Positions 1-64,000 of a stretch of 64,000 nucleotides of DNA are shown in pieces (within the stretch, counting starts at the first letter, position 1; the number at the start of each line of letters is the position of its first letter). The DNA is from Bacteroidota bacterium (GTDB taxonomy: Bacteria; Bacteroidota; Bacteroidia; Palsa-948). Where the stretch lies: assembly GCA_016213405.1 (NCBI GenBank), contig JACRAM010000054.1, positions 1 through 64,000 on the forward strand, in the 5' to 3' direction. Both the position numbers and the translations under genes were made by a program. The notes beneath the pieces were generated by a model. That model was not told where the DNA came from. It searched no databases and saw only the letters and a program-made list of their open reading frames with translations.

Positions 1-186
1 AAGGGCAAAAATAGAAAAGTTTTAAATAGTGAAATAGTATATAAAAATCTTCAAAAAAAATTTGGAGATAACACAGAATCTGTCTGCTCAGTGTTCTCTG
101 TGTTAAAGATTTTTTTCATTCGTAATATATCTAAAATCAAGCACATAAACCCTTATTCGGAATAATGTCTATTAAAATATGGGAAA
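1..186. other. Gene-free window start with a small hairpin
   Basis: No credible coding sequence is visible. An inverted repeat lies at 71-103 with arms ACACAGA and TCTGTGT. It belongs to the same word family (CTCTGCGG/CTCTGTG) as the large palindrome at 54475-54631. The rest is AT-rich and lies downstream of the leftward gene ending at 187. Confidence 0.5.
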
Positions 187-708
187 TCAGAAAACATAAC
201 GAATACTTAGTGCACTATCCCAAAAGCCATAGGGCGCATCACGGTCAGTAACAAAATCAAAAAATGGCTTGACATCAGCCCCAATTGTAAAAGGGATATC
301 CGGAATTTTGTATTCAATTCCGAAAATAAAATCTATTCCAATTGCAATATAATTATGCTCGTGCACATATCCCTGGTTCCATGGACCACCGGTTTTATGC
401 CAATGATCGTAACGATAGCCGCCCCCAAAATGAGCTCCGCCACCATATAACCAAAACAAACCTTCAACATCATCTTTGGTAAAAGCGGGTTTATGAATTT
501 CATATAATCCGGTGATTTGCCATCCGCGATACCTGTAGCCGGAAGAAAGAATTCCTTCTACCGCTTTTCCATCGCTGATAAAATGTTTTAATGAAAGCCC
601 GGATGTCCATCCCCCGCGCAAACCAATTCCTGTTTTATATTCCTGCGCCACAATATTTAGAACATCAATAAAACAAATTAAAACAGAAATAAAAAATATT
701 CTTTTCAT
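187..708 (-). CDS. Putative outer-membrane beta-barrel protein
   Basis: 173 residues. A signal peptide of about 21 residues ends near VAQ. The rest is rich in alternating aromatic and polar residues and glycine (GIGLRGGWTSGLS near the N-terminus, GGGYRYDHWH mid-protein) and ends in an aromatic terminal strand (SIRYVF), the usual signal for insertion by the BAM complex. The size fits a small 8-10 strand barrel. No catalytic motif is visible and the exact function is unknown. It lies 19 bp downstream of another barrel gene on the same strand, so the two are probably co-transcribed. Confidence 0.7.
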   Translation of the reverse strand: MKRIFFISVLICFIDVLNIVAQEYKTGIGLRGGWTSGLSLKHFISDGKAVEGILSSGYRYRGWQITGLYEIHKPAFTKDDVEGLFWLYGGGAHFGGGYRYDHWHKTGGPWNQGYVHEHNYIAIGIDFIFGIEYKIPDIPFTIGADVKPFFDFVTDRDAPYGFWDSALSIRYVF

Positions 709-727
709 AGTTGGTTTTTAATTTATA

Positions 728-1375
728 TTATAATCTTCTGTAAATAATTCCGTTTCCGCCACCGCTTCCGCTATCGCCAAATGAATAGGCAACAGAAATT
801 CCGAACACAAAGTTGTGAGAAGGTTCATCACTTGCAAATAATTTAGTGAGCCCGAAAGCACCTTGAACAGATACTACCAGTTTAAACGGGAACCGGTATC
901 CCCCGCCAAATGCAAGAGCATATTCGGTGGTGTTATAGCCGTACACATTACTCGAATCAATATTTTCTGATGTTGCCGAAGAAGTGACAGTTCCTTTCAT
1001 TTTATCATTAATTAAATATCCAACCTGCGGGCCGAAATTTATAAATCCTTTATCGCCAATACTGATGCTAAGCAAAAGGGGAAAGTCAATGTAGGATAGA
1101 TTGTGTTTCAGAATGGTATCCTTATTTCCGATGGCTGATAAATACTTGTATCCTCTGGTTGCGTATACTATTTCCGGCTGGATTGAAATCTGGTCACTGA
1201 CTTCAAATTTCAAATATACGCCTGAGGAAAATCCTAACTTAAAATTATTTCCAGCGCTGTTTCCACCGCCAATCACATTAGAAAAATTTAATAAGAATTT
1301 CGGACCAGCAGAAACCTGACACTTTACCTGAAAAATAGGGGCAATAAAAATCAATAATGCAACTACTTTCTTCAT
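728..1375 (-). CDS. PorT-family outer-membrane beta-barrel protein
   Basis: 215 residues with a signal peptide ending near VKCQ. The body follows the pattern of the Bacteroidota outer-membrane barrel family that includes PorT: a GPKFLLNFSN first strand, SSGVYLKFEVSDQISIQPEI in the middle, then repeated amphipathic strands such as GFINFGPQVGYLI. The tail GGGNGIIYRRL follows the last strand and is somewhat atypical. Proteins of this fold anchor or gate surface systems, but this one cannot be assigned to a machine. It is the promoter-proximal gene of the leftward pair and is divergent from the moxR operon. Confidence 0.7.
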   Translation of the reverse strand: MKKVVALLIFIAPIFQVKCQVSAGPKFLLNFSNVIGGGNSAGNNFKLGFSSGVYLKFEVSDQISIQPEIVYATRGYKYLSAIGNKDTILKHNLSYIDFPLLLSISIGDKGFINFGPQVGYLINDKMKGTVTSSATSENIDSSNVYGYNTTEYALAFGGGYRFPFKLVVSVQGAFGLTKLFASDEPSHNFVFGISVAYSFGDSGSGGGNGIIYRRL

Positions 1376-1490
1376 AGAGTCACGAAATTACTCATTATAC
1401 GCAAATATCAATGATTGAAGAACATCTTCAAAACTGTTGCTCTTAACATTTTTTAACAAACTTATGAAAATCGAATCCCCTCCGACACGT

Positions 1491-1498
1491 TAAATTTG
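1491..1498 (+). promoter_or_regulatory. Candidate -7 promoter element of the Bat operon
   Basis: TAAATTTG matches the Bacteroidota -7 consensus TAnnTTTG. It ends 24 bases before the ATG at 1523, which would give a leader of about 20 nt. No good -33 TTTG lies at the usual spacing, so support rests on one element and its position ahead of a tightly packed eight-gene operon. Confidence 0.35.
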
Positions 1499-1522
1499 CA
1501 GACAACAAAAAAAGATAAAACT

Positions 1523-2509
1523 ATGACTGACATTAAAGAACTCAACGACCGCATTCAGCGCGAAAGCGCTTTCATTGACCTCATCAACCTTGAAATGGAC
1601 AAAGTGATTGTAGGGCAGAAATACATGGTTGACCGATTGCTCATCGGCCTGCTTTCCAACGGGCACATTCTTCTGGAAGGTGTTCCGGGTCTGGCAAAAA
1701 CGCTGGCGATAAAATCACTGGCGTCATGCATTCATGCAGACTTCAGCCGAATTCAATTCACTCCTGATTTGCTTCCGGCAGATTTAATCGGAACACTGAT
1801 TTACAATCAGAAGAAAGAAGAATTCACTGTGCGAAGAGGTCCCATCTTCTCAAATTTTATTCTTGCAGATGAAATCAACCGCGCTCCCGCAAAAGTGCAA
1901 AGCGCACTGCTCGAAGCGATGCAGGAAAGGCAAGTCACGATTGGAGATACCACGTTCAAACTTCCTGAACCGTTTCTTGTTCTTGCTACACAGAACCCGA
2001 TTGAACAGGAAGGAACCTATCCGCTTCCGGAAGCACAAGTAGACCGCTTCATGCTGAAAGTTGTAATCGGATATCCAGGTAAAGAAGAAGAAAAGAAAAT
2101 TATCCGCATGAACATTGGTGAAAGTTATCCTTTTGCTTCCCGCATTCTAAAACCGGAAGACATTGTTAAGGCGAGGAATATTGTCCGCGAAGTTTACATG
2201 GATGAAAAAATTGAAAAATATATTGTGGATATTGTTTTCGCTACAAGAAATCCTACAGAATATAAACTTTCAAAATTCGCTTCGCTGATTAGCTATGGCG
2301 CTTCGCCCCGTGCCAGCATCAATCTTGCGCTTGCTTCTAAAGCCTATGCGTTCATCAAACGCAGAGGATATGTTATTCCTGAAGACGTGCGGGCAATTTG
2401 TCAGGATGTGCTCCGCCATCGTATTGGATTAACTTATGAAGCAGAAGCAGAAAATATTACAAGTGAAAATATGGTGAGTGAGATTTTGAATACAGTGGAG
2501 GTGCCGTAA
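1523..2509 (+). CDS. MoxR-family AAA+ ATPase
   Basis: 328 residues from ATG 1523. An upstream TTG at 1496 keeps the frame open but overlaps the putative promoter, so the ATG is preferred. Walker A is GVPGLAKT, Walker B is ILADEINRA, and the sensor region includes ATQNPIEQEGTYPLPEAQ, all diagnostic of MoxR ATPases. A C-terminal lid domain follows. MoxR proteins act as chaperone-like ATPases that work with von Willebrand A (VWA) proteins encoded beside them. Here the next seven genes encode a DUF58 protein, a membrane protein, two VWA proteins and BatC-E, the classical aerotolerance-type arrangement. The stop is 1 bp before the next ATG, implying translational coupling. Confidence 0.9.
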   Translation: MTDIKELNDRIQRESAFIDLINLEMDKVIVGQKYMVDRLLIGLLSNGHILLEGVPGLAKTLAIKSLASCIHADFSRIQFTPDLLPADLIGTLIYNQKKEEFTVRRGPIFSNFILADEINRAPAKVQSALLEAMQERQVTIGDTTFKLPEPFLVLATQNPIEQEGTYPLPEAQVDRFMLKVVIGYPGKEEEKKIIRMNIGESYPFASRILKPEDIVKARNIVREVYMDEKIEKYIVDIVFATRNPTEYKLSKFASLISYGASPRASINLALASKAYAFIKRRGYVIPEDVRAICQDVLRHRIGLTYEAEAENITSENMVSEILNTVEVP

Positions 2510-2510
2510 A

Positions 2511-3407
2511 ATGGAAACGACAGAACTATTAAAGAAAGTTAGAAAGATTGAAATAAAGACAAGAGGTCTTTCCAGCCAGATTTTTTCCGGAGAGTACCAC
2601 AGCGCGTTCAAGGGAAGAGGAATGGCGTTCAGCGAAGTGCGCGAGTATCAGCCGGGCGATGATATCCGTGCCATTGACTGGAATGTAACAGCACGGTTTA
2701 ACAGTCCGTTCATTAAAATATTTGAAGAAGAGCGAGAACTCACAGTGATGCTTCTGGTGGATGTGAGCGCTTCAGAAAATTTTGGAACGCAAAAGCAAAT
2801 CAAGAAGGATCTAATGACTGAAATCTGCGCGGTGCTTGCCTTTTCTGCCATTCAGAACAATGATAAGATAGGCATGATTTTATTTTCTGATAAGATTGAG
2901 AAATTCATTCCGCCCAAGAAGGGACGTTCGCACATTTTAAGAATCATCAGAGAACTCATCAACTTCACTCCCGAATCTTCGGGAACAGATATTGAACTGG
3001 CTCTGAAATATTTCACCAACGTAATTAAGAAGCGAAGCATTGCTTTCCTGCTTTCAGATTTCATTGACGAAAAACTTACCCGCGAAAACAAACGCGACAG
3101 CGATGCGCTTAAAATCGCAAACAAGAAACATGATTTGGTTGCCTTGCAAATTACTGACAAAAGAGAAAAAGAACTTCCTGATGTCGGATTGATTCGCGCA
3201 CTGGATGCTGAAACAGGAAAACTAAAATGGGTTGATACCGGCAATCTGAAAATCCGCCAGCAGTATTCAAGAACATCAGCAAAACGTGATGCACGTCTCA
3301 AAGAAATTTTCACCCGATGCGGAATTGATTCTACCACCATCGGCACATCTGAATCCTATATAAAGCCATTGATGAATTTGTTTAAGAAACGAGAAAGTAA
3401 AAGATGA
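2511..3407 (+). CDS. DUF58 domain protein of the Bat operon
   Basis: 298 residues, soluble, with no signal peptide. The family signature EVREYQPGDDIRAIDWNVTA is near residues 45-64. It is followed by a VWA-like fold whose metal site reads LVDVSAS, so divalent metal binding is plausible. DUF58 proteins almost always sit next to MoxR ATPases and are thought to be their partners. The biochemical role is unproven. It starts 1 bp after moxR and overlaps the next gene by 4 bp (ATGA), so it is part of one coupled message. Confidence 0.88.
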   Translation: METTELLKKVRKIEIKTRGLSSQIFSGEYHSAFKGRGMAFSEVREYQPGDDIRAIDWNVTARFNSPFIKIFEEERELTVMLLVDVSASENFGTQKQIKKDLMTEICAVLAFSAIQNNDKIGMILFSDKIEKFIPPKKGRSHILRIIRELINFTPESSGTDIELALKYFTNVIKKRSIAFLLSDFIDEKLTRENKRDSDALKIANKKHDLVALQITDKREKELPDVGLIRALDAETGKLKWVDTGNLKIRQQYSRTSAKRDARLKEIFTRCGIDSTTIGTSESYIKPLMNLFKKRESKR

Positions 3408-4516
3408 TTACAAGGCAGAAGGCAGAAGGCAGAAGGCAGATGTTTTTCCCATTCCGAATAAATGGAATGAAAATAATTTTGTCTTTGCTTACATTTTACT
3501 TCTTACTTCCTGTTTCTTACACATTCTCTCAGAACATCACCGCTACCGCAACTTTAGATACCAACACAATCCTCATCGGACAGCAGACAAGACTCAAACT
3601 GAAGGTAGAATACAAAACCGATCAAGGAGAACTAAAAATTGATTTTCCGAAAATTGCAGACACCCTCATCAAGCAGATTGAAGTTGTCAGTCAATCCAAG
3701 ATTGAAAAATTTATTCCTGATTCAAACGACATGAGCACAATGGCGCAAATGCAAACGCTCATCATCACTTCATTTGATTCGGGTTATTATGCAATTCCTC
3801 CTTTCAAATTCGTTGTGAGTGGCGATTCAAACAAAGCACTTGAAACAGAACCTATGCTGTTAACAGTGAATACGGTTGCGGTTGACACTACCAAAAACAT
3901 AATGGACATTAAACCGCCTATTGAAGTTCCGTTCTCATGGAAAGAATATCTGCCTTATGTGTATTGGGGTTTGGGCGCGATTGCGCTTCTGGCATTAATA
4001 ATTTATCTCGTAAAATATTATCTGAAGAAGAGAAAGAAAAAACCATTACCTGAAATTATTATTCCGAAAATTCCTCCTCATATAACTGCTCTTGAGGAAC
4101 TGGAAAAATTAAAAGAAGAAAAACTATGGCAGCAGGGAAAGCTCAAAGAATATCATTCCCGTCTTTCCGACATTATCCGCCAATACATTGAACACAGATT
4201 TTACATCAACGCGATGGAGCAGGTCACGGATGAGATCATGTATTCGTTCCGAACAGCTGATGCAAGCGAAGAACAGAAAATGAAACTGAGAAATATGCTT
4301 TTTCTCTCTGACCTTGTGAAATTTGCAAAAGAACAGCCGCTGCCGAATGAAAATGAATCGAGTTTAACAAACGCGTTTGAATTTGTGATGGCAACGAAGC
4401 AGGAAATAAAGAAAGAAGAAGCCCCTTCCCTAAAGACTACCGCAGGTAGCGAGCATAGCTCAGACAAGGACAATAACTCCCTTCTGGATGGAGGCAAAAC
4501 GAATACCGGGCAATGA
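3404..4516 (+). CDS. Membrane protein between DUF58 and BatA
   Basis: 370 residues. The ATG at 3404 overlaps the DUF58 stop. A second ATG at 3467 begins a cleaner signal peptide (MKIILSLLTF...TFSQ) and may be the real start. The sequence between them is a tandem AGAAGGC repeat, which makes the 21-residue extension suspicious. A periplasmic BatD-like beta domain (residues 45-170) is followed by one transmembrane helix near residues 182-202 and a cytoplasmic helical region rich in Lys/Glu. This matches the unnamed gene found between DUF58 and BatA in Bacteroidota Bat operons. The C-terminal tail after about residue 340 is low-complexity and polar. It overlaps batA by 4 bp. Confidence 0.8.
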   Translation: MITRQKAEGRRQMFFPFRINGMKIILSLLTFYFLLPVSYTFSQNITATATLDTNTILIGQQTRLKLKVEYKTDQGELKIDFPKIADTLIKQIEVVSQSKIEKFIPDSNDMSTMAQMQTLIITSFDSGYYAIPPFKFVVSGDSNKALETEPMLLTVNTVAVDTTKNIMDIKPPIEVPFSWKEYLPYVYWGLGAIALLALIIYLVKYYLKKRKKKPLPEIIIPKIPPHITALEELEKLKEEKLWQQGKLKEYHSRLSDIIRQYIEHRFYINAMEQVTDEIMYSFRTADASEEQKMKLRNMLFLSDLVKFAKEQPLPNENESSLTNAFEFVMATKQEIKKEEAPSLKTTAGSEHSSDKDNNSLLDGGKTNTGQ

Positions 4517-5514
4517 GTTTCTTCAGCAACATATCTTTTGCGCAACCGATGCTCTTGTGGTTATTGGTTCTGATTCCAATTTTAGTGTTTTTCTATATAT
4601 TCAGAAATAATTTCAGCGAGTTCAAAATTTCTTCTTTTGATAATTTTTCAAGCATAGGAAAATCATACAAAGAATACCTGAAGCATTTTATGTTTACGAT
4701 GAAGATGATTGCAGTGGGATTGCTGATTGTTGTCCTTGCGCGGCCGCAATCAAAAACTTCCTGGAAAAACATTACTACAGAAGGTATTGACATCGTTCTC
4801 TCTATGGATATTTCTGCCAGCATGCTTGCAAAAGACTTTAAGCCAAACCGCGTTGAAGCAGCAAAGGAAGTTGCCATTGATTTTATTGATGCGCGCCCAA
4901 ATGACAGAATAGGATTGGTAGTTTTCAGCGGAGAGAGTTTCACGCAATGCCCTCTCACCACCGACCACGCCATCATTAAAAATTTGATGGGCGGTATTCA
5001 CACAGGAATGGTAGCAGACGGAACTGCCATCGGAATGGGGCTTGCCACTTCCGTAAGCAGGATAAAAGACAGCAAGGCAAAAAGCAAAGTCATCATACTT
5101 CTCACGGATGGAGTGAACAACATGGGCGCAGTGGCTCCTCAAACAGCAGCAGACATTGCAAAAGCATTTGGCATTCGGGTTTATACAATCGGTGTCGGCA
5201 CACAAGGGAAAGCATATGCACCCGTGGCGATGTATCCGAACGGACAATATGTTTTTGATTATGTGCCTGTAGAAATTGACGAAAAGATGCTCGGCAACAT
5301 TGCAGACATGACGGGAGGAAAATATTTTCGTGCAACCAGCACCGATAAACTTTCCGCTATTTACAAAGAGATAGACAGAATGGAAAAAACAATTGTGGAA
5401 GAACGGAAACACACGCGCAGAACAGAAGAATTTTTTCCCTTCGCGCTGGCGGCAGGAATTTTGCTGTTACTGGATTTTATATTAAAAAATACTTTACTAA
5501 GAACTTTGCCATAG
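4513..5514 (+). CDS. batA: BatA, membrane-anchored VWA protein
   Basis: 333 residues. Two N-terminal transmembrane helices (about 13-32 and 58-77) precede a VWA domain with an intact metal-ion site: DISAS near residue 97, a threonine in the DGTAIG segment, and LLTDGVNN. One C-terminal helix (about 312-330) returns to the membrane. VWA domains bind protein partners through the metal, and in Bat operons BatA and BatB are thought to form a membrane complex under control of MoxR. A role in aerotolerance was described in Bacteroides fragilis; the molecular substrate is unknown. It directly abuts batB. Confidence 0.88.
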   Translation: MSFFSNISFAQPMLLWLLVLIPILVFFYIFRNNFSEFKISSFDNFSSIGKSYKEYLKHFMFTMKMIAVGLLIVVLARPQSKTSWKNITTEGIDIVLSMDISASMLAKDFKPNRVEAAKEVAIDFIDARPNDRIGLVVFSGESFTQCPLTTDHAIIKNLMGGIHTGMVADGTAIGMGLATSVSRIKDSKAKSKVIILLTDGVNNMGAVAPQTAADIAKAFGIRVYTIGVGTQGKAYAPVAMYPNGQYVFDYVPVEIDEKMLGNIADMTGGKYFRATSTDKLSAIYKEIDRMEKTIVEERKHTRRTEEFFPFALAAGILLLLDFILKNTLLRTLP

Positions 5515-6546
5515 ATGTACAGGATAGACAACATAGAATATTTATACGGACTCGCGCTCATTCCCGTGCTGATACTTCTTTATGTGCTCATGCGCTTATG
5601 GAGAAAAAAAGCGCTGAAACAAATGGGCGACATTGAGATTATTTCGCAAATGATGCCGATGGTTTCATCAGGAAAACCAACCCTGAGATTTATTTTATTT
5701 CTTATTGCGATTTTATTTTTGATTTTCGGGTTGGTGAATCCGCAGATCGGCTCCAAACTGGAAGAAGTAAAACGCGAAGGTTCTGATATCGTTATCTGTC
5801 TTGACGTTTCCAACAGCATGATGGCAGAAGATTTCAAGCCGAACCGTTTGGCGAAAGCAACACAGTCCATAGAAAAACTCATAGACAAACTGAACAATGA
5901 CCGAATCGGGTTAATTGTTTTTGCAGGAGATGCGTTTGTGCAGCTTCCCATCACAAGCGATTACGCAGCAGCAAAACTTTTTCTTGAAAACGTCAGTTGC
6001 GATGCAGTGCCCGTTCAGGGAACCGTTATCAGTTCAGCCATTGAACTCGCCATGAAATCTTTCGGAACGGAAGAAGGAAAAAATAAATCCATTATAATAA
6101 TTACAGACGGAGAATCACACGAAGACGATGCGGTGGCTGCTGCTACTGCAGCAGCGGAAAAAGGCGTAGTGATAAATACTATCGGCATCGGCACACCTGA
6201 AGGAGTCCCGATTCCTGTTTATAAAAATAAAATTCAGGCGGGATACAGAAAAGACAGGGAAGGCAATACTGTAATAACAAAACTTAACGAAAGCGCCTTA
6301 CGGGAAATCGCTTCAGTAGGAAACGGTGTTTACATCCGCGCATCGCAGGCTGAAATAGGTTTACTTGCACTCCTTGAACGAATTAATAAACTTGAAAAGA
6401 AAACTTTTGATTCAAAGATGTATACCGACTACGAAGACCGATTCCAGATATTCATTGCTGTTGCGCTGTTGTTTCTCATCATTGAATCCATTCTCACCGA
6501 AAGAAAAAGCCTTTGGTGGGAACGAATGTTTAAAACGAAAGAATGA
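5515..6546 (+). CDS. batB: BatB, membrane-anchored VWA protein
   Basis: 343 residues and a clear paralogue of BatA. Transmembrane helices lie at about 9-27 and 59-77, then a VWA domain with metal-site DVSNS near residue 96, GTVISSA, and IITDGESHEDD, then a C-terminal helix near 306-324. The ATG follows the batA stop without a gap. In other organisms BatA and BatB co-purify; here the pairing is inferred from gene order. The segment AAAATAAAEKG is alanine-rich but within normal variation. It overlaps batC by 4 bp. Confidence 0.88.
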   Translation: MYRIDNIEYLYGLALIPVLILLYVLMRLWRKKALKQMGDIEIISQMMPMVSSGKPTLRFILFLIAILFLIFGLVNPQIGSKLEEVKREGSDIVICLDVSNSMMAEDFKPNRLAKATQSIEKLIDKLNNDRIGLIVFAGDAFVQLPITSDYAAAKLFLENVSCDAVPVQGTVISSAIELAMKSFGTEEGKNKSIIIITDGESHEDDAVAAATAAAEKGVVINTIGIGTPEGVPIPVYKNKIQAGYRKDREGNTVITKLNESALREIASVGNGVYIRASQAEIGLLALLERINKLEKKTFDSKMYTDYEDRFQIFIAVALLFLIIESILTERKSLWWERMFKTKE

Positions 6547-7244
6547 AAAATATGAAACATATTTTATTTCTTGGCTCCTTTTTGGCTCTTGGCGCCATCG
6601 CGTTTGCGCAAGACGATGAACGAAAACTTGTTCGCGAAGGAAATACATTGTACAAGGACAAAAAATATGCCGATGCTCAAAAGAATTATCTTGACGCGCT
6701 CGGCAAGCAGTCAAATTCTTACAGAGGGGCTTTCAATCTTGGGGATTCGTATTATAAGCAGGGAAAATACAAAGAAGCCACCGAGCAGTTTGAAATGCTC
6801 ACCGCAAGAAAAACGAGCGATGATACTCTTTCAAAAGTATTTCACAATCTCGGCAACTCGTATCTGAAGCAAAAGGAATTTGAGAAAAGCGTTAACGCGT
6901 ATAAAAACGCGATGAAGAAAAATGATTCCGATGAAGAAACGAGATACAATCTTGCCTATGCACAGAAGATGCTGCAGCAGCAGCAACAGCAGCAAAAACA
7001 GGATAAAGACAAAAAAGATAAAGATAAAAAGGACCAGGATAAAAAAGACAAAGACAAAAAAGACGACAAGAAGAAAGATCAGAAAAAAGACCAGAAGCAG
7101 GAACAACAGCAGCAGCAAAATATTTCTAAAGAAGACGCGCAGCGATTACTGGAAGCAATGAACAACGATGAAAAAAAATTGCGCGACAAGATGAACGAGA
7201 AAAAAGTAAAAGCAGCGCGCGGGCAAATAGAAAAAGACTGGTAA
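6543..7244 (+). CDS. batC: BatC, periplasmic TPR protein with a Lys/Asp/Gln-rich tail
   Basis: 233 residues with a signal peptide ending near AFAQ. Residues 28-145 hold tetratricopeptide (TPR) repeats (for example GNTLYKDKKYADAQKNYLDAL and NLGNSYLKQKEFEKSVNAY). From about 146 to 195 comes a very low-complexity run of K, D and Q, then a short charged helix. BatC is expected to be a periplasmic scaffold for the BatA/B complex. The charged run is longer and purer than needed for a linker, and its DNA is almost all A and G on the coding strand, so the tract length may vary between strains. Confidence 0.85.
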   Translation: MKNMKHILFLGSFLALGAIAFAQDDERKLVREGNTLYKDKKYADAQKNYLDALGKQSNSYRGAFNLGDSYYKQGKYKEATEQFEMLTARKTSDDTLSKVFHNLGNSYLKQKEFEKSVNAYKNAMKKNDSDEETRYNLAYAQKMLQQQQQQQKQDKDKKDKDKKDQDKKDKDKKDDKKKDQKKDQKQEQQQQQNISKEDAQRLLEAMNNDEKKLRDKMNEKKVKAARGQIEKDW

Positions 7245-7254
7245 ACATCTACGA

Positions 7255-9084
7255 ATGAACAACACAAAAAAATATTTCTTCCTCTTATTAGCTCTGCTGA
7301 CAAGTTGTGTTTTGTTCGCTCAGAAATTCACTGCATCGGTAAATAAAAACAAAGTAACAGTTGGAGAAGTATTTCAGCTGGACTTCACCATTAACGCAAG
7401 CGGAAAAAGTTTCACGCCACCCTCATTCAACGATTTCAATGTGTATTCGGGACCGAATCAATCTTCCAGTGTGCAGATAGTTAACGGAAGCATGAGCCAG
7501 TCCATCACCCTCTCGTACTATCTCGCGGCAAAAAAAGAAGGAACATTCACTATTGGCGCTGCAAGCATCACGGTCGGAACTAATACATTGCAATCTAATC
7601 CTATCAGCATAGAAGTCGTAAAAGGAAACACACAGGCGCAAACACAAACTCAAAGCGGAAATCAGAATCAAACCAGAGCGCAGGCAACCAGCGATAATCT
7701 TTTCGCGAGAACTATTGTAAGCAAATCAAAAGTGTATGCAGGAGAGCAAATCACCATCACGCACAAAGTGTACACACGCATGAACCTGAAAGGATTTCAG
7801 GACGTTAAGTTTCCTTCTTATAACGGGTTCTGGGCGCAGGAAGTAGGAAGAAATGCCCAATATGAAGTTACCACTGAAAATATTGGAGGAGTCGCCTACA
7901 ATGTGGTGGAAGTAAAAAAAGCATTTCTGTTTGCTCAGCGAAGCGGCAAGATTGAAATTGAGCCGATGGAAGTTCAGTGTGTAGTGCGCGAGAAATCCGG
8001 AAAAAGAAACGACCCCTTTGAACAATTCTTCGGCAACGACCCGTTCTTCGGTGGAATGAGTTCATATAAAGATGTTCTTTACACAGTAAAAAGCAATGCA
8101 GTAACAATAGATGTAACTCCGCTTCCTGAAGCAACCAAGCCGGCAGATTTTCCGGGAGCGGTTGGAAATTTTTCCATCAACGCTGCGATTGACAAAGACA
8201 AAGTGAAAGCCAATGAAGGAATCAATCTCAAGATAACTATTTCCGGAAAAGGAAATCTCAAACTGATCGATGCGCCCAAGATGACCTTCCCCGATGAGTT
8301 TGAAACGTATGACCCCAAGACAAATGAAAATATTTCGGTAAGCGAAGGAGGAGTGACAGGAAGCAAAACATTTGAATACCTCCTCATTCCCCGGCACGAA
8401 GGCATTTACAAAATCCAGCCGAACGATTTCAATTACTTTGATGCTGATAAAAAAACCTATGTAAAACTTCCGTCAAAAGAATTTACCATCACTGTGGAGA
8501 AAGGCGAAGGCGGGACCTCTGCAACAATGCCTTCCATTTCTAGCGTTGTGAAAGAAGATGTAAAAATGGTGGGCAACGACATACGCTACATCAAAACAGG
8601 AGACATCATCCTCACAAAGAAAGGAGAATACTTTTTCGGTTCGTCAGGTTTCATAGCGGGATTTGGGGTGCCTCCCTTGCTCTTTCTTGTGTTCCTGCTT
8701 TTGAGGAGAGAACATATTAAAAGGAACAGCGATTTGGTTTTAGTGAAGAAGAGAAGAGCAAGCCGCATCGCAAAAAAACAACTGGCAAAAGCAGAAAGGT
8801 CAATGAAGGAAAATGACAAAGAAAATTTCTTCGTGAATGTTCTGTCAGCGCTGTATAATTACACAGGCAACAAGATGAACATACCGGTGGCAGAACTCTC
8901 AAAAGAAAAAGTGGTGGAAGTGCTGAAAGAAAAAAATGTGGCAGAAGAAACCATCCATGAACTTGTAACCCTTTTGGATGAATGTGAATTCGCAAGATAC
9001 GCACCCGGACTGCAATCAGGAAATCTGAATGAAGTTTATTCGAGAGCAGAAAACATCATAACAAAAATTGAAGATGCAATATAG
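7255..9084 (+). CDS. batD: BatD family protein
   Basis: 609 residues. A signal peptide ends near LFAQ. Successive beta-sandwich modules follow, with a Q/T/N-rich linker at about 122-142. One transmembrane helix is near 464-482 (GFIAGFGVPPLLFLVFLLL), and a cytoplasmic helical tail closes the protein. The motif SAYYL-like SYYLAAKKEGTFTIG is typical of BatD. It probably presents a large periplasmic domain within the Bat complex. It lies 10 bp after batC, and its end overlaps batE by 17 bp, so the batE start lies inside batD. Confidence 0.87.
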   Translation: MNNTKKYFFLLLALLTSCVLFAQKFTASVNKNKVTVGEVFQLDFTINASGKSFTPPSFNDFNVYSGPNQSSSVQIVNGSMSQSITLSYYLAAKKEGTFTIGAASITVGTNTLQSNPISIEVVKGNTQAQTQTQSGNQNQTRAQATSDNLFARTIVSKSKVYAGEQITITHKVYTRMNLKGFQDVKFPSYNGFWAQEVGRNAQYEVTTENIGGVAYNVVEVKKAFLFAQRSGKIEIEPMEVQCVVREKSGKRNDPFEQFFGNDPFFGGMSSYKDVLYTVKSNAVTIDVTPLPEATKPADFPGAVGNFSINAAIDKDKVKANEGINLKITISGKGNLKLIDAPKMTFPDEFETYDPKTNENISVSEGGVTGSKTFEYLLIPRHEGIYKIQPNDFNYFDADKKTYVKLPSKEFTITVEKGEGGTSATMPSISSVVKEDVKMVGNDIRYIKTGDIILTKKGEYFFGSSGFIAGFGVPPLLFLVFLLLRREHIKRNSDLVLVKKRRASRIAKKQLAKAERSMKENDKENFFVNVLSALYNYTGNKMNIPVAELSKEKVVEVLKEKNVAEETIHELVTLLDECEFARYAPGLQSGNLNEVYSRAENIITKIEDAI

Positions 9085-9910
9085 AAGTCTCAAGTCCCAA
9101 ATTCCAAATTCCAAATTCCAAGGAATACATTTCCTTTCTTGGGACTTGGGACTTGCTACTTGGTGCTTTGGACTTCTCTTACTCTTCTCCCTTCAGGGTC
9201 GGGGTAATTCCATTGCTCCCACTGTTCTGCTGGACAGCGCCAACAGCGCCTACTCTAAAGGCAACTTTGAAAAAGCCGTGCAGTATTACGAAGGAATTGT
9301 TTCTCTCGGCTATGAATCACCCGAAGTTTATTTCAATCTCGGCAACGCGTATTATAAAACTGACAAAACAGGAATGAGCATTCTGAATTATGAGCGGGCG
9401 AAAAAACTTTCGCCTTATGATGAAGACATTGCTTTCAACCTGAAACTTGCCAGCCAGCGCACGCTTGACAAAATTGAACCAGCGCCAATACTTTTTCTTG
9501 AAGACTGGTGGAACAACCTCAAGAGCATGCACTCGGAAAAAACATGGGGCAACCGCAGCATCGTTTGCTTTGCGCTGTTCCTTTTCTTTCTGGGCGTGTT
9601 CATCACATCAGGCAGAACCTTCAACAAACAGTTCGGTTTCTGGCTGGCACTTGTGTTCTTTCTTTTTTCAACCATCACATTCTCCATTTCGCGGAGCCGG
9701 TATAAAGACATCACCGAAAAAGATTCAGCTGTCATACTTTCTTCTTCCACAGAAATCAAGAACGCCCCTGCCGAAAGCGGCACCAAACTTTTCATCCTGC
9801 ACGAAGGCACTAAAGTTTTTTCTTCTGAAACAAATGGCGATTGGGTGAAAGTGGAAGTTTCGTCTGATAAAGTGGGATGGGTGAAAAAATCGCAGATAGA
9901 GTTTATATAA
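9068..9910 (+). CDS. batE: BatE, TPR-SH3 membrane protein with a repeat-derived leader
   Basis: 280 residues. Residues 55-120 are TPR repeats (SANSAYSKGNFEKAVQYYEG), two transmembrane helices lie near 163-180 and 187-206, and a C-terminal SH3-like domain spans about 225-280. This is the standard BatE layout and completes the operon. The N-terminal 45 residues are odd. They are encoded by a palindromic element (9090-9178, words AAATTCC and GGGACTT) followed by part of a CCCTT/AGGG element, giving a W- and L-rich leader instead of an ordinary signal peptide. It may still direct export. The ATG used overlaps batD. Confidence 0.82.
   Translation: MKMQYRSLKSQIPNSKFQGIHFLSWDLGLATWCFGLLLLFSLQGRGNSIAPTVLLDSANSAYSKGNFEKAVQYYEGIVSLGYESPEVYFNLGNAYYKTDKTGMSILNYERAKKLSPYDEDIAFNLKLASQRTLDKIEPAPILFLEDWWNNLKSMHSEKTWGNRSIVCFALFLFFLGVFITSGRTFNKQFGFWLALVFFLFSTITFSISRSRYKDITEKDSAVILSSSTEIKNAPAESGTKLFILHEGTKVFSSETNGDWVKVEVSSDKVGWVKKSQIEFI
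9085..9203. repeat. Family A palindrome inside the batE leader
   Basis: The left arm is a tandem of AAATTCC words after AAGTCCC, and the right arm is CTTGGGACTTGGGACTT; they are complementary. A second GC-rich piece (CTCCCTTCAGGGTCGGGG) follows. Related family A copies are at 57612-57731 and 60283-60390. The open frame runs through the whole element. Confidence 0.7.
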
Positions 9911-9987
9911 AATTGTTGTATTGTTGTATTGCTATATTGTTAAAGACAACTGTTCAACAATATGTCAATAAAACAATTTAGCAATAG
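9911..9987. repeat. Intergenic TTGTTGTATTG word-repeat hairpin
   Basis: Tandem copies of TTGTTGTATTG at 9913-9942 face partly complementary CAACAATA/CAATAAAACAAT words at 9953-9980. It lies between batE and the phosphodiesterase and may act as a weak hairpin at the end of the Bat operon. There is no U-tract typical of an intrinsic terminator. Confidence 0.45.
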
Positions 9988-9993
9988 TTGCTG

Positions 9994-10518
9994 ATGACGA
10001 AGATTTTACTCCTCTCCGACACACATAATTTTCTTAACGAAAAAGTTTTTAAGTATGCCGAACCCTGCGACCAGATATGGCATGCGGGAGATATCGGCAC
10101 CGTTGCGGTTACCGATGCGCTGAAAAAAATAAAACCTCTGGTTGCCGTTTACGGAAACATTGACGGAATGGATGTGCGGAAAGAATTCCCCCTGCACCAG
10201 CGCTTTATGTGCGAACAGGTGGATGTGTGGATTACGCACATTGGCGGAAGCCCTGGCAGATATTCTCCGGAGGTAAAAAGAATTTTAGACACCACCAACC
10301 CCGTTGGACAAAAACCAATGTCCCACGGGGCAAGACTTTTCATCTGCGGGCACTCGCATATTTTAAAAGTGATGTTTGACAAAAAACATAACCTGCTTTA
10401 TATGAACCCGGGCGCGGCAGGCAACTACGGCTTGCACAAAGTAAAAACCCTTTTGCGCTTTTCCATTGCAGGAAAAGAAATAAAAGACCTTGAAGTGATT
10501 GAGATTGGGAAACTGTAA
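9994..10518 (+). CDS. YfcE/MJ0936-type metallophosphodiesterase
   Basis: 174 residues from ATG 9994; a TTG two codons upstream is less likely. Metal-binding motifs are in the standard order: LLSDTHN (DxH), WHAGDIG (GD), VYGNIDG (GN-D), and HGARLFICGHSHILK with the final NPGA. These mark the small bacterial phosphodiesterases active on model phosphodiesters with Mn or Ni. The natural substrate is unknown. It is cytosolic and lies 83 bp after batE on the same strand, separated by a repeat, so it is probably a separate unit. Confidence 0.88.
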   Translation: MTKILLLSDTHNFLNEKVFKYAEPCDQIWHAGDIGTVAVTDALKKIKPLVAVYGNIDGMDVRKEFPLHQRFMCEQVDVWITHIGGSPGRYSPEVKRILDTTNPVGQKPMSHGARLFICGHSHILKVMFDKKHNLLYMNPGAAGNYGLHKVKTLLRFSIAGKEIKDLEVIEIGKL

Positions 10519-10519
10519 A

Positions 10520-10855
10520 CTATTTCCTTCTCTTGTATGCTGCAGCCGGTTCTGCAACACGGGAAAGTTGCGATGGCTGGTGATAGGGATTTATTTTTCG
10601 TTCAAGAGCAGAAAGAGAATTATCCGCGCCCAGAAATTCAGAAATATGATACACTTCATCAGAGCCGTCAAAATCAAAGCCAACTCCTGCCATGATATGA
10701 TATTTTTTTCGTTGAGATGATGAAAGCTTTTTAATAGCAGGAAACTTGCTCAGCGGAACAATAATAATCCTTCCGTCTGCTAAAAGCAATTGCATATCCG
10801 CATTCTTAAAATGGAGTGCTTTTATTTTCGGCAATGTATCTGCGTATCCGCTCAT
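10520..10855 (-). CDS. DUF2442 protein, partner of a DUF4160 gene
   Basis: 111 residues. The N-terminal part carries the DUF2442 pattern: a short sheet with LLADGRIIIVPLSKFPAIKKL, then RKKYHIMAGVGFDFDG, and the conserved ISEFLG that closes the domain. A basic tail follows (LERKINPY...YKRRK). DUF2442 genes often lie directly after DUF4160 genes and are suspected of forming toxin-antitoxin-like pairs, but no activity is established. Its start overlaps the end of the DUF4160 reading frame by 4 bp, as in the second pair at 50038-50552. It converges on the phosphodiesterase with a 1-bp gap. Confidence 0.8.
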   Translation of the reverse strand: MSGYADTLPKIKALHFKNADMQLLLADGRIIIVPLSKFPAIKKLSSSQRKKYHIMAGVGFDFDGSDEVYHISEFLGADNSLSALERKINPYHQPSQLSRVAEPAAAYKRRK

Positions 10856-11135
10856 TTTGTTTTTCGTATTGCTTTCACCTGTTTTCCTTTATAAAATTTA
10901 TTCAACTGGCTATGAAGAATTTCTTTGTTCTCTTTGATTAGTTTCTCAATCTCGTTCAGTTCTTTTTGTGAAAAACCGTAATTGTATTCAATTTCAATTT
11001 TGGGTTCAAGCCAGAACTTGCAGAGATTTGTCAAGCGTCTTTGCTGTCTCGGACATGCACATGCCTGCGCTTTTCTTTACTATCTGCCGAGAAAACAAGA
11101 AACACATATCTCAGATAAATAAGCAGTTTACCCAT
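10852..11135 (-). pseudogene. Frameshifted DUF4160 gene
   Basis: Two overlapping frames together make one DUF4160 protein. Frame one starts at ATG 11135, contains HVHVRDSKDA and stops at 11031-11033. Frame two picks up at about 11034 with KFWLEPKIEIEYNYGF and runs to 10852. The intact relative at 50274-50552 shows the same order of segments (PHIHF..., then LWLQNLE...ADFSAKELN). A single missing base in the GCTTGA region, probably one T, explains the break. It could be real decay, a recent mutation or a consensus error. The downstream DUF2442 gene is intact. Confidence 0.65.
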
Positions 11136-11244
11136 TTACAAAATTACAAAACTTTTGTACCGCCAAAGTCTATTTTCAACAAACATTGCCCTGCCTTGTT
11201 ATTAAGACTATATTTACCATTCACAAAATAAATTATATAATATC

Positions 11245-11439
11245 ATGAACGGCATTATTAAAAAGAAGACAGAAAAAGGTTTTGGTTTCATTAAAATTGA
11301 AGGTCAGGACAAAGATTTATTCTTTCACAGCAATTCATTAGTAGGTATCACTTACGATGAGCTTCACGAAGGAGACAATGTTACTTTCGATGTTGAAGAT
11401 GGCGCCAAGGGAAAGAACGCTGTCAACGTTAAGCGCTAA
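11245..11439 (+). CDS. Cold-shock domain protein
   Basis: 64 residues, a single cold-shock (OB-fold) domain. Both RNA-binding signatures are present: KGFGFIKIEG (RNP1-like) and KDLFFHSNSL (RNP2-like). It is slightly divergent from CspA (NGIIKKKTEKG at the start) and lacks the usual acidic loop, but the length is right. These proteins bind single-stranded RNA or DNA and melt structure during cold or growth transitions. It stands alone: convergent repeats lie on the right and the DUF4160 pair runs the other way on the left. A weak promoter-like TTG-N20-TATATTTA lies at 11186-11216. Confidence 0.9.
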   Translation: MNGIIKKKTEKGFGFIKIEGQDKDLFFHSNSLVGITYDELHEGDNVTFDVEDGAKGKNAVNVKR

Positions 11440-11710
11440 CATCTTTTATTTTTCATCTGCGCCTCTTCTGTTTTAAGAAGGGTTGTGATGGCTTGTTCCA
11501 TACCTTGAGGTGATTGGAGATTGGGAAGTTGTAGATGTTACTCAGTGCCGCGATGCGAACTTGCCGGCAAGGCAAAGAATTTGGAATTTGGGACTTGTCC
11601 CGAAGGAGTCCTTCGTGACCTTCAAAGGTTGAAAAACTAATCCGCTTTTGTTCCGCGCTTCGCAGTATGAATAGTATATCTTTGGCGGAACACTTCTAAT
11701 CTTTTGCTGA
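11440..11710. other. Repeat-bearing intergenic region with a possible promoter
   Basis: No gene is seen. It contains a perfect 12-bp palindrome CTTGCCGGCAAG (11560-11571), a family A fragment AATTTGGAATTTGGG (about 11579-11593), and CCGAAGGAGTCCTTCG (about 11600-11615). TATCTTTG at 11677-11684 matches the -7 consensus 27 bp upstream of the next ATG, without a well-placed -33 box. Confidence 0.45.
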
Positions 11711-12385
11711 ATGAAAATAAAATTACTCTCCGCAGTTTGTTTTTTTACATCTGCCCTCTGCCTTCTTACATCTTACATCACTTTCGGGCAGTACATCAAA
11801 CTTTATGATTTTGGGAGCAATCCTAATGACGGACAAACTCCTTATGGCACTCTTATTTCTGACGGAACTTTTCTCTATGGAATGACAGGTAATGGCGGCA
11901 CAAACACTAAGGGAAACATTTTTAAAATAAAGCCCGATGGAACAGGGTTTGCTAACCTCCTCGATTTTTCAGGCGTTACAAACGGAAGTTATCCTCAAGG
12001 CTCTCTTATTTCTGACGGAACTTTTCTCTACGGAATGACAAATATGGGCGGGACAAACGACTTGGGAACTATCTTTAAAATAATGCCCGATGGAACAGGA
12101 TATGTCAAGCTCCTCGATTTCGCTGGTGTTGCAAACGGAAGTTTTCCTTACGGCTCTCTTATTTCTGATGGTACATTTTTCTATGGAATGACTTACGGTG
12201 GTGGCACTGGCGGTTCGGGAACCATTTTTAAAATAATGCCGGATGGAACAGGATATGCAAAACTCCTCGATTTCGCTGGTCCAACAAACGGAAGCGAACC
12301 TTATGGTTCTCTTATTTCTGACGGAACATTTCTCTATGGAATGACATCTCTGGGAGGCACAGGTAGTTCCGGAACAATATTTTAA
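11711..12385 (+). CDS. GloVer-repeat T9SS protein, 5' part ended by a nonsense codon
   Basis: 224 codons, in the same reading frame as the next entry. A signal peptide of about 27 residues contains TSALCLLTSYITFG, encoded by a repeat of CTGCC/CTTACATC words. Tandem units of about 45 residues with the pattern GTIFKIMPDGTG...GSLISDGTFLYGMT match the choice-of-anchor GloVer tandem-repeat family. The stop is TAA at 12383-12385, exactly where other units have AAA (the K of FKIMPDG). One substitution therefore splits a gene of about 720 codons. Without the rest, this product lacks the T9SS sorting tail and would stay periplasmic or be degraded. Confidence 0.75.
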   Translation: MKIKLLSAVCFFTSALCLLTSYITFGQYIKLYDFGSNPNDGQTPYGTLISDGTFLYGMTGNGGTNTKGNIFKIKPDGTGFANLLDFSGVTNGSYPQGSLISDGTFLYGMTNMGGTNDLGTIFKIMPDGTGYVKLLDFAGVANGSFPYGSLISDGTFFYGMTYGGGTGGSGTIFKIMPDGTGYAKLLDFAGPTNGSEPYGSLISDGTFLYGMTSLGGTGSSGTIF

Positions 12386-12388
12386 ATA

Positions 12389-13870
12389 ATGCCTGATGGA
12401 TCAGGATTTGCCAAACTATTGGATTTTACTATATCAGGCACAAACGGAAATACTCCTTATGCTTCTCTTATTTCTGACGGAACCTTTCTTTATGGAATGA
12501 CACATGATGGCGGAACAAACGGTTACGGAACAATATTTAAAATAATGCCCGATGGAACCGGATTTGTCAAACTACTGGATTTCACAGGCGCAAATGGAGC
12601 TGCTCCTTATGTTGGCTGCTCTCTTGTTTCTGATGGAACTTTTCTCTATGGAATGACCACTGAGGGTGGAGCAAACTGGAAGGGAAATATTTTTAAAATA
12701 ATGCCTGATGGAACAGGATATTTTAACCTGCTTGACTTTACAGGAAACGCAAACGGAGGTTCTCCCTTTGGCTCTCTTATTTCTGACGGAACTTTTCTCT
12801 ACGGAATGACAAGTGATGATGGCACATTCGGTTTTGGAACAATATTTAAGATTAACGCCTGCACACCATCCATCACAGGCAATACAGTGCTTTGCGCAGG
12901 AGATGTTACAACTCTTACGGCATCTGGTGGAACAACCTATACATGGAGCACTGGCAGTACAAACGCTTCTATAATTGTAAGTCCTGTTTCAAACACAACT
13001 TATACTGTAATTGCAACAACAGGTACTTGTTCTGCTACGGCAAGTGTTACTGTTATAGTGAGTTCGCAACCGGTAATTTCTGTTTCTAATAATACAACAA
13101 TATGTTCTGGACAAAGCACAACATTATGTGAAATGTGTTGGGACTTGAACGGTAATGGAATTAATGACCCTGCAGAAGATTTAAATGCCGATGGTAATTG
13201 GGATGAACTCGATTGTGTGGGCAATGGAATGTTTTATTCTTGGAGTACGGGTGCCACTACTGCTTGTATTGCTTTAGTTCCTACTGCAACTACAGCATAT
13301 AATGTTATGGTCACAGACGCTAATGGATGTACGAACAGTGATTCTGTTACTGTTATAGTTTATCCTGCGCCCGTGCTTAGCATAACATCAACCAATGCTA
13401 CTAACCCAACTTGCTGTGATGGCAGCGCTACTGTAAATGTTACAGGAGGTACTCCCAATTACACGTATTCATGGTCAAACGGATGCTTTATTACTTCTTG
13501 CACCGGACTTTGCTCCGGTACTTATACTGTAACTGTTATGGATGCAAACGGATGCTACCAAACTGCTACGGTTACAATCTCATGCCCCAACGGCATAGCC
13601 GAGAACAATGCGGAAACAGATTTTATTATTTCCCCCAACCCCACGAGCGGAAAGTTCAATGTGCAGATGAGCGGATTTGAAAACCCGCCTGCGGCATGGG
13701 CAGGTGTGCAGATGAACATCTATAATATATACGGAGAATATATTTATCAGCATATCTGCACATCCGCACATCCGCAAATTGATTTGTCTTCACAGCCAAG
13801 CGGAATTTATTTTCTGCATGTAAAAACAAACGAGGGAACAGCAGTGAGGAAAATTGTCATCAATAAATAA
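12389..13870 (+). CDS. GloVer/SprB-repeat T9SS protein, 3' part with sorting domain
   Basis: 493 residues continuing the frame of 11711-12385 after one stop codon. The ATG is an internal methionine of the repeat, so this fragment has no signal peptide and probably cannot be exported alone. Order: five more GloVer units, a Cys-containing PKD-like segment (LTASGGTTYTWSTGST), an acidic DLNGNGINDPAEDLNADG segment likely to bind calcium, a SprB-type repeat (CCDGSATVNVTGGTPNYTYSWSNG), and a type A T9SS sorting domain (ISPNPTSGKFNVQ ... GIYFLHVKTNEG). If the stop is an error or is read through, the full protein is a cell-surface or secreted repeat protein. Confidence 0.75.
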   Translation: MPDGSGFAKLLDFTISGTNGNTPYASLISDGTFLYGMTHDGGTNGYGTIFKIMPDGTGFVKLLDFTGANGAAPYVGCSLVSDGTFLYGMTTEGGANWKGNIFKIMPDGTGYFNLLDFTGNANGGSPFGSLISDGTFLYGMTSDDGTFGFGTIFKINACTPSITGNTVLCAGDVTTLTASGGTTYTWSTGSTNASIIVSPVSNTTYTVIATTGTCSATASVTVIVSSQPVISVSNNTTICSGQSTTLCEMCWDLNGNGINDPAEDLNADGNWDELDCVGNGMFYSWSTGATTACIALVPTATTAYNVMVTDANGCTNSDSVTVIVYPAPVLSITSTNATNPTCCDGSATVNVTGGTPNYTYSWSNGCFITSCTGLCSGTYTVTVMDANGCYQTATVTISCPNGIAENNAETDFIISPNPTSGKFNVQMSGFENPPAAWAGVQMNIYNIYGEYIYQHICTSAHPQIDLSSQPSGIYFLHVKTNEGTAVRKIVINK

Positions 13871-13919
13871 AATACAATAGACAATATATCAAATAAGAAT
13901 TGTATATTAAAATTCATAA

Positions 13920-14090
13920 CAATCAGGGCTAAAGCCCACACTGTATTTTGCATTATTAGCCACGACCTTAAGGTCGTGGCAACTGAAAACCAAAGCACAA
14001 AAGGGCTTCAGCCCAACATAAACCCCGTAGGATATTTTACCCCGTAGGAAGAATTTCCAACGGGGTGAATCCAACGGGGTAAACTCTTAT
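13920..14090. repeat. Cluster of three palindrome families between T9SS genes
   Basis: Three interleaved elements: GGGCTAAAGCCC (13926-13937) with GGGCTTCAGCCC (about 14005-14015); CCACGACC-TTAA-GGTCGTGG (about 13961-13980); and CCCCGTAGGAT/ATCCAACGGGGT words (14023-14083). The same families recur at 25671-25711, 31040-31083 and 33521-33555. They may act as hairpin terminators or dispersed elements. No gene is present here. Confidence 0.7.
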
Positions 14091-14105
14091 TCGATATAAA
14101 CTCCA

Positions 14106-15950
14106 ATGAAAAAACTTTTACTTATCTTTTTTCTTTTCGTCATTGCCAGCGAAGCGAAGCAATCTCTTGCACAAGGCACTTGGACGCAGAAAGCAAACTT
14201 TGGCGGAACGGCAAGATGGTATGCTGTCGGCTTTTCCATCGGCACAAAAGGATACATAGGAACGGGAGATGATGGCAGCGTGCCTTTCAAAAAAGATTTT
14301 TGGGAATGGGACCAAAGCACTGATGTATGGACCCAGAAAGCAAATTTTGGCGGAACAGCAAGAAGGAAAGCTGTCGGCTTTTCCATCGGCACAAAAGGAT
14401 ATATAGGAACGGGAGACGCTAACACTGGCGGTTACCAACAGGATTTCTGGGAATGGGACCAAAGTACTAATGTATGGACCCAGAAAACAAACTTTGGCGG
14501 AGCGGCAAGAGAGTTTGCTGTAGGGTTTTCCATCGGCACAAAAGGATACATAGGAACGGGATATGATAACTTCTTTGGTCCTCACTATAAGGATTTCTGG
14601 GAATGGGACCAAAGTACTGATGTATGGACTCAGAAAGCCGACTTTGGCGGAACGGCAAGATATGTCGCTGTTGGTTTTTCCATCGGCACAAAAGGATATA
14701 TCGGAACCGGAGATACATCGATTTATGGTGGTGGTTTCAAAAAAGATTTCTGGGAATGGGACCAAAGCACTAATGTATGGACTCAGAAAGCCAACTTTGC
14801 CGGAAAAGTAGGAAATAACGCTGTCGCCTTTTCAATCGGCACAAAAGGATATATAGGAACGGGAAGGGATACCGCTGGCATTGACACACAGGATTTCTGG
14901 GAATGGGACCAAAGCGCTAATGTATGGACCCAGAAAACAAACTTTGGCTCTACGGCAAGAGAGTTTGCTGTCGGCTTTTCCATCGGCACAAAAGGATACA
15001 TAGGAACAGGAGGGGATGGCAATTATAAAAATGATTTTTGGGAATATAATTCTTCTTGTGGCACCACTCTTCCCTCCATCTGCCTTATTACCGTTGATTC
15101 CCTTTCACAAAACAACATTATTGTCTGGGAAAAGCAGCCCAATCAATTCATAGATAGTTTTATCATTTACCGCGAAATTCTTACTAACAATTATCAACCC
15201 GTTGGAGCAGTGGCTTATGATTCTCTGAGTATGTTTGTAGATACTGTTCGTACATTATATTTTCCGAATACAGGCGACCCTAATGCCGGAACTTACAGAT
15301 ATAAAATTACTGTAAAAGATACCTGCGGCAATTATTCAAACATGAGTTCTTATCATAACACTATTTACATGACTAATAACAGCGGTACTTTTTTCTGGAA
15401 TTTTTACACCATTGAGGGAAATCCAAATCCTGTAAACAGTTATGTTCTCATGCGGGATGATTTTAATACGGGCAACTGGCAACCTGTTAACAGCGTATCG
15501 GGAACACAAAATACTGTAACCGACCCTGCGTATGCGGCTTGGGCAGCCACAGCAAATTGGCGCATACAAACAATCTGGAACATCAGTTGCACTCCTTCAA
15601 TAAAAAATCCTGTTATCAATGTTACCAACCTTAACACATCCAGATCAAATAATTACAAGACAAATAATAATTCTGTAAATGAAACATCGCTGAATGATTT
15701 AATTAACATTTCCCCCAACCCCACGAGCGGAAAAATTAATGTGCAGATGAGCAGATTAGAAAACCCGCCTGCGGCATGGGCAGGTGTGCAGATGAACATC
15801 TATAATATATACGGAGAATGTATTTATCAGCATATCTGCACATCCGCACATCAGCAAATTGACCTTAGCGAAGCGAACAGCGGAATTTATTTTCTGCAAG
15901 TGAAAACAAGTGAAGGCATAGCAAATAAAAAAATAGTAATTAGTCGTTAG
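14106..15950 (+). CDS. Kelch-repeat protein with T9SS sorting domain
   Basis: 614 residues. The signal peptide reads FVIASEAKQSLAQ, in which SEAKQS is the typical translation of a widespread dispersed repeat. Six kelch-type units of about 56 residues (AVGFSIGTKGYIGTGDD ... DFWEWDQSTDVWTQKANFGG) should build a beta-propeller. A fibronectin-like region (about 330-520) follows, then a type A T9SS sorting domain (ISPNPTSGKINVQMS ... GIYFLQVKTSEG). It is expected to be secreted across the outer membrane by the T9SS and attached or released. The DNA of its sorting domain is nearly identical to that of the upstream gene, suggesting recent duplication or gene conversion. Confidence 0.85.
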   Translation: MKKLLLIFFLFVIASEAKQSLAQGTWTQKANFGGTARWYAVGFSIGTKGYIGTGDDGSVPFKKDFWEWDQSTDVWTQKANFGGTARRKAVGFSIGTKGYIGTGDANTGGYQQDFWEWDQSTNVWTQKTNFGGAAREFAVGFSIGTKGYIGTGYDNFFGPHYKDFWEWDQSTDVWTQKADFGGTARYVAVGFSIGTKGYIGTGDTSIYGGGFKKDFWEWDQSTNVWTQKANFAGKVGNNAVAFSIGTKGYIGTGRDTAGIDTQDFWEWDQSANVWTQKTNFGSTAREFAVGFSIGTKGYIGTGGDGNYKNDFWEYNSSCGTTLPSICLITVDSLSQNNIIVWEKQPNQFIDSFIIYREILTNNYQPVGAVAYDSLSMFVDTVRTLYFPNTGDPNAGTYRYKITVKDTCGNYSNMSSYHNTIYMTNNSGTFFWNFYTIEGNPNPVNSYVLMRDDFNTGNWQPVNSVSGTQNTVTDPAYAAWAATANWRIQTIWNISCTPSIKNPVINVTNLNTSRSNNYKTNNNSVNETSLNDLINISPNPTSGKINVQMSRLENPPAAWAGVQMNIYNIYGECIYQHICTSAHQQIDLSEANSGIYFLQVKTSEGIANKKIVISR

Positions 15951-15963
15951 ATTGGAAGGGAAA

Positions 15964-16248
15964 TTAATAATTCTTCTTGAAATAACTTTCGGGCTTCACG
16001 CGCCTGAATTCAACCAGATTATTTCTGATAGTGCAGAGAATCCAATAAGTTTTATCGCTGTGTTCAGGTGTAATTTCAATTTTATACCAACTGCGCGTAT
16101 AGGAGCGAAATCTTTTAAGATGGCTGATATGGGAAATGTCTTTTGCCTTTTTTATTTCGGCAATTTTTTTCTTTATGGCTTGAAGCAGATACCTGTTGTT
16201 GAGATTATCAAGGTCTCTGTAAAAAGAACCCTTAGAGTTCAACTCCAT
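15964..16248 (-). CDS. RelE/ParE-type toxin
   Basis: 94 residues. The pattern is that of RelE-superfamily toxins: an N-terminal helix pair (FYRDLDNLNNRYLLQAIKKKIAEI), a central SHLKRFRSYTRSWYKIEI strand rich in Arg and Tyr, YWILCTIRNNLVEFRRV and the typical end ESYFKKNY. Such toxins cut mRNA on the ribosome or poison gyrase; this sequence does not decide which. It overlaps the upstream antitoxin-like gene by 17 bp, as expected of a coupled pair. It is antisense to the surrounding T9SS genes and sits between a complete sorting domain and a remnant of one. Confidence 0.75.
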   Translation of the reverse strand: MELNSKGSFYRDLDNLNNRYLLQAIKKKIAEIKKAKDISHISHLKRFRSYTRSWYKIEITPEHSDKTYWILCTIRNNLVEFRRVKPESYFKKNY

Positions 16249-16444
16249 GCTTGCGGAAGTATTTTTTCATTTCTTCTTCAGAAACATCTTCGCTGTGGTC
16301 ACTTTCCACAATTAATTTCAGCATTAGTTTTTTTTCATATTCTGCATGGTCTTTCACCACACTGATTTTTGCATCTAATGCTTTCATTAATTTTCTGAAA
16401 ACATTCAGGTTCTTATTAGGGATGTCCACTATTGCTATACTCAT
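16232..16444 (-). CDS. Antitoxin-like small protein (DUF2683-like)
   Basis: 70 residues. A short N-terminal strand (SIAIVDIPNKN) is followed by helices (VFRKLMKALDAKISVV) and an acidic segment (ESDHSEDVSEEEMKKYFRKHG). The layout resembles DUF2683-type antitoxins found upstream of RelE-like toxins, with a beta-strand that could pair to bind DNA and a C-terminal part to wrap the toxin. The assignment relies on gene order, overlap and size more than on sequence identity. Transcription of the pair would be autoregulated if it behaves like known type II modules. Confidence 0.65.
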   Translation of the reverse strand: MSIAIVDIPNKNLNVFRKLMKALDAKISVVKDHAEYEKKLMLKLIVESDHSEDVSEEEMKKYFRKHGVEL

Positions 16445-16483
16445 GTTATTTCTTTGTCTTCAAAGTTACGAAAAGTTCCTAAT

Positions 16484-16564
16484 TCACAGCCCAGCGGAGT
16501 TAACTTTCTGCAAGTGAAAACAAGTGAAGGCACCGCAGTGAAGAAGATTATCATCAATAAATAA
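16484..16564 (+). pseudogene. Orphan 3' end of a T9SS sorting domain
   Basis: An open segment reads SQPSGVNFLQVKTSEGTAVK and ends at the TAA at 16562-16564. It is the last 26 codons of a type A sorting domain, close to the end of the genes finishing at 13870 and 15950. No start or upstream part is present. The toxin-antitoxin pair lies immediately before it. It is best read as the tail of a third T9SS gene left after an insertion or deletion. Confidence 0.75.
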
Positions 16565-16568
16565 TTTT

Positions 16569-16597
16569 TTTGCATATTAATAAACTTTGTATATTTG
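16569..16597 (+). promoter_or_regulatory. Candidate promoter of rho
   Basis: TTTG at 16569-16572 and TATATTTG at 16590-16597 are separated by 17 bp and match the Bacteroidota consensus at both boxes. Transcription would start near 16604, leaving a leader of about 215 nt before the rho ATG. Rho is commonly autoregulated through its leader, so a long untranslated region is reasonable. 16600-16817 holds no gene. Confidence 0.55.
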
Positions 16598-16817
16598 TAA
16601 TGTCAATCCCCAGTTCGTTTAATAATTCCAAATACTTATCTGCCTCGTTTCTTGATAAAAGCACTTATTAGTTAGCCTTCTTTTCAGTTTCGTTGTGATC
16701 TATCTGTCAATACACATACTTTAATAACTATCAGCGTTTTACGCTATTTATCTGTAATTCTTATTTTACCATGTTTTCCTTCCAAAATTCATAATTCTAA
16801 TCATTAATTTCCTACCT

Positions 16818-18347
16818 ATGTTTGACATCATTGAACTAAACGACAAAGCTTTGAACGAACTCAAAGAGATTGCCGAAAAACTCAACATCCCGAATTTTAA
16901 CGCGATGAAGAAGCAAGACCTTATCTACAAAATTCTTGACTTTCAGGCAACCAACCCATCCAAAACGCCCGACAAAAAAGTGACGCAGCGCAGACCGGAT
17001 GACAAAAGACCTGCTTCTGATAAAGAAGAGGATAATTTCATTGATGAAAATAACGGAGACGACTCCCCTGCTTCTATCAAAGAGCCCGCGCGCACAGAGC
17101 AATCGTATCACGAAACGGAAACTTTTTCTCTGCCTGTTGACCCGGTGATAAATCCGAGCGATGCGAAGAATGAAAATTCTGACCAGACGCAGGAAGTACC
17201 GCGGCAGGACAGAAAACCTGAAATTAATTTTGACGGCATTGTGATTGGCGAAGGCGTATTGGAGATCATGCCTGATGGCTATGGTTTTTTGCGCTCTTCC
17301 GATTATCAGTATTTGAATTCTCCCGATGATGTGTATGTATCGCAGTCGCAGATCCGTTTGTTCGGACTAAAAACAGGCGATACGGTATCGGGCGACATTC
17401 GCCCACCGAAAGAAGGCGAAAAATATTTTCCGCTCATTAAAGTGGGAGCCATCAACGGTCGCGACCCATCGTATGTGCGCGACCGCGTTCCGTTTGATCA
17501 CCTCACGCCTCTTTTCCCTATAGAAAAATTCAAACTCACCCGCCCTAAAGAACAAAACATGTCTTTGCGCGTGGTGGATTTATTCACGCCCATAGGAAAA
17601 GGACAACGCGCTTTGATTGTCGCCCAGCCGAAAACAGGTAAAACCGTTCTGCTGAAAGATCTGGCAAACGCGATTTCAGAAAACCACCCTGAAGCATATC
17701 TCATCGTACTGCTGATTGACGAGCGCCCCGAAGAAGTTACTGATATGGCGCGAAGCGTTAACGCAGAAGTTATTTCTTCCACATTTGACGAACCGGCAGA
17801 GCGCCACGCGCGCATAGCAAATATTGTTTTAGAAAAAGCAAAACGCATGGTGGAGTGCGGACACGATGTGGTGATTCTTCTTGACTCTATCACACGCCTT
17901 GCCCGTGCCTACAACACACTTTCTCCTTCATCAGGAAAAGTTTTGTCGGGTGGTGTGGAGGCAACTGCTCTGCAAAAACCAAAACGCTTTTTTGGAGCTG
18001 CACGGAAAATTGAGAATGGCGGGTCGCTCACCATTCTTGCCACAGCACTCACAGAAACAGGTTCTAAAATGGATGATGTCATCTATGAGGAATTCAAAGG
18101 AACAGGAAACAGTGAAATGCAGCTGGACAGAAAACTTGCCAACAAACGAGTTTATCCTTCTATAGACATCACCGCATCGAGCACACGCAGAGACGATTTG
18201 CTGGTTGACAAAGAAACGCTTCAGCGCCTGTGGATACTGCGCAAGCACCTTGCCGATATGAATCCGCTTGAAGCCATGGAGTTCATCAAGGACAGAATGA
18301 AGAACACGGTGAGCAATGAGGAGTTTTTAGTTTCGATGAACAGCTAA
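16818..18347 (+). CDS. rho: Transcription termination factor Rho
   Basis: 509 residues. An N-terminal Rho_N helix bundle ([19 protein letters not shown], then [11 protein letters not shown]) is followed by a charged linker of about 85 residues that is longer than in E. coli and typical of Bacteroidota. The cold-shock-like RNA-binding domain carries [13 protein letters not shown], and the RecA-like motor has Walker A QPKTGKT and Walker [18 protein letters not shown]. The Q-loop and R-loop regions ([27 protein letters not shown]) are intact. It forms a hexameric helicase that ends transcription on untranslated RNA. Confidence 0.97.
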
Positions 18348-18349
18348 CC

Positions 18350-18385
18350 ATCTCCCCCTTGTAAAGGGGGACTAAGGGGGATTCC
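18350..18385. repeat. Family B hairpin after rho
   Basis: CTCCCCCTT-GTA-AAGGGGG forms a hairpin, followed by CTAAGGGGGATT. This is the GC-rich family B element also found inside several genes. It lies in the 38-bp gap between rho and DUF4199 and may double as a ribosome-binding purine tract for the TTG start at 18386. Confidence 0.65.
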
Positions 18386-18889
18386 TTGAACTCTACTATC
18401 AAATACTCTTTACTCGCCTCTGCTCTGATGATTTTCTGCAAACTCGGAGTTTATTTTACACATTCCCAATTCACCACATTCGGAATTTATTCAGGACTGA
18501 TCGGTCTTTTACTGATTTCCATTCCTCTTGTTATGGCTATAAGAAACCGAAAAGAAGAACTGAACGGATACATCACGCTGAAAGAAGTAATGAAAACCGC
18601 TTTGGGTATTTCAGTGGTCACTGCGCTTATCGTTTCGATATTCACTTATCTCTACTTCATGTTCCTTGACCACGAAACGGCACCACAGATAATTTCACAG
18701 ACAGTAGAATTTATGCACACGGCAAACAAACCGCAAAGTGAAATTGATTTAGCCATTGTTTCGATTCAGGAATTTTACACGCCTCTGAAACAGGCAACGG
18801 GTGTGCTTACAGGAGTTTTGATTGCAGGACTGATACTTTCTTTTATTTCATCAGCTTTCCTGGTGAAGAATCCACCTGCCACTAATTAG
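18386..18889 (+). CDS. DUF4199 membrane protein
   Basis: 167 residues beginning with TTG; the first ATG is 14 codons in and would remove half of the first helix, so TTG is preferred. Four transmembrane helices are predicted at about 7-26, 32-50, 70-92 and 138-160. A long hydrophilic loop before the last helix contains HETAPQIISQTVEFM. This is the size and topology of DUF4199, a Bacteroidota inner-membrane family of unknown function that often lies near cell-envelope genes. The stop codon lies inside a 26-bp perfect palindrome shared with the end of mpl. Confidence 0.82.
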   Translation: MNSTIKYSLLASALMIFCKLGVYFTHSQFTTFGIYSGLIGLLLISIPLVMAIRNRKEELNGYITLKEVMKTALGISVVTALIVSIFTYLYFMFLDHETAPQIISQTVEFMHTANKPQSEIDLAIVSIQEFYTPLKQATGVLTGVLIAGLILSFISSAFLVKNPPATN

Positions 18890-18908
18890 CACGAATTCGT
18901 GCTAATTA
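18883..18908. terminator. 26-bp perfect palindrome covering two convergent stop codons
   Basis: The arms TAATTAGCACGAA and TTCGTGCTAATTA are exact complements. The TAG of DUF4199 (18887-18889) and the TAA of mpl (18906-18908) both lie in it. It could act as a bidirectional termination hairpin, although no U-tract follows. The neighbouring ATTCGTGTCAATTCGTGG at 18909-18926 belongs to the same word family and encodes the last residues of Mpl. Confidence 0.6.
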
Positions 18909-20294
18909 ATTCGTGTCAATTCGTGGAATTAGTGTCTTGAAATCCATTCCGTCAAAAGTTCCTGAACTCATCATGAGCAGATTTTTATTTTCCCATTTCT
19001 GCTTCAGCAGAAAGTCAAAAAGAGTTTTTGAATTTGTAAATACAGAAAATGAACTCCCTTCCCTTGGGGAAGGGTTGGGGATGGGCTTGAAAGATATTTT
19101 CACCTGCTCTTCTGTGATGGACTTTAGTTTCTTATGCTCTATCGTATGCGGATTGAAATAAACAACTGCTTCATCAGCAGCATCCATCGTTCCTGCATAC
19201 TCTTTCAGAAAATTTTCATTCAGACTGCTGAAGGTGTGCAGTTCAAGGCAGGCAATAAGTTTTCTATTCGGAAATTGTTTTTTCACTGCTTCAATCGTTG
19301 CTTTTACTTTCGATGGCGAATGAGCAAAGTCCTTGTAAAAAGCAAATGAATCATTCTTGACAATTAATTCCAATCTCTTTGCCGCACCTTTAAAGGAAGC
19401 AATGGCTTTATAAAAAATTTCATCGCTGATTCCGACTTGTCGGCAAACCAAACGAGCTCCGCTGATGTTCATCAGATTGTGTTCGCCATAAACCATCAGC
19501 GGAATTTCTTTGCCTTCATCTATTAAATAAGTGCTTCCATTTTCAATTTTATGTTTCGGTATTGAATAGGGATACAATCTGATATCTGCTCTTGCTTTAG
19601 AAATAAGTTTTTTTACTTCTTCATCTGTCTCGCAATAAACCAGTGCGCCAATCTGCTCGATGCAGTCAATGTATTTTTTAAACTGCTCCACATAACTTGC
19701 GTAAGTCGGAAAAACATTGATGTGATCCCATGCAATTCCGCTGAGGAGAGCCACATCGGGTTTGTAAAGAAGAAATTTTGGTCTGCGGTCAATCGGAGAG
19801 GCAAGATATTCATCGCCTTCAAACACCGCAATAGTGGCTGAGGCGGTAAGTTTTACCATTGTATCAAATCCTTCCACCTGCGCGCCAATGAGATAATCAA
19901 AATCTTTTCCGCATTGCTTCAGCACGTGAAGAATCATGGCAGTGATAGTGGTTTTGCCATGGCTCCCTCCTACTGCAATTCTGATTTTATCTTTTGTCTG
20001 CTCGTAAATATATTCCGGGTAGGAATAAATCCTCAGTCCGAGTTCCTGTGCTCGGAGAAGTTCAGGGTTATCAATCCGCGCGTGCATGCCGAGAATAACT
20101 GCATCCAGCTCTTCGGAAATTTTTTCAGGATGCCAGCCCATTTCTGCAGGAAGCAAGCCAAGTTTTTCAAGCCGCGTTTTTGACGGCTCAACAATTTCAT
20201 CATCTGAACCAGTGACCGTATAACCTTTCCTGTGAAGAGCAATCGCGAAATTGTGCATTACTGCGCCTCCGATTGAAATAAAGTGAACCCGCAT
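18906..20294 (-). CDS. mpl: Murein peptide ligase Mpl
   Basis: 462 residues, a Mur-ligase fold. The N-terminal Rossmann domain starts HFISIGGAVMHNFAIALHRKG, whose GGAVMHN-type loop separates Mpl from MurC. The ATP-binding loop is GGSHGKTTI, with the central motif FEGDEY and later HSPSK. The enzyme joins UDP-MurNAc to the recovered tripeptide L-Ala-gamma-D-Glu-mesoDAP, so the window's organism recycles its wall. Residues about 401-415 (PIPNPSPREGSS) are encoded by a family B palindrome and look like an insertion before the FTNSKTLFDFLL segment. The final IPRIDTN is encoded by another repeat. Confidence 0.93.
   Translation of the reverse strand: MRVHFISIGGAVMHNFAIALHRKGYTVTGSDDEIVEPSKTRLEKLGLLPAEMGWHPEKISEELDAVILGMHARIDNPELLRAQELGLRIYSYPEYIYEQTKDKIRIAVGGSHGKTTITAMILHVLKQCGKDFDYLIGAQVEGFDTMVKLTASATIAVFEGDEYLASPIDRRPKFLLYKPDVALLSGIAWDHINVFPTYASYVEQFKKYIDCIEQIGALVYCETDEEVKKLISKARADIRLYPYSIPKHKIENGSTYLIDEGKEIPLMVYGEHNLMNISGARLVCRQVGISDEIFYKAIASFKGAAKRLELIVKNDSFAFYKDFAHSPSKVKATIEAVKKQFPNRKLIACLELHTFSSLNENFLKEYAGTMDAADEAVVYFNPHTIEHKKLKSITEEQVKISFKPIPNPSPREGSSFSVFTNSKTLFDFLLKQKWENKNLLMMSSGTFDGMDFKTLIPRIDTN
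19048..19092. repeat. Family B palindrome in frame within mpl
   Basis: CTCCCTTCCCTTGGGGAAGG followed by GTTGGGGATGGG forms a GC-rich hairpin. It is read on the minus strand as PIPNPSPREGSS and keeps the frame. The surrounding C-terminal Mur domain aligns better without it. Confidence 0.7.
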
Positions 20295-20603
20295 AGAAAA
20301 ACGAATTTACGAATGAAATCAATTAGTGGTTTTGCTTTTGAAAATTTGCTATTGAATAGTTATTCAACCTTGTGTATTTTCTTTCTCCATCCATATAGAA
20401 TACAGGTTCAGTACATTATCTGAGCGAAAGACCTAAAAATACTGAAAGGAACACGGTAACGGATAAACCTGATAAATATCAGGAGGATACATGACCAGAA
20501 ACACATAAAAAACTATCATAAAATGTTGTGTGTATTTAAAAGTATGTATTATATTCGCGTCCCAAATTATTAAAAACAATTTTATGTAACAAAACAAATC
20601 ATC
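20295..20603 (+). promoter_or_regulatory. Intergenic region with candidate phasin promoter
   Basis: 309 bp without a gene between divergent mpl and the phasin gene. A TTACGAAT word repeat sits next to the mpl start. TTG at 20526-20528 and TATATTCG at 20550-20557 (one mismatch to TAnnTTTG) are 21 bp apart, giving a probable start near 20563 and a leader of about 40 nt. No terminator or small ORF stands out. Confidence 0.4.
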
Positions 20604-21212
20604 ATGGAAACAAAAACAACAAGCACGCATGAAAAAGCTGAAAAGATTAAAAAGAACATCAACGGCTTTGCGGAAAAATCAAAACAAACAATCAGAGAAC
20701 TGATTGGCACGAGCAAAAAACAAATGAACACGGTGCTGGATACCAATGCCGAAGTGTTCAACACCATCAAGCAAAAGTTAGACCTGCACGAAGTGAACGA
20801 AGAGGTGAGCGACACAGTGAAAAACACCTTTTTGCAATCGTTAGAGCTGGCGGAAGATACGCTGGATGGCATCATCAATTCCTACACCAGACAGATGGAA
20901 CTCACTGTGGATTTCAATACCAAACTGGTGGAAGCGGTGAAAGAATCCAATGTGGAAAACGCTGACAGGTTTTTGGAATTGATTCACGAAAACATGGAAG
21001 CATCACAGAAACTCACTGCCGAAAACACCAAAGAGATTCTTGATTTCTATAACAAACATACCAATCTGGCACTCAACTTCAACACAAAGTTTGCGGATAA
21101 TGTGAACGCACAGGTGGAAGCCATGTTTGAAATTCAGAAAAAATCATTGCAGCGATTCACCGGCTGGGCACAGGAATGGTGGAAACAACCGGGAGAAAAA
21201 GAAAAAGTGTAA
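20604..21212 (+). CDS. Phasin-like granule protein 1
   Basis: 202 residues, almost entirely helical with heptad-like spacing, no signal peptide and no cysteine. Segments such as TRQMELTVDFNTKLVEAV and TKEILDFYNKHTNLALNFNTKF resemble the amphipathic helices of polyhydroxyalkanoate granule phasins. The end FTGWAQEWWKQ is aromatic. It is paralogous to the protein at 22072-22713 (shared VDFN/IDFN, YNKH and NxNxQV patterns). Phasins coat PHB granules and control their size; the adjacent PHA synthase and reductase genes make this role likely. Confidence 0.75.
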   Translation: METKTTSTHEKAEKIKKNINGFAEKSKQTIRELIGTSKKQMNTVLDTNAEVFNTIKQKLDLHEVNEEVSDTVKNTFLQSLELAEDTLDGIINSYTRQMELTVDFNTKLVEAVKESNVENADRFLELIHENMEASQKLTAENTKEILDFYNKHTNLALNFNTKFADNVNAQVEAMFEIQKKSLQRFTGWAQEWWKQPGEKEKV

Positions 21213-21270
21213 CAGAATAAGTTAATCGTTAATATTTCGAAACCAATAATCAATAATAAATTATATCATC

Positions 21271-21951
21271 ATGGAAACAAAAGAAAAAACATTTGCAAAC
21301 GCAGCGGAACAAATGCAGGAAGCATTCAAAACCACTACCGACATTTACAAAAAGGCATCGCTGTCCATTCTGGAGGCGTACAACCAACAACTCTCCACTT
21401 CTGCCGAGTGGTACACCAATTTTGTTGGAGGCACTCTCAAGACCGACTTTTCAAAAAACTATGGAGTCGCTTCCGACCTGTGGAAAAAAAATCTTGACTC
21501 CTATCAGCAAACACTGGCGGAGACGAGTAAACTCTCAAAAGAAGTAACGGAAAAAATATTCCGTTCATGGAGCGAAGAAGAATCCTTTTTTTCGCCTGTA
21601 AGCAAGGAAGTTATTGAGGCCGTACTCAGCATTTTTAAGAAACAATCTGAATTGTTCAGCGACTCGGGCACGCAATTCTTAAACACTCTTACTAAGGAAA
21701 ATAATCTCAAAAACTATTCCGAACAATTTAAAAACATCCTTGGAAGCACCATCAAAACCTCAGGGCAAACCATTAAAAACCTGGTGGAGAATTACAATAA
21801 AGAAGCGCAGTTTACTCAAAAGGCAAGTGAGCAGTTGCTCAACAGCATCACCAAACAGTTTGATGCGGTGGCAGAGATGAACACCAAACTCTTCAATGAC
21901 ACGCTCAAAAATTTTGAACAAGAGAAGAAATCAACAAACAAAAACAAATAA
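21271..21951 (+). CDS. Phasin-like granule protein 2
   Basis: 226 residues, helical, lacking a signal peptide. It begins METKEKTFANAAEQMQEAFK and contains SILEAYNQQLSTSAEWYTNF and NSITKQFDAVAEMNTKLFND. These amphipathic helices with spaced Phe, Trp and Tyr suit binding to a polymer surface. Its leader and first codons (TCATCATGGAAACAAAA) copy those of the first phasin, suggesting common origin or shared translation control. It could instead be a generic coiled-coil protein, but the position between two phasin-like genes and phaC favours a granule role. Confidence 0.68.
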   Translation: METKEKTFANAAEQMQEAFKTTTDIYKKASLSILEAYNQQLSTSAEWYTNFVGGTLKTDFSKNYGVASDLWKKNLDSYQQTLAETSKLSKEVTEKIFRSWSEEESFFSPVSKEVIEAVLSIFKKQSELFSDSGTQFLNTLTKENNLKNYSEQFKNILGSTIKTSGQTIKNLVENYNKEAQFTQKASEQLLNSITKQFDAVAEMNTKLFNDTLKNFEQEKKSTNKNK

Positions 21952-22071
21952 ACAATAAACAAAAGGGAAGGATAGAGAATAAAAAAAAAACGAATTTACG
22001 AATAACAGAAAATGTCCTCATTTGTAGATTCGTAATCAATTCATTATCCGTACCACCAATTCTCATTCGCC

Positions 22072-22713
22072 ATGACAACAGTAGAAGAACCAAAAGCAAA
22101 AAAGCAATCCGGCACATCGGAAAACAAAACTATCTCTGAGCAGATAGAAGGGCTTAAATCAAAATTGGATGAAGCCAGCGAGGAAGCAAAAGAAAACATC
22201 CGATCCACCATTGATGCCTGCACCAAGCAGTACAACCACGCTATTGAGACAAACAAGGAGTATGTGAAAGCACTGCGGGAACAAATGAAGGATGCCAAAA
22301 TGGATACTTCCCATCTGGATGAAATTAACAGCACTTTTGCTAATTCATTGCAAATGTCCGAAGAGGTGATTGACACCATCATTGACTCACATCTGCACCG
22401 CATAAGCCAAATTATTGACTTCAACAAGAAAAGCGCAGAGGCATTGCATCAGGGTTATTCATCCGATAAATTCAATTATGAAAAATTTGTTGCCCTGCAG
22501 CAGAAAAATTTTGAGCAGAGCATTGAACTTTCTACCCGCGATATGAAGAAAATCGTTGATGTGTATAACAAGCACATCAACCTGTCGGTTAATTTCAGCA
22601 AGCGTTTTTCCAACAACATCAACACGCAGATTGATACACTTGTAAAATTTCAAAGTAAGGGCTTGCAGGCATACAGCAACTGGGTGGCAAACTGGTGGGA
22701 GAAAGATAAATAA
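22072..22713 (+). CDS. Phasin-like granule protein 3
   Basis: 213 residues, helical. The N-terminal 40 residues are charged and low-complexity. Later segments IIDFNKKSAEALHQGY, MKKIVDVYNKHINLSVNFSKRFS and the final SNWVANWWEKDK parallel the first phasin. It lies 120 bp after phasin 2 and 165 bp before phaC, with a terminator and a new promoter in between. The three genes therefore form a block upstream of the biosynthetic genes. Function is inferred from context and paralogy. Confidence 0.7.
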   Translation: MTTVEEPKAKKQSGTSENKTISEQIEGLKSKLDEASEEAKENIRSTIDACTKQYNHAIETNKEYVKALREQMKDAKMDTSHLDEINSTFANSLQMSEEVIDTIIDSHLHRISQIIDFNKKSAEALHQGYSSDKFNYEKFVALQQKNFEQSIELSTRDMKKIVDVYNKHINLSVNFSKRFSNNINTQIDTLVKFQSKGLQAYSNWVANWWEKDK

Positions 22714-22720
22714 GGTTTCG

Positions 22721-22790
22721 AGTTTACAGTTTACTGTCTATAGTTCTATCAACCTTAAACCGTAAACTATAAACCGTAAACCATTTTTTT
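22721..22790. repeat. GTTTACAGTTTAC word-repeat hairpin
   Basis: GTTTACAGTTTACTG words at 22723-22740 face AAACCGTAAACTATAAACCG at 22757-22776. They are partly complementary. The same family occurs at 30752-30780. It separates phasin 3 from the terminator at 22813. Confidence 0.55.
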
Positions 22791-22812
22791 ATGACTGTAT
22801 AATCCGATTTTG

Positions 22813-22848
22813 AAACCCTCTGATACATCGGAGGGTTTTTTATTTTTG
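22813..22848 (+). terminator. Intrinsic terminator ahead of phaC, overlapping its promoter
   Basis: AACCCTC-TGATACATCG-GAGGGTT followed by TTTT forms a classical stem and U-tract after the phasin genes. The T-tract runs straight into TATTTTTG (22841-22848), which matches the -7 consensus TAnnTTTG and lies 29 bp before the phaC ATG. Termination of the phasin message and initiation of phaC would use the same bases. Confidence 0.7.
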
Positions 22849-22877
22849 TACTTTCATTGTTTTAACACTTTTAAACT

Positions 22878-24638
22878 ATGAGCCGATCACAAAAAACAAC
22901 AAGCAACGAAACTACCAAATTGCTAAAAGACATGGCAGAAGCCGGTCAGCGTATGACGCAAGCCTACCTTGACAGTTTGCCAAATCTGATTCACTCAAGC
23001 AAGGACATGACAGAAACCTGGCGCAATTTCAGCAACAGCATCGCATCCAACCCGGAAAAGTCTGGGTCAAATATTCAGAACAGTTATTTCGATTTTTATA
23101 AAAAACAAATGGAGTTGTGGCAGGAAATCAACCAACACATAATGGAAGGAGGAAACCCGCTGCCTAATGGCGACAAACGTTTCAATGCGCCTGAGTGGAA
23201 CGAATCCCCTTATTATTTTTATTTCATCAAACAGACCTATCTCATGGCATCTGAATTGATGAACAATATCATAGAGCAGGCAGATATAGATGAAACTACC
23301 AAAAAGAAACTCAAATTCTATACACAGCTTTTTGTTGACGCTTTATCTCCAGCTAATTTTTTCGCTACAAATCCGGAAGCAATCAAACTGGCACAGCAAA
23401 CGAACGGAGAAAGTTTAAAGAAAGGATTTAATAACCTACTCAAGGATATAAAACTTGGAAAAATCAGCCAGACAGATTTCTCAGCATTTGAAGTAGGAAA
23501 AAATCTTGCAACTACTCCGGGCAGTGTAGTTTTTGAAAACGAACTGATTCAACTCATCCAGTACAAACCGACCGGCAAGAAAGTTTGTGAAGTGCCATTG
23601 CTGATTATTCCCCCTTGGATAAATCGTTATTATATTCTTGACTTGGAACCGTACAACTCTTTTGTGCGATTTTCTGTAGAACAGGGCTTCACCGTATTTA
23701 TGATTTCATGGCGTGTGCCCAAAGGCGATATGGGAAAACTTACTTTTGACGATTATGCAGAAAGCGGAATGTTAGATGCTGTTACGGCAATTGAGGAAAT
23801 TACAAGTCAGAAAAAAGTAAATGTACTCGGCTACTGTATCGGAGGAACACTGCTGGGTTCTGTTGCAGCAGTACTCGCTGAAAAAAAGAAAAGTGACCTG
23901 AACACCGCTACTTTCCTTGCCACGATGCTTGATTTTTCTGACTTTGGTGTCTTGAGCGCTGTGGTTGACCTTCCGCTGATTCAAAAAATGGAAAAAGAAT
24001 TAGGCAAGAACGGAATGCTCCAGGGAAAAGATATGGCCAATGCCTTCAACATGATACGCTCCAAAGATTTGATATGGAGTTATGTCGTTAATAATTATCT
24101 CAAAGGAAATGATCCTGCTCCCTACTCTATCCTGCATTGGACCAATGACAATACCAATCTGCCGGGAAATATGTACACTTATTATTTACGGCATTTCATA
24201 CTTGAAAATAAATTAAGCAAAAAGAATGCACTCAAAGTATGTAACACCCCTGTTGATTTGGGAAAAATTAAAACCCCGTGTTATGTGCTTGGCACCGCAG
24301 AAGACCACATCTCACCGTGTCAAACCGCATTTTCAACCACTCGTCTTGTTGGCGGTGAAGTGGAATTTGTAATAGGGGAATCAGGTCATGTGGCAGGAGT
24401 TGTAAATCCACCCGTAAAAGAAAACAAGTACGGATATTTCAGCAATGGAAAACTCGGAAAGGACTTAGATCATTTTAAGGAAACCGCACAGTATCATAAA
24501 GAAAGTTGGTGGATTCACTGGGCTAAATGGCTGAAGCAACATTCCGGCAAAGAGATTAACGCACCTGCAAAACCAGGAAGCAAAAAAAATAAAGTGATTG
24601 AACCAGCACCTGGGCGGTATGTGAAAGAACCTCTTTAA
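22878..24638 (+). CDS. phaC: Polyhydroxyalkanoate synthase
   Basis: 586 residues, the length of class I PhaC enzymes. The lipase-box-like GYCIGG supplies the catalytic Cys (about residue 320). Asp in TAEDHIS (about 476) and His in ESGHVAG (about 504) complete the triad. The conserved PPWINRYYILDL and WRVPKG motifs are present. It polymerises 3-hydroxyacyl-CoA, usually 3-hydroxybutyryl-CoA, into storage granules. There is no phaE or phaR next to it, which supports class I. It precedes phaB by 107 bp and follows three phasin-like genes. Confidence 0.93.
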   Translation: MSRSQKTTSNETTKLLKDMAEAGQRMTQAYLDSLPNLIHSSKDMTETWRNFSNSIASNPEKSGSNIQNSYFDFYKKQMELWQEINQHIMEGGNPLPNGDKRFNAPEWNESPYYFYFIKQTYLMASELMNNIIEQADIDETTKKKLKFYTQLFVDALSPANFFATNPEAIKLAQQTNGESLKKGFNNLLKDIKLGKISQTDFSAFEVGKNLATTPGSVVFENELIQLIQYKPTGKKVCEVPLLIIPPWINRYYILDLEPYNSFVRFSVEQGFTVFMISWRVPKGDMGKLTFDDYAESGMLDAVTAIEEITSQKKVNVLGYCIGGTLLGSVAAVLAEKKKSDLNTATFLATMLDFSDFGVLSAVVDLPLIQKMEKELGKNGMLQGKDMANAFNMIRSKDLIWSYVVNNYLKGNDPAPYSILHWTNDNTNLPGNMYTYYLRHFILENKLSKKNALKVCNTPVDLGKIKTPCYVLGTAEDHISPCQTAFSTTRLVGGEVEFVIGESGHVAGVVNPPVKENKYGYFSNGKLGKDLDHFKETAQYHKESWWIHWAKWLKQHSGKEINAPAKPGSKKNKVIEPAPGRYVKEPL

Positions 24639-24694
24639 TATCAGGATTACAAGATTATCAGAAGATTACAATAATTACATTTGTTGTAAATATC

Positions 24695-24702
24695 TAATTT
24701 TG
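24695..24702 (+). promoter_or_regulatory. Candidate -7 element of phaB
   Basis: TAATTTTG matches TAnnTTTG and lies 43 bp before the phaB ATG. A TTTG at 24680-24683 is too close to be a normal -33 box, so this is a weak call. phaB could also be read from the phaC promoter. Confidence 0.25.
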
Positions 24703-24745
24703 ATTTTCTGTAATTGTGTTTAACTTACTATAATCGCGATAATGT

Positions 24746-25513
24746 ATGAGGGAGAAAAATAATAAAGTAGCGCTTGTAACAGGGGGTACGGGCGGTATGG
24801 GAACTGCTATTTGTGAACGCCTTTATAAAGATGGATATTCTGTAGTTGCCAACTACAGAAATTTTACGACTGCAATGAAATGGCGCGAAATGGCAAAAAA
24901 ATGGCGCGATGACCAGTTGCAAATGGGCATTGATGTGAAAATCGTTCAGGGCGATGTCACTAATTATCAGTCTGCAACCATTATGATAAAAAAAATTGAA
25001 GATGAAGTTGGTCCTGTAGATGTACTTGTTAACAATGTAGGTATTTCAAGAGATGCTACCGTAAGAAAGATGACTCCTGAACAATGGTATGAAGTCATCA
25101 ACACAAACCTGAACAGTGTATTCATCTGCTCACGATTGGTCATTAACCAAATGGTAGAAAAAAAATGGGGACGAATCATCTGCATATCTTCCGTTAACGG
25201 GCATAAAGGTTCTTACGGCACTTGCAATTATTCCAGTTCCAAAGCCGGCATGTATGGATTTGTAAAAACAATTGCCATGGAAGTTGTAAAATATGGTATT
25301 ACCGCAAACACCATCTCCCCCGGCTACACCGCCACACCTATGCTTACAGGAATACCTGATGAAGTGATGCAAAAAATTATTGCACAAGTCCCCATGGGTC
25401 GTTTGGCACAACCTCGAGAAATAGCTGCTGCGGTTGCTTATCTCGCTTCCGATGAAGCCGCCTTCATGACCGGTGCCGACATTTCTATCAATGGAGGGCA
25501 GTATATGTATTGA
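24746..25513 (+). CDS. phaB: Acetoacetyl-CoA reductase (SDR family)
   Basis: 255 residues, a short-chain dehydrogenase. The cofactor loop is TGGTGGMGT (residues 12-20). Arg in VANYRN after the second strand fits NADPH preference. NNVGISRD and the catalytic Ser-Tyr-Lys set (CISSVNG, then YSSSK) are intact. The sequence GHKGSYGTCNYSSSKAGMYG resembles PhaB-type enzymes that reduce acetoacetyl-CoA to (R)-3-hydroxybutyryl-CoA. The position after phaC supports this over FabG. No phaA thiolase is visible here; it would have to be encoded elsewhere. Confidence 0.88.
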   Translation: MREKNNKVALVTGGTGGMGTAICERLYKDGYSVVANYRNFTTAMKWREMAKKWRDDQLQMGIDVKIVQGDVTNYQSATIMIKKIEDEVGPVDVLVNNVGISRDATVRKMTPEQWYEVINTNLNSVFICSRLVINQMVEKKWGRIICISSVNGHKGSYGTCNYSSSKAGMYGFVKTIAMEVVKYGITANTISPGYTATPMLTGIPDEVMQKIIAQVPMGRLAQPREIAAAVAYLASDEAAFMTGADISINGGQYMY

Positions 25514-25570
25514 TAATATAATTGGTTCTACAAGGTTTCCTGTGGGTAGAGATTTATAGTAGAACTGTAA

Positions 25571-25711
25571 ATTGAATAACGAACATTTGAACATTTGAAC
25601 TGAGAACATTCGAAGTGAATGTATTTTACTTCTGACTTCGTTATTCAAATGTTCTATTGTTCATTTTTTAGTTTACCCCGTTGGATAATTTTAATCCTAC
25701 GGGGTTTACCC
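25571..25711. repeat. Two palindromic elements after phaB
   Basis: The first (25571-25668) has arms ATTGAATAACGAA and TTCGTTATTCAAAT with internal ACATTTGA words; relatives are at 30785-30825 and 63525-63652. The second (25671-25711) is ACCCCGTTGGAT-AATTTT-AATCCTACGGGGT, the family found at 14023-14083 and 33521-33555. They fill the gap before the metallo-hydrolase. Confidence 0.7.
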
Positions 25712-25740
25712 ACAACAAACATAGTAGAACCATATAATTT

Positions 25741-26613
25741 ATGAAACTATATACCATTAATACAGGTTTCTTTAAACTTGACGGTGGCGCCATGTTTGGA
25801 GTTGTTCCTAAATCAATATGGACAAGAACCAATCCTGCCGATGAAAACAATATGATTAATATGGCAATGCGCGCACTGTTGGTTGAAGACGGAAATAAAC
25901 TTATCCTGATTGACAACGGCTGCGGCACAAAACAGGATGCAAAATTCTTTTCTTACTACTTTCTACACGGAGATGATACGCTGGAAAAATCTTTAGCGAA
26001 ACATGGATTTACTCCTGATGATATCACGGACGTTGTTCTTTCTCACCTTCACTTTGACCATTGCGGAGGAAGTGTGAAATGGAACAGCGACAGAACAAAA
26101 TTTGAACTCGCTTTTAAAAACGCAACTTACTGGAGTAATGAAAGACACTGGAATTGGGCGATGCATCCAAACAAAAGAGAAGGCGCAAGTTTCCTTAAAG
26201 AAAATATTTTACCTATTCAAGAAAGCGGTCACCTAAAATTTATTACACCTCCTTCTTCAGATGATGAACTTGCCTCCCTTCCCTTCGGGGAGGGTTGGGG
26301 TGAGGCACTGTTTTCCAACGGGCATACCGAAGCAATGATGCATCCTCACATTAAATATAAAGAGAAGACAATTGTTTATGTTGCCGATTTAATTCCTACC
26401 ACCGGACATATTCCTGTTCCTTATATAATGGGATACGATACTCGTCCTCTGTTAACATTAGACGAAAAAGAAAAATTCCTAAGCAAAGCCGCTACCGAAG
26501 AATATGTTTTATTCTTTGAGCATGATTCCAAACATGAATGCTGTACTGTTAAGACAACGGAGAAGGGTGTGAGAATGAAAGAAGCTTTTTCTCTTGCCGA
26601 ATGTTTCTCTTAG
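25741..26613 (+). CDS. MBL-fold metallo-hydrolase
   Basis: 290 residues. The zinc signature LSHLHFDHCGG (HxHxDH) is near residue 101-111, the third-histidine region is SNGHTEAM, the Asp is in VYVADLIPT, and the last His is in FFEHDSKH. This is a metallo-beta-lactamase fold of the lactonase/hydrolase type; the substrate is unknown. There is no signal peptide. Residues about 178-189 (ASLPFGEGWGEA) are encoded by a family B palindrome and separate the GHLKFI strand from the SNGHTEAM strand, so they look like an added surface loop. Confidence 0.87.
   Translation: MKLYTINTGFFKLDGGAMFGVVPKSIWTRTNPADENNMINMAMRALLVEDGNKLILIDNGCGTKQDAKFFSYYFLHGDDTLEKSLAKHGFTPDDITDVVLSHLHFDHCGGSVKWNSDRTKFELAFKNATYWSNERHWNWAMHPNKREGASFLKENILPIQESGHLKFITPPSSDDELASLPFGEGWGEALFSNGHTEAMMHPHIKYKEKTIVYVADLIPTTGHIPVPYIMGYDTRPLLTLDEKEKFLSKAATEEYVLFFEHDSKHECCTVKTTEKGVRMKEAFSLAECFS
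26272..26306. repeat. Family B palindrome in frame within the metallo-hydrolase
   Basis: CCTCCCTTCCC-TTCG-GGGAGGG followed by TTGGGGTGAGG. It forms a strong hairpin and is read as ASLPFGEGWGEA. It keeps the frame, and zinc ligands flank it on both sides. Confidence 0.72.
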
Positions 26614-26636
26614 ATGCTAATAGAAAATATTAGTTT

Positions 26637-27860
26637 TTATTGAAGAAACTTTCTGATGAGCGGAGCGCTCGTCAAACTGGTCACAAGCGCCATGATAACA
26701 AGCGCTACAAAAAGTTTGGGTGAAATAAGACCGGCACTGAGCGCGAGAGTTCCAAGAATTATTTCCATTGCACCGCGCGCATTCAATCCAAATCCCACGG
26801 CAAAAGCTTTTTTGATTTTCAATCCACCTATATATGCTCCGAATGCTGCGCCAAATACTTTTCCGAAATAAGCAAGCACCAAAACTATTCCGACAATCGT
26901 GGCGTCAAAGTTATCTATGAAGTTAACACGCAATCCGATAGAAACAAAAAACAACGGAGCAAAAAAATTGGTGATGAACTGATGAATGATTTCGCGTGCT
27001 TTTTCATGCAGATGAACTGAATCTCCAAAAGCGATTCCCGCTATGAAAGCGCCAAGAATTGCATGAATATTTATTTTCTCTGTGAAAGCAGCGCAGAGCA
27101 AACAAATTCCAATGGAGATAGAAAGCACTCCACCGGGCCAGGAAAGTTTTGTTTGAATCCATGGCAGCGAGCGATCAATAATTTTTTTACCGATGGTGAG
27201 CATAAAAATTCCAAATCCGAAAATATATAATATGGTATAACCCACTCCCATTGATTCATCTGCTGTTTTCATGGAAAGCAGGAATGAAAAAATAAGCCAC
27301 CCGAATAAATCATTGAACATGGCAGAAGCCATGATAAGCATGCCTATATTTGTTTTGAACAAATTCATGTCCATCAGAATTCTGGCGATGACAGGCAATG
27401 CTGAAATCGCCAGCGCAGTTCCGATGAACATGGCGAAAAAAACATCTCCGCCCGAATCATTTCCAAACCATTTCGGAAAATAAAAGGCGCAAGCAAATCC
27501 TGTTGCAAAGGGAATCAGCATACTGAAAAAACTTGTAAAGATGGCGGTTTTCCCCTGCTTCAATACCATGGGCAATTGAACTTCAAGTCCGGCAACAAAC
27601 AGAAGAAGCACTACAGAAAGATTCACCAGCCCGTCAAACGCGATGGAAACATTTCCATCTTTCGGAAAAACTCTTTCAAAAAATTCAGGATTGAATGTTC
27701 CAAGTATAGTGGGACCCAAAAGAATGCCGACAACAATTTCTCCCATTACAATCGGGAAGTGAAACTTCCTTCCCATTTCAGAAATAATGCGGGACAAAAT
27801 GAGAATAGTGCCGATAGCAGTGAGAATTACTATCAGGTCATTATGAGAGAACTTAGACAC
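26637..27860 (-). CDS. Cation:proton antiporter (CPA2/Kef type)
   Basis: 407 residues with about 12 hydrophobic segments and almost no hydrophilic tail. Typical CPA2 features include the N-terminal ILILSRIISEMGRKFHFP, GEIVVGILLGPTILG, the unwound-helix FIGTALAISALPVIARIL and NARGAMEIILG near the C-terminus. It exchanges Na+ or K+ for H+ across the inner membrane; the ion cannot be told from sequence. It lacks the TrkA-N domain of full Kef proteins. It starts 3 bp after the universal stress gene, so the two are co-transcribed and may be functionally linked. Confidence 0.88.
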   Translation of the reverse strand: MSKFSHNDLIVILTAIGTILILSRIISEMGRKFHFPIVMGEIVVGILLGPTILGTFNPEFFERVFPKDGNVSIAFDGLVNLSVVLLLFVAGLEVQLPMVLKQGKTAIFTSFFSMLIPFATGFACAFYFPKWFGNDSGGDVFFAMFIGTALAISALPVIARILMDMNLFKTNIGMLIMASAMFNDLFGWLIFSFLLSMKTADESMGVGYTILYIFGFGIFMLTIGKKIIDRSLPWIQTKLSWPGGVLSISIGICLLCAAFTEKINIHAILGAFIAGIAFGDSVHLHEKAREIIHQFITNFFAPLFFVSIGLRVNFIDNFDATIVGIVLVLAYFGKVFGAAFGAYIGGLKIKKAFAVGFGLNARGAMEIILGTLALSAGLISPKLFVALVIMALVTSLTSAPLIRKFLQ

Positions 27861-27863
27861 AAA

Positions 27864-28745
27864 TTAAACTCTTGAATGAACAATTAAAAGATTGCAGGGA
27901 AGATTGGCAAGAATATATTCAATGTCGTGTGTGAAAATCCGGTCAAGAAAAGTGAGGTGAGTGTCGGGCGAATTAATTACAAGAAGATCTGCTTTTTTTG
28001 TTTCGGAATACTGACGGATTGCATAGCCGGGTCTTCCTTTAATTATCTTTTCATTGATTTTCAGGTTTCCTATATCGCATTTGGAAATCATTGAATGAAG
28101 CTTATTCGTTTCTTCTTCGGTATATTCTTTTTTAAGTTTTGTTACTTCAGGCGCGCTGCTGCTGTCAGCCATCGCCATGGCAAGCGCAGGCGCGTGAACT
28201 TCGTGCACAAGTGTGACTTCTTTTATTCCGGTATGCTTTGCAAAATAAAAAGCCGTGTTAATAGTATGCATCGTTTTAGGATGGTCAGCGCCTGCGTTGA
28301 TGATTACTTTTTGTTTTGGTTTTTGCGCGGATGTGCTGGTAATAAGAAGAACCGAACATTTCGCTTTTCGGCTGATGGTGCGGGCAATAGAGCCAAGATA
28401 AAACTTAATGATGTTTTCTTTTTCCAGAGCGCCAAGAATGAGAAGGTCAACAATATTTAGTTTACAAAGCTTAAGAATGGTATCCACTGCATCTCCTTCT
28501 GCCCAGATAATTTTTGCTTTCTTATCTTCAATACCTGTATGAAAAAGAATATCGCCAAGAGATTTTTCTTTCTCTTTTGTTTTCGGTCCAACATGAATTA
28601 AAACTAATTTAGAACCGCATGCATCAGCAATCTTTTTTGCTTCTGATAAAATGATTTCCATTCGCGGAGAAAAGGCAAGACCCACCGCAATGGTTTCAAA
28701 TGGGTAGGAAGGGCGCTTTTTTAATTTGGTTAAATCGAATTCCAT
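27864..28745 (-). CDS. Tandem universal stress protein
   Basis: 293 residues forming two UspA-like Rossmann domains (about 17-138 and 150-293). The first ends LLILGALEKENIIKFYLGSIARTI; the second ends LLVINSPDTHLTFLDRIFTHD. The ATP-binding G-2x-G-9x-G(S/T) motif is only partly kept, so nucleotide binding is uncertain. The gene directly precedes a cation:proton antiporter with a 3-bp gap, a common arrangement in which the Usp domains regulate the transporter in response to nucleotide or membrane potential. No signal peptide, so cytosolic. Confidence 0.85.
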   Translation of the reverse strand: MEFDLTKLKKRPSYPFETIAVGLAFSPRMEIILSEAKKIADACGSKLVLIHVGPKTKEKEKSLGDILFHTGIEDKKAKIIWAEGDAVDTILKLCKLNIVDLLILGALEKENIIKFYLGSIARTISRKAKCSVLLITSTSAQKPKQKVIINAGADHPKTMHTINTAFYFAKHTGIKEVTLVHEVHAPALAMAMADSSSAPEVTKLKKEYTEEETNKLHSMISKCDIGNLKINEKIIKGRPGYAIRQYSETKKADLLVINSPDTHLTFLDRIFTHDIEYILANLPCNLLIVHSRV

Positions 28746-28826
28746 AAGTTAAATGCAATTTAGGATGTAGGAATTGGGATGTAGGATTTAAAATCTTTAA
28801 TCCTCAAATCCTAATTCCTTAATTCA
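28746..28826. repeat. GGATGTAGGAATTGGGAT word-repeat hairpin
   Basis: Words GGATGTAGGAATTGGGATG at 28763-28781 face AATCCTCAAATCCTAATTCC at 28799-28818. They are partly complementary and fill the gap between DUF5606 and the universal stress gene. Confidence 0.5.
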
Positions 28827-29399
28827 TCATGCCACTCCGGTTTTTCTAACGCCCATTGTTTTCTTCGGAACATTGGCAGTAGGGTTCAAATGCTTTCCTT
28901 GATTTTCATGTGTGAAATTATGTTCGGGCTTTTTTGTTCCTTCCTCGGCAATAACTGGCGCATCATCTTTTTTTCCTGCCCCATCGGGGTCTTCTTCCTT
29001 CTTCGTAAAAATATCCGTCTTCTGTAAAAGGTTATACCAGAGAATTGCTTTGCGGATATCAGAAGTATGAACTTTCTCCTTATCATATTCAGGAAGTACT
29101 TCTCCGAAAAACTTTTTCAGTTCATCATCAGAGGATTTAGAATCGGGCGCTACACCTCCGTTTTGCTTTTCATATATCTTCTTTAACAAATCCTGAAGAG
29201 GAATTGTATCATCCTTGGAATCTCCTACGGGGTGAACATAAATACTGATATTATCCAGCACGCTGATTTTGTTGGTGGCGTGAACCGGAATTCTTTTTTT
29301 GTCGGCAAGCGATTCAACAATAAGTCCGCTTTTGCCCTGAGCAACCACTTTAAAAAGTCCGCTCATGCCGGAGATGGAAAGGATTTTAGATAAGTCCAT
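28827..29399 (-). CDS. DUF5606 domain protein
   Basis: 190 residues. The N-terminal 140 residues match the DUF5606 layout: MDLSKILSISGMSGLFKVVA, then SLADKKRIPVHATNKISVLDNISIYV, and LPEYDKEKVHTSDIRKAILWYNLL. It resembles a small nucleic-acid or protein-binding sheet followed by helices. The C-terminal 50 residues are polar, charged and probably disordered. The family is nearly confined to Bacteroidota and has no known function. It lies upstream of the universal stress/antiporter pair on the same strand, separated by a repeat. Confidence 0.82.
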   Translation of the reverse strand: MDLSKILSISGMSGLFKVVAQGKSGLIVESLADKKRIPVHATNKISVLDNISIYVHPVGDSKDDTIPLQDLLKKIYEKQNGGVAPDSKSSDDELKKFFGEVLPEYDKEKVHTSDIRKAILWYNLLQKTDIFTKKEEDPDGAGKKDDAPVIAEEGTKKPEHNFTHENQGKHLNPTANVPKKTMGVRKTGVA

Positions 29400-29515
29400 T
29401 TATAAAAAAGTTAATAGTTAATCGTTAATCGTTTTGCTGACAAATGTAGAAACTTTTGCCACAGATTGCACAGATTATCACAGACAAAATTCCTTCTATC
29501 TTCGCCATTGTGAAA

Positions 29516-30748
29516 ATGCTGCTTGAAAATATTCTCATCGCTCTGCGTTCCATCCGAAGCCAGTTGCTGAGAACCATTCTCACTATTCTCATTATCTCTA
29601 TTGGAATCATGGCGCTGGTTGGAATTCTCACTGCCATTGACAGCATTAAATCTTCCATCAACAGCAACTTCACCGATATGGGAGCCAACACGTTCACCGT
29701 TCGCAACCGCGAAATGTCAGTTCACATCGGGAGGAGGGGAAAAAAAGCAAAGCGGTTTCCACCCATCACCTTCGCGCAGGCAACTCAGTTTAAAAAAGAA
29801 TTTCAGTATGGCGCGGCAGTTTCTGTTTCCACCTGGGCATCGCAAACGGCAACGTTGAAATTCAAATCCAACAAAAGCAATCCGAATGTGCAGGTGCTTG
29901 GTTCGGATGAAGGATACCTCTCCACATCAGGATACGAACTTGGCAAGGGAAGAAATTTTTCTTTACAGGATATTCAAAACAACGCGCATGTGGTAATCAT
30001 CGGCAATGAACTTATTGCGGTTTTGTTCAAGCAAAAAGAAAATCCGATTGACCAGATCATCACCGTGGGAAGCGGAAAGTTCACCGTGATTGGAGTGTTG
30101 AAATCAAAAGGAAGCAGCATGATGTTTGGCGGAGATAAAATTTGTTTGATACCGGTAACCAGCGCGAGGCAGTATTTCCCCAACCCAAAAATGTCATTCA
30201 CCATAAACGTGCTTGCTTTCAATGCGCGCGTGCTCGAAGCAACGCTTGCCGAAGCAACCGGATTACTCAGAGGAATCCGCAAACTCGGCACAGGCGCAGA
30301 AGATAATTTTGAAATCACCAAGAGCGATGCCCTTGCCGGAATTCTCATAGACAATATTAAATACGTAACCCTGGCGGCAACCATTATCGGAATCATCACA
30401 CTGCTGGGCGCGGCAATCGGGCTGATGAACATTATGCTGGTTGCCGTTGCCGAACGCACACGCGAAATAGGCACACGCAAAGCCATGGGCGCAACACGAA
30501 AAGACATACGCAATCAATTTCTCATCGAAGCCATTGTAATTTGTTTGCTCGGTGGATTGGTCGGAATCATTCTCGGCACCGCCATCGGCAACATCACCTC
30601 CATTCAGATGAAGTCAGGATTCATTATGCCCTGGATGTGGATTTTCGGAGGGCTTGTGATTTGCATTACGGTGGGAATCATCTCTGGAATTTATCCCGCC
30701 ATGAAAGCTGCTAAGCTTGACCCTATTGAAGCGCTGAGGTATGAATAG
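29516..30748 (+). CDS. MacB/FtsX-type ABC transporter permease
   Basis: 410 residues from ATG 29516; an earlier in-frame start lies in a CACAGATT word repeat and is unlikely. Topology is typical of MacB permeases: one N-terminal helix ([22 protein letters not shown]), a periplasmic domain of about 230 residues, then three C-terminal helices with the FtsX signature [19 protein letters not shown]. Such proteins use ATP hydrolysis by a partner to move lipoproteins, peptides or drugs outward. No ATPase gene is adjacent in this window, so the partner must be elsewhere. Confidence 0.88.
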
Positions 30749-31139
30749 CGTTTACAGTTTACGGTCTACAGTTTACGGTTGAAAACATTCGTCATTCGAT
30801 TATTCAAATGTTCGAATGTTCAGTTGTTCTGTATTGATTGTTTGGCTATTGATTGCCTACTGCCCTTTGCCTATTTGTATTTGCATGTGGGCGTGCCCCC
30901 AAGCGAAACGCAAGGGGTCAGGCTTTCGCCACTCGCTTTTTTATGAAGCATAAAAAGAGCTCAAACAAATGGCTCAATCCTTCACGCAACAGCCCATAAT
31001 ATTTTCGGCTAAAGCCAAATCCTTTCCGCTATTTCAATAGCCACGACCTTTCCCATAGGGACTCCTTCGGAGAAGGTCGTGGCAAATAAATTCAATACAA
31101 ACGGACTTTAGTCCAAACCAGATAAGTTATTCCTTCTGA
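30749..31139. repeat. Gene-free, repeat-dense stretch
   Basis: Several element families lie side by side: GTTTACAGTTTACGGT (30752-30780), ATTCGTCATTCGATTATTC (30788-30806), CGTGCCCCCAAGCG...CGCAAGGGG (30892-30918), a GGCTAAAGCC piece (about 31005-31016) and CCACGACC...GGTCGTGG with an internal ACTCCTTCGGAG (31040-31083). No ORF here has coding character. It ends at the minisatellite. Confidence 0.65.
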
Positions 31140-31370
31140 AAGAAATGATATTCCTTGTGTAGGATAAACTATTCCTATTGAAAGAATTGTTATTCCTCCA
31201 CAAAGAATTCTTATTCTTCCACAAAGAATTGTTATTCTTCCACAAAGAATTCTTATTCTTCCACAAAGAATTGTTATTCTTCCACAAAGAATTGTTATTC
31301 TTCCACAAAGAATTGTTATTCTTCCACAAAGAATTGTTATTCCTTCATAAAGAATTGTTATTCTTCCACG
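31140..31370. repeat. 21-bp minisatellite, 11 units
   Basis: Eleven 21-bp units start with AAGAATTGTTATTC or close variants and end with TTCCACA. The middle seven are nearly identical and the outer ones are degenerate. There are no spacers, so it is not a CRISPR. Because 21 is a multiple of three, both strands stay open and can be read as heptads (KELLFFH or WKNNNSL), but neither looks like a real protein. It lies 54 bp past the end of the leftward gene at 31424-31789. A second 21-bp array is at 54749-54916. Confidence 0.85.
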
Positions 31371-31423
31371 AGGAAAACATTTATTTCAGCCAAAAAATGA
31401 AGGCAACCTTAAATTTTGCGTTT

Positions 31424-31789
31424 TTATTGAGTGGGTGGTTTAGGCGGACGACCTGTGTGTGGTTTTTCGGGCTGAACGCCATAATCGCGCAGCGTTTCGC
31501 TGTGAATGCCATAAAGTCCTTTGATGATATGCACATCCCCGTTATACAAGCCCTCCGATTTCTTAACATCGCTCTGATAAACATCAAACGCTTCATTGGC
31601 TTTTGTTTGCGCATCTTTTGCCGTGTTCCATGATTTTGTGAGGGCGGCTTCAGATTCCTGATATGTCTTTTGAATCATGTCGGGCGGAAGCCGTTTTTTC
31701 GTATCGTCCTTGTGCTTTTCAATGCCATTGCCCATGTTTTCTAAATTCTCCTTGAGCGCTGAATACTCTTTGTCTTTGATATCTGCCAT
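31424..31789 (-). CDS. Small helical protein with proline-rich tail
   Basis: 121 residues, no signal peptide. Mostly charged helix (DKEYSALKENLENMGNGIEK, then YQESEAALTKSWNTAKDAQT) and a C-terminal tail KPHTGRPPKPPTQ that could bind a partner. No family is recognised. A protein of the same length and layout (helices, then a Pro tail) is encoded at 55009-55374. Both genes lie next to 21-bp minisatellites, here downstream of the stop. The two sequences do not align well enough by eye to call them homologous. Confidence 0.65.
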   Translation of the reverse strand: MADIKDKEYSALKENLENMGNGIEKHKDDTKKRLPPDMIQKTYQESEAALTKSWNTAKDAQTKANEAFDVYQSDVKKSEGLYNGDVHIIKGLYGIHSETLRDYGVQPEKPHTGRPPKPPTQ

Positions 31790-31900
31790 TTTGTTTTTGC
31801 CCTTGCGGGTCTTGTTGGTTTATTTTTGTATGATTAGTTTTTTGTTTGCGATTCCATTTTCAGTTTTTAGTTGGAGGAAATAAATTCCGTCAAATCTCAG

Positions 31901-33403
31901 TTAAAAAATAATTTTTATTAATCCTGATTGTCCATCTTTTTCATAAGGCATTACAACTGCTTTATCTGAAATCTGAATGCCTTCTGTCGGGTAAATTTTA
32001 ATTCCTTCAACCGAAAGAGTGTTCTTGCTGGTATTGCCTTCATCGTCAATTTTGCAATGAGTTATTTTGCTGCCATCATCACTATAAACGATATGAATAA
32101 ATTTACCATCACTACAAGAAATGTAAGAACCCCAATCCAATGTTCTTGAAAATGCTTTTATTTTCTCGTTTCTTTCAAATGATTTCATCCATTTATAATT
32201 TCCCGTTTTATCAGTACATAATAATACAATGTCACCATAAATATTTGCAGGCACTCTAAATTCTTCTTGTGGCAATTCACCAGTATAATGAGTTACGACA
32301 TCACCGCTTGGTGAACCAACGTAAACTTTAGGCATTTCCATTCCCTCGATACCATAAATATTATTTCCATTATTAATATAAAAATCAGCTCGTCCATAAC
32401 CACGTGACGAGAAAAATGATGAGTTTTTGTAAGCGTTATCAATTTGTGTTTGCACCGTTTGAGTGAATGGAACTATTTGTTTATTATCAATTCCACCTGA
32501 TTGGTCAACAATATATTTGAAAGTTCCTGAAGCAAATGATGGATTTTCTTTCTCGGTTTTTTTTGTTAAAAACCCACTAAAAACTATTTTGTTATTTTCT
32601 ATTGAATAGTTATATGAAAAAAAATAACAACCATCTACAGCAGAAATTTCAAAAGAATGAAGATCGCCAGTATTAACATCAACGAAATCTGCCTTTCCGC
32701 CATCTAAAGTTTGAAAAATAAATTCTGCTGCGCCACTAGAAAAATGAAGACGTTCTTTTTCCGATTTAAAATAGTTAACAAAAAAATAATTGCCGGCAAA
32801 AGAATAAAAGGGAATGGCTTTATTTTTCTTGCCAAAATCAGGAGCATTTACCTTGATTACACTTTTTTTAACATTGTTGTTTTCATCAAATGTCCAGTAA
32901 TATATATTAGGAGAATCTGCAACCCATGAGTCGGGGTTTTTATAATCCATATATATTACGAAATTATTACCCTCTGATAAAATGTGAAACCTTTTAAAGA
33001 GGTAACTATCATTCCATGATTTATCATAGACAAATTCATTGCTGAGGTTTAATGTAATAATCTTATTTGCGAATGGTTGAATAACCTCAAGACCTTTTTT
33101 ATCAAAAACAAGTAGATTCAATTCATTGTTAGCTACAAATGCTTTTATAGGCCAACCCTTCTTGTCAAAATCATAACTAAGAGATTTTATTTTTTTCAAA
33201 TCATTATCAAATAAATTAAATGCCATGTCTTTTAATTGGTCGCTGTTTCTTTTTGCTGTGAATACATAAACACCTTTATCACATTTACCTATAACATACA
33301 TTTCATATTTTGATTTCCATGAAGTATCAGAATAAGTTATTTGCTGGGAAAATATGTTTGTGCTAATAAGAGCAAACAAAATAACCACATAAAGTTTTTT
33401 CAT
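31901..33403 (-). CDS. Secreted protein of unknown function
   Basis: 500 residues with a clear signal peptide (MKKLYVVILFALISTNIFSQ). The rest is rich in beta-strand, Asn, Lys and aromatic residues, with recurring patterns such as NELNLLVFDKKGLEVI and GNYKWMKSFERNEKI that suggest a beta-propeller-like fold. No sorting domain, lipobox or catalytic motif is seen, so it is probably periplasmic. The gene is AT-rich compared with its neighbours. I do not recognise the family. Confidence 0.65.
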   Translation of the reverse strand: MKKLYVVILFALISTNIFSQQITYSDTSWKSKYEMYVIGKCDKGVYVFTAKRNSDQLKDMAFNLFDNDLKKIKSLSYDFDKKGWPIKAFVANNELNLLVFDKKGLEVIQPFANKIITLNLSNEFVYDKSWNDSYLFKRFHILSEGNNFVIYMDYKNPDSWVADSPNIYYWTFDENNNVKKSVIKVNAPDFGKKNKAIPFYSFAGNYFFVNYFKSEKERLHFSSGAAEFIFQTLDGGKADFVDVNTGDLHSFEISAVDGCYFFSYNYSIENNKIVFSGFLTKKTEKENPSFASGTFKYIVDQSGGIDNKQIVPFTQTVQTQIDNAYKNSSFFSSRGYGRADFYINNGNNIYGIEGMEMPKVYVGSPSGDVVTHYTGELPQEEFRVPANIYGDIVLLCTDKTGNYKWMKSFERNEKIKAFSRTLDWGSYISCSDGKFIHIVYSDDGSKITHCKIDDEGNTSKNTLSVEGIKIYPTEGIQISDKAVVMPYEKDGQSGLIKIIF

Positions 33404-33705
33404 CGTAAAATGGTTTTTACCCTGTGAAATTCTGTCTTACAGACAATTTCACTGGGTGAATGGTTAAACAAAAATAAACCTGCCCGTCCGGCAGGCGGGT
33501 GTATTACATCACGCCTGTTAAACCCCGTAGGATTGAAATTATCCAACGGGGTAAACTCAACTGCGTTTCGGAAACTTTTCTTAAAAATAAAAAGATATGC
33601 TCTCCTGAGCAACCTAAATAAAAAATCGAGAGAGAGAGAGAGAGAGAGAGAGAGTTATTCATTACATAAACGCTGGGTTATAATGAGCAAATATAGAAAC
33701 TATTT
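33404..33705. other. Intergenic stretch with hairpins and a GA microsatellite
   Basis: Contents in order: a hairpin with arms GTGAAATT-CTGTC and CAGAC-AATTTCAC (about 33423-33450); CCTGCC-CGTCC-GGCAGG (33479-33495); ACCCCGTAGGAT...ATCCAACGGGGT (33521-33553); and an uninterrupted GA repeat of 27 bases at 33628-33654. There is no gene. The GA tract lies about 350 bp upstream of the leftward small membrane gene's stop side and does not overlap a coding region. Confidence 0.65.
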
Positions 33706-34002
33706 TCAGAAAAATGTTTTTACTATTAATGCAAGAATACCCGCCAGCACAAATCCGAGCATCCATTTAACAAGAAGTAATTCCGCTCTGAGTTTTTCAA
33801 AATCCGCTTTTGTTGCAAATATAGTTAGCGCATCAGCTTTCGTCAAAAGCTTTTCTTTATCCTCGTGAGAAAGCAGGTTCTTTTTTTCTTTTTCTATTTC
33901 TTCTTTTACTTCCGCTTCAATAAAAGTAACCAATGTCTTGGCTTCCTTTTCGCCAAGTTTAACTTTAAGCAGTTCGTATAATTCTAATTCTATGGAACTC
34001 AT
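33706..34002 (-). CDS. CCDC90/DUF1640-like coiled-coil membrane protein
   Basis: 98 residues. The N-terminal half is charged (GEKEAKTLVTFIEAEVKEEIEKEKKN), followed by a TKADALTIFATKADFEKLRAEL segment typical of bacterial coiled-coil proteins related to CCDC90, and one C-terminal transmembrane helix (KWMLGFVLAGILALIVKTFF). Such proteins form trimeric stalks anchored by the C-terminus; in bacteria the role is unknown. It is monocistronic and lies 45 bp beyond the stop side of prfC. Confidence 0.7.
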   Translation of the reverse strand: MSSIELELYELLKVKLGEKEAKTLVTFIEAEVKEEIEKEKKNLLSHEDKEKLLTKADALTIFATKADFEKLRAELLLVKWMLGFVLAGILALIVKTFF

Positions 34003-34047
34003 AAGGTAAAGATAAAAATTTTTATAATACCAAATGGTTGTTAATGA

Positions 34048-35724
34048 CTAATGACGAATGGCTTCTTCTTCTTCAAACTCCGAAGTAAAATGAAATTTAA
34101 TATCAGGATAAGTTTCCTGCGCCTTTTGTAACATCCATGCGCTTTCAGCAAAATATACAGGGCGGTTTTCTTTATCGTATGCAATGTTGTTTGCTTTTAC
34201 GGAAAGAAAAGTCCCCCAACCCCCCGAAGAGGGGCTTTGCTCCGAAGGAGTGGATACCCACACGCGCAAGTTCTCCCCCTTCGGGGGAGTTAGAGGGGGC
34301 TGTGCTGTAAACCAACAAGCTTTGTAATAATCCAATGGGCGAAACTCGCAGGAAGCACCGTATTCTTCTCTCAATCTGAATTGTATCACTTCAAACTGAA
34401 GTTCGCCCACTGTGCCGACAATTTTTTTATTCCCCATGTGCTGAACAAACAACTGCGCAACACCTTCATCGGTCAGTTGGCGGATTCCTTTGTCTAATTG
34501 CTTTGTCTTGAACGGGTCTTTATTAATAAGTTCCTTAAAAATCTCAGGTGAAAAACTCGGAATACCTTTGAACTGCAAATGCTCTCCTTCTGTTAATGTG
34601 TCACCGATTTTGAAATTGCCAGTGTCATACAAACCAATCACATCTCCGGGAAATGCCTCATCAATAATGTTTTTTGAACTTCCCATAAAACTTGTCGGAC
34701 TGGAAAACCGAACTTGCTTATCCAGACGAACGTGATGATAAAATTTATTCCGCTCAAACCGGCCGGAACAAATTCTGCAAAACGCAATTCTATCGCGGTG
34801 ATTCGGATCAAGGTTAGCGTGTATCTTGAAAACAAATCCTGTAAATGCTTCTTCTTCAGGATTTATAATTCGCTTATCAATCTGTCTGGCAAGAGGCGGA
34901 GGAGCAATCTTCACGAATGTGTCGAGCAACTCTTTCACGCCAAAATTATTTATCGCACTTCCGAAGAAAACAGGAGCCAAATAACCTTCACGGTAAAGAT
35001 TCATATCAAAAGGTTCGTAAACTCCTTCAATCAAATGAGCATCTTCTCTTAATTGCTTAGCGTAATCTTCTCCAACATATTTTTCAAGAGCAGAATCATT
35101 CAAATCATTAATCGCGATTACATCTTCTGCAATTCGCTGTTTGTCTGCAGAAAAAAACAATTGTAATTTTTTCTCAAAAAGATTATACACTCCTTTGAAT
35201 TCAGAACCCATTCCTATCGGCCATGAAAGCGGACGAGTATGAATGTGCAACTCTTTATTAATTTCTTCGAGCAAGTCGTAAGGGTCGCGCCCTTCTCTGT
35301 CAAGTTTGTTGATGAAAACGATAACAGGAGTGTGACGCATGCGGCAGACTTCCATTAATTTTCTCGTTTGTTCCTCCACTCCTTTCACACAGTCAATAAC
35401 GAGAATAACACTGTCAACTGCAGTGAGTGTTCTGTAAGTGTCTTCTGCAAAGTCTTTGTGCCCTGGTGTGTCGAGAATATTTATTTTATAACCGTTATAT
35501 TCAAAACCCATTACGGAAGTAGCAACAGAAATTCCCCGTTGCTTTTCTATCTCCATGAAATCGGATGTAGCGGTTTTCCTGATTTTATTGTGTTTAACAG
35601 CACCCGCAGTTTGAATTGCTCCACCGAACAAAAGTAATTTTTCAGTAAGCGTAGTTTTTCCTGCATCGGGATGACTGATGATGCCGAAAGTCCTGCGTTT
35701 TGCTATTTCTTCTTTCTGTGCCAT
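34048..35724 (-). CDS. prfC: Peptide chain release factor 3
   Basis: 558 residues. GTPase motifs are [14 protein letters not shown] (G1), [14 protein letters not shown] (G3), NKLDREGRD (G4). Domains II and III follow, including the RF3-specific [20 protein letters not shown] and GVAQLF. It removes RF1/RF2 from the ribosome after release. It is longer than usual because about 32 residues near 474-506, encoded by two family B palindromes, replace a shorter loop between [10 protein letters not shown] and [13 protein letters not shown]. The insert is Pro/Ser/Gly-rich ([19 protein letters not shown]) and in frame. All GTPase residues are intact, so the protein is probably active. Confidence 0.93.
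34209..34305. repeat. Double family B palindrome in frame within prfC
   Basis: Two GC-rich hairpins: CCCCCGAAGAGGGG with GCTCCGAAGGAG, and CTCCCCCTTCGGGGGAG followed by TTAGAGGGGGCT. Together they add about 32 codons. The GC content contrasts sharply with the flanking gene. Confidence 0.8.
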
Positions 35725-35733
35725 TGATAAAAG

Positions 35734-35768
35734 AAAAAGGCATCCCGATAAAACAACGAGATGCCTTT
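35734..35768 (-). terminator. Intrinsic terminator after the ribosomal operon
   Basis: On the minus strand AAAGGCATC-TCG ... CGGGATGCCTTTTTC forms a stem with a T-tract, 16 bp beyond the rplI stop. It separates rplI from prfC. Confidence 0.75.
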
Positions 35769-35783
35769 CAATATGATAAAATC

Positions 35784-36233
35784 CTATTCTGCTACAACTT
35801 CAAAATTTACTTTTACGATAACTTCTTTGTGAAACTTTATTGTAGCAGCATAAGTGCCGAGGGTTTTAATATTTTCTTCGTTTTCAATTGAAATATTTTT
35901 TCTATCCACATCATATCCTGATTTCTTGATTGCTTCAGCAATCTGAATGGATGTAACAGAGCCGAATATTTTTCCTTTTTCTCCTGCTTTTGCTCCAACT
36001 TTCAGCGTCATGCCCTTAAGAACTTCTGCCGATTTTTGTGCAGCCGTAAGAATTTTTTCTTCTTTGTGCGCGCGCTGTTTAACAATCTCAGCATGTTCTT
36101 TTCTTCTTCCTGTAGTAGCTTCAACTGCAAGTCCCTGCGGAAACAGAAAATTGCGTGCATAACCCGGACGAACTTTCACAAGTTCATTCTTTGTGCCGAG
36201 GTTCTTTACTTCTTGTTTTAATATAACTTCCAT
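35784..36233 (-). CDS. rplI: 50S ribosomal protein L9
   Basis: 149 residues, the normal length. The N-terminal domain reads [30 protein letters not shown] with the invariant GYARNFL; a long connecting helix and a C-terminal domain ([18 protein letters not shown]) follow. It binds 23S rRNA near the L1 stalk. It is the last gene of the rpsF-rpsR-rplI operon and is followed by a terminator. Confidence 0.97.
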
Positions 36234-36352
36234 TTTCTTTTTTGTGTTTAGAGTTATTATTTCCTGGTTACTAATTAACGAATCTTGTTACGAATATTAC
36301 AAATCATACTTGGCGTCATTTGTAACATTCGAGCCATTCGTTATTAATAATC

Positions 36353-36631
36353 CTATTTCAATCCGTCAGCAACAAATGGCAAAAGCGCCAGATGACGCGC
36401 ACGCTTAACCGCCTGAGCAACTCTTCGCTGAAACTTAACAGAGTTTCCTGACAAACGCCTTGGTAAAAGTTTCCCTTGATCATTTACGAATTTAAGGAGA
36501 TAGTCTGCGTCTTTGTAGTCAATATAATCCCATCGCATTTTTTTGAAGCGACAATATTTTACATTGCTCACCTCAAGCACGGGAGGATTTAAATATCTGA
36601 TTTCGCCTGTATCGGTTGTTACTGTAGCCAT
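36353..36631 (-). CDS. rpsR: 30S ribosomal protein S18
   Basis: 92 residues. Contains [20 protein letters not shown] and the conserved [29 protein letters not shown], the core of S18. It forms a heterodimer with S6 on the 30S platform. It lies between rpsF (30-bp gap) and rplI (119-bp gap with TTACGAAT words at about 36280-36350). There is no ssb between rpsF and rpsR, as is usual in Bacteroidota. Confidence 0.97.
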
Positions 36632-36661
36632 ATTTTTGAAATTAAGATTATGAATTATAAA

Positions 36662-37030
36662 TTACGCTGCAACCTCTTCTTTTCGGTTGTCTTTTTTGTT
36701 AGCCCGTTTTGCTTTTCTGCGCTCAGCAAATGCAAGCGCAAACTTATCAAGATGAATGGTAAGATAACGGAGTACACGCTCATCACGCTTGTAAGCGGTT
36801 TCAATCACAGAGATAGCTTCGCCCGGAGCTTCAATCTGGAAGAGCTGGTAAAAACCCGTGTTTTTCTTTTTGATGGGGTAGGCCAGTTTTTTCAGCCCCC
36901 ATGATTCTTCGTGAACGATTTTCACACCATGTTCCTTGAACAGTTTTTTGTATGTGTTTACTGTTTCTTTTGTCTGCTCGTCAGACAGGACAGGTGTCAA
37001 GATAAATACTGTTTCGTACTGCTTTGACAT
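36662..37030 (-). CDS. rpsF: 30S ribosomal protein S6
   Basis: 122 residues. The start MSKQYETVFILTPVLSDEQ, the middle EESWGLKKLAYPIKKKNTGFYQL and VLRYLTIHLDK are typical of S6. The C-terminal tail (RRKAKRANKKDNRKEE) is basic and disordered, as often found. It opens the ribosomal operon; a promoter and a structured leader lie upstream at 37031-37173. Confidence 0.97.
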   Translation of the reverse strand: MSKQYETVFILTPVLSDEQTKETVNTYKKLFKEHGVKIVHEESWGLKKLAYPIKKKNTGFYQLFQIEAPGEAISVIETAYKRDERVLRYLTIHLDKFALAFAERRKAKRANKKDNRKEEVAA

Positions 37031-37034
37031 TTAT

Positions 37035-37115
37035 TTTTGTTTTGTCTCATGCCCTATTCCCCTTGCGGAGACCTTGGATCCCCCGACATGTCGGGGGAAG
37101 GCATAAGGGTTATTG
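37035..37115 (-). promoter_or_regulatory. Structured leader of the rpsF operon
   Basis: On the minus strand the leader can fold into an outer stem (ATGCC...TTCCCC against GGGGAA...GGCAT) enclosing a strong CCCCCGACATGTCGGGGG hairpin and a smaller CC-AAGG one. Ribosomal operons opening with rpsF often carry an S6:S18-binding leader; the match here is only structural. The inner palindrome may instead be a dispersed element. Confidence 0.4.
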
Positions 37116-37146
37116 TTTTATTTTTCCTTTTTTATAAAAAGGGACG

Positions 37147-37173
37147 CAAATATAGAAAAAGGATTAATACCAA
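37147..37173 (-). promoter_or_regulatory. Candidate promoter of the rpsF operon
   Basis: On the minus strand, TTG (37171-37173) and TATATTTG (37147-37154) are 16 bp apart, close to the Bacteroidota consensus. Transcription would begin near 37140 and give a leader of about 110 nt. Confidence 0.5.
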
Positions 37174-37183
37174 GAAAAGAGAA

Positions 37184-37213
37184 TTTGAGGTGAATTACTT
37201 AGGTGTATATTTG
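37184..37213 (+). promoter_or_regulatory. Candidate promoter of the TonB receptor gene
   Basis: TTTG (37184-37187), an 18-bp spacer, then TATATTTG (37206-37213): a full match to TTTG-N17-23-TAnnTTTG. The start would be near 37219, only about 12 nt before the ATG at 37231. It is back-to-back with the rpsF promoter. Confidence 0.6.
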
Positions 37214-37230
37214 CTAATTCTATTAGGAAA

Positions 37231-39693
37231 ATGAACAATCTGATAACAAATATTATAGAAAAGAATTGGCTGTATGTTTTAGTGCTTCTCAATTCTCAAT
37301 TCTTAATTCTTAATTCAGCATTTTCTCAAACGCTGACACAAACCATTCGCGGAGTTGTGGTGGATGCCGATTCAAAATCACCGATTGAGCAGGTGGGTGT
37401 AAAAGTTCTGAATATTGATACGAATATTTATTCTATTACTGATGCGGACGGGAAATTTCGTTTAGCAAAAGTTCCTGTGGGCAGGCATACCATAAAGTTT
37501 TCTTTTATTGGATATGAAGATATAATCCTCCAGAACATCATCGCAACCACAGGAAAAGAGGTAGTGCTCAATGTAGAGATGCACGAAAAACTTTTAATGG
37601 GTAATGAAGTGGTGATTATTGCTGAGAAAGACAAAACAAAAGCAAACAATGATTTGGTAACGAACAGCGCGCGCAATTTTCAGAGCGAAGAAACGGAGCG
37701 TTATGCAGGAAGCCGCGGTGACCCAAGCAAAATGGTTGCTGCTTACGCAGGCGTGGCAACAGGCAATGATGCACGCAATGATATAATCGTGCGCGGAAAT
37801 TCTCCCCTCGGAGTTTTGTGGCGTTTGGAAGGCACTGACATCCCTAGCCCGAATCATTTTTCTACGCAGGGCGCAACAGGAGGTCCTGTGAGCATTCTCA
37901 ATAATAATCTTTTGGGCTCTTCTGATTTTCTTACGGGCGCTTTTCCTGCCGAGTATGGAAATAAAATGTCAGCTGTGTTTGATTTGAAGATGAGAAACGG
38001 AAACAATGAAAAAATGGAATACACAGGTCAAGCCGGACTGAACGGATGGGAAGGCGGAATTGAAGGACCTTTAGGAAGAACAAGGGACAAGGGACAAGGA
38101 ACGAATGATACAACCAGAAAATCTGCCTCATCAAATAACGGTTCTTACCTGATTAATTACCGCTACAATTCTCTGAAACTTTTTCAAACGCTTGGAATCA
38201 ATTTTGGTGTTTCCGGAATTCCAACTTATCAGGATCTTTCCTATAAAATAAATCTTCCTACATCAAAAGCCGGTGTGTTCACGCTCTGGGGAATTGGCGG
38301 CATGAGCGATATTTCTTTACTCGATAGTCAGAAAGATTCTACAGACTGGTCATTCACAAATTTGGGCGAAGACCTTGTATTTGGTTCTAAGATGGGAGTT
38401 GCCGGATTTTCTCACCTCTATTTTTTTACCGATAAAATTTCAGGCAAGTTGAATGTCTCAGTTTCTGGTTCGCAATTCAAAGTAACTCTTGATACGCTTG
38501 CTGCTGATAAAAGTCCTTTCCGCGTTTACACCAATGCATCCAAAGACGGACAATACTTTGTCAACTACACGGTGACGGATAAAATTAATGCGCACCACTT
38601 GCTTAAAACAGGTTATATATGGAAATACATGATGGTAAATTACGAATCTATCTACTGGTCACGCAATAACAAAAGATACCTTAATGAGTTCAATGAAAAG
38701 GGAAATACAAGTTCCTTTCAGACATTTTTACACTGGCAGTATCGCTGTACTGACAATCTCACTTTCAATAGCGGGGTGCATTACAACTGGTTTGCACTGA
38801 CAAATTCTTTTGGACTTGAACCAAGAGCTGGGATGCGATGGCAGTTTTTGCCGAAGCAAACTCTTTCTCTTGCTTTTGGAATGCACAGCCAAACACTTCC
38901 TCTCATATATTATATGTACAAGTCTTTTGACTCAATCACTAATGCATACTACAACACCAACAGCACCATTGATTTAAGCAGAAGCATTCATTACGTTCTG
39001 GCGTATGATTACAACTTTGCGAAAGATTTTCGCCTGAAGCTTGAATGCTATTATCAGGATTTGTACAATCTTCCTATTGAAAAATACCATAAGAGCTCGT
39101 TCTCAACCGTGAATGTTGGGAATGAACTGGAAGGATTAACTTTTGTTGATTCATTGGAAAATAAAGGAACCGGTTATAATTACGGAACTGAGTTTACGAT
39201 TGAAAAATTCTTCAGCAAAAAATATTATTTTCTTTCATCCCTTTCCCTTTATGAATCAAAATACAAGGGAAGCGATGGAATTCTCCGCAATACTGCTTTC
39301 AACGGTGGGTATGTTTATAATCTGCTTGGCGGAATTGAGCTGCCTGTTGGAGGAAAAAAGAATCAGTCCATCGCTTTTGATATAAAAATGACTTTCGCTG
39401 GCGGCAACCGCTACACTCCCATTGACATTCAACAATCTATTCTGAATAAAGATGTAGTGTACATTGATTCGCTTGCCTTTCAAAATCAGTTCCGCGATTA
39501 CCAGAAAATTGACTTCAAAATTTCTTACCGCATCAATACCAAAAAAGTTTCGCACTACATTTTCTTCCACATCGAAAACATCTTCAACCGAAAAAACATT
39601 CTGCAGCAAGTGTATAACGACAACAAGAAGGCAATTACTGAAGAATATCAGCTGGGATTGTTTCCTTACGGGGGCTACAGGATTGAGTTTTAA
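37231..39693 (+). CDS. TonB-dependent receptor with carboxypeptidase-like N-domain
   Basis: 820 residues. The signal peptide VLLNSQFLILNSAFSQ is encoded by a CTCAATT/CTTAATT repeat. Residues 37-120 are a carboxypeptidase regulatory-like sandwich (IRGVVVDADSKSPIEQVGVKV). The plug domain includes DIIVRGNSPLGVLWRLEG and the rest is a 22-strand barrel ending GLFPYGGYRIEF. It imports an unknown ligand using TonB energy. There is no SusD-type partner next to it. Residues about 284-292 (RTRDKGQGT) are encoded by a GGACAAG tandem and look inserted. Confidence 0.87.
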   Translation: MNNLITNIIEKNWLYVLVLLNSQFLILNSAFSQTLTQTIRGVVVDADSKSPIEQVGVKVLNIDTNIYSITDADGKFRLAKVPVGRHTIKFSFIGYEDIILQNIIATTGKEVVLNVEMHEKLLMGNEVVIIAEKDKTKANNDLVTNSARNFQSEETERYAGSRGDPSKMVAAYAGVATGNDARNDIIVRGNSPLGVLWRLEGTDIPSPNHFSTQGATGGPVSILNNNLLGSSDFLTGAFPAEYGNKMSAVFDLKMRNGNNEKMEYTGQAGLNGWEGGIEGPLGRTRDKGQGTNDTTRKSASSNNGSYLINYRYNSLKLFQTLGINFGVSGIPTYQDLSYKINLPTSKAGVFTLWGIGGMSDISLLDSQKDSTDWSFTNLGEDLVFGSKMGVAGFSHLYFFTDKISGKLNVSVSGSQFKVTLDTLAADKSPFRVYTNASKDGQYFVNYTVTDKINAHHLLKTGYIWKYMMVNYESIYWSRNNKRYLNEFNEKGNTSSFQTFLHWQYRCTDNLTFNSGVHYNWFALTNSFGLEPRAGMRWQFLPKQTLSLAFGMHSQTLPLIYYMYKSFDSITNAYYNTNSTIDLSRSIHYVLAYDYNFAKDFRLKLECYYQDLYNLPIEKYHKSSFSTVNVGNELEGLTFVDSLENKGTGYNYGTEFTIEKFFSKKYYFLSSLSLYESKYKGSDGILRNTAFNGGYVYNLLGGIELPVGGKKNQSIAFDIKMTFAGGNRYTPIDIQQSILNKDVVYIDSLAFQNQFRDYQKIDFKISYRINTKKVSHYIFFHIENIFNRKNILQQVYNDNKKAITEEYQLGLFPYGGYRIEF

Positions 39694-39847
39694 TTTGCCC
39701 CTGCCTTAATAGTTTCTGCTTTCAATTTTCTTTCTATCTTTTGGGCAAGATTACCACTTATCCCGAAGGGACTCCTTCGGAGCTAAAAAAATATGCCGGT
39801 TGCTAAATACTTTTGTTAGTTCAAAACACTTTTTGTACCTTTATGCC
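39694..39847. other. Gap with CCGAAGGGACTCCTTCGG hairpin and a -7 box
   Basis: A palindromic element CCCGAAGGGACTCCTTCGGA lies at about 39762-39781. TACTTTTG at 39808-39815 matches TAnnTTTG, 33 bp before the next ATG; no -33 box is clear. Confidence 0.4.
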
Positions 39848-40534
39848 ATGAGAAAAGTAATGCTTCAATTGTTTCTTCTTTCTTTTTCTTGTTCTGCTTT
39901 TGCTTTCAAAGCGCAAAAACCAATTTACCAAGAGCCGCTTTTTCAACTTGGCGGAGGAGCAGTATATTCAAGCATTGATTTGAGCAGGTATAACAGTTCG
40001 GTGGTCTATCGCGGATTGCATGCCCATCTTGTTACTCATCTCGGAAGCGTATTTTTTCTATCCACTGAATATTCTTCTTTCCCTGTTCATGAATCTCCAT
40101 CCGCATGGGATAATGTTCATACCAGAAAGTTTGACATCAATGGACAAGTTTCGTTTCGCACGCAAAGCCAACTCACCCGAATTTATACTATTACCGGCAT
40201 CAACAGACATGAATGGAAAGGCAGACGCACTGCCTTCACCGACCTTGATCAGTTTGCGAAAGGCGTTTTGGAAGGCACCTATGTGGAAGTAAAAAGATGG
40301 GGAATAAATTTCGGAGGCGGAATCACCCAATTGATTTATGAAAACATCAGTTTATTTGGAGATTATCGTTTTGTCTTTGGCAAATCAAATGGTTTTGAAA
40401 AAGTGCGTATCTACGATGTGATGGCAACTATTGGAATTAATTTCAACATTCCCCACCCACAGAATCCGAACAGTAAAAAAACTTTTGGCATTGGAAAAAA
40501 AATTTACAAGTGGACAGAGAAGGGGGCTCAGTAA
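39848..40534 (+). CDS. Putative outer-membrane beta-barrel protein
   Basis: 228 residues from ATG 39848; an upstream in-frame start adds 16 residues before the signal peptide and is rejected. The signal peptide ends near AFAFKAQ. Strands alternate (LGGGAVYSSIDLSRYNSSVV, INFGGGITQLIYENISLFGDYRFVFG) as in small porin-like barrels. The C-terminal region NFNIPHPQNPNSKKTF is periplasmic. No family is assigned. The next gene starts 14 bp after the stop. Confidence 0.65.
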   Translation: MRKVMLQLFLLSFSCSAFAFKAQKPIYQEPLFQLGGGAVYSSIDLSRYNSSVVYRGLHAHLVTHLGSVFFLSTEYSSFPVHESPSAWDNVHTRKFDINGQVSFRTQSQLTRIYTITGINRHEWKGRRTAFTDLDQFAKGVLEGTYVEVKRWGINFGGGITQLIYENISLFGDYRFVFGKSNGFEKVRIYDVMATIGINFNIPHPQNPNSKKTFGIGKKIYKWTEKGAQ

Positions 40535-40548
40535 TTCTAACCTTCCCT

Positions 40549-41436
40549 ATGATCAGATATTTTTTCATTTTAAATTTTTCATTATTTATTGTTAACTGCT
40601 TTAGCCAGCCAACGCTTCCTCTTTACGAAAAAAACGAAAAAGGGGAAGTGTTACTTCTCAGAATTGACTCTTTCCCGAAAGATCTAAAAAAGAAATTTGA
40701 TACGGTCAGCATAATCAGTGAAAATGGAATCTGTTATGGAAAAATGTCAAAGTTCAGAATGATTTCTCAGAAAGAATGCTGCACACACCCTGATCCTAAG
40801 TTTTTGCTTGGAACAATTAAATTAAAAAAAAAGAAATGTACAGGAACAATGATTCTCGGAAAAATTGACTGCGGAAAAAGTTTGAACTACGATTCACTAA
40901 AAGCTAAAACAAATCTTTTTGAGATGGTAAGCGAAGAATTTCAAAGTCCTCTCATCAATAAGGAATATTTGACAAGATACAGATGGAAAGCAACTGAAGT
41001 GGATGAAAAGAAAGATGTGTACTTGCAATCTATTAGTAAAAATAATAACGAGGACTATGTAATCACCTACAGCGTTCTGTTAAAAAACTGCATTCACATC
41101 AAAACAGATTCAACTGATTTTTATTACTGTACAACAGATACAACGGGTTATTCGAAAAAGAAAAATCATAGTTGGTATGATGACAGGATAACGTGGTCGC
41201 TTCTCTATGTAAACCAAAAACTGATTTATGTTATTCCTGATTTTTCCAGTACAACGATTGATGGATACGGACCTTTTCATGGCAAAGAACAAAAATTTTC
41301 TTCCATTTACAAAGCGAAAGGAATCACTTATTATTATTTCTCTCCCGGCTATGTAATTTACTATAGAAACAAAGAATGGAAATACGCAACCCGTGAACCT
41401 GTGATGTATTACGGAGAATGTGATTGCGGGGAGTGA
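40549..41436 (+). CDS. Secreted protein of unknown function
   Basis: 295 residues from ATG 40549. The signal peptide MIRYFFILNFSLFIVNCFSQ is followed by a mixed domain with several cysteines (GICYGKM, KECCTHPD, KIDCGKS, LKNCIH, YYCTTD and a final ECDCGE). The cysteines could form disulfides in the periplasm or on the surface. Many Lys and Tyr residues are present; no motif is recognised. It probably belongs to one transcription unit with the preceding barrel gene. Confidence 0.65.
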   Translation: MIRYFFILNFSLFIVNCFSQPTLPLYEKNEKGEVLLLRIDSFPKDLKKKFDTVSIISENGICYGKMSKFRMISQKECCTHPDPKFLLGTIKLKKKKCTGTMILGKIDCGKSLNYDSLKAKTNLFEMVSEEFQSPLINKEYLTRYRWKATEVDEKKDVYLQSISKNNNEDYVITYSVLLKNCIHIKTDSTDFYYCTTDTTGYSKKKNHSWYDDRITWSLLYVNQKLIYVIPDFSSTTIDGYGPFHGKEQKFSSIYKAKGITYYYFSPGYVIYYRNKEWKYATREPVMYYGECDCGE

Positions 41437-41448
41437 CGGCACTTACTA

Positions 41449-42573
41449 TTATTTACCAATCACTTGCTGGTACAATGCTTCATACATCGGCAATATCTTT
41501 TCAATGCCAAATTTTTTTGCCTGTTCGAAAGCGTTTTCAGAAAACTTTCTATGCTCTTTTTCATCTTTCAGAATTGACACTGCATTCTTTGCCATACCAT
41601 CCACATCACCCACATTGCTGAGCATGCCGGAAAAATTATGAAGATTCACTTCAGGGATTCCGCCTGTATTGGTGGAGATCACAGGAACTTTTGCCGCCAT
41701 TGCCTCCAGCGCTGCAAGTCCGAAACTTTCTGTTTCAGACGTGAGTAAAAATAAATCCGCAACCGGAAGAATTTTTTCTGTATCGCGCACCTTGCCAAGA
41801 GTAATAATATCTCCGCAAGTATCCAACTGCCTGCAGAGGTTTTCAATATTGCTTCGCTCAGGACCATCGCCAACTAAAATCAACTTAGAAGGAATTTGTT
41901 TTCTCACCTTATCAAAAACTTTCAGCACATCCTCTACCCTTTTTACTTTCCGGAAATTAGAAATGTGCATCAGTATTTTTTCTCCATGGGGTGCGTATTG
42001 CTTTTTTTCCTGCTCTGTTACTTTATGAGTGTAATCATCCAGACAAATAAAATTTGGAATCACTTTTATCTCGCGTTCAATTTTAAAAAACTTCAATGTA
42101 TCATCCTTCAAAGATTGCGAAACTGTTGTCACCGCATCGCTCTGGTTAATAGAGAAAGTAATCACCGGTTCGAACGAAGCGTCTTTTCCCAATAGTGTAA
42201 TATCTGTTCCGTGCAGCGTGGTAATGAACGGAATTTTTATGCCTTGCGATGCAAGAATCTGCTTTGCAAGATAAGCCGCGCTTGCGTGGGGAATGGCATA
42301 ATGCACATGAAGCAAATCCAATTTATAATAACGCACCACATCCACTAACTTGCTTGACAAAACCAATTCATAAGGCGCATAATCAAAAAGCGGATAATCA
42401 GAAATAGAAACTTCATGGTAATAAATATTGGGAGAAGATACATCCAGCTTTACTGGCTGGCTATACGTGATGAAATGAACTTTATGCCCTTTAGCGGCAA
42501 GCGCCTTGCCCAACTCAGTGGCAACCACACCGCTTCCGCCAAAAGTCGGATAACAGACAATTCCGATTTTCAT
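41449..42573 (-). CDS. bshA: N-acetyl-alpha-D-glucosaminyl L-malate synthase BshA
   Basis: 374 residues, GT4 glycosyltransferase with GT-B fold. The start MKIGIVCYPTFGGSGVVATELG, DLLHVHYAIPHASAAYLAKQIL and the C-terminal ESFGLAALEAMAAKVPVISTNTGGIPEV are characteristic of BshA. It transfers GlcNAc from UDP-GlcNAc to L-malate, the first step of bacillithiol synthesis. bshB and bshC are not in the window. The gene lies 49 bp downstream of the GH3/beta-lactamase gene on the same strand; TTACGAAT words fill the gap. Confidence 0.92.
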   Translation of the reverse strand: MKIGIVCYPTFGGSGVVATELGKALAAKGHKVHFITYSQPVKLDVSSPNIYYHEVSISDYPLFDYAPYELVLSSKLVDVVRYYKLDLLHVHYAIPHASAAYLAKQILASQGIKIPFITTLHGTDITLLGKDASFEPVITFSINQSDAVTTVSQSLKDDTLKFFKIEREIKVIPNFICLDDYTHKVTEQEKKQYAPHGEKILMHISNFRKVKRVEDVLKVFDKVRKQIPSKLILVGDGPERSNIENLCRQLDTCGDIITLGKVRDTEKILPVADLFLLTSETESFGLAALEAMAAKVPVISTNTGGIPEVNLHNFSGMLSNVGDVDGMAKNAVSILKDEKEHRKFSENAFEQAKKFGIEKILPMYEALYQQVIGK

Positions 42574-42622
42574 TCTTTACGAATTACGAATAAGGTTACG
42601 AATATACAAATATGGAAAAATA

Positions 42623-45577
42623 TCACTTCATCGCTCCATACACTACTCTTAGCAAAGCACTGCGCACACCCAGTTTGGTAATCTTCTGATTCTCGGCATC
42701 GGGATAAACGCGGTTAGAAAGAAAAACATACACAAGATTTTTTTCAGGGTCAGCCCAGGTGATAGTGCCTGTGAAACCCTGATGACCGAAACTTAAATAG
42801 GAAACACAATCGCAAACAGGACTTTCTTTCTTAGGATCAGTTTCGGGTTTGTCAAACCCAATTGCTCTGCGGTTGTCGGCACAAAACTGGCACTTGGTAA
42901 ATTCACTCACTGTTGCTGTGTCAATATATTTTTTGCCTCCATACTCGCCCTTCTGCAGAAACAATTGCATCATCACGCCCAAATCATTCGCATCAGAAAA
43001 TAATCCTGCATGTCCTGCCACCCCGCCCAGCATGGCGGCTGCGGGGTCGTGCACATCTCCGTGCACTAATTGTTTTCTGAACTTCACATCATATTCTGTA
43101 GGAACAATTCTGTTAAGCGAAAATCTTTCCCTGGGCTTGTATCCCATCGTTGACAATCCGAGCGGAGCATAAAAGTTTTTCTGCACATATTCATTCATCG
43201 GCATTTTTGTTTCTCGCTCCACTATTTTCCACATAAATAACAAATCGAGATCGCTGTATTTGTATTCGTGCTTATCGCTCACAGGTGATTCAATGATCCT
43301 TTTCCAGATGGTGTCAGAATAGTTCTTATTGATATATAATTTATCTGCCACACGAACAGGAAAATCCTTGTTCTTGTACTTGCTGTATATGCCGGGCTTG
43401 TATTCTCCTTTGCTTAATGTTTTCAAATAAAATGGAATCCAGTCTTTTAATCCCGCCTGATGCGTGAGCATTTCCCTAAGATTAATATTCATCTTGTCTG
43501 TTCCTTCCAATTCAGGTAAATGATAGCAGAGCAGATCGTTAAGAGATATTTTTTTCTTGTCCACCAACTGCATGGTGGCGGCTGTAGTTGCAGCAACTTT
43601 TGTGATGGAAGCTAAATCATAAATATCATCATTCTTAACTGCCCGTTTATTCTCATAAGTATGGTAGCCGAATGACTTGTAATAAAAAACTTTTCTATCT
43701 CTGGCAAAGAAAATTTCGCAGCCGGGGAATGCTTTTTCTGAAATTGCTCTTTCTACGATTGTATCCAGCGCTTCCAATTTTTTAGGATCCATTCCAACAT
43801 CTTCCGGGACTGTATATTTGAAACGAATAGGTGCGCCTGTGTTTAATCCGGAATTAAGCGGAAAAGTTTTAGATGCAGTTACGGGTAGTTTTCCTTTAGC
43901 AGAAACTCCACCAAAAATCATTTGCGCGGTAAGATTCATCAGGTAATCATTATTCTCGTAGCTCATTATAATTGCATTGGTGCTGTCGGTAATCGTGTCA
44001 AACATCTGCATAGAATATGCATTTGCGAAAATGGAAACGATTGTTTTCGACTGGCGGTTTGCTTTACGGATAAAATTTATCGTTTGGGAGGTGATTCCAA
44101 AATCCTGTTTGGGATTATTCATTCCGGCAATTCCAAAAATCACAAGATTGTAATCGCGAAGTTTTTTCAAGAGCGTATCGGACTGGGATTGTGTCGGTTC
44201 TTTTGCCAAAATAAATTTTTTCACAGGGGAATACCAGCCAAGCATTTCTTGAAATTTATTGCTGCTCCCCGCCCCTATCATTACCGATGCAATCTTCAGC
44301 GTATCGAGATTCATCAGGGGAATTAATTTTTTGTTATTCTTCAGAAGCGTTATAGAATTTTCAGCAAGAAGAATGTTGAGGTATTCGCTTCGGTAAGAAT
44401 TAATATCGCGGAAAAGATTTGCGGTATCAACCGGAGAATATCTGCTGAGTCCGCACCATTGCTTTGCTATCAGAATTTTTTTACATCGCTTATCTATTTC
44501 TTCCTGCGTGATCTCACCGCGTGCCAATGCATTCTTTATTTCCACTATGGCTTTTGGAACATCTTCAGAAAAAAGGAGTACATCATTTCCGGCAATGAGC
44601 GCTTTTACATCCACTTCCCCGGGCTTATAAAATTTGCTCACGCCTTGCATGTTGAGCGCATCGGTAAAAACCAATCCCTCAAACTTTAATTCTTTCTTCA
44701 GCAAATCGGTTACAACTTTCGGAGACAATGTAGAAGCTGTGTTTGCTGTTGTGTCAAGCGCAGGAATGAAAAGATGCGCCACCATTACACAGCCGATTCC
44801 CTGTTTAAAAAGTTCTTTGAATGGATAAAGGTCGAGCGTATCAATCGTTTCTTTGCTGTGAGAAATTACAGGGAGCGTTTTATGCGAATCGCTTTCCGTA
44901 TCTCCGTGCCCGGGAAAATGTTTGGCGCAGGAAAGAATTCCGGCATCCTGCATTCCTTTCATGTAGAGCATTGATTTTCTCGCTACGGAAAATTTATTTT
45001 CACCAAACGAGCGGCTGCTAATCACCGGATTGAGCGGGTTATTATTCACATCTACAACAGGGGCAAGATTCACATGAATCCCCAACCGCCTGCACTCGCG
45101 GGCAATTTCTTTTCCCATGAGATAAATCAGAGAATCTGCTTTGGGATTAATTGCACCGAGCGTCATCTGACGGGGAAACTGAACCGTGCTGTCAAGGCGC
45201 ATATCTAATCCCCATTCTCCATCAATGGAAATCAGAAGTTTCACATTGGATTTTGATTGATAATAATTTGTGAGAACTGCCTGACGCCTGGGACCTCCCT
45301 GAAAAAAAATAAGTCCGCCAATCCCACAGGAGTCAATTAGTTTTTTTATCTGTGCGGTATCGGTTTTGTCATTCGAATAGGCGGCAACCATAAACAATTG
45401 CCCGATGCGCTGATCGGGTGTAAGAGAATTAAAAACAGAATCAGACCATGATTTTTCAGAAAGTGCTGCAGGATAATCAGGTGATGACTTAAGAAATACG
45501 GGTTGGGAAAAGGAAATGACGAATGACGAATGGCAAATGATAAATAATAATCCAATATATTGCAGGGAAATTCTCAC
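42623..45577 (-). CDS. GH3 beta-N-acetylglucosaminidase/beta-lactamase-fold fusion
   Basis: 984 residues. The signal peptide FIICHSSFVISFSQ overlaps an ATTCGTC repeat. Residues about 45-390 are a GH3 domain with the NagZ-type KHFPGHGDTESDSH (near 217) and FTDALNMQGV carrying the nucleophile Asp. A GH3 C-domain follows to about 560. From about 600 comes a serine hydrolase/beta-lactamase domain with SITK (near 652), YSD as the second motif and HQGFTGT as the third. It is expected in the periplasm, cutting wall fragments. This two-enzyme fusion is common in Bacteroidota and suits the Mpl recycling route. Confidence 0.9.
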   Translation of the reverse strand: MRISLQYIGLLFIICHSSFVISFSQPVFLKSSPDYPAALSEKSWSDSVFNSLTPDQRIGQLFMVAAYSNDKTDTAQIKKLIDSCGIGGLIFFQGGPRRQAVLTNYYQSKSNVKLLISIDGEWGLDMRLDSTVQFPRQMTLGAINPKADSLIYLMGKEIARECRRLGIHVNLAPVVDVNNNPLNPVISSRSFGENKFSVARKSMLYMKGMQDAGILSCAKHFPGHGDTESDSHKTLPVISHSKETIDTLDLYPFKELFKQGIGCVMVAHLFIPALDTTANTASTLSPKVVTDLLKKELKFEGLVFTDALNMQGVSKFYKPGEVDVKALIAGNDVLLFSEDVPKAIVEIKNALARGEITQEEIDKRCKKILIAKQWCGLSRYSPVDTANLFRDINSYRSEYLNILLAENSITLLKNNKKLIPLMNLDTLKIASVMIGAGSSNKFQEMLGWYSPVKKFILAKEPTQSQSDTLLKKLRDYNLVIFGIAGMNNPKQDFGITSQTINFIRKANRQSKTIVSIFANAYSMQMFDTITDSTNAIIMSYENNDYLMNLTAQMIFGGVSAKGKLPVTASKTFPLNSGLNTGAPIRFKYTVPEDVGMDPKKLEALDTIVERAISEKAFPGCEIFFARDRKVFYYKSFGYHTYENKRAVKNDDIYDLASITKVAATTAATMQLVDKKKISLNDLLCYHLPELEGTDKMNINLREMLTHQAGLKDWIPFYLKTLSKGEYKPGIYSKYKNKDFPVRVADKLYINKNYSDTIWKRIIESPVSDKHEYKYSDLDLLFMWKIVERETKMPMNEYVQKNFYAPLGLSTMGYKPRERFSLNRIVPTEYDVKFRKQLVHGDVHDPAAAMLGGVAGHAGLFSDANDLGVMMQLFLQKGEYGGKKYIDTATVSEFTKCQFCADNRRAIGFDKPETDPKKESPVCDCVSYLSFGHQGFTGTITWADPEKNLVYVFLSNRVYPDAENQKITKLGVRSALLRVVYGAMK

Positions 45578-45654
45578 TAAACGAATTTAGTTTTACTCAT
45601 AGCGCAACTATCGCACCCATTCACTATGTTTTCAACGAAGGGATGTTGATGGGA

Positions 45655-45745
45655 TATAATTGTGATTACACCGATTATAAATAGCAAAGAGATTACACCG
45701 ATGAAATACAGTACTATTATAAATCGGTGTAATCTCTTTTAAAAA
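45655..45745 (-). terminator. 17-bp stem between two leftward genes
   Basis: AAAGAGATTACACCGAT (45686-45702) and ATCGGTGTAATCTCTTT (45723-45739) are exact complements with a 20-base loop; further GATTACACCGAT and GTGTAATCTC words flank it. It can terminate transcription from the usher-like gene, or is a member of a dispersed word family. Confidence 0.6.
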
Positions 45746-45769
45746 TCTGTGTAATCTCAGGAATGAAAT

Positions 45770-48700
45770 TTACTTAATGCGCTTTCCGTTTTTGAAAAAA
45801 GCAACAAAAGCACCTGCATATCCCTGCGCTTTTAACTGGTCTTTGTACTCGGTCGCCTTCTCATATTCCCATGTTTGAAATTCACCGGCAGTATATTTAT
45901 AAACTCTATTTTCAATATACTCTTTTATATTTTTCGCTCCTTTGAATGTTGTGGCGTATTGCGATGCCGGGATTTGAGTTGAACTTGACATGATCTGTAT
46001 CCTGTAAATAACAGATGAAGAGGTATCTGCTGGTGAAACCAGAGGATTGGGATTGGGATTGGGATTAGGATTAGGATTAGGATTTGGAACAGGATTAGGA
46101 TTAGAGTTATTATTACTGTTTCCACTTATGTTCATCTGGCGTTTCTTTTCGCTGAAGATAAAATCAACCTGAAATTCTTTTGCGCCATCAAAACTTACGG
46201 TGTATTCCGGTTCCTGCAATGTAAATTGATCGCCAAAAATATTATTCACAGTTACCTTGTATTCTCCCGCCTCAGGCGCATAAAGGGTATAACTGCCATC
46301 ACTGGAGGTGAGGGCTGTAAAACTATTGCCGGCAGAATCGGTTGCAACTACCCTTATGTTCGCAACGGATGTCATGCCATTGGAAGAAAATTCATCTCTG
46401 AGCACAATGATGTGCCCGATTACCCTATAGCTTTGAGCAAAAGGGATGTAAAATGTGGTATCGCGAATAACCTTTGCCTTTTGCAATTGCCCGTTAATGT
46501 TGTATACGTCTTTCAGGTTAACGAGAGGATACACGCGCAAATCAAACTCTCCTTCAGGAATATGATAATACATTATCTGACCGAAATTATCTGTAACTAA
46601 TTCGATAGGGATGAATTGCCCGCGTTGCTTTACAGCTGTATTGGTCACGGAATCCATTTGCGATTCACGGTCAACAGAAATAACAATATCAGAAATTCCC
46701 TGCTCATTGTTATCCATTATTTTATTGCCGTTAATATCTTTAAAACATACCACTTTCAAATCATAATATTTTATTCCGGGCTGAGGTATGTCAAAAGTTT
46801 TTCTGAAGCCAAGGTTAAGGTAATATTTTCTGTTGTATATTTTTGCTCCTTCAGCGGTCACCCTGCTGGAGAAATACATGTTGTTGTCAACAAAGAATCT
46901 CCAGTCGTGATCAAAAAAGAAAGTGAAGCGGGCATTCAAAGTAATCCGTTCTGAATTGGCGAGCGCTTCATAATAATAGCTGTCATACGAAGACACGAGC
47001 ATTTTTTTATTGAAGTAATATTTCTCAAAATGCGGGGTGATTCGTATGGATTTGCTATAACTGTTGAAATAATAATAATCCTTCTGGGTATTCATATCAT
47101 GAGGTCCGTAGAAATAAAGAATATTAACTCCCCAATATTTCTGAATCATGTTCACTCCTGCATTGGCGTTAAAGAAAGAACTTTTTGAATAAGGTGATGG
47201 AGTTCCTATTGTAGAATCAATTGCAAACAAAATATAAGTATAACCGAAAGCAATAAAAGGGCTTATTAAACTGTGCGTGTTATTTTTATTGCTTAATCTG
47301 AAAGCAAGTTTAGGCGATATGCTTGAAAAGCGGGAAGTAATGCTATCGCCATTGTAATTGATTTTTAAATTTCTATGGTAGATGTGATCGAAAACAGGTC
47401 CTGCTGAAAGAGAAAGATGTGAATTCACTTTGTCCACTATTTCCGTTTTGTAATTTCCGGCAAGCAAATATTTTTCAGGATATAAGATTCCCTGGTTGTA
47501 GATGGTAGGATCCATCTGATTAATATTTATACCGCTGTTGAGATAGTATTTATTATTTATAAAATACTGTCCGTTGCCGTTGACAAGAATTCTTCCATTG
47601 GATTGAGAAAAATATTTTGATGTATAATTAACGTTTAATCGCGCGTGCGCTTTTTTAAGATTCATCCAATATTGAAGCTGTCCGCCATATCCATAGAAAG
47701 TTGCGCTGGGGTCTGCAGTAGTAATGAAATTGCCATTTGCATCAGTGAACGTTTGATTATCGTATACGTGGTTAGTTTGTGAAACTCCCAGCAAAAGGGC
47801 TACGCGGTGACCGGGTAAAAAGGGATAACTGGCGCGGGCTGACAAACCATAACTTTGAACTTTATTATAGTCATCAGAAATAAATGCTAAGGCAGAACTA
47901 AAATCTATAGACTTCCCCAGCATAATATCATGCTGAACATCGCCTGAATAAACCGGAGTTCCAACAGCCGCAGTGAATACACCGCTTATTTTCTGGTCAG
48001 GTTTTATTTTATAACTGCCGCCTATTCCCCGCCCACCGACACCTAACATACTTATTCCATACGAACCTATATCGCCCGCCATTGCCTGCCATTTATCTGC
48101 TGTGTAGATGGCGCGCATGCGCGTTCGCTGCCAAAGCGATTTTGCCAGATAAGGGTCATTCCCGTATCCCGACAGCGGAAGCCCCGGAATGCGAAGTGAG
48201 TAATTAAGTTTGTCGTCATTCTTAAATACCAGATCGCCATATGCGCCAAACACTATTCGCGGGTCAAATTCTGAAAGAAGATTGATGAGCTGAACATCTA
48301 TGGTGAGAGGAGAAAACCGCTCGGCAAGCACATTGTAATAATTGCTTTCAAGATATTTAAATAGTATGGATGTCTTTTTTACAAGAGTATCTGAAGTGGC
48401 AATTATTTTAACAGACATTTTTTGAAAATCTCTGTTCCACACGCCATTTTCTTCAAAAGGAATATATTTTACATGATACGTAAGGATGGTATCAAGGTGA
48501 GGTTTTAATTCAATGGATGTAAAATATTTATTTGCAAATGTGCCGTACATTTCCAATGAACTTCCGATGGTGAACTCCAGTTTCACCATCTCGCTGCCGT
48601 TTCCTTTATTCGACAACTTTACAGACATGGGAGCATATTCAGCATAGCGGTCAAAATAAATGGTTCGCTGAAGAGGGAAAACATCCCACCGTGTTTTTTT

Positions 48701-49237
48701 AGGGATGGTAACATAACATGCTTTACTTATCGAATACTGGTTTTTGTCAGAGAAAAGAGAACGAGTTGAAATCAACGTGGCGTTAATGATGTAGGACGTT
48801 CCGCCTGTGGAGGTTCTCGCCAGCGAAATCCGCATGGGTATATATTCGGTTTGTCCGGGATTTATGTTTACTGTTTTTTCGCTTTCAGAAATAAGTTTCC
48901 ATCCGTCAGGAACTGAAATTTTTACAACGCCTTGTACGGGCGCGGCATTTGTATTTGTTATTTTCAGAATATTAAAAAAGGTTGAATCGGTGCCGTGTTC
49001 GGTTTTTTCCTTCACAAACTCCATGAGCACAACGCTGTGGGAAGCCCCATCCCCCGCCTTCCCCGAAGGGGAAGGAGTTTCTCCCCCTTTGGGGGAGACG
49101 GAAGAGGGGGCTGCAGTATCTGCCGCAATAACCGCTGTTGAATCAGGTGCCTGAGCAAATAAATTATTATTTCTTACTAAAGAAAAAAATAAAAGAAAAG
49201 CCAAATAATAGTATATGTTGGTAGTAAATCTTTTCAC
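45770..49237 (-). CDS. Usher-like outer-membrane barrel protein with SPOR domain
   Basis: 1155 residues. A signal peptide ends near LFAQ, then a linker whose residues 41-64 come from a family B palindrome. Two Ig-like domains follow (about 65-165 NEW3-like, VKISVPDGWKLISESE; 170-295). The transmembrane barrel spans about 300-820 with many Tyr-rich strands. After it come an SdrD-B-like module (VCFKDINGNKIMDNNEQG), a carboxypeptidase-like sandwich, an NPNP linker and a SPOR domain (1072-1155, ending GYAGAFVAFFKNGKRIK). The order N-domain, large barrel, C-terminal sandwiches resembles fimbrial ushers, but I see no usher signature. It starts 11 bp after a pilin-like gene. Confidence 0.75.
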   Translation of the reverse strand: MKRFTTNIYYYLAFLLFFSLVRNNNLFAQAPDSTAVIAADTAAPSSVSPKGGETPSPSGKAGDGASHSVVLMEFVKEKTEHGTDSTFFNILKITNTNAAPVQGVVKISVPDGWKLISESEKTVNINPGQTEYIPMRISLARTSTGGTSYIINATLISTRSLFSDKNQYSISKACYVTIPKKTRWDVFPLQRTIYFDRYAEYAPMSVKLSNKGNGSEMVKLEFTIGSSLEMYGTFANKYFTSIELKPHLDTILTYHVKYIPFEENGVWNRDFQKMSVKIIATSDTLVKKTSILFKYLESNYYNVLAERFSPLTIDVQLINLLSEFDPRIVFGAYGDLVFKNDDKLNYSLRIPGLPLSGYGNDPYLAKSLWQRTRMRAIYTADKWQAMAGDIGSYGISMLGVGGRGIGGSYKIKPDQKISGVFTAAVGTPVYSGDVQHDIMLGKSIDFSSALAFISDDYNKVQSYGLSARASYPFLPGHRVALLLGVSQTNHVYDNQTFTDANGNFITTADPSATFYGYGGQLQYWMNLKKAHARLNVNYTSKYFSQSNGRILVNGNGQYFINNKYYLNSGININQMDPTIYNQGILYPEKYLLAGNYKTEIVDKVNSHLSLSAGPVFDHIYHRNLKINYNGDSITSRFSSISPKLAFRLSNKNNTHSLISPFIAFGYTYILFAIDSTIGTPSPYSKSSFFNANAGVNMIQKYWGVNILYFYGPHDMNTQKDYYYFNSYSKSIRITPHFEKYYFNKKMLVSSYDSYYYEALANSERITLNARFTFFFDHDWRFFVDNNMYFSSRVTAEGAKIYNRKYYLNLGFRKTFDIPQPGIKYYDLKVVCFKDINGNKIMDNNEQGISDIVISVDRESQMDSVTNTAVKQRGQFIPIELVTDNFGQIMYYHIPEGEFDLRVYPLVNLKDVYNINGQLQKAKVIRDTTFYIPFAQSYRVIGHIIVLRDEFSSNGMTSVANIRVVATDSAGNSFTALTSSDGSYTLYAPEAGEYKVTVNNIFGDQFTLQEPEYTVSFDGAKEFQVDFIFSEKKRQMNISGNSNNNSNPNPVPNPNPNPNPNPNPNPLVSPADTSSSVIYRIQIMSSSTQIPASQYATTFKGAKNIKEYIENRVYKYTAGEFQTWEYEKATEYKDQLKAQGYAGAFVAFFKNGKRIK
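46043..46106. repeat. GGGATT/GGATTA tandem coding the NP linker
   Basis: On the plus strand GGGATTGGGATTGGGATTAG and further TTAGGA words run for about 64 bases. On the coding strand they give NPNPNPNP. Four or more G-runs make a G-quadruplex possible on the non-coding strand. Confidence 0.7.
49048..49117. repeat. Family B palindromes in frame within the usher-like gene
   Basis: CCTTCCCCGAAGGGGAAGG and TCTCCCCCTTTGGGGGAGA lie side by side. They are read in the minus frame as SSVSPKGGETPSPSGKAGDG just after the signal peptide. The region is a low-complexity linker, so insertion here should be harmless. Confidence 0.75.
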
Positions 49238-49248
49238 CTAAGAGGTTT

Positions 49249-49881
49249 TTATGGGCTCATGAGCAATGTGAATACAATATCATCAGCATAAAAATCAGGC
49301 GTGCTGTTCAATAAACTGGTGGTTACTCCGCAACGGTAAGTAATAGAAATCTGGTCAAGCGTATAAACCAGGTTTTCAGGAGACGGAACATCTTCAATCT
49401 CATCTGCACCGCCACCGCTTCCATCTACTATAGGAACACCAGCACCTGAAGCAGGTAATGGTAAATAAGGAGGACCAGGAAATAAACTAACGCAGGTAAG
49501 ACAGCCACCGCTTATTGAAGCGCTCATTTCTATGGTGCTGAACAAAAGAGTATTGGCGGGATTGGTGCCTGTTATGGCTCCATCGCCATCGTTATCCTGC
49601 GCTTCAACACTTAGTGTCCACTGTGTATAATCATCAATACCATCACCGCCTGGAGGATTATTATCACCGGCAATATCCGTTACAGATATACCAAGAATAG
49701 TCCAGTTGGTGTACGTAATGCCTGCCTTGTATTCTGCAATTGAATTAAAAACAAAATCAAGATTGCCTCCGCCAAGCACTGTTAATCTGACTGATCCGCC
49801 CGGTGTTGAACTTTGTGCGTACAGACAATTCGCTGTATTTATCAAAAACACAATTACAATTGTAAACAAACGTAACATCAT
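49249..49881 (-). CDS. Pilin-like secreted subunit
   Basis: 210 residues. A signal peptide ends near LYAQ. The N-terminal strand SVRLTVLGGGNLDFVFNSIAEYKAGI is shared with the paralogues at 50553 and 53611. Four cysteines (GGCLTCVS, TYRCGVTT plus context) and a terminal strand FYADDIVFTLLMSP recall spore-coat-U/Csu-type pilins, which end in a similar Y-x-D-x-V strand. It lies 11 bp upstream of the usher-like gene and 3 bp after a T9SS-tail remnant. The pilin call is an inference from fold pattern and context. Confidence 0.65.
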   Translation of the reverse strand: MMLRLFTIVIVFLINTANCLYAQSSTPGGSVRLTVLGGGNLDFVFNSIAEYKAGITYTNWTILGISVTDIAGDNNPPGGDGIDDYTQWTLSVEAQDNDGDGAITGTNPANTLLFSTIEMSASISGGCLTCVSLFPGPPYLPLPASGAGVPIVDGSGGGADEIEDVPSPENLVYTLDQISITYRCGVTTSLLNSTPDFYADDIVFTLLMSP

Positions 49882-49884
49882 ATT

Positions 49885-50013
49885 TTAATATTCCTTTAAA
49901 ATTAATAGCTTCTGAAAGTATTCTTTATCCGATAGTGTAACCTTACCTATATATATACCATCAGGCAATCTATCCATTGTTAAATTGAAGAGTGAGTTGA
50001 TAGGGTTGAGCAT
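49885..50013 (-). pseudogene. Remnant 3' end of a T9SS sorting-domain gene
   Basis: 42 codons ending GIYIGKVTLSDKEYFQKLL plus six residues, with TAA at 49885-49887. It matches the end of the complete gene at 50793-53510 (CIGKITLSDKEYFQKLLLLN). The stop is 3 bp before the next ATG, exactly as in the complete copy. It is a leftover of a duplicated junction. Confidence 0.8.
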
Positions 50014-50037
50014 TTAGTATTTTGATAATGAGTAACA

Positions 50038-50277
50038 TTATGCGAAAATTTCTTTTCCAGCCAGGAAATCCTTTATTTCAAAAAGTATTTCCCTTGCAAA
50101 CATTACTCCTCTCATATTCTTCGTTTCAGGGTCAATTAGAAGCGTATATTTTTTTCGTTTATCAGGGGGTAATTTTTTTAAAGAAGGAAAATGGTTTAAA
50201 GGAAGAATAATTATCCTGTCATCATCCATGTAAACAGTTATTCTTCCTCTTTCTTTGAAAGATATTTTTTCTATCAT
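50038..50277 (-). CDS. DUF2442 protein (second pair)
   Basis: 79 residues, only the DUF2442 core: ISFKERGRITVYMDDDRIIILPLNHFPSLKKL, then RKKYTLLIDPETKNMRG and the closing FEIKDFLAG. Compared with the copy at 10520-10855 it lacks the basic C-terminal tail. The start overlaps the DUF4160 stop by 4 bp. The pair lies between two copies of a T9SS-tail/pilin junction, on the same strand as the surface genes. Confidence 0.8.
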   Translation of the reverse strand: MIEKISFKERGRITVYMDDDRIIILPLNHFPSLKKLPPDKRKKYTLLIDPETKNMRGVMFAREILFEIKDFLAGKEIFA

Positions 50278-50552
50278 TTTAAAGTAAGTTTTATGGGATG
50301 AGTTTCTTTTTTCCCGAATGAATTATATAAATCAATTAATTCTTTCTGATATTTTGTTGCCAGCTTTTTCACTATATTTAATTCTTTTGCGCTAAAATCT
50401 GCCGGATGCATTATTTCTAAATTTTGAAGCCACAATTTACCATAAATGTATTTTGATTTATGTTTACTGAAATGTATATGTGGAGCTTCAGTTTTCACAT
50501 CTTGTGCAAAGATAAAAAATGTAATGAATTTATAGAAAGCAAGAACAGGCAT
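50274..50552 (-). CDS. DUF4160 protein (second pair)
   Basis: 92 residues. The N-terminal half holds the PHIHF motif; the second half LWLQNLEIMHPADFSAKELNIVKKLATKYQKELI follows the DUF4160 pattern (FWLEP...GFSAKEL). It is the intact counterpart of the frameshifted gene at 10852-11135. It begins directly after the stop of a truncated pilin-like gene. A role in a toxin-antitoxin-like pair with DUF2442 is suspected from conserved pairing but not demonstrated. Confidence 0.78.
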   Translation of the reverse strand: MPVLAFYKFITFFIFAQDVKTEAPHIHFSKHKSKYIYGKLWLQNLEIMHPADFSAKELNIVKKLATKYQKELIDLYNSFGKKETHPIKLTLK

Positions 50553-50789
50553 TTATATTTTAAATTTCAAATCCTGAATGTAAAATTTATTTTTATCCAA
50601 CAGAACTTTCTCATGAAAAACATCAATAACTTTTGTGCTTCCACAGCAAACTCCATCTCCAATTGAATTAAAAATAAAATCAAGATTTCCGCCACCCATC
50701 ACTCTCACCCTCACCGAACCGTCTGACTGAGAAAAAACGCATTGATATAAATTCAAAAATAAAAGCAGAATCTGCAAACGTAACATCAT
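50553..50789 (-). pseudogene. Truncated pilin-like paralogue
   Basis: 78 codons. The signal peptide and SVRVRVMGGGNLDFIFNSI match the first 45 or so residues of the subunit at 49249-49881. After FNSI the sequence diverges (GDGVCCGSTKVIDVFHEKVL) and ends at the DUF4160 start. The beta-rich body and terminal strand are lost, so it is probably nonfunctional. The start is 3 bp after the T9SS gene, the same spacing as in the other copy. Confidence 0.75.
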
Positions 50790-50792
50790 ATT

Positions 50793-53510
50793 TTAGTATG
50801 TATTTAGGAGCAATAACTTCTGAAAATATTCTTTATCTGATAATGTAATCTTACCTATACACACTCCATCAGGCAATCCATTTCCGGAAAAGGAAACGTT
50901 CAATGTTCCGCTGTCTGCATTATTATCAAACAATAAGGCAACCTTATTGCCAATTAAATTAAACACTTCAACTTTTACTTTTTCAGGATATGAAAGGTGA
51001 ATAGAGATGGTAGTATTATCATTAAATGGATTTGGATAAACTTCTATCAGATTAATAGGAGTACTTTCTTCTTGAATGTCAGAAGAAGTTATTCTGTAAT
51101 TAATACAAGGACCGCAGTAATCACCATGCGCTAAATGGGCTGACAGCGCGTTTGGACTAATGCAAAGCGTTTGTGGATTGCCGGGATTACCGGGAGGAAT
51201 ATGGCATATCACTACTTTTTCATTTTTGTTTCCGCATTTAAAGTTGCTGCAATCCTGAGGTTGCTGAACAAAGACTGTAACATTATCGTTGCTGCTGCAA
51301 CCATTCATGTCAATGACAGTAACTGTATATGTAGTAGTAACAGTCGGGCTTACTGTAATGCTTTGTGCTGTTTGTCCTGTGCTCCACAAAAAACTATAAG
51401 AGGGTGTGCCTCCGCTTACAATTGCTGTTAATGCAGTGATTTGACCGATAATAATGGTTTGGTCTGCACCGGCATTGGCAACTAATTGAAGCGGTTCAAT
51501 AATTACTACCGAAGCCGTTGCATTGCATCCGTTAGCATCGCTAACAGTTACGCTGTATGTTCCGGCAAACAATCCGGTTGCAGTGGCTGTGGTTTGCCCG
51601 TTGCTCCATACATGTATATAAGGAGGTGTTCCGCCTGAAACGTTTACCGTTGCACTGCCGTTGCTTCCTCCAAAACACGAAACATTTGTTTGGGATGTAA
51701 CTAAAGTAAGAGTCGCAGGTTCTGTAATAATAACTGTTGCAATTGCTGTGCATCCATTGGCATCGGTGATTATAACAGAATAATTTCCTGCCGATAAACC
51801 AGTGGCTGATGAAGTTGTTTGCCCGTTACTCCATACATATATATAAGGCGGTGTTCCGCCTGATGCAGTTACGGATGCGGTTCCATTGTTTCCACCAAAA
51901 CAGGAGGCATTAGTTTGGGTTGCAGTGATAGTGATAGCGGTAGGTTCTGTAATTGAAACAATGCCCGAAGCAGTAGCTCCGCTTGCATCAATTACTACAA
52001 CCGTATAAGTTCCTGCACATAGTCCTGTAGCAGCAGGTGTAGTTTGTCCTGTGGGTGACCAAAAAAATGTGTATGGTGTAGTGCTTCCTGATGGTGTGGC
52101 GGTAGCAGTACCAAGACAACCGCCATTACAAATATTATCAGCGTGAGAAACGCTAACAGTAAGAGGAGTAATTCCGCAAAGGGAAGAAACAACAACTGAA
52201 GGAGTACCAATAGTAGGCGTAAAGTTTATTAAAACTGTAGGAGGCGTAGAAGTATTCGTTGAAAAAGTAATGTCTTGAGTATTACGCATGGCTTCTGTAA
52301 ACACAGCGTTACTTTCATTACATCCACTGTTACCTACAGCATCTGTTTTAATAAAATAAAAATCAAGAGTGCCACCAAAACTGCTAGTGGATCCAACGGT
52401 TGCATATCCTCCATCAGAAGTAATTTGCAATGAATGAGGGAGATCCGCTGCATCACCGTTTGTACCTCCGTATAATTTAGCCCATTGAATATTTCCTGAA
52501 GAATTAATTTTCAGCAGGCATTTATCATAATTTTGAAAAAGATTCTGACCAGTTGCGGCATCTCCTGAAACGATGAATCCTCCATCAGAAGTTTGTTGTA
52601 TATCACTTCCCTCTTCATGGTTAGTTGTTCCATAGGTTTTTGACCACAATACATTTCCATTGCTATTTGTTTTAACTACCAATATATCATGCACTCCTAA
52701 TTGAGAAAAAGGCGATACTGTATGTGAGCCAACAATAATAAACCCACCATCATTGGTTTCTCTCCCGGACCTAAAAACAGTTGACTCAGCAAGACCTGTA
52801 TTACCATATATCTTATTCCAAAGCAAATTGCCACCGGAATCGGTTTTTAATAAAGATGCGCTATTGAAACCAATAGGCGCTTGATTTTGAGTTCCCACCA
52901 AAGCATACCCGTTGTCATTTGTTTGGATTACAAAAGAAGTTGAAGACCCTTGGTCACCAAATACTTTACTCCATTCAAGTGCACCATTTGAATCTGTTTT
53001 CAATAAGTATTTAGTTAAAGAAGTACCAAAACTTGATGTAATCCCGGAAATAATAAATCCTCCGTCTGTTGTTTGTGCCATTGTATTCGCTAAGTCCACA
53101 CCAGATACTCCTCCATATAGTTTAGTCCATAATAAATTCCCGTTCATATCAAATTTGTTTAAATATATTTTTCTCGAAAATTGTCCTACAATGCCGCCAT
53201 GCACACCCGTCCAGATAAATCCTCCATCGTATGTTTGCTGAACAATTCCAGAAAGTCCACTCACAGGCTGATTGATTTGTTTGCTCCATAAAATATTACC
53301 TGAGGCATCCGTTCTTGTAATATTAGAAACACCTGTACGGGGAGCGCCAAACACATATCCTCCATCACTGTTTTGCCAAACACTCATTATGTTCGTAGTT
53401 TGTACCTTATAAACTTTTTGAAATGATGTTTGTCCAAAAAAGATTTGCGGAATAAAAATTCCTGATAATAATATAAGGTAAATGAAAAATGAAAAGATAT
53501 GTTTTTTCAT
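50793..53510 (-). CDS. SprB-repeat surface protein with T9SS sorting domain
   Basis: 905 residues from ATG 53510; an earlier start adds 8 unlikely residues. A signal peptide ends near IFFGQ. Residues about 40-400 contain eight repeats of the type GGFIISGITSS...YLLKTDSNGALEWSKVFG, suggesting a propeller. SprB-type repeats follow at about 465-690 (CFGGNNGTASVTASGGTPPY, ATGLSAGNYSVIITDANGC), then a PKD-like unit and a T9SS sorting domain (EVYPNPFNDNTTISI, ITLSDKEYFQKLLL). It should be exported by the T9SS. The position between pilin-like genes suggests a tip or surface adhesin. Confidence 0.85.
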   Translation of the reverse strand: MKKHIFSFFIYLILLSGIFIPQIFFGQTSFQKVYKVQTTNIMSVWQNSDGGYVFGAPRTGVSNITRTDASGNILWSKQINQPVSGLSGIVQQTYDGGFIWTGVHGGIVGQFSRKIYLNKFDMNGNLLWTKLYGGVSGVDLANTMAQTTDGGFIISGITSSFGTSLTKYLLKTDSNGALEWSKVFGDQGSSTSFVIQTNDNGYALVGTQNQAPIGFNSASLLKTDSGGNLLWNKIYGNTGLAESTVFRSGRETNDGGFIIVGSHTVSPFSQLGVHDILVVKTNSNGNVLWSKTYGTTNHEEGSDIQQTSDGGFIVSGDAATGQNLFQNYDKCLLKINSSGNIQWAKLYGGTNGDAADLPHSLQITSDGGYATVGSTSSFGGTLDFYFIKTDAVGNSGCNESNAVFTEAMRNTQDITFSTNTSTPPTVLINFTPTIGTPSVVVSSLCGITPLTVSVSHADNICNGGCLGTATATPSGSTTPYTFFWSPTGQTTPAATGLCAGTYTVVVIDASGATASGIVSITEPTAITITATQTNASCFGGNNGTASVTASGGTPPYIYVWSNGQTTSSATGLSAGNYSVIITDANGCTAIATVIITEPATLTLVTSQTNVSCFGGSNGSATVNVSGGTPPYIHVWSNGQTTATATGLFAGTYSVTVSDANGCNATASVVIIEPLQLVANAGADQTIIIGQITALTAIVSGGTPSYSFLWSTGQTAQSITVSPTVTTTYTVTVIDMNGCSSNDNVTVFVQQPQDCSNFKCGNKNEKVVICHIPPGNPGNPQTLCISPNALSAHLAHGDYCGPCINYRITSSDIQEESTPINLIEVYPNPFNDNTTISIHLSYPEKVKVEVFNLIGNKVALLFDNNADSGTLNVSFSGNGLPDGVCIGKITLSDKEYFQKLLLLNTY

Positions 53511-53547
53511 GGGAATGAGTTTGTTGTTAAACAATTTAATCTCTAAG

Positions 53548-53590
53548 AAAAAACCCCGATAAAGTATTTCACAATATCGGGGTTCTTTTA
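53548..53590 (-). terminator. Intrinsic terminator after the distal pilin-like gene
   Basis: AACCCCGATA (53552-53561) pairs with TATCGGGGTT (53575-53584), followed on the minus strand by TTTTTTC. It ends the message of 53611-54297 before the SprB-repeat gene. Confidence 0.8.
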
Positions 53591-53610
53591 CTAACCCAAT
53601 GAAATAAGAG

Positions 53611-54297
53611 TTAGAGTGAAGTCAGTTCAAGAAAAACATTGGTTACATACCTGTCCGGAGGAATATTCTGGTCAAGCAGGTTTATTGCCGACATTGGGCT
53701 GTTAGCCGATACGGCTGGAGTAGTGCCGCACTCCCAATTGATAGTGAAATTATTATCTGCCACATCTCCACCGTTTCCGGTACCGGAAGTAAAGAGAATT
53801 ACAGTACCAACACCTGCATATTGAAGTAATCCGTTGGGAATATTGGGAACACCAAGAGCAGAAATGTTATCTGTGTAAGCGCCAGTACGGTCAACGTCAA
53901 GAATAGCGCTACAGCAAGTATTATTTGCTGCAATTGTACCCCAATCGCAGGTGAAACCAACATTATCCAACGCCATGATGTGCGTTGCGTTTGTAGGATC
54001 ATCTGTTCCAATGAGGTTTGCATCTTCTGCGCCCATATCTAACTGCCACTCAGTGGAAGAAGCAATCTGAACATCAGAATCATAAAAGCCATTACCTTGT
54101 GCATTGGTAATGCCGTTTTTGTAATCTTCAATGTCATTAAACACGAACTCAATGTTGCCGCCATTGGTAACATGAATGCGCAAAATCTGAACCAGCGTTA
54201 CTCCCAAGGGAATAACAGCCCTGTCAGAAACCGGCTGTGCCATAGCAGAACCGGCAATTATCATGGCTATGCATGATGCGAGAATTGTTTTTTTCAT
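53611..54297 (-). CDS. Pilin-like secreted subunit, distal copy
   Basis: 228 residues. The signal peptide MKKTILASCIAMIIAGSAMA is classical, not repeat-derived. Residues 38-66 (ILRIHVTNGGNIEFVFNDIEDYKNGI) match the other subunits. Cysteines occur as CDWG, NNTCCSAI and NWECGTTP, and the end RYVTNVFLELTSL has the alternating pattern of a donor/acceptor strand. It has its own terminator and a TACATTTG -7-like box at 54339-54346. With strong expression signals it could be the main structural subunit; this is inference. Confidence 0.68.
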   Translation of the reverse strand: MKKTILASCIAMIIAGSAMAQPVSDRAVIPLGVTLVQILRIHVTNGGNIEFVFNDIEDYKNGITNAQGNGFYDSDVQIASSTEWQLDMGAEDANLIGTDDPTNATHIMALDNVGFTCDWGTIAANNTCCSAILDVDRTGAYTDNISALGVPNIPNGLLQYAGVGTVILFTSGTGNGGDVADNNFTINWECGTTPAVSANSPMSAINLLDQNIPPDRYVTNVFLELTSL

Positions 54298-54338
54298 AGA
54301 TTTTGTTTTTGTTTTTGTTTCGTTTAATTGGATGAATG

Positions 54339-54346
54339 CAAATGTA
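54339..54346 (-). promoter_or_regulatory. Candidate -7 box of the distal pilin-like gene
   Basis: TACATTTG on the minus strand matches TAnnTTTG, 42 bp before the ATG. A TTG 24 bp further upstream is slightly too far for an ideal -33 box. Confidence 0.35.
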
Positions 54347-54474
54347 ATAATAAAATTAAAGCATATTGTTCAATAAAAACTAATTATTTTTTATGAAGTA
54401 TCTGAATACATGATGAAAAAGGAAAAGGTTACTCCCCTGCTACGCTGAAAATAATTAAAGGTTACACGGAAAAC

Positions 54475-54631
54475 CAATTTATTAGGACTTTTACGCAAAA
54501 TGTACAATTCTTGTATTTCTCTGCGGTTCTCAGCGTCATTTTTCTCTGTGAACTCTGCGGTTAAAATTTTTACCGCAGAGAACGCTGAGATTTTCGCAGA
54601 GAGCCGCAGAGTTTGCGTAAGTCCTATTTAT
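54475..54631. repeat. Composite palindrome of about 155 bp
   Basis: Outer arms TTATTAGGACTT...ACGCAAA and TTTGCGTAAGTCCTATTTA are complementary. Inside are CTCTGCGGTTCTCAGCGT against ACGCTGAGA...GAGCCGCAGAG, and the core CTCTGCGGT/ACCGCAGAG around AAAATTTTT. The whole could fold into one long cruciform. It lies in the gap between the leftward subunit gene and the rightward small protein; no ORF is present. The word family recurs at 71-103. Confidence 0.8.
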
Positions 54632-54748
54632 TTTGGTTCGGATTCCTGTAAAGTTAATGCGGAGAAAGGTCTCCTTTAGTAAAACGATTGTTTTTCATCA
54701 GAGTTTCATCCTTTTACTCAAAAAATCAATAATTTTTATCATTCCTAC

Positions 54749-54916
54749 AAACATTTCTGCCATAAAAATAAGTGTGGCAATGGCATCTACAAGTATTTTG
54801 TCAGAGAAAATAAATGTTTTGTCAGAAGAAATAAGTATTTTGTCAGAGAAAATAAATGTTTTGTCAGAGAAAATAAGTGTGGCAATGGAAGCCACAAGTA
54901 TTTTGTCAGAGAAAAT
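54749..54916. repeat. 21-bp minisatellite with two unit types
   Basis: Eight 21-bp units. Type one is AAGTATTTTGTCAGAGAAAA plus T, with an AAATGTTTTGTC variant; type two is AAGTGTGGCAATGG with a variable end. There are no spacers. The plus strand reads as heptads (SILSEKI, NVLSEKI), which suggests a coiled coil, but the ORF has no plausible start or ending. It lies about 90 bp upstream of the gene at 55009 and has the same period as the array at 31140-31370. Confidence 0.85.
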
Positions 54917-55008
54917 AATTAAAGCCATGCACAATATACACTGGCAAGATCCGTTCTCATTTGTATAAATCAGCCCCGATGATGAATCGGGACACAAAAT
55001 TAAATTAA

Positions 55009-55374
55009 ATGAAAATCACTTATCCAACCACCCATGACGGATGGTTAAAACTCGGCAACTTAATATTTGCGAAGAGCGAAAACTTAGGCGATGAACCAGC
55101 CATCAACCCTGCCGATGCTGATCCCAAAAAAGTAGGAACGCTGGCAAGCACTGCCGCAAAAAAACTGGCAACAGGCGCGCAACTTCACAAAGATGCCGAA
55201 ACAAGCAATGAAGCAGGAGAAAAAGATATTACGGAAATGGAATCAGAAATCCGCAGAGTTGCCAAAGTGCTTACCGGCAGGAATCAGAAAAACCCGAAAG
55301 CCACCGGAGTATGGGGATTTACAATGGACGAAAGCAGCGGCACTCCACCGCCTGTGCCTCCTGTTGCCAAGTAA
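55009..55374 (+). CDS. Small helical protein with proline-rich tail (second)
   Basis: 121 residues, no signal peptide. Begins MKITYPTTHDGWLKLGNLIF, then an alanine/lysine-rich helical part (STAAKKLATGAQLHKDAETS, EKDITEMESEIRRVAKVL) and the tail ESSGTPPPVPPVAK. Length and layout equal those of the protein at 31424-31789, and both sit beside a 21-bp minisatellite. The family is unknown to me. A structural or surface-binding role is possible; nothing in the sequence proves it. Confidence 0.65.
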   Translation: MKITYPTTHDGWLKLGNLIFAKSENLGDEPAINPADADPKKVGTLASTAAKKLATGAQLHKDAETSNEAGEKDITEMESEIRRVAKVLTGRNQKNPKATGVWGFTMDESSGTPPPVPPVAK

Positions 55375-55562
55375 GCAAAGAAATTTTCTAAAAATAATCC
55401 TTCTCCACTCAATCGGAGAGGGATTTTTATTTCCATCAGACAAGGAGGGAGAGGTTTCCAATTATTAAAGATTGATAAAACTGAAAAATAATTACATTTG
55501 CCGACAGAAAATCACAAGTAATCGGTGAGCGGTCATCGGTGAACGGTGGATAACAAACAGTT
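55375..55562. repeat. Gap with hairpin and GGTGAGCGGTCATCGGTGAA words
   Basis: CTCCACTCAATCGGAGAG (about 55403-55420) can fold into a small hairpin. AATCGGTGAGCGGTCATCGG (55520-55539) belongs to a word family whose complement (CCGATTACCGATTACC) encodes part of the signal peptide of the next gene. Confidence 0.5.
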
Positions 55563-56372
55563 ATGAGAAATAAATTTCACATATATACATTCTGCCTTTT
55601 ACTGATTACTGGTAACCGATTACCGATTACCTTTCTTAATGCCCAGGATTTTGAAGTTGCCCCCGTAAAAATGCTTTATGACTGCGAGCCCGGGCAAATT
55701 CAAACCAAGACCTTATATATCCGCAATCACGCCAACCAAAAACAGCAATTCAATGTCGTTGCAGTTGATTTGCCTGCTGATAGTTTAGGAAAGAAAAAAA
55801 CTTCTGAAAACAAATCCTGCAAAGACTGGATTACGCTGAATCCCTCATTCTTTGATTTGAATCCGAATGAACAAAAAGAAGTGAAAGTGGTGATGCAGGT
55901 GCCGCCCGGTCATTCAGAAACCCGCTGGTGCATGGTGTTTGTGAGCGCCACCGAAGAACAAACCGCCCTTTCGGCAGACAAACAAATGAAAGGCAGCGTA
56001 AAAGTAAAGCCCCGCATAGGCGTGAAAGTGATTCAATCGCCCAAATCAAATATCAATTACAAGGGAGCCATTTCTAACCTGAAAGAAACAACTCTGCCGG
56101 CAGACACGCTGCGCACGTTTCAGGCAAACATATCAAACACAGGCGACAAAGTAATAGAAGGAAAAATTTATCTCGTATTTTCAAATCTTGAAACAGCAAA
56201 AGAAATAAAAGAAAAACCTCAGCGCATTACCGTGCTTCCGGGCGCAACAAAAAAAATTACCCTCATAATGCCCCCAAAAATCCCTGCCGGAAAATATTCA
56301 CTTGCCGCCATTCTCGACTATGGCAACAACTCCGCGCTGGAAGCAGTTCAGATGAATGTTGAAGTGAAGTAA
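55563..56372 (+). CDS. PapD-like two-domain periplasmic protein (putative chaperone)
   Basis: 269 residues. The signal peptide contains LLLITGNRLPITFLNAQ, encoded by GATTACCGATTACC words. Two Ig-like domains follow: residues about 25-150 (FEVAPVKMLYDCEPGQIQTK, then WITLNPSFFDLNPNEQKEVK) and about 160-269 (RTFQANISNTGDKVIEGKIY, LPGATKKITLIMPPKIPAGK). The F-x-L-NP-x-E-x-K segment resembles the F1-G1 region of PapD-type and DUF916-type proteins. It could chaperone the pilin-like subunits encoded at 49-54 kb. There is no lipobox. Confidence 0.62.
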   Translation: MRNKFHIYTFCLLLITGNRLPITFLNAQDFEVAPVKMLYDCEPGQIQTKTLYIRNHANQKQQFNVVAVDLPADSLGKKKTSENKSCKDWITLNPSFFDLNPNEQKEVKVVMQVPPGHSETRWCMVFVSATEEQTALSADKQMKGSVKVKPRIGVKVIQSPKSNINYKGAISNLKETTLPADTLRTFQANISNTGDKVIEGKIYLVFSNLETAKEIKEKPQRITVLPGATKKITLIMPPKIPAGKYSLAAILDYGNNSALEAVQMNVEVK

Positions 56373-56375
56373 AAA

Positions 56376-56403
56376 GCCCCACCCGACCTCCCCGAAGGGG
56401 AGG
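56376..56403. repeat. Family B palindrome between chaperone-like and MORN genes
   Basis: CCTCCCCGAAGGGGAGGGG in a 42-bp gap; a second member begins 42 bp later inside the MORN signal peptide. Both form strong hairpins. Confidence 0.7.
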
Positions 56404-56414
56404 GGAAAATCAAC

Positions 56415-57614
56415 ATGAAGAAAAAAATTCTGATACTCTTAATTTTCTCCCTTCCCTTCGGGAAGGGATGGGGATGGGCTTTTGCACAAACCCAGCAAAC
56501 CTTTTACGATGCCGATAAAAAAATAAAAAAAGAAATCTTTCATACAAAAAAAGAATCGGGAAAAACAATGAAGGATGGTTTGTATCAAATCTATTATGAG
56601 AATGGCAAACCCTGGCAGGAAGGAAATTACAAAGAAGATAAATTAGAAGGAGACTGGAAGATTTATTTTAACAACGGGCAGCTGAAACAAACCGTTCATT
56701 ATGAAAACGGACGGAGGCAGGGAAACTCAAAAATATATTATGACGATGGCATACTCTTTCAGGAACTGATTTACAAAGATGACAAGATGGATGGGAAAAA
56801 TATTTTTCATCACACCAACGGAAAAATCATGGAAGTGTCGGAATACAAAAACGACACGCTCAACGGAGAAAGCAGGGGCTTTAATGAAAACGGAAGCAGG
56901 TCATTCAACAGAATATATCTCAACGGCAAGCGCAACGGCAACTGCGAAGGGTTTTATGATAACGGATTGCAAAAAGAAAAATATACCTGCGTAAATGATT
57001 TGTATGAAGGAGAATTTATTTCGTATTACAAAGATTCGCTCAACGGAAAACAAAAAACCTGCACTTACAAAAACGGAAAGCTCAACGGAACCTTCACCGG
57101 ATATTATTCCAACGGCTCCATTGAAATGAAAGGAACCTACGCGAACGATTCCCTGCAGGGAGAATACACGCATTATTTCTCATCTAAAACTCAGGGAGTT
57201 CAGCAAGGAATACCTGTGGAAAAAGGTAATTATAAGAACAACTCGCGCACCGGATTATGGACATCGTGGTATCCGGATGGGAAGAATTACACTGCCGGAA
57301 ATTTTGTCAACGGAAAATATGAGGGCGAATGGAAAGTATATCACCCAAACGGAAATCTGAAACAAACGGGCGCTTACTCAAACGGAATTGAAAACGGTTT
57401 TTGGAAATACTACCATCCCAACGGCAACACGTATATGGAAGGAAAATATACTGATGGAAAACAAGAAGGACCCTGGAAAGTTTATTACGAAGATGGAAAA
57501 CTACTTGCCGATTACAACTGGCTGAACGGAATCCTTAATGGCAAACAAACTGCCTACGATAAAGAAGGAAAAGTGGCTGAAGTTAAAGTTTATGAAAACG
57601 GAGTGCAGAAATGA
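56415..57614 (+). CDS. MORN-repeat protein (YwqK-like)
   Basis: 399 residues. The signal peptide FSLPFGKGWGWAFAQ is encoded by a family B palindrome. From residue 50 on there are about 15 MORN_2-type units with the pattern GxWKxYYxNGxLKxxGxYxNGxxxG (examples YENGKPWQEGNYKEDKLEG, YHPNGNLKQTGAYSNGIENG). The C-terminus ends VYENGVQK. MORN_2 proteins in Bacteroidota are exported, and databases often label them YwqK-family antitoxin, but a toxin partner is not visible here. It follows the chaperone-like gene by 42 bp and may belong to the same unit. Confidence 0.85.
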   Translation: MKKKILILLIFSLPFGKGWGWAFAQTQQTFYDADKKIKKEIFHTKKESGKTMKDGLYQIYYENGKPWQEGNYKEDKLEGDWKIYFNNGQLKQTVHYENGRRQGNSKIYYDDGILFQELIYKDDKMDGKNIFHHTNGKIMEVSEYKNDTLNGESRGFNENGSRSFNRIYLNGKRNGNCEGFYDNGLQKEKYTCVNDLYEGEFISYYKDSLNGKQKTCTYKNGKLNGTFTGYYSNGSIEMKGTYANDSLQGEYTHYFSSKTQGVQQGIPVEKGNYKNNSRTGLWTSWYPDGKNYTAGNFVNGKYEGEWKVYHPNGNLKQTGAYSNGIENGFWKYYHPNGNTYMEGKYTDGKQEGPWKVYYEDGKLLADYNWLNGILNGKQTAYDKEGKVAEVKVYENGVQK

Positions 57615-57731
57615 AAGTCCCAAGCATCAAGTCCAAAGTCCCAAGCCCCAAGAAACAGCCATTGCATTTTCTTCGGCTGTTCCTTGAAACTTGGAATTTG
57701 GAATTTGGAACTTGAAATTTGGGATTTGGAA
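57612..57731. repeat. Family A palindrome between convergent genes
   Basis: AAGTCCCAAGC/AAGTCCAAAGTCCC words on the left pair with GGAATTTGGAACTT words on the right around AACAGCC...GGCTGTT. It fills the 118-bp gap between the MORN gene and the transferase and may terminate both. Confidence 0.75.
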
Positions 57732-57732
57732 C

Positions 57733-59157
57733 TTATTTCCCTCTCCCCTGCAGAATAATCATCACCGTATAAATAAGAATTTTAAAATCGAGGGCGAGAG
57801 ACATGTTCTCAATATAAATAATGTCGAACTTGAGGCGTTCAATCATCTGGTCAACATTTTCGGCATAGCCGTATTTCACCTGTCCCCACGAAGTAATGCC
57901 CGGGCGCACTTTGAGTAAATGTTTATAATGCGGGGCGCGTTTCACAATCTGGTCAATAAAATGCTGACGTTCAGGGCGAGGACCTACAATACTCATATCG
58001 CCCATCAGAACATTGTAAAACTGCGGAAGTTCATCTAATCTTGTTCTTCGCATAAACTTTCCGAACTTGGTGATGCGCGGGTCGTTGCTGCTGGAAAGCT
58101 GCGGACCGTTATGCTCCGCATTTACATACATGGAGCGGAATTTATGAATCATGAAAGGAATTCCATGCCGCCCGATGCGCTCATGACGGTAAATAATTTT
58201 TCCGGGCGAACCTATCCGCACCAAAATTGCCGTAATGATATATAGAGGACTGAAAACCGTGAGCACAATAAATGAAATCACAATATCAATCGTTCGTTTC
58301 AGTGTTTGCTGCCACACCGGCATGATGCTTCGCGAAATTTCTATAAGCGGTGTTCCCAGCACGTTGCTCATCTTCACCTGACCCGATAAAATATCATACA
58401 TATCAGGAATGATTTTTATGTTGGCGGGAGTTTCTTCCAGTTCTCCGATTATTTTCCCCAAACTCTCGTGCTCAGATGATTCAATGGCGATGATCACTTC
58501 CTCCACTTCTTTTTCCTTAATGCTTGCTTTAATACTGCTGATGTTTCCCAGGCAGGGCACTTGCTGCTGAAGCTTGTGCGAATAGCCGTTCTTATCATCT
58601 ACCATCACAAAGCCGATAAATTTATTGCCCGAAGATTTTTTCTGGCTTGTCATCTCGTTAAAAATTTTCCAGGCTCCTTCATTGCTTCCCACCAGCAATG
58701 TATTGAAGCTGATAATCCGGTTATGCACTTTGTAAACCGTATTGGTTACGAGTATGAACCGCATAAAGAATGTAATGGCAAAATGCAGAGTCAGGATAGC
58801 AAGGAAGGATTGATAATACGTTTTGTACGTAATAATTTCATCATCCAGAATGATGGTAAAGAAAATAATAATAACACCTGCAAGGGAAATGAAAAGCGTT
58901 TGCCCGAGCTCTTTCAATCGGGATTTTCTGAAAACATCCTTGTAGGCACCCGTGGATGCATAGAGCGCAAACCAGAAAATGGGAATGATAAACAGTCCCA
59001 GATAAAATTTCTTTCCAAACTCAATGGGAATATCCTGACCGAACTTAACACTCTCAATATAAATTTTCCGAAAAACATAAAAAGCCGCCCACGCTGTCGA
59101 TGCAGCAAAAAGATCCGCAGCAATGTGCTTGACTATTTGTACGGTTTTTCGGGGCAT
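57733..59157 (-). CDS. Polyprenyl-phosphate sugar phosphotransferase
   Basis: 474 residues. Four N-terminal helices, a CoA-binding-like middle domain (about 130-260), a fifth membrane segment (IVISFIVLTVFSPLYIITAIL), and the catalytic sugar-transferase domain with KFRSM, DELPQFYNVLMGDMSIVGPRPE and the closing WGQVKYGYAENVDQMIERLK. This WbaP/WcaJ-like family transfers a sugar-1-phosphate to undecaprenyl phosphate to start O-antigen or exopolysaccharide synthesis. No other polysaccharide genes are in the window. Confidence 0.92.
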   Translation of the reverse strand: MPRKTVQIVKHIAADLFAASTAWAAFYVFRKIYIESVKFGQDIPIEFGKKFYLGLFIIPIFWFALYASTGAYKDVFRKSRLKELGQTLFISLAGVIIIFFTIILDDEIITYKTYYQSFLAILTLHFAITFFMRFILVTNTVYKVHNRIISFNTLLVGSNEGAWKIFNEMTSQKKSSGNKFIGFVMVDDKNGYSHKLQQQVPCLGNISSIKASIKEKEVEEVIIAIESSEHESLGKIIGELEETPANIKIIPDMYDILSGQVKMSNVLGTPLIEISRSIMPVWQQTLKRTIDIVISFIVLTVFSPLYIITAILVRIGSPGKIIYRHERIGRHGIPFMIHKFRSMYVNAEHNGPQLSSSNDPRITKFGKFMRRTRLDELPQFYNVLMGDMSIVGPRPERQHFIDQIVKRAPHYKHLLKVRPGITSWGQVKYGYAENVDQMIERLKFDIIYIENMSLALDFKILIYTVMIILQGRGK

Positions 59158-59460
59158 GAAAAGAGCTGTTGGGAAACGATGGCTTTATTTCGATATTGTT
59201 AGGAAGGGTATGTGAGTTATTAAGATGTTATTAACAATTTAATTGATTATTAGAGTTTATTCCGATTAAGGATTGTATAATGAAATGGGTACAGATAACG
59301 GATTGTTACAGATGTACAGAAATACAAATCCATACAGATTCACATCAATTTGTATTTCTGTACATCTGTATGGTTTCGTTATCTGTACCATAATTTTCTA
59401 CTGTTTCTTATTCGGAATAGTATCTATTATATTCGAATATTAATCATCAACAGACAACAA
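59158..59460. repeat. Gene-free gap with a 107-bp palindrome
   Basis: Arms ATGGGTACAGATAACG and CGTTATCTGTACCAT (59285-59391) enclose TTACAGATGTACAGAAATAC and its complement. The structure is nearly perfect and intergenic. The remainder is AT-rich without ORFs or a clear promoter. Confidence 0.75.
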
Positions 59461-60399
59461 TCAATTGATAAGTTTCACATTATCTAAATAGAAATACGAG
59501 TTGGCGAGGTTCTCGTCTTTCAGCATTGAGAAGAAGATGCTGAACTTAGTTGAATTGGTTGCATTGGAAACTTCAGTACCGAGGTTTATATACACTTTAT
59601 TCCATCCTGTTGTAGGGCGCAGGGTAAGCGAAGTCCACTGAACATCTATCGTATTATTCGCAGTATACCCGATTATGCCGATATTGAATTCTGTGTTGCA
59701 GTTATAATCCAGTTCAAGAAAAACCGAGGCGCCTCCCTGCGGCAAAATATATTTGGCGCATGAAATTCCAATGTAAGAACTGCTTGTGATGGAGACCTTT
59801 CCGCTTCCAGTTCCTTCAAAGACATCAGACGGAGCTGTGGTAATAGTCATGATTGAATCTGCCGTTACTCCGCTATTACATACGCTGTGAGAGGAACCCT
59901 CAAAATCTTCGAGCCAGGTAAAATCAGCATTTGCTGCATAAGTTACCGTTGGGCTGATGGTTGTGATTTGTCCGCGAGTAAGAATTACGGTTTGAGAAAA
60001 AGTTTCATAGAAAGGATACTTAATGCGTGTTTCCGCAATACCATTTTCTTTAATACCCGCCCAGATTTTTATTTCATGGCTTCCTTCTGCCAACACGGGA
60101 ACCGTGCAGGGCAGTTCAAACGCGCCCACTTGCTGGTCGTCAATATAAATCCACGCGTCAAGGATTTTGTTTGAACTGCTTCCTTCCAGCAAATAATTGG
60201 TTGTGAAGTTTATTTTATCAATATGAATGTAGGATGGAATGGGCTCTTCCTTGTTGCACGCCACTCCGATTACACTAATAATAAGTCCCAAATTCCAAAT
60301 TCCAAATTCCAAATTCCAAGGGAACAGCCATCTAAAACTGATGATTCCTTTTTGGGACTTGGGACTTGGGGCTTGGAATTTTGGACTTTTATCTTTCAT
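59461..60399 (-). CDS. Lipoprotein with PCMD-like beta domain
   Basis: 312 residues. The start of the protein is unusual: about 35 residues encoded by a family A palindrome (WNLEFGIWNLGL) come before the lipobox VIGVAC, whose Cys would be lipidated. The mature part has an Ig-like N-domain (WIYIDDQQVGAFELPCTVPV) and a jelly-roll-like C-domain (DFEGSSHSVCN, ISCAKYILPQGGASVFLELD, SYFYLDNVKLIN), resembling Bacteroidota surface lipoproteins that bind glycans. A TTG inside the repeat (NLEFG) could be an alternative start. The substrate is unknown. Confidence 0.72.
   Translation of the reverse strand: MKDKSPKFQAPSPKSQKGIISFRWLFPWNLEFGIWNLGLIISVIGVACNKEEPIPSYIHIDKINFTTNYLLEGSSSNKILDAWIYIDDQQVGAFELPCTVPVLAEGSHEIKIWAGIKENGIAETRIKYPFYETFSQTVILTRGQITTISPTVTYAANADFTWLEDFEGSSHSVCNSGVTADSIMTITTAPSDVFEGTGSGKVSITSSSYIGISCAKYILPQGGASVFLELDYNCNTEFNIGIIGYTANNTIDVQWTSLTLRPTTGWNKVYINLGTEVSNATNSTKFSIFFSMLKDENLANSYFYLDNVKLIN
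60283..60390. repeat. Family A palindrome in the lipoprotein leader
   Basis: AAGTCCCAAATTCC and three more AAATTCC words pair with GGGACTTGGGACTTGG; the core AACAGCC is shared with 57612-57731. The element encodes residues about 4-42 of the lipoprotein, including its hydrophobic stretch. Confidence 0.75.
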
Positions 60400-61375
60400 T
60401 CGTAATTTTAAACTGCATCTTCTCCATCACCTTATAGGCCACATCCATCGCGCGGCAACCGTCTTCTGCCGTGATAGCAGTTTGTTTATCATTAATTATT
60501 GCATCCGCGAACGATTGCAATTCCATTTTTATTGCATTGCTCTCCTCCACTTTCGGGTTGTCAAAAAATATTTGCTTCATTCCTTTAGCGCCTAGGTCTA
60601 TCGTAAGGGCAAAAGGATCGCTGGGTTCCTGCTCAATCGTTTTCATTCTTATTATTTCTGTTTTCTTATCTAAAAAATCTACCGAAATATAGGCATCTCG
60701 CTGAAAGAATCTTGACTTGCGCATGCTCTTTAATGAAATCCTGCTGGCTGTAACGTTTGCCACTGCTCCATTGTCAAACTCAATGCGGGCATTGCAAATG
60801 TCAGGCGAATCGCTCACCACCGCCACTCCGCTCGCATTTATTTTTTTCACATTCGATTTCACCACACTCAATACAATATCTATATCATGAATCATTAAAT
60901 CAAGCACCACCGAAACATCTGTTCCGCGCGGATTGAACTGCGCCAGCCGGTGCGTTTCAATGAACATGGGATTGTCAAAATATTTCTGAACGGAAAGAAA
61001 AGCAGGGTTGAACCGCTCCACATGCCCTATCTGAACTTTTACATTTGCTTCCTCCTCCAACTTGCGGATTTCTTTCGCTTCATCCAGCGTGTTTGCAATC
61101 GGTTTCTCTATAAAAATATGTTTTGAGTTTTTCAGCGCCCTGACTGCAAACCGGTGATGCGTGATGGTGGGAGTTACAATATCAACAGCATCGCACAGGG
61201 AAATTAATTTATCGGCAGAATCAAAAGCAGGAACATTAAACTCTTTCTGAACTTTCTGAGATTTCTCTTTGTCAGAATCAAAAAAACCTATTACCTGAAA
61301 CTGCGGAATTTCTTTCAGAAGCTTCAGATGAATCTTGCCAAGATGACCGACTCCGAGCAATCCTATTTTAATCAT
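60389..61375 (-). CDS. Gfo/Idh/MocA family oxidoreductase
   Basis: 328 residues from ATG 61375; an upstream extension of 13 residues lies in a TACGAGG repeat and is rejected. The Rossmann motif GLLGVGHLGKIHL, the catalytic IEKPIANTLDEA and the C-terminal sheet (FDNGAVANVTASRISLKSMR) are typical. It oxidises or reduces a sugar-type substrate with NAD(P). The closest pattern is that of UDP-sugar dehydrogenases of the WlbA/WbpB kind, but that is not certain. Its stop overlaps the lipoprotein start region by 11 bp. Confidence 0.88.
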   Translation of the reverse strand: MIKIGLLGVGHLGKIHLKLLKEIPQFQVIGFFDSDKEKSQKVQKEFNVPAFDSADKLISLCDAVDIVTPTITHHRFAVRALKNSKHIFIEKPIANTLDEAKEIRKLEEEANVKVQIGHVERFNPAFLSVQKYFDNPMFIETHRLAQFNPRGTDVSVVLDLMIHDIDIVLSVVKSNVKKINASGVAVVSDSPDICNARIEFDNGAVANVTASRISLKSMRKSRFFQRDAYISVDFLDKKTEIIRMKTIEQEPSDPFALTIDLGAKGMKQIFFDNPKVEESNAIKMELQSFADAIINDKQTAITAEDGCRAMDVAYKVMEKMQFKITNER

Positions 61376-61731
61376 TTCAATATACAATAAAGAGGTACGA
61401 GGTACGATATACAAGGTACGAGGTTTGATATACTAGGTACGAAGTGCGAGGCAAATTCAGTTTTCATATTCCACTTATAGATTTCGTTCTTTGATTTTTG
61501 ATTCTCTTAAATTCTTTCTTGCCGTTTTCAGCGAAGCAACCGTAATTGAAAATTGCCTGAACCGTTTTATTAAATCCTGCCTCATCAGCTACTTTGTTCG
61601 TAAATCATAATTTATATCTCATACTTCGTAATAATTTTGCAAATGTAATATTAACCCTGTATTTTCGTGTTTCACATCCCGCACTTTGTATTTTATCCCT
61701 CGTACTTCGTACTTCTTACCTCGTACCTGCC
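61376..61731. repeat. Divergent intergenic region with TACGAGG/CCTCGTA arms
   Basis: 356 bp between divergent genes. Words GGTACGAGGTACGATATAC (61392-61410) and repeats up to 61450 face CCTCGTACTTCGTACTTC and TTACCTCGTACC (61699-61728). The arms are complementary but about 250 bp apart. The middle is AT-rich and must contain the promoters, which I could not locate with confidence. Confidence 0.6.
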
Positions 61732-62439
61732 ATGACTCCCAATCAACTCACTGATACCTATCTCCACCAGGGGCTTCGTTCCAAACTTGTAAAAGAATTG
61801 CGGGAGAAAGGAATTAAAGATGAAAATATTTTACACGCAATCGGAAAAATACCGCGCCATTTTTTCTTCAACACCACATTCATAAAATTCGCTTACGAAG
61901 ACAAAGCGTTTCCCATTGCCGCAGGGCAAACCATTTCGCAGCCCTACACCGTTGCGTTTCAAACCCAACTGCTGGAACTGAAGAAAGGAGAAAAAGTGAT
62001 GGAGATTGGAACCGGCAGCGGCTACCAGACAGCCGTGCTATTGGAAATGGGAGTAAAAGTTTTTACCATTGAACGCCAGAAAGAACTTTACGATAAAACA
62101 AAAATATCGCTGCCGGCTATGGGATATGCTCCAAAGTTTTTTTACGGTGACGGATACATAGGGCTTGAAGCGTTCGCACCGTTCGATAAAATTCTTGTCA
62201 CTGCCGGTGCTCCTTTTATTCCCGAACCGCTGAAACAGCAATTGAAAACCGGAGGGAGGCTGGTAATTCCTGTCGGGCAGGGCGATCTGCAGGAAATGAT
62301 TTTGATAGAGAAAAAAAGTCCCACCCCTGCCCTCCCCGTTAGGGAGGGAGAAAAAGATTCAGAAGGGGCTTTTGAATACAAACAAACAAAACACGGATTC
62401 TTTCGCTTTGTTCCATTGCTGGAAGAGAAAAATAAGTAA
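61732..62439 (+). CDS. pcm: Protein-L-isoaspartate O-methyltransferase
   Basis: 235 residues from ATG 61732; the upstream frame is repeat sequence. SAM-binding motif MEIGTGSGYQTAVLLEMG, the motif GDGYIGLEAFAPFDKILVTA and PVGQGDLQEMIL identify PCMT. It repairs isoaspartyl damage in proteins. Residues about 196-207 (PTPALPVREGEK) are encoded by a family B palindrome between EMILIEKKS and the final KHGFFRFVPLL strand, where relatives have a short loop. Confidence 0.92.
   Translation: MTPNQLTDTYLHQGLRSKLVKELREKGIKDENILHAIGKIPRHFFFNTTFIKFAYEDKAFPIAAGQTISQPYTVAFQTQLLELKKGEKVMEIGTGSGYQTAVLLEMGVKVFTIERQKELYDKTKISLPAMGYAPKFFYGDGYIGLEAFAPFDKILVTAGAPFIPEPLKQQLKTGGRLVIPVGQGDLQEMILIEKKSPTPALPVREGEKDSEGAFEYKQTKHGFFRFVPLLEEKNK
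62316..62354. repeat. Family B palindrome in frame within pcm
   Basis: CCCTCCCCGTTAGGGAGGG preceded by AGTCCCACCCCTG. It is read as PTPALPVREGEK near the C-terminus and keeps the frame. Confidence 0.72.
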
Positions 62440-62591
62440 TCAAGTTAAGTAAGTTAAATAAGTTAAGTAAGTGTTTCCCTCAATCAACTCAATTAACGCA
62501 GCTAACAAAACCATGTTTACAACAACAAAATATATTATTGTTATTTTCGTTGCGGCAAAGTAACTTTGTATACTCATTAAATTTTTCTGTT
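62440..62591. repeat. AAGTTAAGTAAGTTAA tandem gap
   Basis: AAGTTAAGTAAG words at 62443-62471 with loose complements (TCAACTCAATTAACG) at 62484-62498. No gene or clear promoter is seen. Confidence 0.45.
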
Positions 62592-63518
62592 ATGAAAAAA
62601 AATCACTTCTCGTTTTCAGTTTGCCTTTTTACATCGTACATCGTACTTTGTACTTCGTACATTACTTATGCTCAGGATTTAAGGTCCCGTAAAGGAGAAT
62701 CATTTCTTCCCGATTCAGGCGACTATGCCATCAGCTTTGACGCCATGCCTTTTTTAAATTATGCCGGCAATCTTTTCAGCGGAAACACTTCTGCCAATAA
62801 TTCTCCCACCGCCAGCTGGGTGGACCCAACCACCATGACCATTACCGGAAAACAATTCACAAGCGCTAAAACCGCTTACCGCGGAACGGTTCGGATTGGA
62901 TTTGTATCGGTAAAAGAATCGGGCTTGGTTCCTGACGCTGCGGCAACTACGGCTCCCGTATATCCCAGTTCCATACTCACGCGCAGCGATGTGCATAAAG
63001 TTTCAAAAGCAAATATTGGCGTTGGCATAGGAAAAGAATGGCGAAGGGGCAAAACACGTTTGCAGGGTTTGTACGGAGCAGAAGGAATGATATGGATGAG
63101 CGCCCAATCGCAAACCTATGAATATGGAAATGCCCTCTCCTCCACCGTAGAGGTGGATACCACCACCGGCACCACTTATAATTTCGGATCCAACATTACC
63201 ACCGATGAATATGGAAACATGGCTCGCATTAAAAAAGAAAAAGAAGGAACCTTGTTCGGATTAGGGATAAGAGGATTTGTTGGCGCGGAATATTTTCTGA
63301 TTCCGAAAATCTCGGTGGGCGCTGAATACGGATGGGGAATCGGAGTGGTATTGATAGGTGAAGGCACCACACAGATTGAAAGCGTGGGCGGCTCTCCTGC
63401 CACAAAAGGCGAGCAAACTCTCAAAACAGGAAAAGCAGCGGGCTTTGGAATGGATAACGACATCAACGGAGGCACCGGCTCAGGAACCGCTCAACTGAAA
63501 GTTACTTTTCATTTTTAG
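62592..63518 (+). CDS. Putative outer-membrane beta-barrel protein
   Basis: 308 residues from ATG 62592. The signal peptide contains FTSYIVLCTSYITYAQ, encoded by a TACATCGTACATCG/GTACTTCG repeat. Long amphipathic strands follow (AKTAYRGTVRIGFVSVKESG, GVGIGKEWRRGKTRLQGLYG, GLGIRGFVGAEYFLIPKISVG) and an aromatic last strand (AQLKVTFHF). This is a typical small porin-like barrel of unknown role. The gene follows pcm by 152 bp. Confidence 0.7.
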   Translation: MKKNHFSFSVCLFTSYIVLCTSYITYAQDLRSRKGESFLPDSGDYAISFDAMPFLNYAGNLFSGNTSANNSPTASWVDPTTMTITGKQFTSAKTAYRGTVRIGFVSVKESGLVPDAAATTAPVYPSSILTRSDVHKVSKANIGVGIGKEWRRGKTRLQGLYGAEGMIWMSAQSQTYEYGNALSSTVEVDTTTGTTYNFGSNITTDEYGNMARIKKEKEGTLFGLGIRGFVGAEYFLIPKISVGAEYGWGIGVVLIGEGTTQIESVGGSPATKGEQTLKTGKAAGFGMDNDINGGTGSGTAQLKVTFHF

Positions 63519-63524
63519 GGCACC

Positions 63525-63652
63525 TCGAATAACGAACATTAGAACATTTGAATAACGAATGAAGAAGTAAGGAAACAGCAGATTTGTATTGTATTGTGCA
63601 TTTTACTTCGTTATTCGTTGTTCTATTGTTCAATTATTCTATTGTTCAAGTA
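63525..63652. repeat. GAATAACGAAC palindrome
   Basis: GAATAACGAACATTAGAAC and a second GAATAACGAATG on the left face TTCGTTATTCGTTGTTC and ATTGTTCAATTATTC words on the right. It is the same family as 25571-25668 and lies between convergent genes. Confidence 0.65.
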
Positions 63653-63654
63653 GT

Positions 63655-63996
63655 TTAGAGGTTCCCTTTAGAAGACCTTCTTTTCAGAAACTTACCAAGC
63701 CACACATCATAGCGGATGATTTCATGACTCATAGCATCCCAGGCATTATCGCCTTTTTTCGCAGTGAAAAGTTTTGCCCCATTCCTAAGCCCCTTCATGC
63801 TTTTGCCATCCTGTTGAGCCATCTTTAAAAACAAATCAGCCATTAACTCATCGCGCTTTGAAACAACAGGGTGGTATTTTAAAAACTGTTTCAGTTGTTT
63901 CGCTTTGCCGATACCTTCTTCCTTATTATACTGCACCGCAAGCATCATCAGTTCCAGCATGCGGATGGAAATAGCCCAGCCGCTTTTGTCTTTCAT
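63655..63996 (-). CDS. Small helical protein at the window edge
   Basis: 113 residues from an ATG at 63996, only 4 bases from the window end; the true start may lie further upstream, so it may be partial. The sequence is helical and basic (MLELMMLAVQYNKEEGIGKAK, DELMADLFLKMAQQDGKSMK, final FLKRRSSKGNL). No motif is recognised. There is no signal peptide in what is visible. Confidence 0.5.
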   Translation of the reverse strand: MKDKSGWAISIRMLELMMLAVQYNKEEGIGKAKQLKQFLKYHPVVSKRDELMADLFLKMAQQDGKSMKGLRNGAKLFTAKKGDNAWDAMSHEIIRYDVWLGKFLKRRSSKGNL

Positions 63997-64000
63997 CAGC

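Follow-up and report, generated by a model that had tools for sequence, protein, structure and literature searches.

Probable mobile repeats with intrastrand triplex motif ends lie in frame within conserved genes and signal peptides of a Bacteroidota genome

Our analysis of a Bacteroidota genome suggests that its conserved genes carry what are probably non-autonomous, REPIN-like mobile repeats, which have intrastrand triplex motifs as their ends, appear recently amplified and are tolerated in frame. The window, a stretch of 64,000 nucleotides, comprises bases 1-64000 of contig 54, in a genome of 3.65 Mb that is 95% complete and divided among 127 contigs. The genome is that of a groundwater-type Bacteroidota, and its closest named relative by prfC is the uncultured Bacteroidetes MAG nzgw125.

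Searching the window with the consensus word CTCCCCTTCGGGGAG at no more than 3 mismatches returned 11 matches against 0.45 expected, and a structure finder that required both a hairpin and a third strand identified 8 elements, compared with 0 in five block-shuffled windows. A sequence-only reading of the window had described CTCCCC..GGGGAG hairpins in frame within mpl, a metallo-hydrolase gene of the MBL fold, prfC, pcm and an usher-like gene. These hairpins are real (shuffling expectation, 0), the five intragenic peptides quoted for them were all found in the translations, and gap copies reported at 18350 and 56376 were both recovered (Table 1). Pfam identified the products as Mur ligase (mpl), MBL-fold hydrolase, RF3, PCMT and a MORN protein. 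The start coordinate given by that reading, 9085, falls on a different and unrelated repeat (7-nt CCAAATT repeats) with no hairpin of the element; the prfC and usher-like copies, taken for single hairpins, are two-ended pairs; and the copy at 56447-56481, in the signal peptide of the MORN-repeat protein, had gone unnoticed. Congener alignments of the gene at 16818-18347 end at 18347, before the triplex motif that follows it, and those of the MORN-repeat gene start directly 3' of its element. No Rfam RNA family was found within the window. G/C-rich hairpins are generally common in intergenic gaps, and the elements could on that ground be taken for transcription terminators, or for G/C-rich tracts arisen by chance, that happen to lie within ORFs; no result here favors this explanation, which is almost certainly wrong given the empty shuffles, the near-identical dispersed copies and the in-frame sites that orthologues lack.

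Table 1 Copies of the element in the window
Feature	Position	Strand	Details
Triplex motif in gap after 16818-18347 gene	18353..18382	+	TCCCCCTT-GTA-AAGGGGGA-CTA-AGGGGGAT
Triplex motif in mpl (18906-20294, - strand)	19054..19088	+	Read as PIPNPSPREG
Triplex motif in MBL-fold hydrolase gene (25741-26613)	26274..26308	+	Read as SLPFGEGWGEA
Two-ended insert in prfC (34048-35724, - strand)	34210..34305	.	Residues 474-505; left motif 34210-34235 (-), spacer, right motif 34273-34300 (+)
Two-ended pair in usher-like gene (45770-49237, - strand)	49044..49111	.	Left -, right +
Intergenic triplex motif upstream of MORN gene	56377..56403	-	Tails-out pair with 56447
Triplex motif in MORN-repeat gene (56415-57614) signal peptide	56447..56481	+	MKKKILILLIF-SLPFGKGWGW-AFAQ
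Triplex motif in pcm (61594-62439)	62318..62350	-	Read as PTPALPVREGEK

Through alignment of about 85 copies from the genome, which start with CTCCC or AGTCC and end with ..GGGC(TT), we observed that the purine tail following each hairpin is the mirror of its 3' arm and no direct copy of it, as in the arm and tail pairs GGGGAGGG with GGGTGGGG, GGAGAGGG with GGGAGAGG, GGGGAGGA with AGGAGGGG and GGAAGGGG with GGGGTAGG; the mirror tolerates A-to-T at one position. Among arm types that are asymmetric, mirror prevailed over direct repetition by 25:2, and permuting the tails among types reached the observed score in 0 of 2000 trials. The analysis was widened with a generic pattern that mainly constrains pyrimidine/purine class, scanned over 247 genomes of the class. 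Among the matches listed, 63 distinct asymmetric sequences from many species fitted the mirror better in 51 cases and direct repetition in 2; the observed mirror value was reached in 0 of 5000 permutations, and direct repetition stood at chance level. Tail and arm thus covary across subfamilies and species. The same holds at one orthologous site, meaB of the congener G005, where left arm and tail of a related unit have both changed and the mirror is kept (CCTTCCCC with CCCCATCC). A direct-repeat origin of the tail was rejected, as it loses to the mirror by 2:51, and a mirror tail is not explicable by simple template copying.

The mirror tail, together with the A-to-T substitution, which is permitted in a purine-motif triplex, identifies the elements, by sequence architecture, as intrastrand triplex motifs of the PIT/TM/boxC kind. 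Each is built of three blocks in a row, namely two arms that pair and a third strand that mirrors the purine arm, and near-identical copies occur many times inside one genome. Such motifs were described as TM/TMECO by Holder et al. in 2015 (PMC4666352); Hoyne and Maher's name for them is PIT. The elements share with this kind the hairpin plus purine third strand (class II), the G/C-rich composition, the multicopy state and one commonly mismatched triplet. A closely related G/C-rich E. coli motif forms a stable triplex in vitro (CD, NMR), and in vivo footprinting in E. coli gave no support for stable triplex formation (PMC4666352). In our elements, the pyrimidine arm of a single strand would pair with the purine arm across a loop, usually TTN or TTNG, and the purine tail could then fold back to form a purine-motif triple helix.

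The element appears to take two forms, a single end of about 33 nt and a two-ended unit of about 78 nt in which the tails point outward from a short palindromic spacer. Neighboring copies no more than 120 nt apart in this genome are oriented tails-out in 34 cases, tails-in in 1 and in tandem in 1, and those in relatives are tails-out by 10:0. Full-length or nearly full-length copies of the 78-bp unit, which contains a TTGCACGCGCAA-type spacer, occur at many sites in this genome and in the congeners G002, G003, G004 and G005, and the 66-bp core of the usher-gene pair has copies of 88-94% identity at five places in G003 and G005. Some tails-out pairs enclose host DNA: in mtaB, two tails-outward motifs flank a conserved host helix, and elsewhere long host spacers include start codons, so that pairing has more than one origin and not every pair is one inserted unit. 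E. coli TM likewise forms inverted pairs, which always combine a type A with a type B motif; the partners here have similar arms in 2 of 32 pairs, a count that is consistent with unlike pairing in loci collected around one subfamily.

Hairpin copies number 80 genome-wide, with 0 in the control. A strict generic motif yielded 107 copies in this genome and 31, 18, 7, 3, 2 and 2 in six congeners; it is present in 32 of the 247 class genomes, and its reversed control gave 0 everywhere. The main subfamily accounts for about 60 copies here against 0-18 in congeners, consistent with an amplification that would be recent in this species. Copies are spread over dozens of contigs and also occur in congeners that were assembled separately, which rules out the misassembly that the sequence-only reading had named as a refuting outcome. 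Viral contigs gave no exact match to the main subfamily and plasmids none to the 78-bp two-ended unit, and a phage or plasmid vector was rejected on these empty searches.

Comparison between species points to movement of the elements. In prfC, this genome has a 32-residue two-ended insert at a position that 6 of 6 congeners fill with an ordinary TSDNKEQxDKF-type loop, and the insert is also missing from the other species measured; of 45 sequences, 42 have a span of 87 aa, against 110 aa here. In an AlphaFold model, residues 476-499 form a low-confidence coil with pLDDT below 50 and the remainder is folded, so that the inserted residues are predicted to be disordered within an otherwise folded protein. 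The pcm copy is a clean 48-nt insertion missing in 6 of 6 congeners. In mpl, the net gain is about 27 nt relative to congeners without the element, and G005 has a different insert in the same loop; the MBL gene is empty in G001, G004 and G006, holds the element in G005, and in G003 the same loop carries a pair from another subfamily. Outside the window, meaB contains a 78-bp two-ended unit whose site is exactly empty in G006 (right flank 94% identical) and in G001, and no target duplication was found at this insertion, the sole site clean enough to judge; a MITE of a DDE transposase would be expected to show such a duplication together with terminal inverted repeats. These comparisons bear out the proposal of small non-autonomous palindromic elements lying in frame at loop positions in proteins whose orthologues lack them, and the empty prfC and pcm sites in all six congeners, with meaB empty in two, rule out an inherited loop.

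The junctions differ between sites: the inserts in prfC, mpl and the MBL gene replace a few host codons, and those in pcm (+48 nt) and meaB (+78 nt) are clean. The replacement-type junctions would fit a transposase-free spread, in which fork template switching or repair captures the folded strand at pyrimidine- or T-rich tracts by microhomology. The mpl target tract, TTTCTTCC, is similar to the CTCCCTTCC start of the element, and related E. coli motifs are tied to local instability, with no mobility gene found (PMC4666352). However, the precise 78-bp meaB insertion and the dispersal of a full unit with a conserved spacer look like enzymatic movement, and we regard transposase-free spread as a possibility of limited probability.

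The genome holds eight Y1_Tnp (PF01797) genes, and the elements could be REP/REPIN elements of a RAYT, a Y1 HUH tyrosine transposase that recognizes a folded single strand and inserts it. Y1 is present in 29 of 32 motif-positive genomes of the class versus 144 of 215 others (Fisher p 0.006), an association that may merely reflect mobilome-rich genomes; and G001, a 100% complete genome that alone among the congeners lacks Y1, gave no match to the two-ended unit. The inverted dimers and the lack of target duplication at meaB are likewise as expected of REPINs, as are the short palindromes, some of them in frame. By contrast, neither a GT[AG]G tetranucleotide at the hairpin foot nor a CGTC end tag occurs in the aligned copies, a triplex third strand taking the place of the tetranucleotide foot. 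The motifs are not clustered at Y1 genes, whose 8 loci hold 3 motifs, a number close to background, and do not flank a cognate one; two Y1 genes have palindromes of their own, of other families, and any palindromes found at Y1 loci are CCACGACCTNNAGGTCGTGG or AT-rich ones. GTAG REPs of a local RAYT were rejected on the missing tag and these other palindromes, and a search for a transposase with matching ends, as the sequence-only reading had proposed, found none. Mobilization by a RAYT is therefore conceivable, and we would not call it likely.

That reading had also likened the elements to Rickettsia palindromic elements. The behavior is the same, in that RPEs are short in-frame palindromes in many unrelated conserved genes, where they encode 10-30 residues (PMC3733652). 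RPE-4 and RPE-6 are described as CGTC REPs (PMC3733652), whereas our elements lack the CGTC end, are defined by a mirror-repeat third strand that lies outside the RPE description, carry neither a CGTC nor a GTAG tag and come from a different phylum with no link to Rickettsiales. Membership of the RPEs was rejected on the missing CGTC tag, and their being RPEs or a CGTC-REP relative is very improbable; the likeness stands as an analogy.

Of 139 distinct motifs in the sequence analyzed, 92 fall within ORFs, another 41 between them and 6 at ORF edges; in the window, which was not selected for any such bias, most copies are in genes. All six strand and phase combinations are used by the in-gene copies, and the main-family consensus contains a stop codon in none of its six frames. 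About one third of copies being intergenic, and survivor selection being enough to give frame-keeping, the suggestion that the element has adapted to coding targets is not supported. In genes that have 140 codons or more, same-strand copies are biased towards the N terminus, with 25 of 48 falling in codons 5-38 against 4.8 expected, in three frames, in ORFs called by length with uncertain start codons at loci collected around one subfamily. Opposite-strand copies show no crowding (4 in codons 5-38 versus 2.1 expected). Among the sequences listed, we read about 15 of the 25 N-terminal copies as plain signal peptides, in which a hydrophobic stretch precedes the element and A-x-A-Q or similar follows it in three frames, as in SLPLGKGWGW-ALAQ, LPSLWEGSGM-GIFAQ and PFPWGRVGDG-LFAQ. 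Upstream of the element the DNA is T-rich (39%), and this could simply account for the signal-peptide bias.

Taken together, our results favor triplex-ended mobile repeats that would move as a folded single strand, possibly with the involvement of a protein and with a role for the triplex in movement. Insertion would proceed without target duplication, as at the one precisely resolved site, and would favor T-rich tracts, leading to frequent landing in signal-peptide coding sequence. In-gene copies would survive where length and frame fit and where a Pro/Gly/Ser-rich peptide can be accommodated in the host loop or signal peptide. A stronger version, in which the triple helix itself is the recognized transposition end and T-rich signal-peptide sequence a recurrent target, is speculative and rather unlikely to be correct. 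If true, it would define a class of single-stranded mobile elements whose ends are triplexes, unlike the tetranucleotide-guided ends of REP/IS200, and which repeatedly rewrite protein export signals in three reading frames.

The structural kind, inverted pairing and the in-frame insertion of other small palindromes are already known. Contrary to the view that no named equivalent exists, the structural kind is named PIT, TM or boxC. REP insertions that keep the frame have also been reported, from several phyla (PMC3733652) and from tnpA-REP genes of Bacteroidetes and Cyanobacteria (PMC6006769). E. coli triplex motifs occur in 23 copies, always intergenic, and mobile association was not found for them (PMC4666352), whereas the present elements number 107 strict copies, fall into many subfamilies, include in-frame insertions inside genes, are biased towards signal peptides and differ clearly between congeners in presence or absence. 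In the open literature, with subscription papers, including the original PIT papers, outside its scope, we found no in-frame insertion of triplex motifs in genes, no triplex-motif signal-peptide bias, no dispersed two-ended triplex unit and no clear empty sites. What is new is that a known kind of repeat, described from intergenic sites in E. coli, here has a variant that lies in frame and is biased towards signal peptides.

Two decades after they became known, intrastrand triplex repeats have, to our knowledge, neither an assigned function nor an established means of spreading. One genus that offers empty and filled sites, three-strand covariation and in-frame insertions makes their mobility, and the need for the third strand, testable. 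For annotation, segments such as PSPxLPxGKG or SLPFGKGWGWA are to be read as repeat-derived. More broadly, the elements would illustrate how short repeats that are themselves non-coding can supply conserved enzymes and signal peptides with additional peptide segments.

Among the eight genes for Y1_Tnp (PF01797) transposases in this genome, the IS200-like gene at locus L034 was flanked on either side by the palindrome CCACGACCTNNAGGTCGTGG (L034 1422 and 1958). Solo copies of this palindrome were present elsewhere (see table), and the arrangement as a whole resembles a REPtron. The Y1 protein encoded at another locus, L038 (1351-2040), carried a YIHQNP motif and was similar to TnpA-REP subclass 2.6, and its gene was accompanied by two perfect AT-rich palindromes, one within the gene (1426-1460) and the other immediately downstream (2059-2095). 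A second dispersed palindrome family, ACCCCGTTGGATAATTTTAATCCTACGGGGT, was also observed.

Degenerate 7-nt repeats of the CCAAATT/AAGTCCC type were scattered through the genome. At window 9085, a TPR/SH3 protein has much of its N-terminus encoded by these repeats. A similar repeat was located in mtaB of the congener G004 (L308), in the loop where mtaB of this genome carries a triplex motif, a hairpin with a mirror-repeat purine tail. Other genomic copies of a 187-bp element were 98% identical. A repeat of approximately 153 bp had a 97% identical copy on contig 36 together with further copies.

Repeats in the window and in further stretches (L) of the genome
Feature	Stretch	Position
Palindrome CCACGACCTNNAGGTCGTGG, solo	window	13960
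	L009	855
	L030	2313
	L050	3639
Palindrome ACCCCGTTGGATAATTTTAATCCTACGGGGT	window	14039-14080, 25667-25708, 33519-33560
	L001	902
	L009	917
	L036	398
	L051	706
	L078	2270
7-nt repeats	window	9085-9175
	window	57615-57734
	window	60283-60388
	window	61392-61451
187-bp element	window	59247-59433
Its long imperfect palindrome	window	59288-59389
~153-bp repeat	window	54481-54633
Tandem repeat (21-bp unit, 9 copies, 93% matches)	window	31181-31369

A palindromic insert of another kind, with TCTCCGTTT-type words, was found in the mpl loop of G005 (L183) and the meaB loop of G004 (L301). Since this genome carries triplex motifs in these same loops, the mpl and meaB loops are insertion hot spots common to different insert types.

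Follow-up and report, generated by a model that had tools for sequence, protein, structure and literature searches.

A candidate chaperone-usher-like pathway of the Bacteroidota for filaments of the TLP-1 type

Chaperone-usher pili are textbook surface fibres of the Proteobacteria; their pilins carry an N-terminal donor strand, and their tip subunits have none and are often two-domain proteins. Type V pili and the type IX secretion system (T9SS) are the systems commonly ascribed to the Bacteroidota; type V pilins are lipoprotein precursors processed by proteases. Donor-strand assembly has been proposed for the Bacteroidota type V pili built from FimA/Mfa1 (PMC4789730). We found no description of a Bacteroidota chaperone-usher system in the literature searched. 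The structures closest to the proteins described here are the entries 9IKJ and 9IKK, titled "Cryo-EM structure of TLP-1a/TLP-1b" and released on 2024-11-13, each with 16 modelled chains. We take TLP-1 of these entries to be the Tsinghua Lotus Pond filaments of the CryoSeek study. PMC12967142 cites the CryoSeek paper (PNAS 2024 e2417046121).

The locus analysed here (Table 1) lies in a 64,000-nucleotide stretch of DNA, the whole of which we call the window. In our judgement its genes probably specify a diverged form of the chaperone-usher pathway, the product of which would be a TLP-1-type surface filament with subunit T at its tip. A preliminary description of this DNA had suggested a chaperone-usher-like fibre system, and that suggestion is supported by the co-occurrence of the genes, the usher-like predicted fold of the barrel protein B, the homology of subunit S to TLP-1 and the link of the PapD-like protein P to PapD_N proteins.

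Gene content of the locus and an inserted adhesin gene

Table 1. Features of the locus, in window positions
Feature	Position	Strand	Size or property	Remark or basis
Usher-like outer-membrane protein B	45770..49237	-	1155 aa, signal peptide	Pfam, AlphaFold2, Foldseek
Barrel region of B (residues 311-815)	46793..48307	-	~26 strands	DSSP of model
SPOR-like domain of B (residues 1077-1149)	45791..46009	-	clade-specific	Strand/helix order of model, Pfam
Subunit T ("sub1")	49249..49881	-	210 aa	Proposed tip subunit without N-terminal donor-like strand
Subunit S ("sub2")	53611..54297	-	228 aa	TLP-1 family; proposed main subunit of the fibre
Alternating strand at the N-terminus of mature S, DRAVIPLGVTLVQILRI	54175..54225	-	proposed donor strand	Alignment; missing in T
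PapD-like two-Ig-domain periplasmic protein P	55563..56372	+	269 aa	Proposed chaperone, divergently transcribed
T9SS-sorted SprB-repeat protein	50793..53534	-		Local insertion between S and T
Truncated copy of T 5' end	50553..50789	-	78 aa	Partial tandem duplication product

On the minus strand the genes run, from upstream to downstream, S, the SprB-repeat protein, the truncated T copy, T and B. The spacing of 11 bp between a subunit gene and the barrel gene that had been noted earlier is exact, T stopping 11 nt before B. All four of S, T, P and B begin with what looks like a signal peptide, and in most of them a conserved Gln comes next. No lipobox was seen in the sequences of S and T, neither gave a type V pilin Pfam match, and the T9SS C-terminal sorting domain is absent from both, Por_Secre_tail being confined to the SprB protein.

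The barrel, two full subunits, the PapD-like protein and the T9SS protein of the preliminary description are all there, but its third subunit and the membership of the T9SS protein in the system did not stand. It had counted three related secreted subunits: two, S and T, are intact and homologous, and the third is a truncated duplicate. A partial tandem duplication connects 49733-49973 with 50656-50881 (107 nt at 83% and 66 nt at 79%). It copied the last part of the SprB gene together with the first part of the T gene, leaving behind a shortened T copy and a remnant of the sorting domain, and thus accounts for the apparent "third subunit". A third functional subunit at 50553-50789 was accordingly rejected, the product being a truncated duplicate of the 5' end of 49249-49881.

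The T9SS adhesin-type repeat protein does contain SprB repeats, and its sorting domain is of type A, but it lies outside the conserved set. In L027, L029, L031-L034 and L036, from the same genus and class, S and T adjoin with no SprB gene between them, and we rejected the protein as a component of the system: it is a window-specific insertion, missing at that place in the relatives examined. The cluster might still be read as a T9SS adhesin cluster whose chief product is the SprB-repeat protein, with the other genes aiding its display. The protein does sit within the cluster and bear a type A sorting tail; it is nevertheless missing from this position in relatives, its junction bears a partial duplication typical of recent rearrangement, and S and T have no sorting tail. 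The comparative data already contradict this reading, which we regard as scarcely credible.

A MORN-repeat protein is encoded immediately downstream of P, at 56415-57614, and a MORN-type gene adjoins P in L027, L029 and L031. The two proteins are possibly linked in function; as a core component the MORN protein was rejected, since it recurs in several type A loci but lies outside the core set. Arrays of a 21-nt tandem repeat occur at 54796-54918 and 31181-31369, each adjoining an ORF of 121 aa whose end is proline-rich (55009-55374, beside P, and 31424-31789); no relation between these two ORFs was detectable.

Conservation of the four-gene set

In an even sample of 247 class genomes, with short fragmentary barrel matches left out of the B count, S was present in 38, P in 42 and B in 40, and all three together in 37, about 15% of the genomes sampled (Fisher p 1e-37 to 1e-42 for co-occurrence). 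A barrel search of 60 relatives recovered full-length B homologues, and P, S and T were also present at the fetched barrel loci with intact flanks; at L028 and the split G004 contigs, contig ends lie nearby and the partner genes are on other contigs. When GTDB contigs were scanned with the alignment of type B (TLP-like) subunits, 80 loci were found, mostly of uncultured Bacteroidota but also of Flavicella, Wenyingzhuangia and a Flavobacterium single cell. All four genes were found in 64 of these and P, B and two S-like genes in 4 more, and most of the remainder are cut off by contig ends. The order P-S-T-B occurs in 62 of 88 barrel-bearing loci, S-T-B-P in 8 and P'-S-T-B in 6, and P-S-T-B or a close variant of it in 82. 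The median gap between T and B is 6 nt. Pairwise identities of P, S, T and B are correlated over the 88 loci (rho 0.62-0.83), a correlation to which shared ancestry alone contributes. The occurrence of the same genes together elsewhere, which the preliminary description had put forward as a check, is very strongly upheld by the 37 genomes with the joint set and the 82 loci with the common order.

Some loci show further genes. The type A locus L032:5298-6724 has two tandem S paralogues before T. A secreted multi-domain FKBP-type prolyl isomerase of ~520 aa is encoded beside the set in 13 loci (L133, L141 and 11 further), and an OmpA/CarboxypepD_reg protein in some other loci (L037, L038).

The barrel, the subunits and the PapD-like protein

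The AlphaFold2 model of B (32 homologues, pLDDT 81.9, pTM 0.54) begins with two Ig-like sandwiches at residues 70-300, followed by a barrel of about 26 long strands at residues 311-815 (DSSP of the model), two sandwiches of the SdrD_B/CarboxypepD_reg-like type at 824-1030, a disordered Pro-Asn linker, and a SPOR-like beta-alpha-beta-beta-alpha-beta domain at 1077-1149. It thus bears out the large barrel flanked by Ig-like and sandwich domains that had been described from the sequence, as well as the SPOR domain, for which the Pfam match of the window protein is weak (0.26) and 8 of 32 members match, the best at 2.7e-6. No plug domain was seen in the model, either N-terminal or inserted in the barrel; no inter-strand insert longer than about 22 residues occurs in 311-815, which excludes an inserted one.

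An unbiased Foldseek search of 350,542 PDB chains with B placed FimD first and third to eighth (3.7e-11 to 4e-9) and PapC tenth. The likeness to ushers first suggested from the letters thus holds in structure prediction, FimD and PapC being the best PDB barrel matches; TonB-dependent receptors start near 1e-6, about five orders behind. The TM-scores of B against ushers are low (0.13-0.36), and the likeness is therefore one of architecture and not of close similarity. PF00577 (Usher) matched none of the 32 barrels and, with a positive E. coli control, gave nothing above cut-off in 198 phylum genomes and nothing in 119 class genomes; a profile of B gave no signal (0.5%) against five ushers of E. 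coli K-12.

That receptors also occur in the fold search, and that SPOR-type domains are common in many other Bacteroidota proteins, would suit a different role for B, as a peptidoglycan-tethered surface barrel or receptor whose small partner proteins are ligand-binding accessory subunits and form no fibre. We consider this very unlikely: the ushers lead the receptors by that wide interval, the modelled B has neither an N-terminal nor an inserted plug, and those members of the S family with solved structures form cryo-EM assemblies in which 16 chains are modelled.

S and T are homologous (hhalign 99%). The shared motif reported earlier as GGxL/IxFVFN holds for the two full subunits in the form GGN[IL][ED]F[VI]FN; at the DNA level, with as many as 2 mismatches allowed, it was counted 11 times; the shuffle mean was 5.0 and none of 100 shuffles reached 11, which taken alone is a weak result. 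Searched against the PDB, an S profile of 17 sequences found only two real relatives, TLP-1 and TLP-2 of 9IKJ/9IKK, and hmmsearch matches S to these chains over the full mature length (6e-35 for 9IKK and 2e-33 for 9IKJ). T matches the same chains from residue 17-19 onward, with the N-terminal strand excluded. The single-subunit AlphaFold model of S is poor (pLDDT 57); 9IKJ and 9IKK nonetheless top its Foldseek list, with a TasA fibre third and the CsuA/B complex far down. As S is homologous to the TLP-1 protomer, the locus points to genes that probably build such filaments.

The alternating terminal strand ascribed to the subunits is a conserved N-terminal feature of S, but T is without it. 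The first mature residues in 97 S proteins read nVTITMDLQPILQL, a strict hydrophobic alternation V-x-I-x-M-x-L directly after the signal peptide; the window version is AVIPLGVTLVQIL, and residues ~5-20 of the 9IKJ/9IKK chains read NVTVTMDLQPVLQL. The S model is matched from within its first 28 positions by 87 of 88 S proteins; of 65 T proteins, 63 start to match it at position 30 or later, as does 1 of the 88 S proteins. In five T proteins, which have two domains and measure 441-461 aa, an additional N-terminal domain precedes the subunit-like one. We infer from these alignments that the N-terminal strand of S may be a donor strand crossing between subunits. T would be the tip subunit, as suggested by the missing strand, the position of its gene beside B and the two-domain forms in some clades. 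Distant P-S-B sets, here called type C, occur in L190-L195, with subunits of ~180 aa, in several copies at some loci, that read TTVNITLNDVISID...GTYTQTVTYTATA and barrels of ~935 aa; S and the type C subunits compare at 97.6%. L192 and L195 encode two-domain-sized proteins of ~477 aa.

P gives weak Pfam matches to fn3_5, PapD_N and WxLIP. The window protein scores 17.3 bits against PapD_N, whose cut-off is 23, and 4 of 15 P members have PapD_N matches below cut-off; WxLIP_PGBD is reached by 12 of the 15 (best 2e-6), and EfmWxLIP1 matches at 0.003. A chaperone at L207, a locus from another part of the phylum, is homologous to P (hhalign 97.9%; 3.5e-12) and clears the PapD_N cut-off (27.8 vs 23 bits), and its neighbours are small secreted subunit-like proteins and a putative barrel protein bearing CarboxypepD_reg. 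This intermediate links P to PapD chaperones. The PapD-like protein described earlier is thus present, at 55563-56372(+), and we propose, on the strength of these profile matches, that P is a candidate two-domain PapD-superfamily chaperone. Across the P alignment the basic residue (Arg8 type) in the cleft of chaperone-usher chaperones is not conserved: at the position facing FimC TRVIY, the type A members nearest to the window protein have K/R, and different residues stand there in the others. Profile comparison of P with the E. coli K-12 chaperones gave 16%.

The resemblance of P to WxLIP proteins, the TasA fibre as third Foldseek match of S, and the want of sequence similarity between B and PF00577 are what would be expected of a convergent system, in which B is a generic outer-membrane pore, S self-polymerises outside in the manner of TasA, P is a WxLIP/TapA-like folding helper and no usher-type catalysis takes place. 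Yet the best structural matches of B are ushers rather than generic barrels, P connects through L207 to PapD_N proteins, and at L199, a loosely related phylum locus outside the class, a P-like chaperone adjoins a protein with sub-threshold Usher similarity; we think convergence improbable. At L204, also outside the class, the neighbours of a P-like chaperone are a DUF4402 protein and a protein of 1491 aa whose SPOR match falls below the cut-off.

Proposed pathway and comparison with known systems

We present a hypothetical scheme for the chaperone-usher-like pathway preferred here. P, S, T and B, on which signal peptides are seen, would reach the periplasm by the Sec route, where P would cap the folding subunits. 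Going by the usher-like architecture of B, chaperone-subunit complexes would dock on its N- and C-terminal periplasmic domains and the fibre would grow through its pore. T, having no donor strand, would be the first at the barrel and so become the tip; S would follow, each S N-terminal strand filling the groove of the previous subunit, as its sequence suggests. The SPOR-like domain presumably tethers B to peptidoglycan in this clade. The filament would probably serve in adhesion or biofilm formation.

With no PF00577 match, no plug and no conserved cleft residue, and with several other features of chaperone-usher systems present, the system is a variant and not a member of the classical families. 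From sequences and models we rate it as a putative deep lineage of Bacteroidota chaperone-usher systems that has no plug and whose usher, in the present case, bears a SPOR domain. It is also reasonably likely that the Bacteroidota and neighbouring lineages have their own, largely unrecognised chaperone-usher branch, with plug-less ushers sometimes tied to peptidoglycan by SPOR domains, with TLP-1-type filaments, with three or more subtypes (A, B and, more remote, the C of L190-L195), and, beyond the class, with P-like chaperones that adjoin other putative fibre genes (L199, L201-L204, L207). The locus offers a candidate assembly machine for TLP-1, an orphan environmental filament from pond water, and opens donor-strand exchange beyond the known usher families to direct testing. 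The set is to be found in about 15% of the sampled class genomes, and also in cultured marine genera such as Flavicella and Wenyingzhuangia.

WxL-interacting proteins are Gram-positive wall proteins, and we know of none with a barrel or a TLP-type subunit as partner; EfmWxLIP1 (9I1Y/9I25) has the Ig-like domain type in common with P. The type V pili are likewise Bacteroidota surface fibres, but the present system has a chaperone and a barrel of its own. The archaic (sigma) chaperone-usher pili (Csu/CupE, spore coat U) are approached by the type C subunits, whose ending in GTYTQTVTYTATA recalls the C-terminal strand of spore coat U pilins; this is a lead only, and SCPU (PF05229) gave no Pfam match in 17 S members.

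The Fim and Pap systems of E. coli (FimC/PapD, FimD/PapC, FimA) differ in that a sequence relation of usher and pilin is undetectable: direct homology was rejected as profile comparison gave no signal, and the signal peptide was the sole match of the S profile to the E. coli K-12 pilins. B is also unlike the E. coli ushers in its two N-terminal Ig domains, absent plug and added SPOR domain. The two systems are alike in their gene set of chaperone, usher and subunits, in having a major subunit that bears an N-terminal strand next to a tip subunit, here a proposed one, that lacks it, and in the build of the usher, with an N-terminal domain, a large barrel and two C-terminal sandwiches, FimD being the best PDB match. 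TLP-1a and TLP-1b are known here as filament structures alone. The window S is of type A (GGNIEFVFN) and more distant from TLP-1a/TLP-1b than type B, whose subunits share with the filaments the N-terminal sequence type NVT[IV]TMDLQP[IV]LQL; S itself is homologous to them over its full mature length.

Follow-up and report, generated by a model that had tools for sequence, protein, structure and literature searches.

Pairs of small genes encoding a DUF4160 and a DUF2442 protein have been described in two settings. In Dickeya dadantii they form the toxin-antitoxin system DhiTA (PMC8198452), and in Thermus they constitute a plasmid persistence module (PMC12724237). For these relatives of the pair studied here, growth inhibition by the toxin and rescue by the antitoxin are on record in the two papers. 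In both systems the gene of the DUF4160 toxin comes first and that of the DUF2442 protein second, and in Dickeya the two genes overlap over a short distance. The same toxin-first order, and likewise a short overlap, is found in a pair present in the window, that is, the whole stretch of 64,000 nucleotides of Bacteroidota DNA that was analysed. Movement with duplication of the target is not described for Dickeya DhiTA or for the Thermus module in the available parts of these two papers.

Insertion with a long target duplication is known for restriction-modification genes (Nobusato et al. 2000; Furuta et al. 2010; as cited in PMC3874152 and PMC3031569). Those insertions and the window locus have in common that a small gene complex, unlinked to a known mobile element, is flanked on both sides by direct repeats of its target, and that the duplications are long (in the order of 100 bp) and variable. 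The locus described here differs from them in its DUF4160-DUF2442 cargo, in its unit of ~620 bp, and in that the window copy carries a relic of the 3' end of another gene. Some integrative elements enter the 3' ends of genes by site-specific recombination. Like these elements, the inserts at the pair loci have the 3' end of a gene at either border; unlike them, they contain no integrase, involve many different target genes and have repeats of variable length. Our literature search found no description of insertion with a long target duplication for the DUF4160-DUF2442 family, an absence that is not proof.

The DUF4160-DUF2442 pair and its surroundings

All genes of the locus lie on the minus strand, in the order subC, T9SS gene, truncated subunit, DUF4160, DUF2442, T9SS tail, subB and usher-like gene. 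The DUF4160 protein (92 aa, 50274..50552), a candidate DhiT-type toxin, scored 38.3 bits against PF13711 (cut-off 23), and the DUF2442 protein (79 aa, 50038..50277), a candidate DhiA-type antitoxin, only just passed PF10387 with 24.4 bits (cut-off 23.9); the genes overlap by 4 bp. Judging from these features of the sequence, the pair would work as a toxin and an antitoxin. The two proteins are divergent from DhiTA, as they lack an NCBIfam match. In the case of toxin_DhiT (NF048015), the window DUF4160 protein gave no match and its relative at locus L085 reached 26.4 bits against a cut-off of 100; because this cut-off was not attained, the window protein is filed in the broad Pfam family only and not as DhiT itself. 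The window DUF2442 protein shares 39% identity over 76 aa with the partner protein of L085.

On the upstream side of the pair, the subC subunit (228 aa, 53611..54297), a neighbour kept in relatives, is followed by an intact gene for a secreted T9SS protein of 913 aa (50793..53534) that contains SprB repeats and ends in a T9SS type A sorting domain (Pfam SprB 4.3e-33, Por_Secre_tail 3.2e-8; TIGR04183 above its cut-off), for which a search of the genus returned matches to the repeat region only and none over the full length. On the downstream side are the intact subB subunit (210 aa, 49249..49881), whose orthologues in same-genus relatives are 39-54% identical and occupy the same place beside the usher-like gene, and the usher-like outer-membrane protein itself (1155 aa, 45770..49237), which is also kept in relatives. 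The subunits of the locus matched no Pfam or NCBIfam family. The wider region (45770-57614) is conserved within the genus and also across other families of this class, and includes a PapD-like chaperone and a MORN-like repeat protein, divergent from the two subunit types and the usher-like barrel.

A preliminary description of this DNA held that the junction between the T9SS tail and the subunit is present twice, and we found this to be correct: the two copies are homologous, with a local alignment score of 167, whereas 300 shuffles reached 30 at most. The left (upstream) copy (50656..50881) comprises the final 29 T9SS codons, 3 bp and the first ~44 codons of the subunit, and the right (downstream) copy (49733..49973) is a direct repeat of it. 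The similarity consists of two blocks, 49867-49973 versus 50775-50881 (107 nt, 83%) and 49733-49798 versus 50656-50721 (66 nt, 79%), which together form one gapped repeat of ~240 bp with 71-83% identity. Each copy consists of a T9SS-type C-terminal tail, a stop codon, 3 bp and the subunit start MMLRL, and on the right the T9SS gene is indeed reduced to a leftover end, an orphan ORF of 42 codons (49885..50013), which spans only the last part of the Por_Secre_tail domain and stays below its cut-off (13.9 bits versus 27). The subunit in the other copy had been described as cut after FNSI, with the DUF4160 gene starting immediately behind it. The homology does end there, after FNSI(G/A)(D/E), but ~80 nt of the 3' end of a sufB gene intervene before DUF4160, and the truncated ORF (78 aa, 50553..50789) consists of the subunit start and then an out-of-frame sufB relic. 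The short direct repeats suspected at 50037 and 50553 are absent, the longest common word being 4 nt; the actual repeats are the 240-bp copies.

Between these copies lies an insert of 682 bp that holds the DUF4160-DUF2442 pair and the sufB relic, hence two short genes and scraps only, and neither a transposase nor an integrase. No source was found for the 64-bp segment between DUF2442 and the right copy (49974..50037), which has no significant match elsewhere in its own genome and a single weak match (E 0.002) among the fetched loci. The two subunit copies are 76% identical to each other, and 71% and 77% identical to the orthologue of the same-genus genome G005. Codon differences between the copies are synonymous and non-synonymous in 8 and 8 cases in the tail and in 7 and 6 cases in the subunit block, counts that do not decide on a past function of both copies. 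If the duplication arose by insertion, the event is old, since the copies are only 71-83% identical.

The sufB relic (50593..50673) includes the stop codon of that gene, and its first bases overlap the left target copy. It matched the 3' ends of sufB of genomes G042 and G034 (blastn 1.6e-11 and 2.6e-11), and also those of further genomes, many of them of the class. The stretch is identical to the G042 end at 63 of 80 positions (score 44; the shuffled maximum of 19 was computed with another sufB end, which itself scores 38), and it is considered a relic because a one-base shift puts it out of the sufB reading frame. The sufB gene of the own genome is located on contig 63 and is not the closest match. 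In the alignment, read by eye, the switch from subunit to sufB occurs within two or three shared bases. Since the insert carries ~70-80 bp of a sufB 3' end, the unit was probably once located directly behind a sufB gene, a former site that we deduce from this scrap and that would resemble the positions of related units behind secA, tpiA, metK and other genes. Counting against our best explanation, none of 125 loci had a pair placed behind an intact sufB. The gap between sufB and sufC contains a GIY-YIG-like ORF in the own genome (contig 63; L073 5762-6097) and a four-helix-bundle-like ORF in G042 (L087 3706-4314), both named by eye; with passengers that differ between genomes, the site may be a hot spot where small mobile genes settle.

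Direct repeats, unit borders and an empty site at other loci

A DUF4160 match is present in 94 of 395 genomes of the class, and the DUF4160-DUF2442 pairs are scattered. In relatives they often follow immediately after a housekeeping gene of the same orientation, such as secA, tpiA, metK and a thiolase gene (names assigned by eye). Direct repeats flank 27 of 112 non-redundant DUF4160 loci, the window itself left out, compared with 12 of 560 pseudo-inserts placed at random within the same loci (Fisher p = 4e-14), and a single case of inverted flanking repeats stands against these 27 direct ones. The repeats of the 27 loci are 22-156 bp long (median 63) and mostly represent the 3' end of the gene upstream, sometimes instead the beginning of the gene downstream (L203) or intergenic DNA. 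Examples are the 3' ends of secA (42 bp), of tpiA (51 bp) and of a SAICAR-synthase-like gene (92 bp, 95% identical), and a 48-bp repeat on contig 116 of the own genome. The copies are 95% identical at three loci where the insertion appears to be recent (L147, L171 and L177). It should be noted that no adjacent repeat was seen at the metK (L081) and thiolase (L082) loci or at L074, L085 and L086, so that this footprint is not universal. In fact, a repeat is not detectable at about three quarters of the DUF4160 loci, which counts against the best explanation; these loci may reflect decay or another route.

Pairs that are 88-99% identical in differing contexts share only a unit of ~620 bp, which begins ~55-70 bp upstream of the DUF4160 start codon and ends ~18-25 bp beyond the stop codon of DUF2442. 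To look for an empty site, we took a single housekeeping locus, the SAICAR-synthase-like one of G058 (L171), and joined the sequences on either side of its pair. The resulting sequence aligns without interruption to two species of the same genus, G156 (445 bases, 89%) and G420 (470 bases, 88%). In both of these the pair is missing and the 92-bp target is present once; G058 and G401, by contrast, have the pair together with two target copies. On the evidence of these alignments, the SAICAR-synthase-like locus is an insertion with a long target duplication. Taken across related bacteria, the comparisons suggest that the same pair has moved repeatedly, usually to sites behind housekeeping genes, and point to a route that requires no transposase.

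Some further loci show related arrangements. The window contains a second, degraded DhiTA-like pair (10520-11140, within 10487-11533 on the minus strand), of which the toxin ORF is frameshifted and the antitoxin ORF is open. It lies downstream of a metallophosphoesterase-like gene. The 3' end of that gene (10487-10517) is found again at 11502-11533 as a direct repeat of 32 bp (87.5%), and a cold-shock-like gene is also located between the repeats. At L086 (G031, contig 20), a 322-bp direct duplication (86%) has one copy ~2 kb upstream of the pair and the other 0.1-0.4 kb downstream, and at L216 a repeat of 84-89 bp occurs once upstream and twice downstream of the DUF4160 pair, as if there had been two rounds of duplication.

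Origin of the window arrangement

The locus is present in four species of the same genus and in two outgroups of the same class (G013 and G018). A first contig scan with the subunit protein as query gave no match. Three of the same-genus species (G005, G004 and G002) have the order subC-subB-usher, with one subB and only a spacer between the two subunit genes; in the fourth (G001) the usher gene directly follows subB, and the fetched stretch lacks subC. In the outgroups no T9SS gene lies between the subunits, and G013 has an additional subC-like gene. At this locus the relatives have no DUF4160-DUF2442 pair and a single subB, and the T9SS half of the target is also absent; the T9SS scraps gave only a weak match (E 0.019) to the intergenic region of G005. 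The proposal that the pair arrived at this site is supported. The T9SS gene would have preceded it, because the T9SS end adjoins both subunit starts. A strain with an empty T9SS-subB junction was not found, which follows from the T9SS gene being unique to the own genome within the genus sample.

We consider it likely that the window arrangement arose when a transposase-free DhiT (DUF4160)-DhiA (DUF2442) unit inserted with a target duplication of ~240 bp. In this scenario, the pair, together with a sufB tail from its probable earlier site, would have entered the first third of a subunit gene behind the T9SS gene, duplicating ~240 bp of the target. The downstream copy would give back (or keep) an intact subB beside the usher gene, and the upstream copy would leave the T9SS gene whole, together with a dead subunit fragment. 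Both neighbouring functions would survive, making such an insertion tolerable. Our guess is that host repair or replication-linked joining may have produced the long duplication. That the window locus arose by the process seen elsewhere, and in this order of events, is suggested by the younger cases. Several points count against this explanation: the window duplication (240 bp) exceeds the maximum among the 27 loci (156 bp), the copies have diverged from each other about as much as either has from the G005 orthologue, and no strain with the bare T9SS-subB junction was found. Since the duplication is longer than all of the others and the event is old, the window is explained by analogy with younger cases, and the explanation is unproven.

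The preliminary description had instead favoured an ancestral tandem of the T9SS gene and the subunit, the middle of which, comprising the end of the first subunit and most of the second T9SS gene, was replaced by the pair and, as we would now add, the sufB scrap. The anatomy of the locus fits a tandem equally well, and the copies are old and have kept their reading frame, with codon differences suggesting that constraint may have acted on both. Yet the five relatives in which the subC side is visible (G002, G004, G005, G013 and G018) have a single subunit of the subB type, with no intervening T9SS gene, and no uninterrupted tandem was found in them. A tandem would also require a duplication of 3-4 kb plus a replacement deletion, and leaves the target repeats around unrelated insertions of the same pair family unexplained. 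Given that the family is flanked by repeats at unrelated sites and that one empty target is single-copy and uninterrupted, the duplication is more simply viewed as a product of insertion than as a survivor of an older tandem, which we regard as unlikely.

It is also rather improbable that the copies differed from the start, as they would if a fragment from a related strain, holding a diverged T9SS-tail/subB region and the pair, had been joined by homology at one end and illegitimately at the other. Such an origin could account for the two copies being as divergent from each other as either is from the G005 orthologue, and the sufB scrap does attest to illegitimate joining in the history of the insert. 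On the other hand, it requires a donor that already had the pair at the same junction, and the 95% identity at the three apparently recent loci is what duplication at insertion predicts. The genome assembly consists of 127 contigs, and an assembly artefact or chance similarity has therefore to be considered; it is hardly credible given that assembly errors cannot produce the 17-29% difference between the copies, that their alignment score far exceeds the shuffle maximum, and that the arrangement recurs across many independent genomes.

Returning to insertion with target duplication, a speculative extension, to which we give little credence, is that DhiTA-type pairs are self-mobilising minimal elements, with the ~620-bp unit acting as its own transposon. 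The toxin or the toxin-antitoxin complex would then make or exploit a wide staggered break, from which the long duplication of the target would result, and could drag along the 3' end of the former host gene.

How small toxin-antitoxin modules spread without transposases is a long-standing question. With the unit borders, the target repeats, an empty site and the relic of a likely former site, footprints are now available that make the route testable. Insertion with a long target duplication, so far described for restriction-modification genes, would on confirmation also apply to a family of toxin-antitoxin genes. Annotators should be aware that oddly truncated genes next to such pairs can be scars of an insertion.
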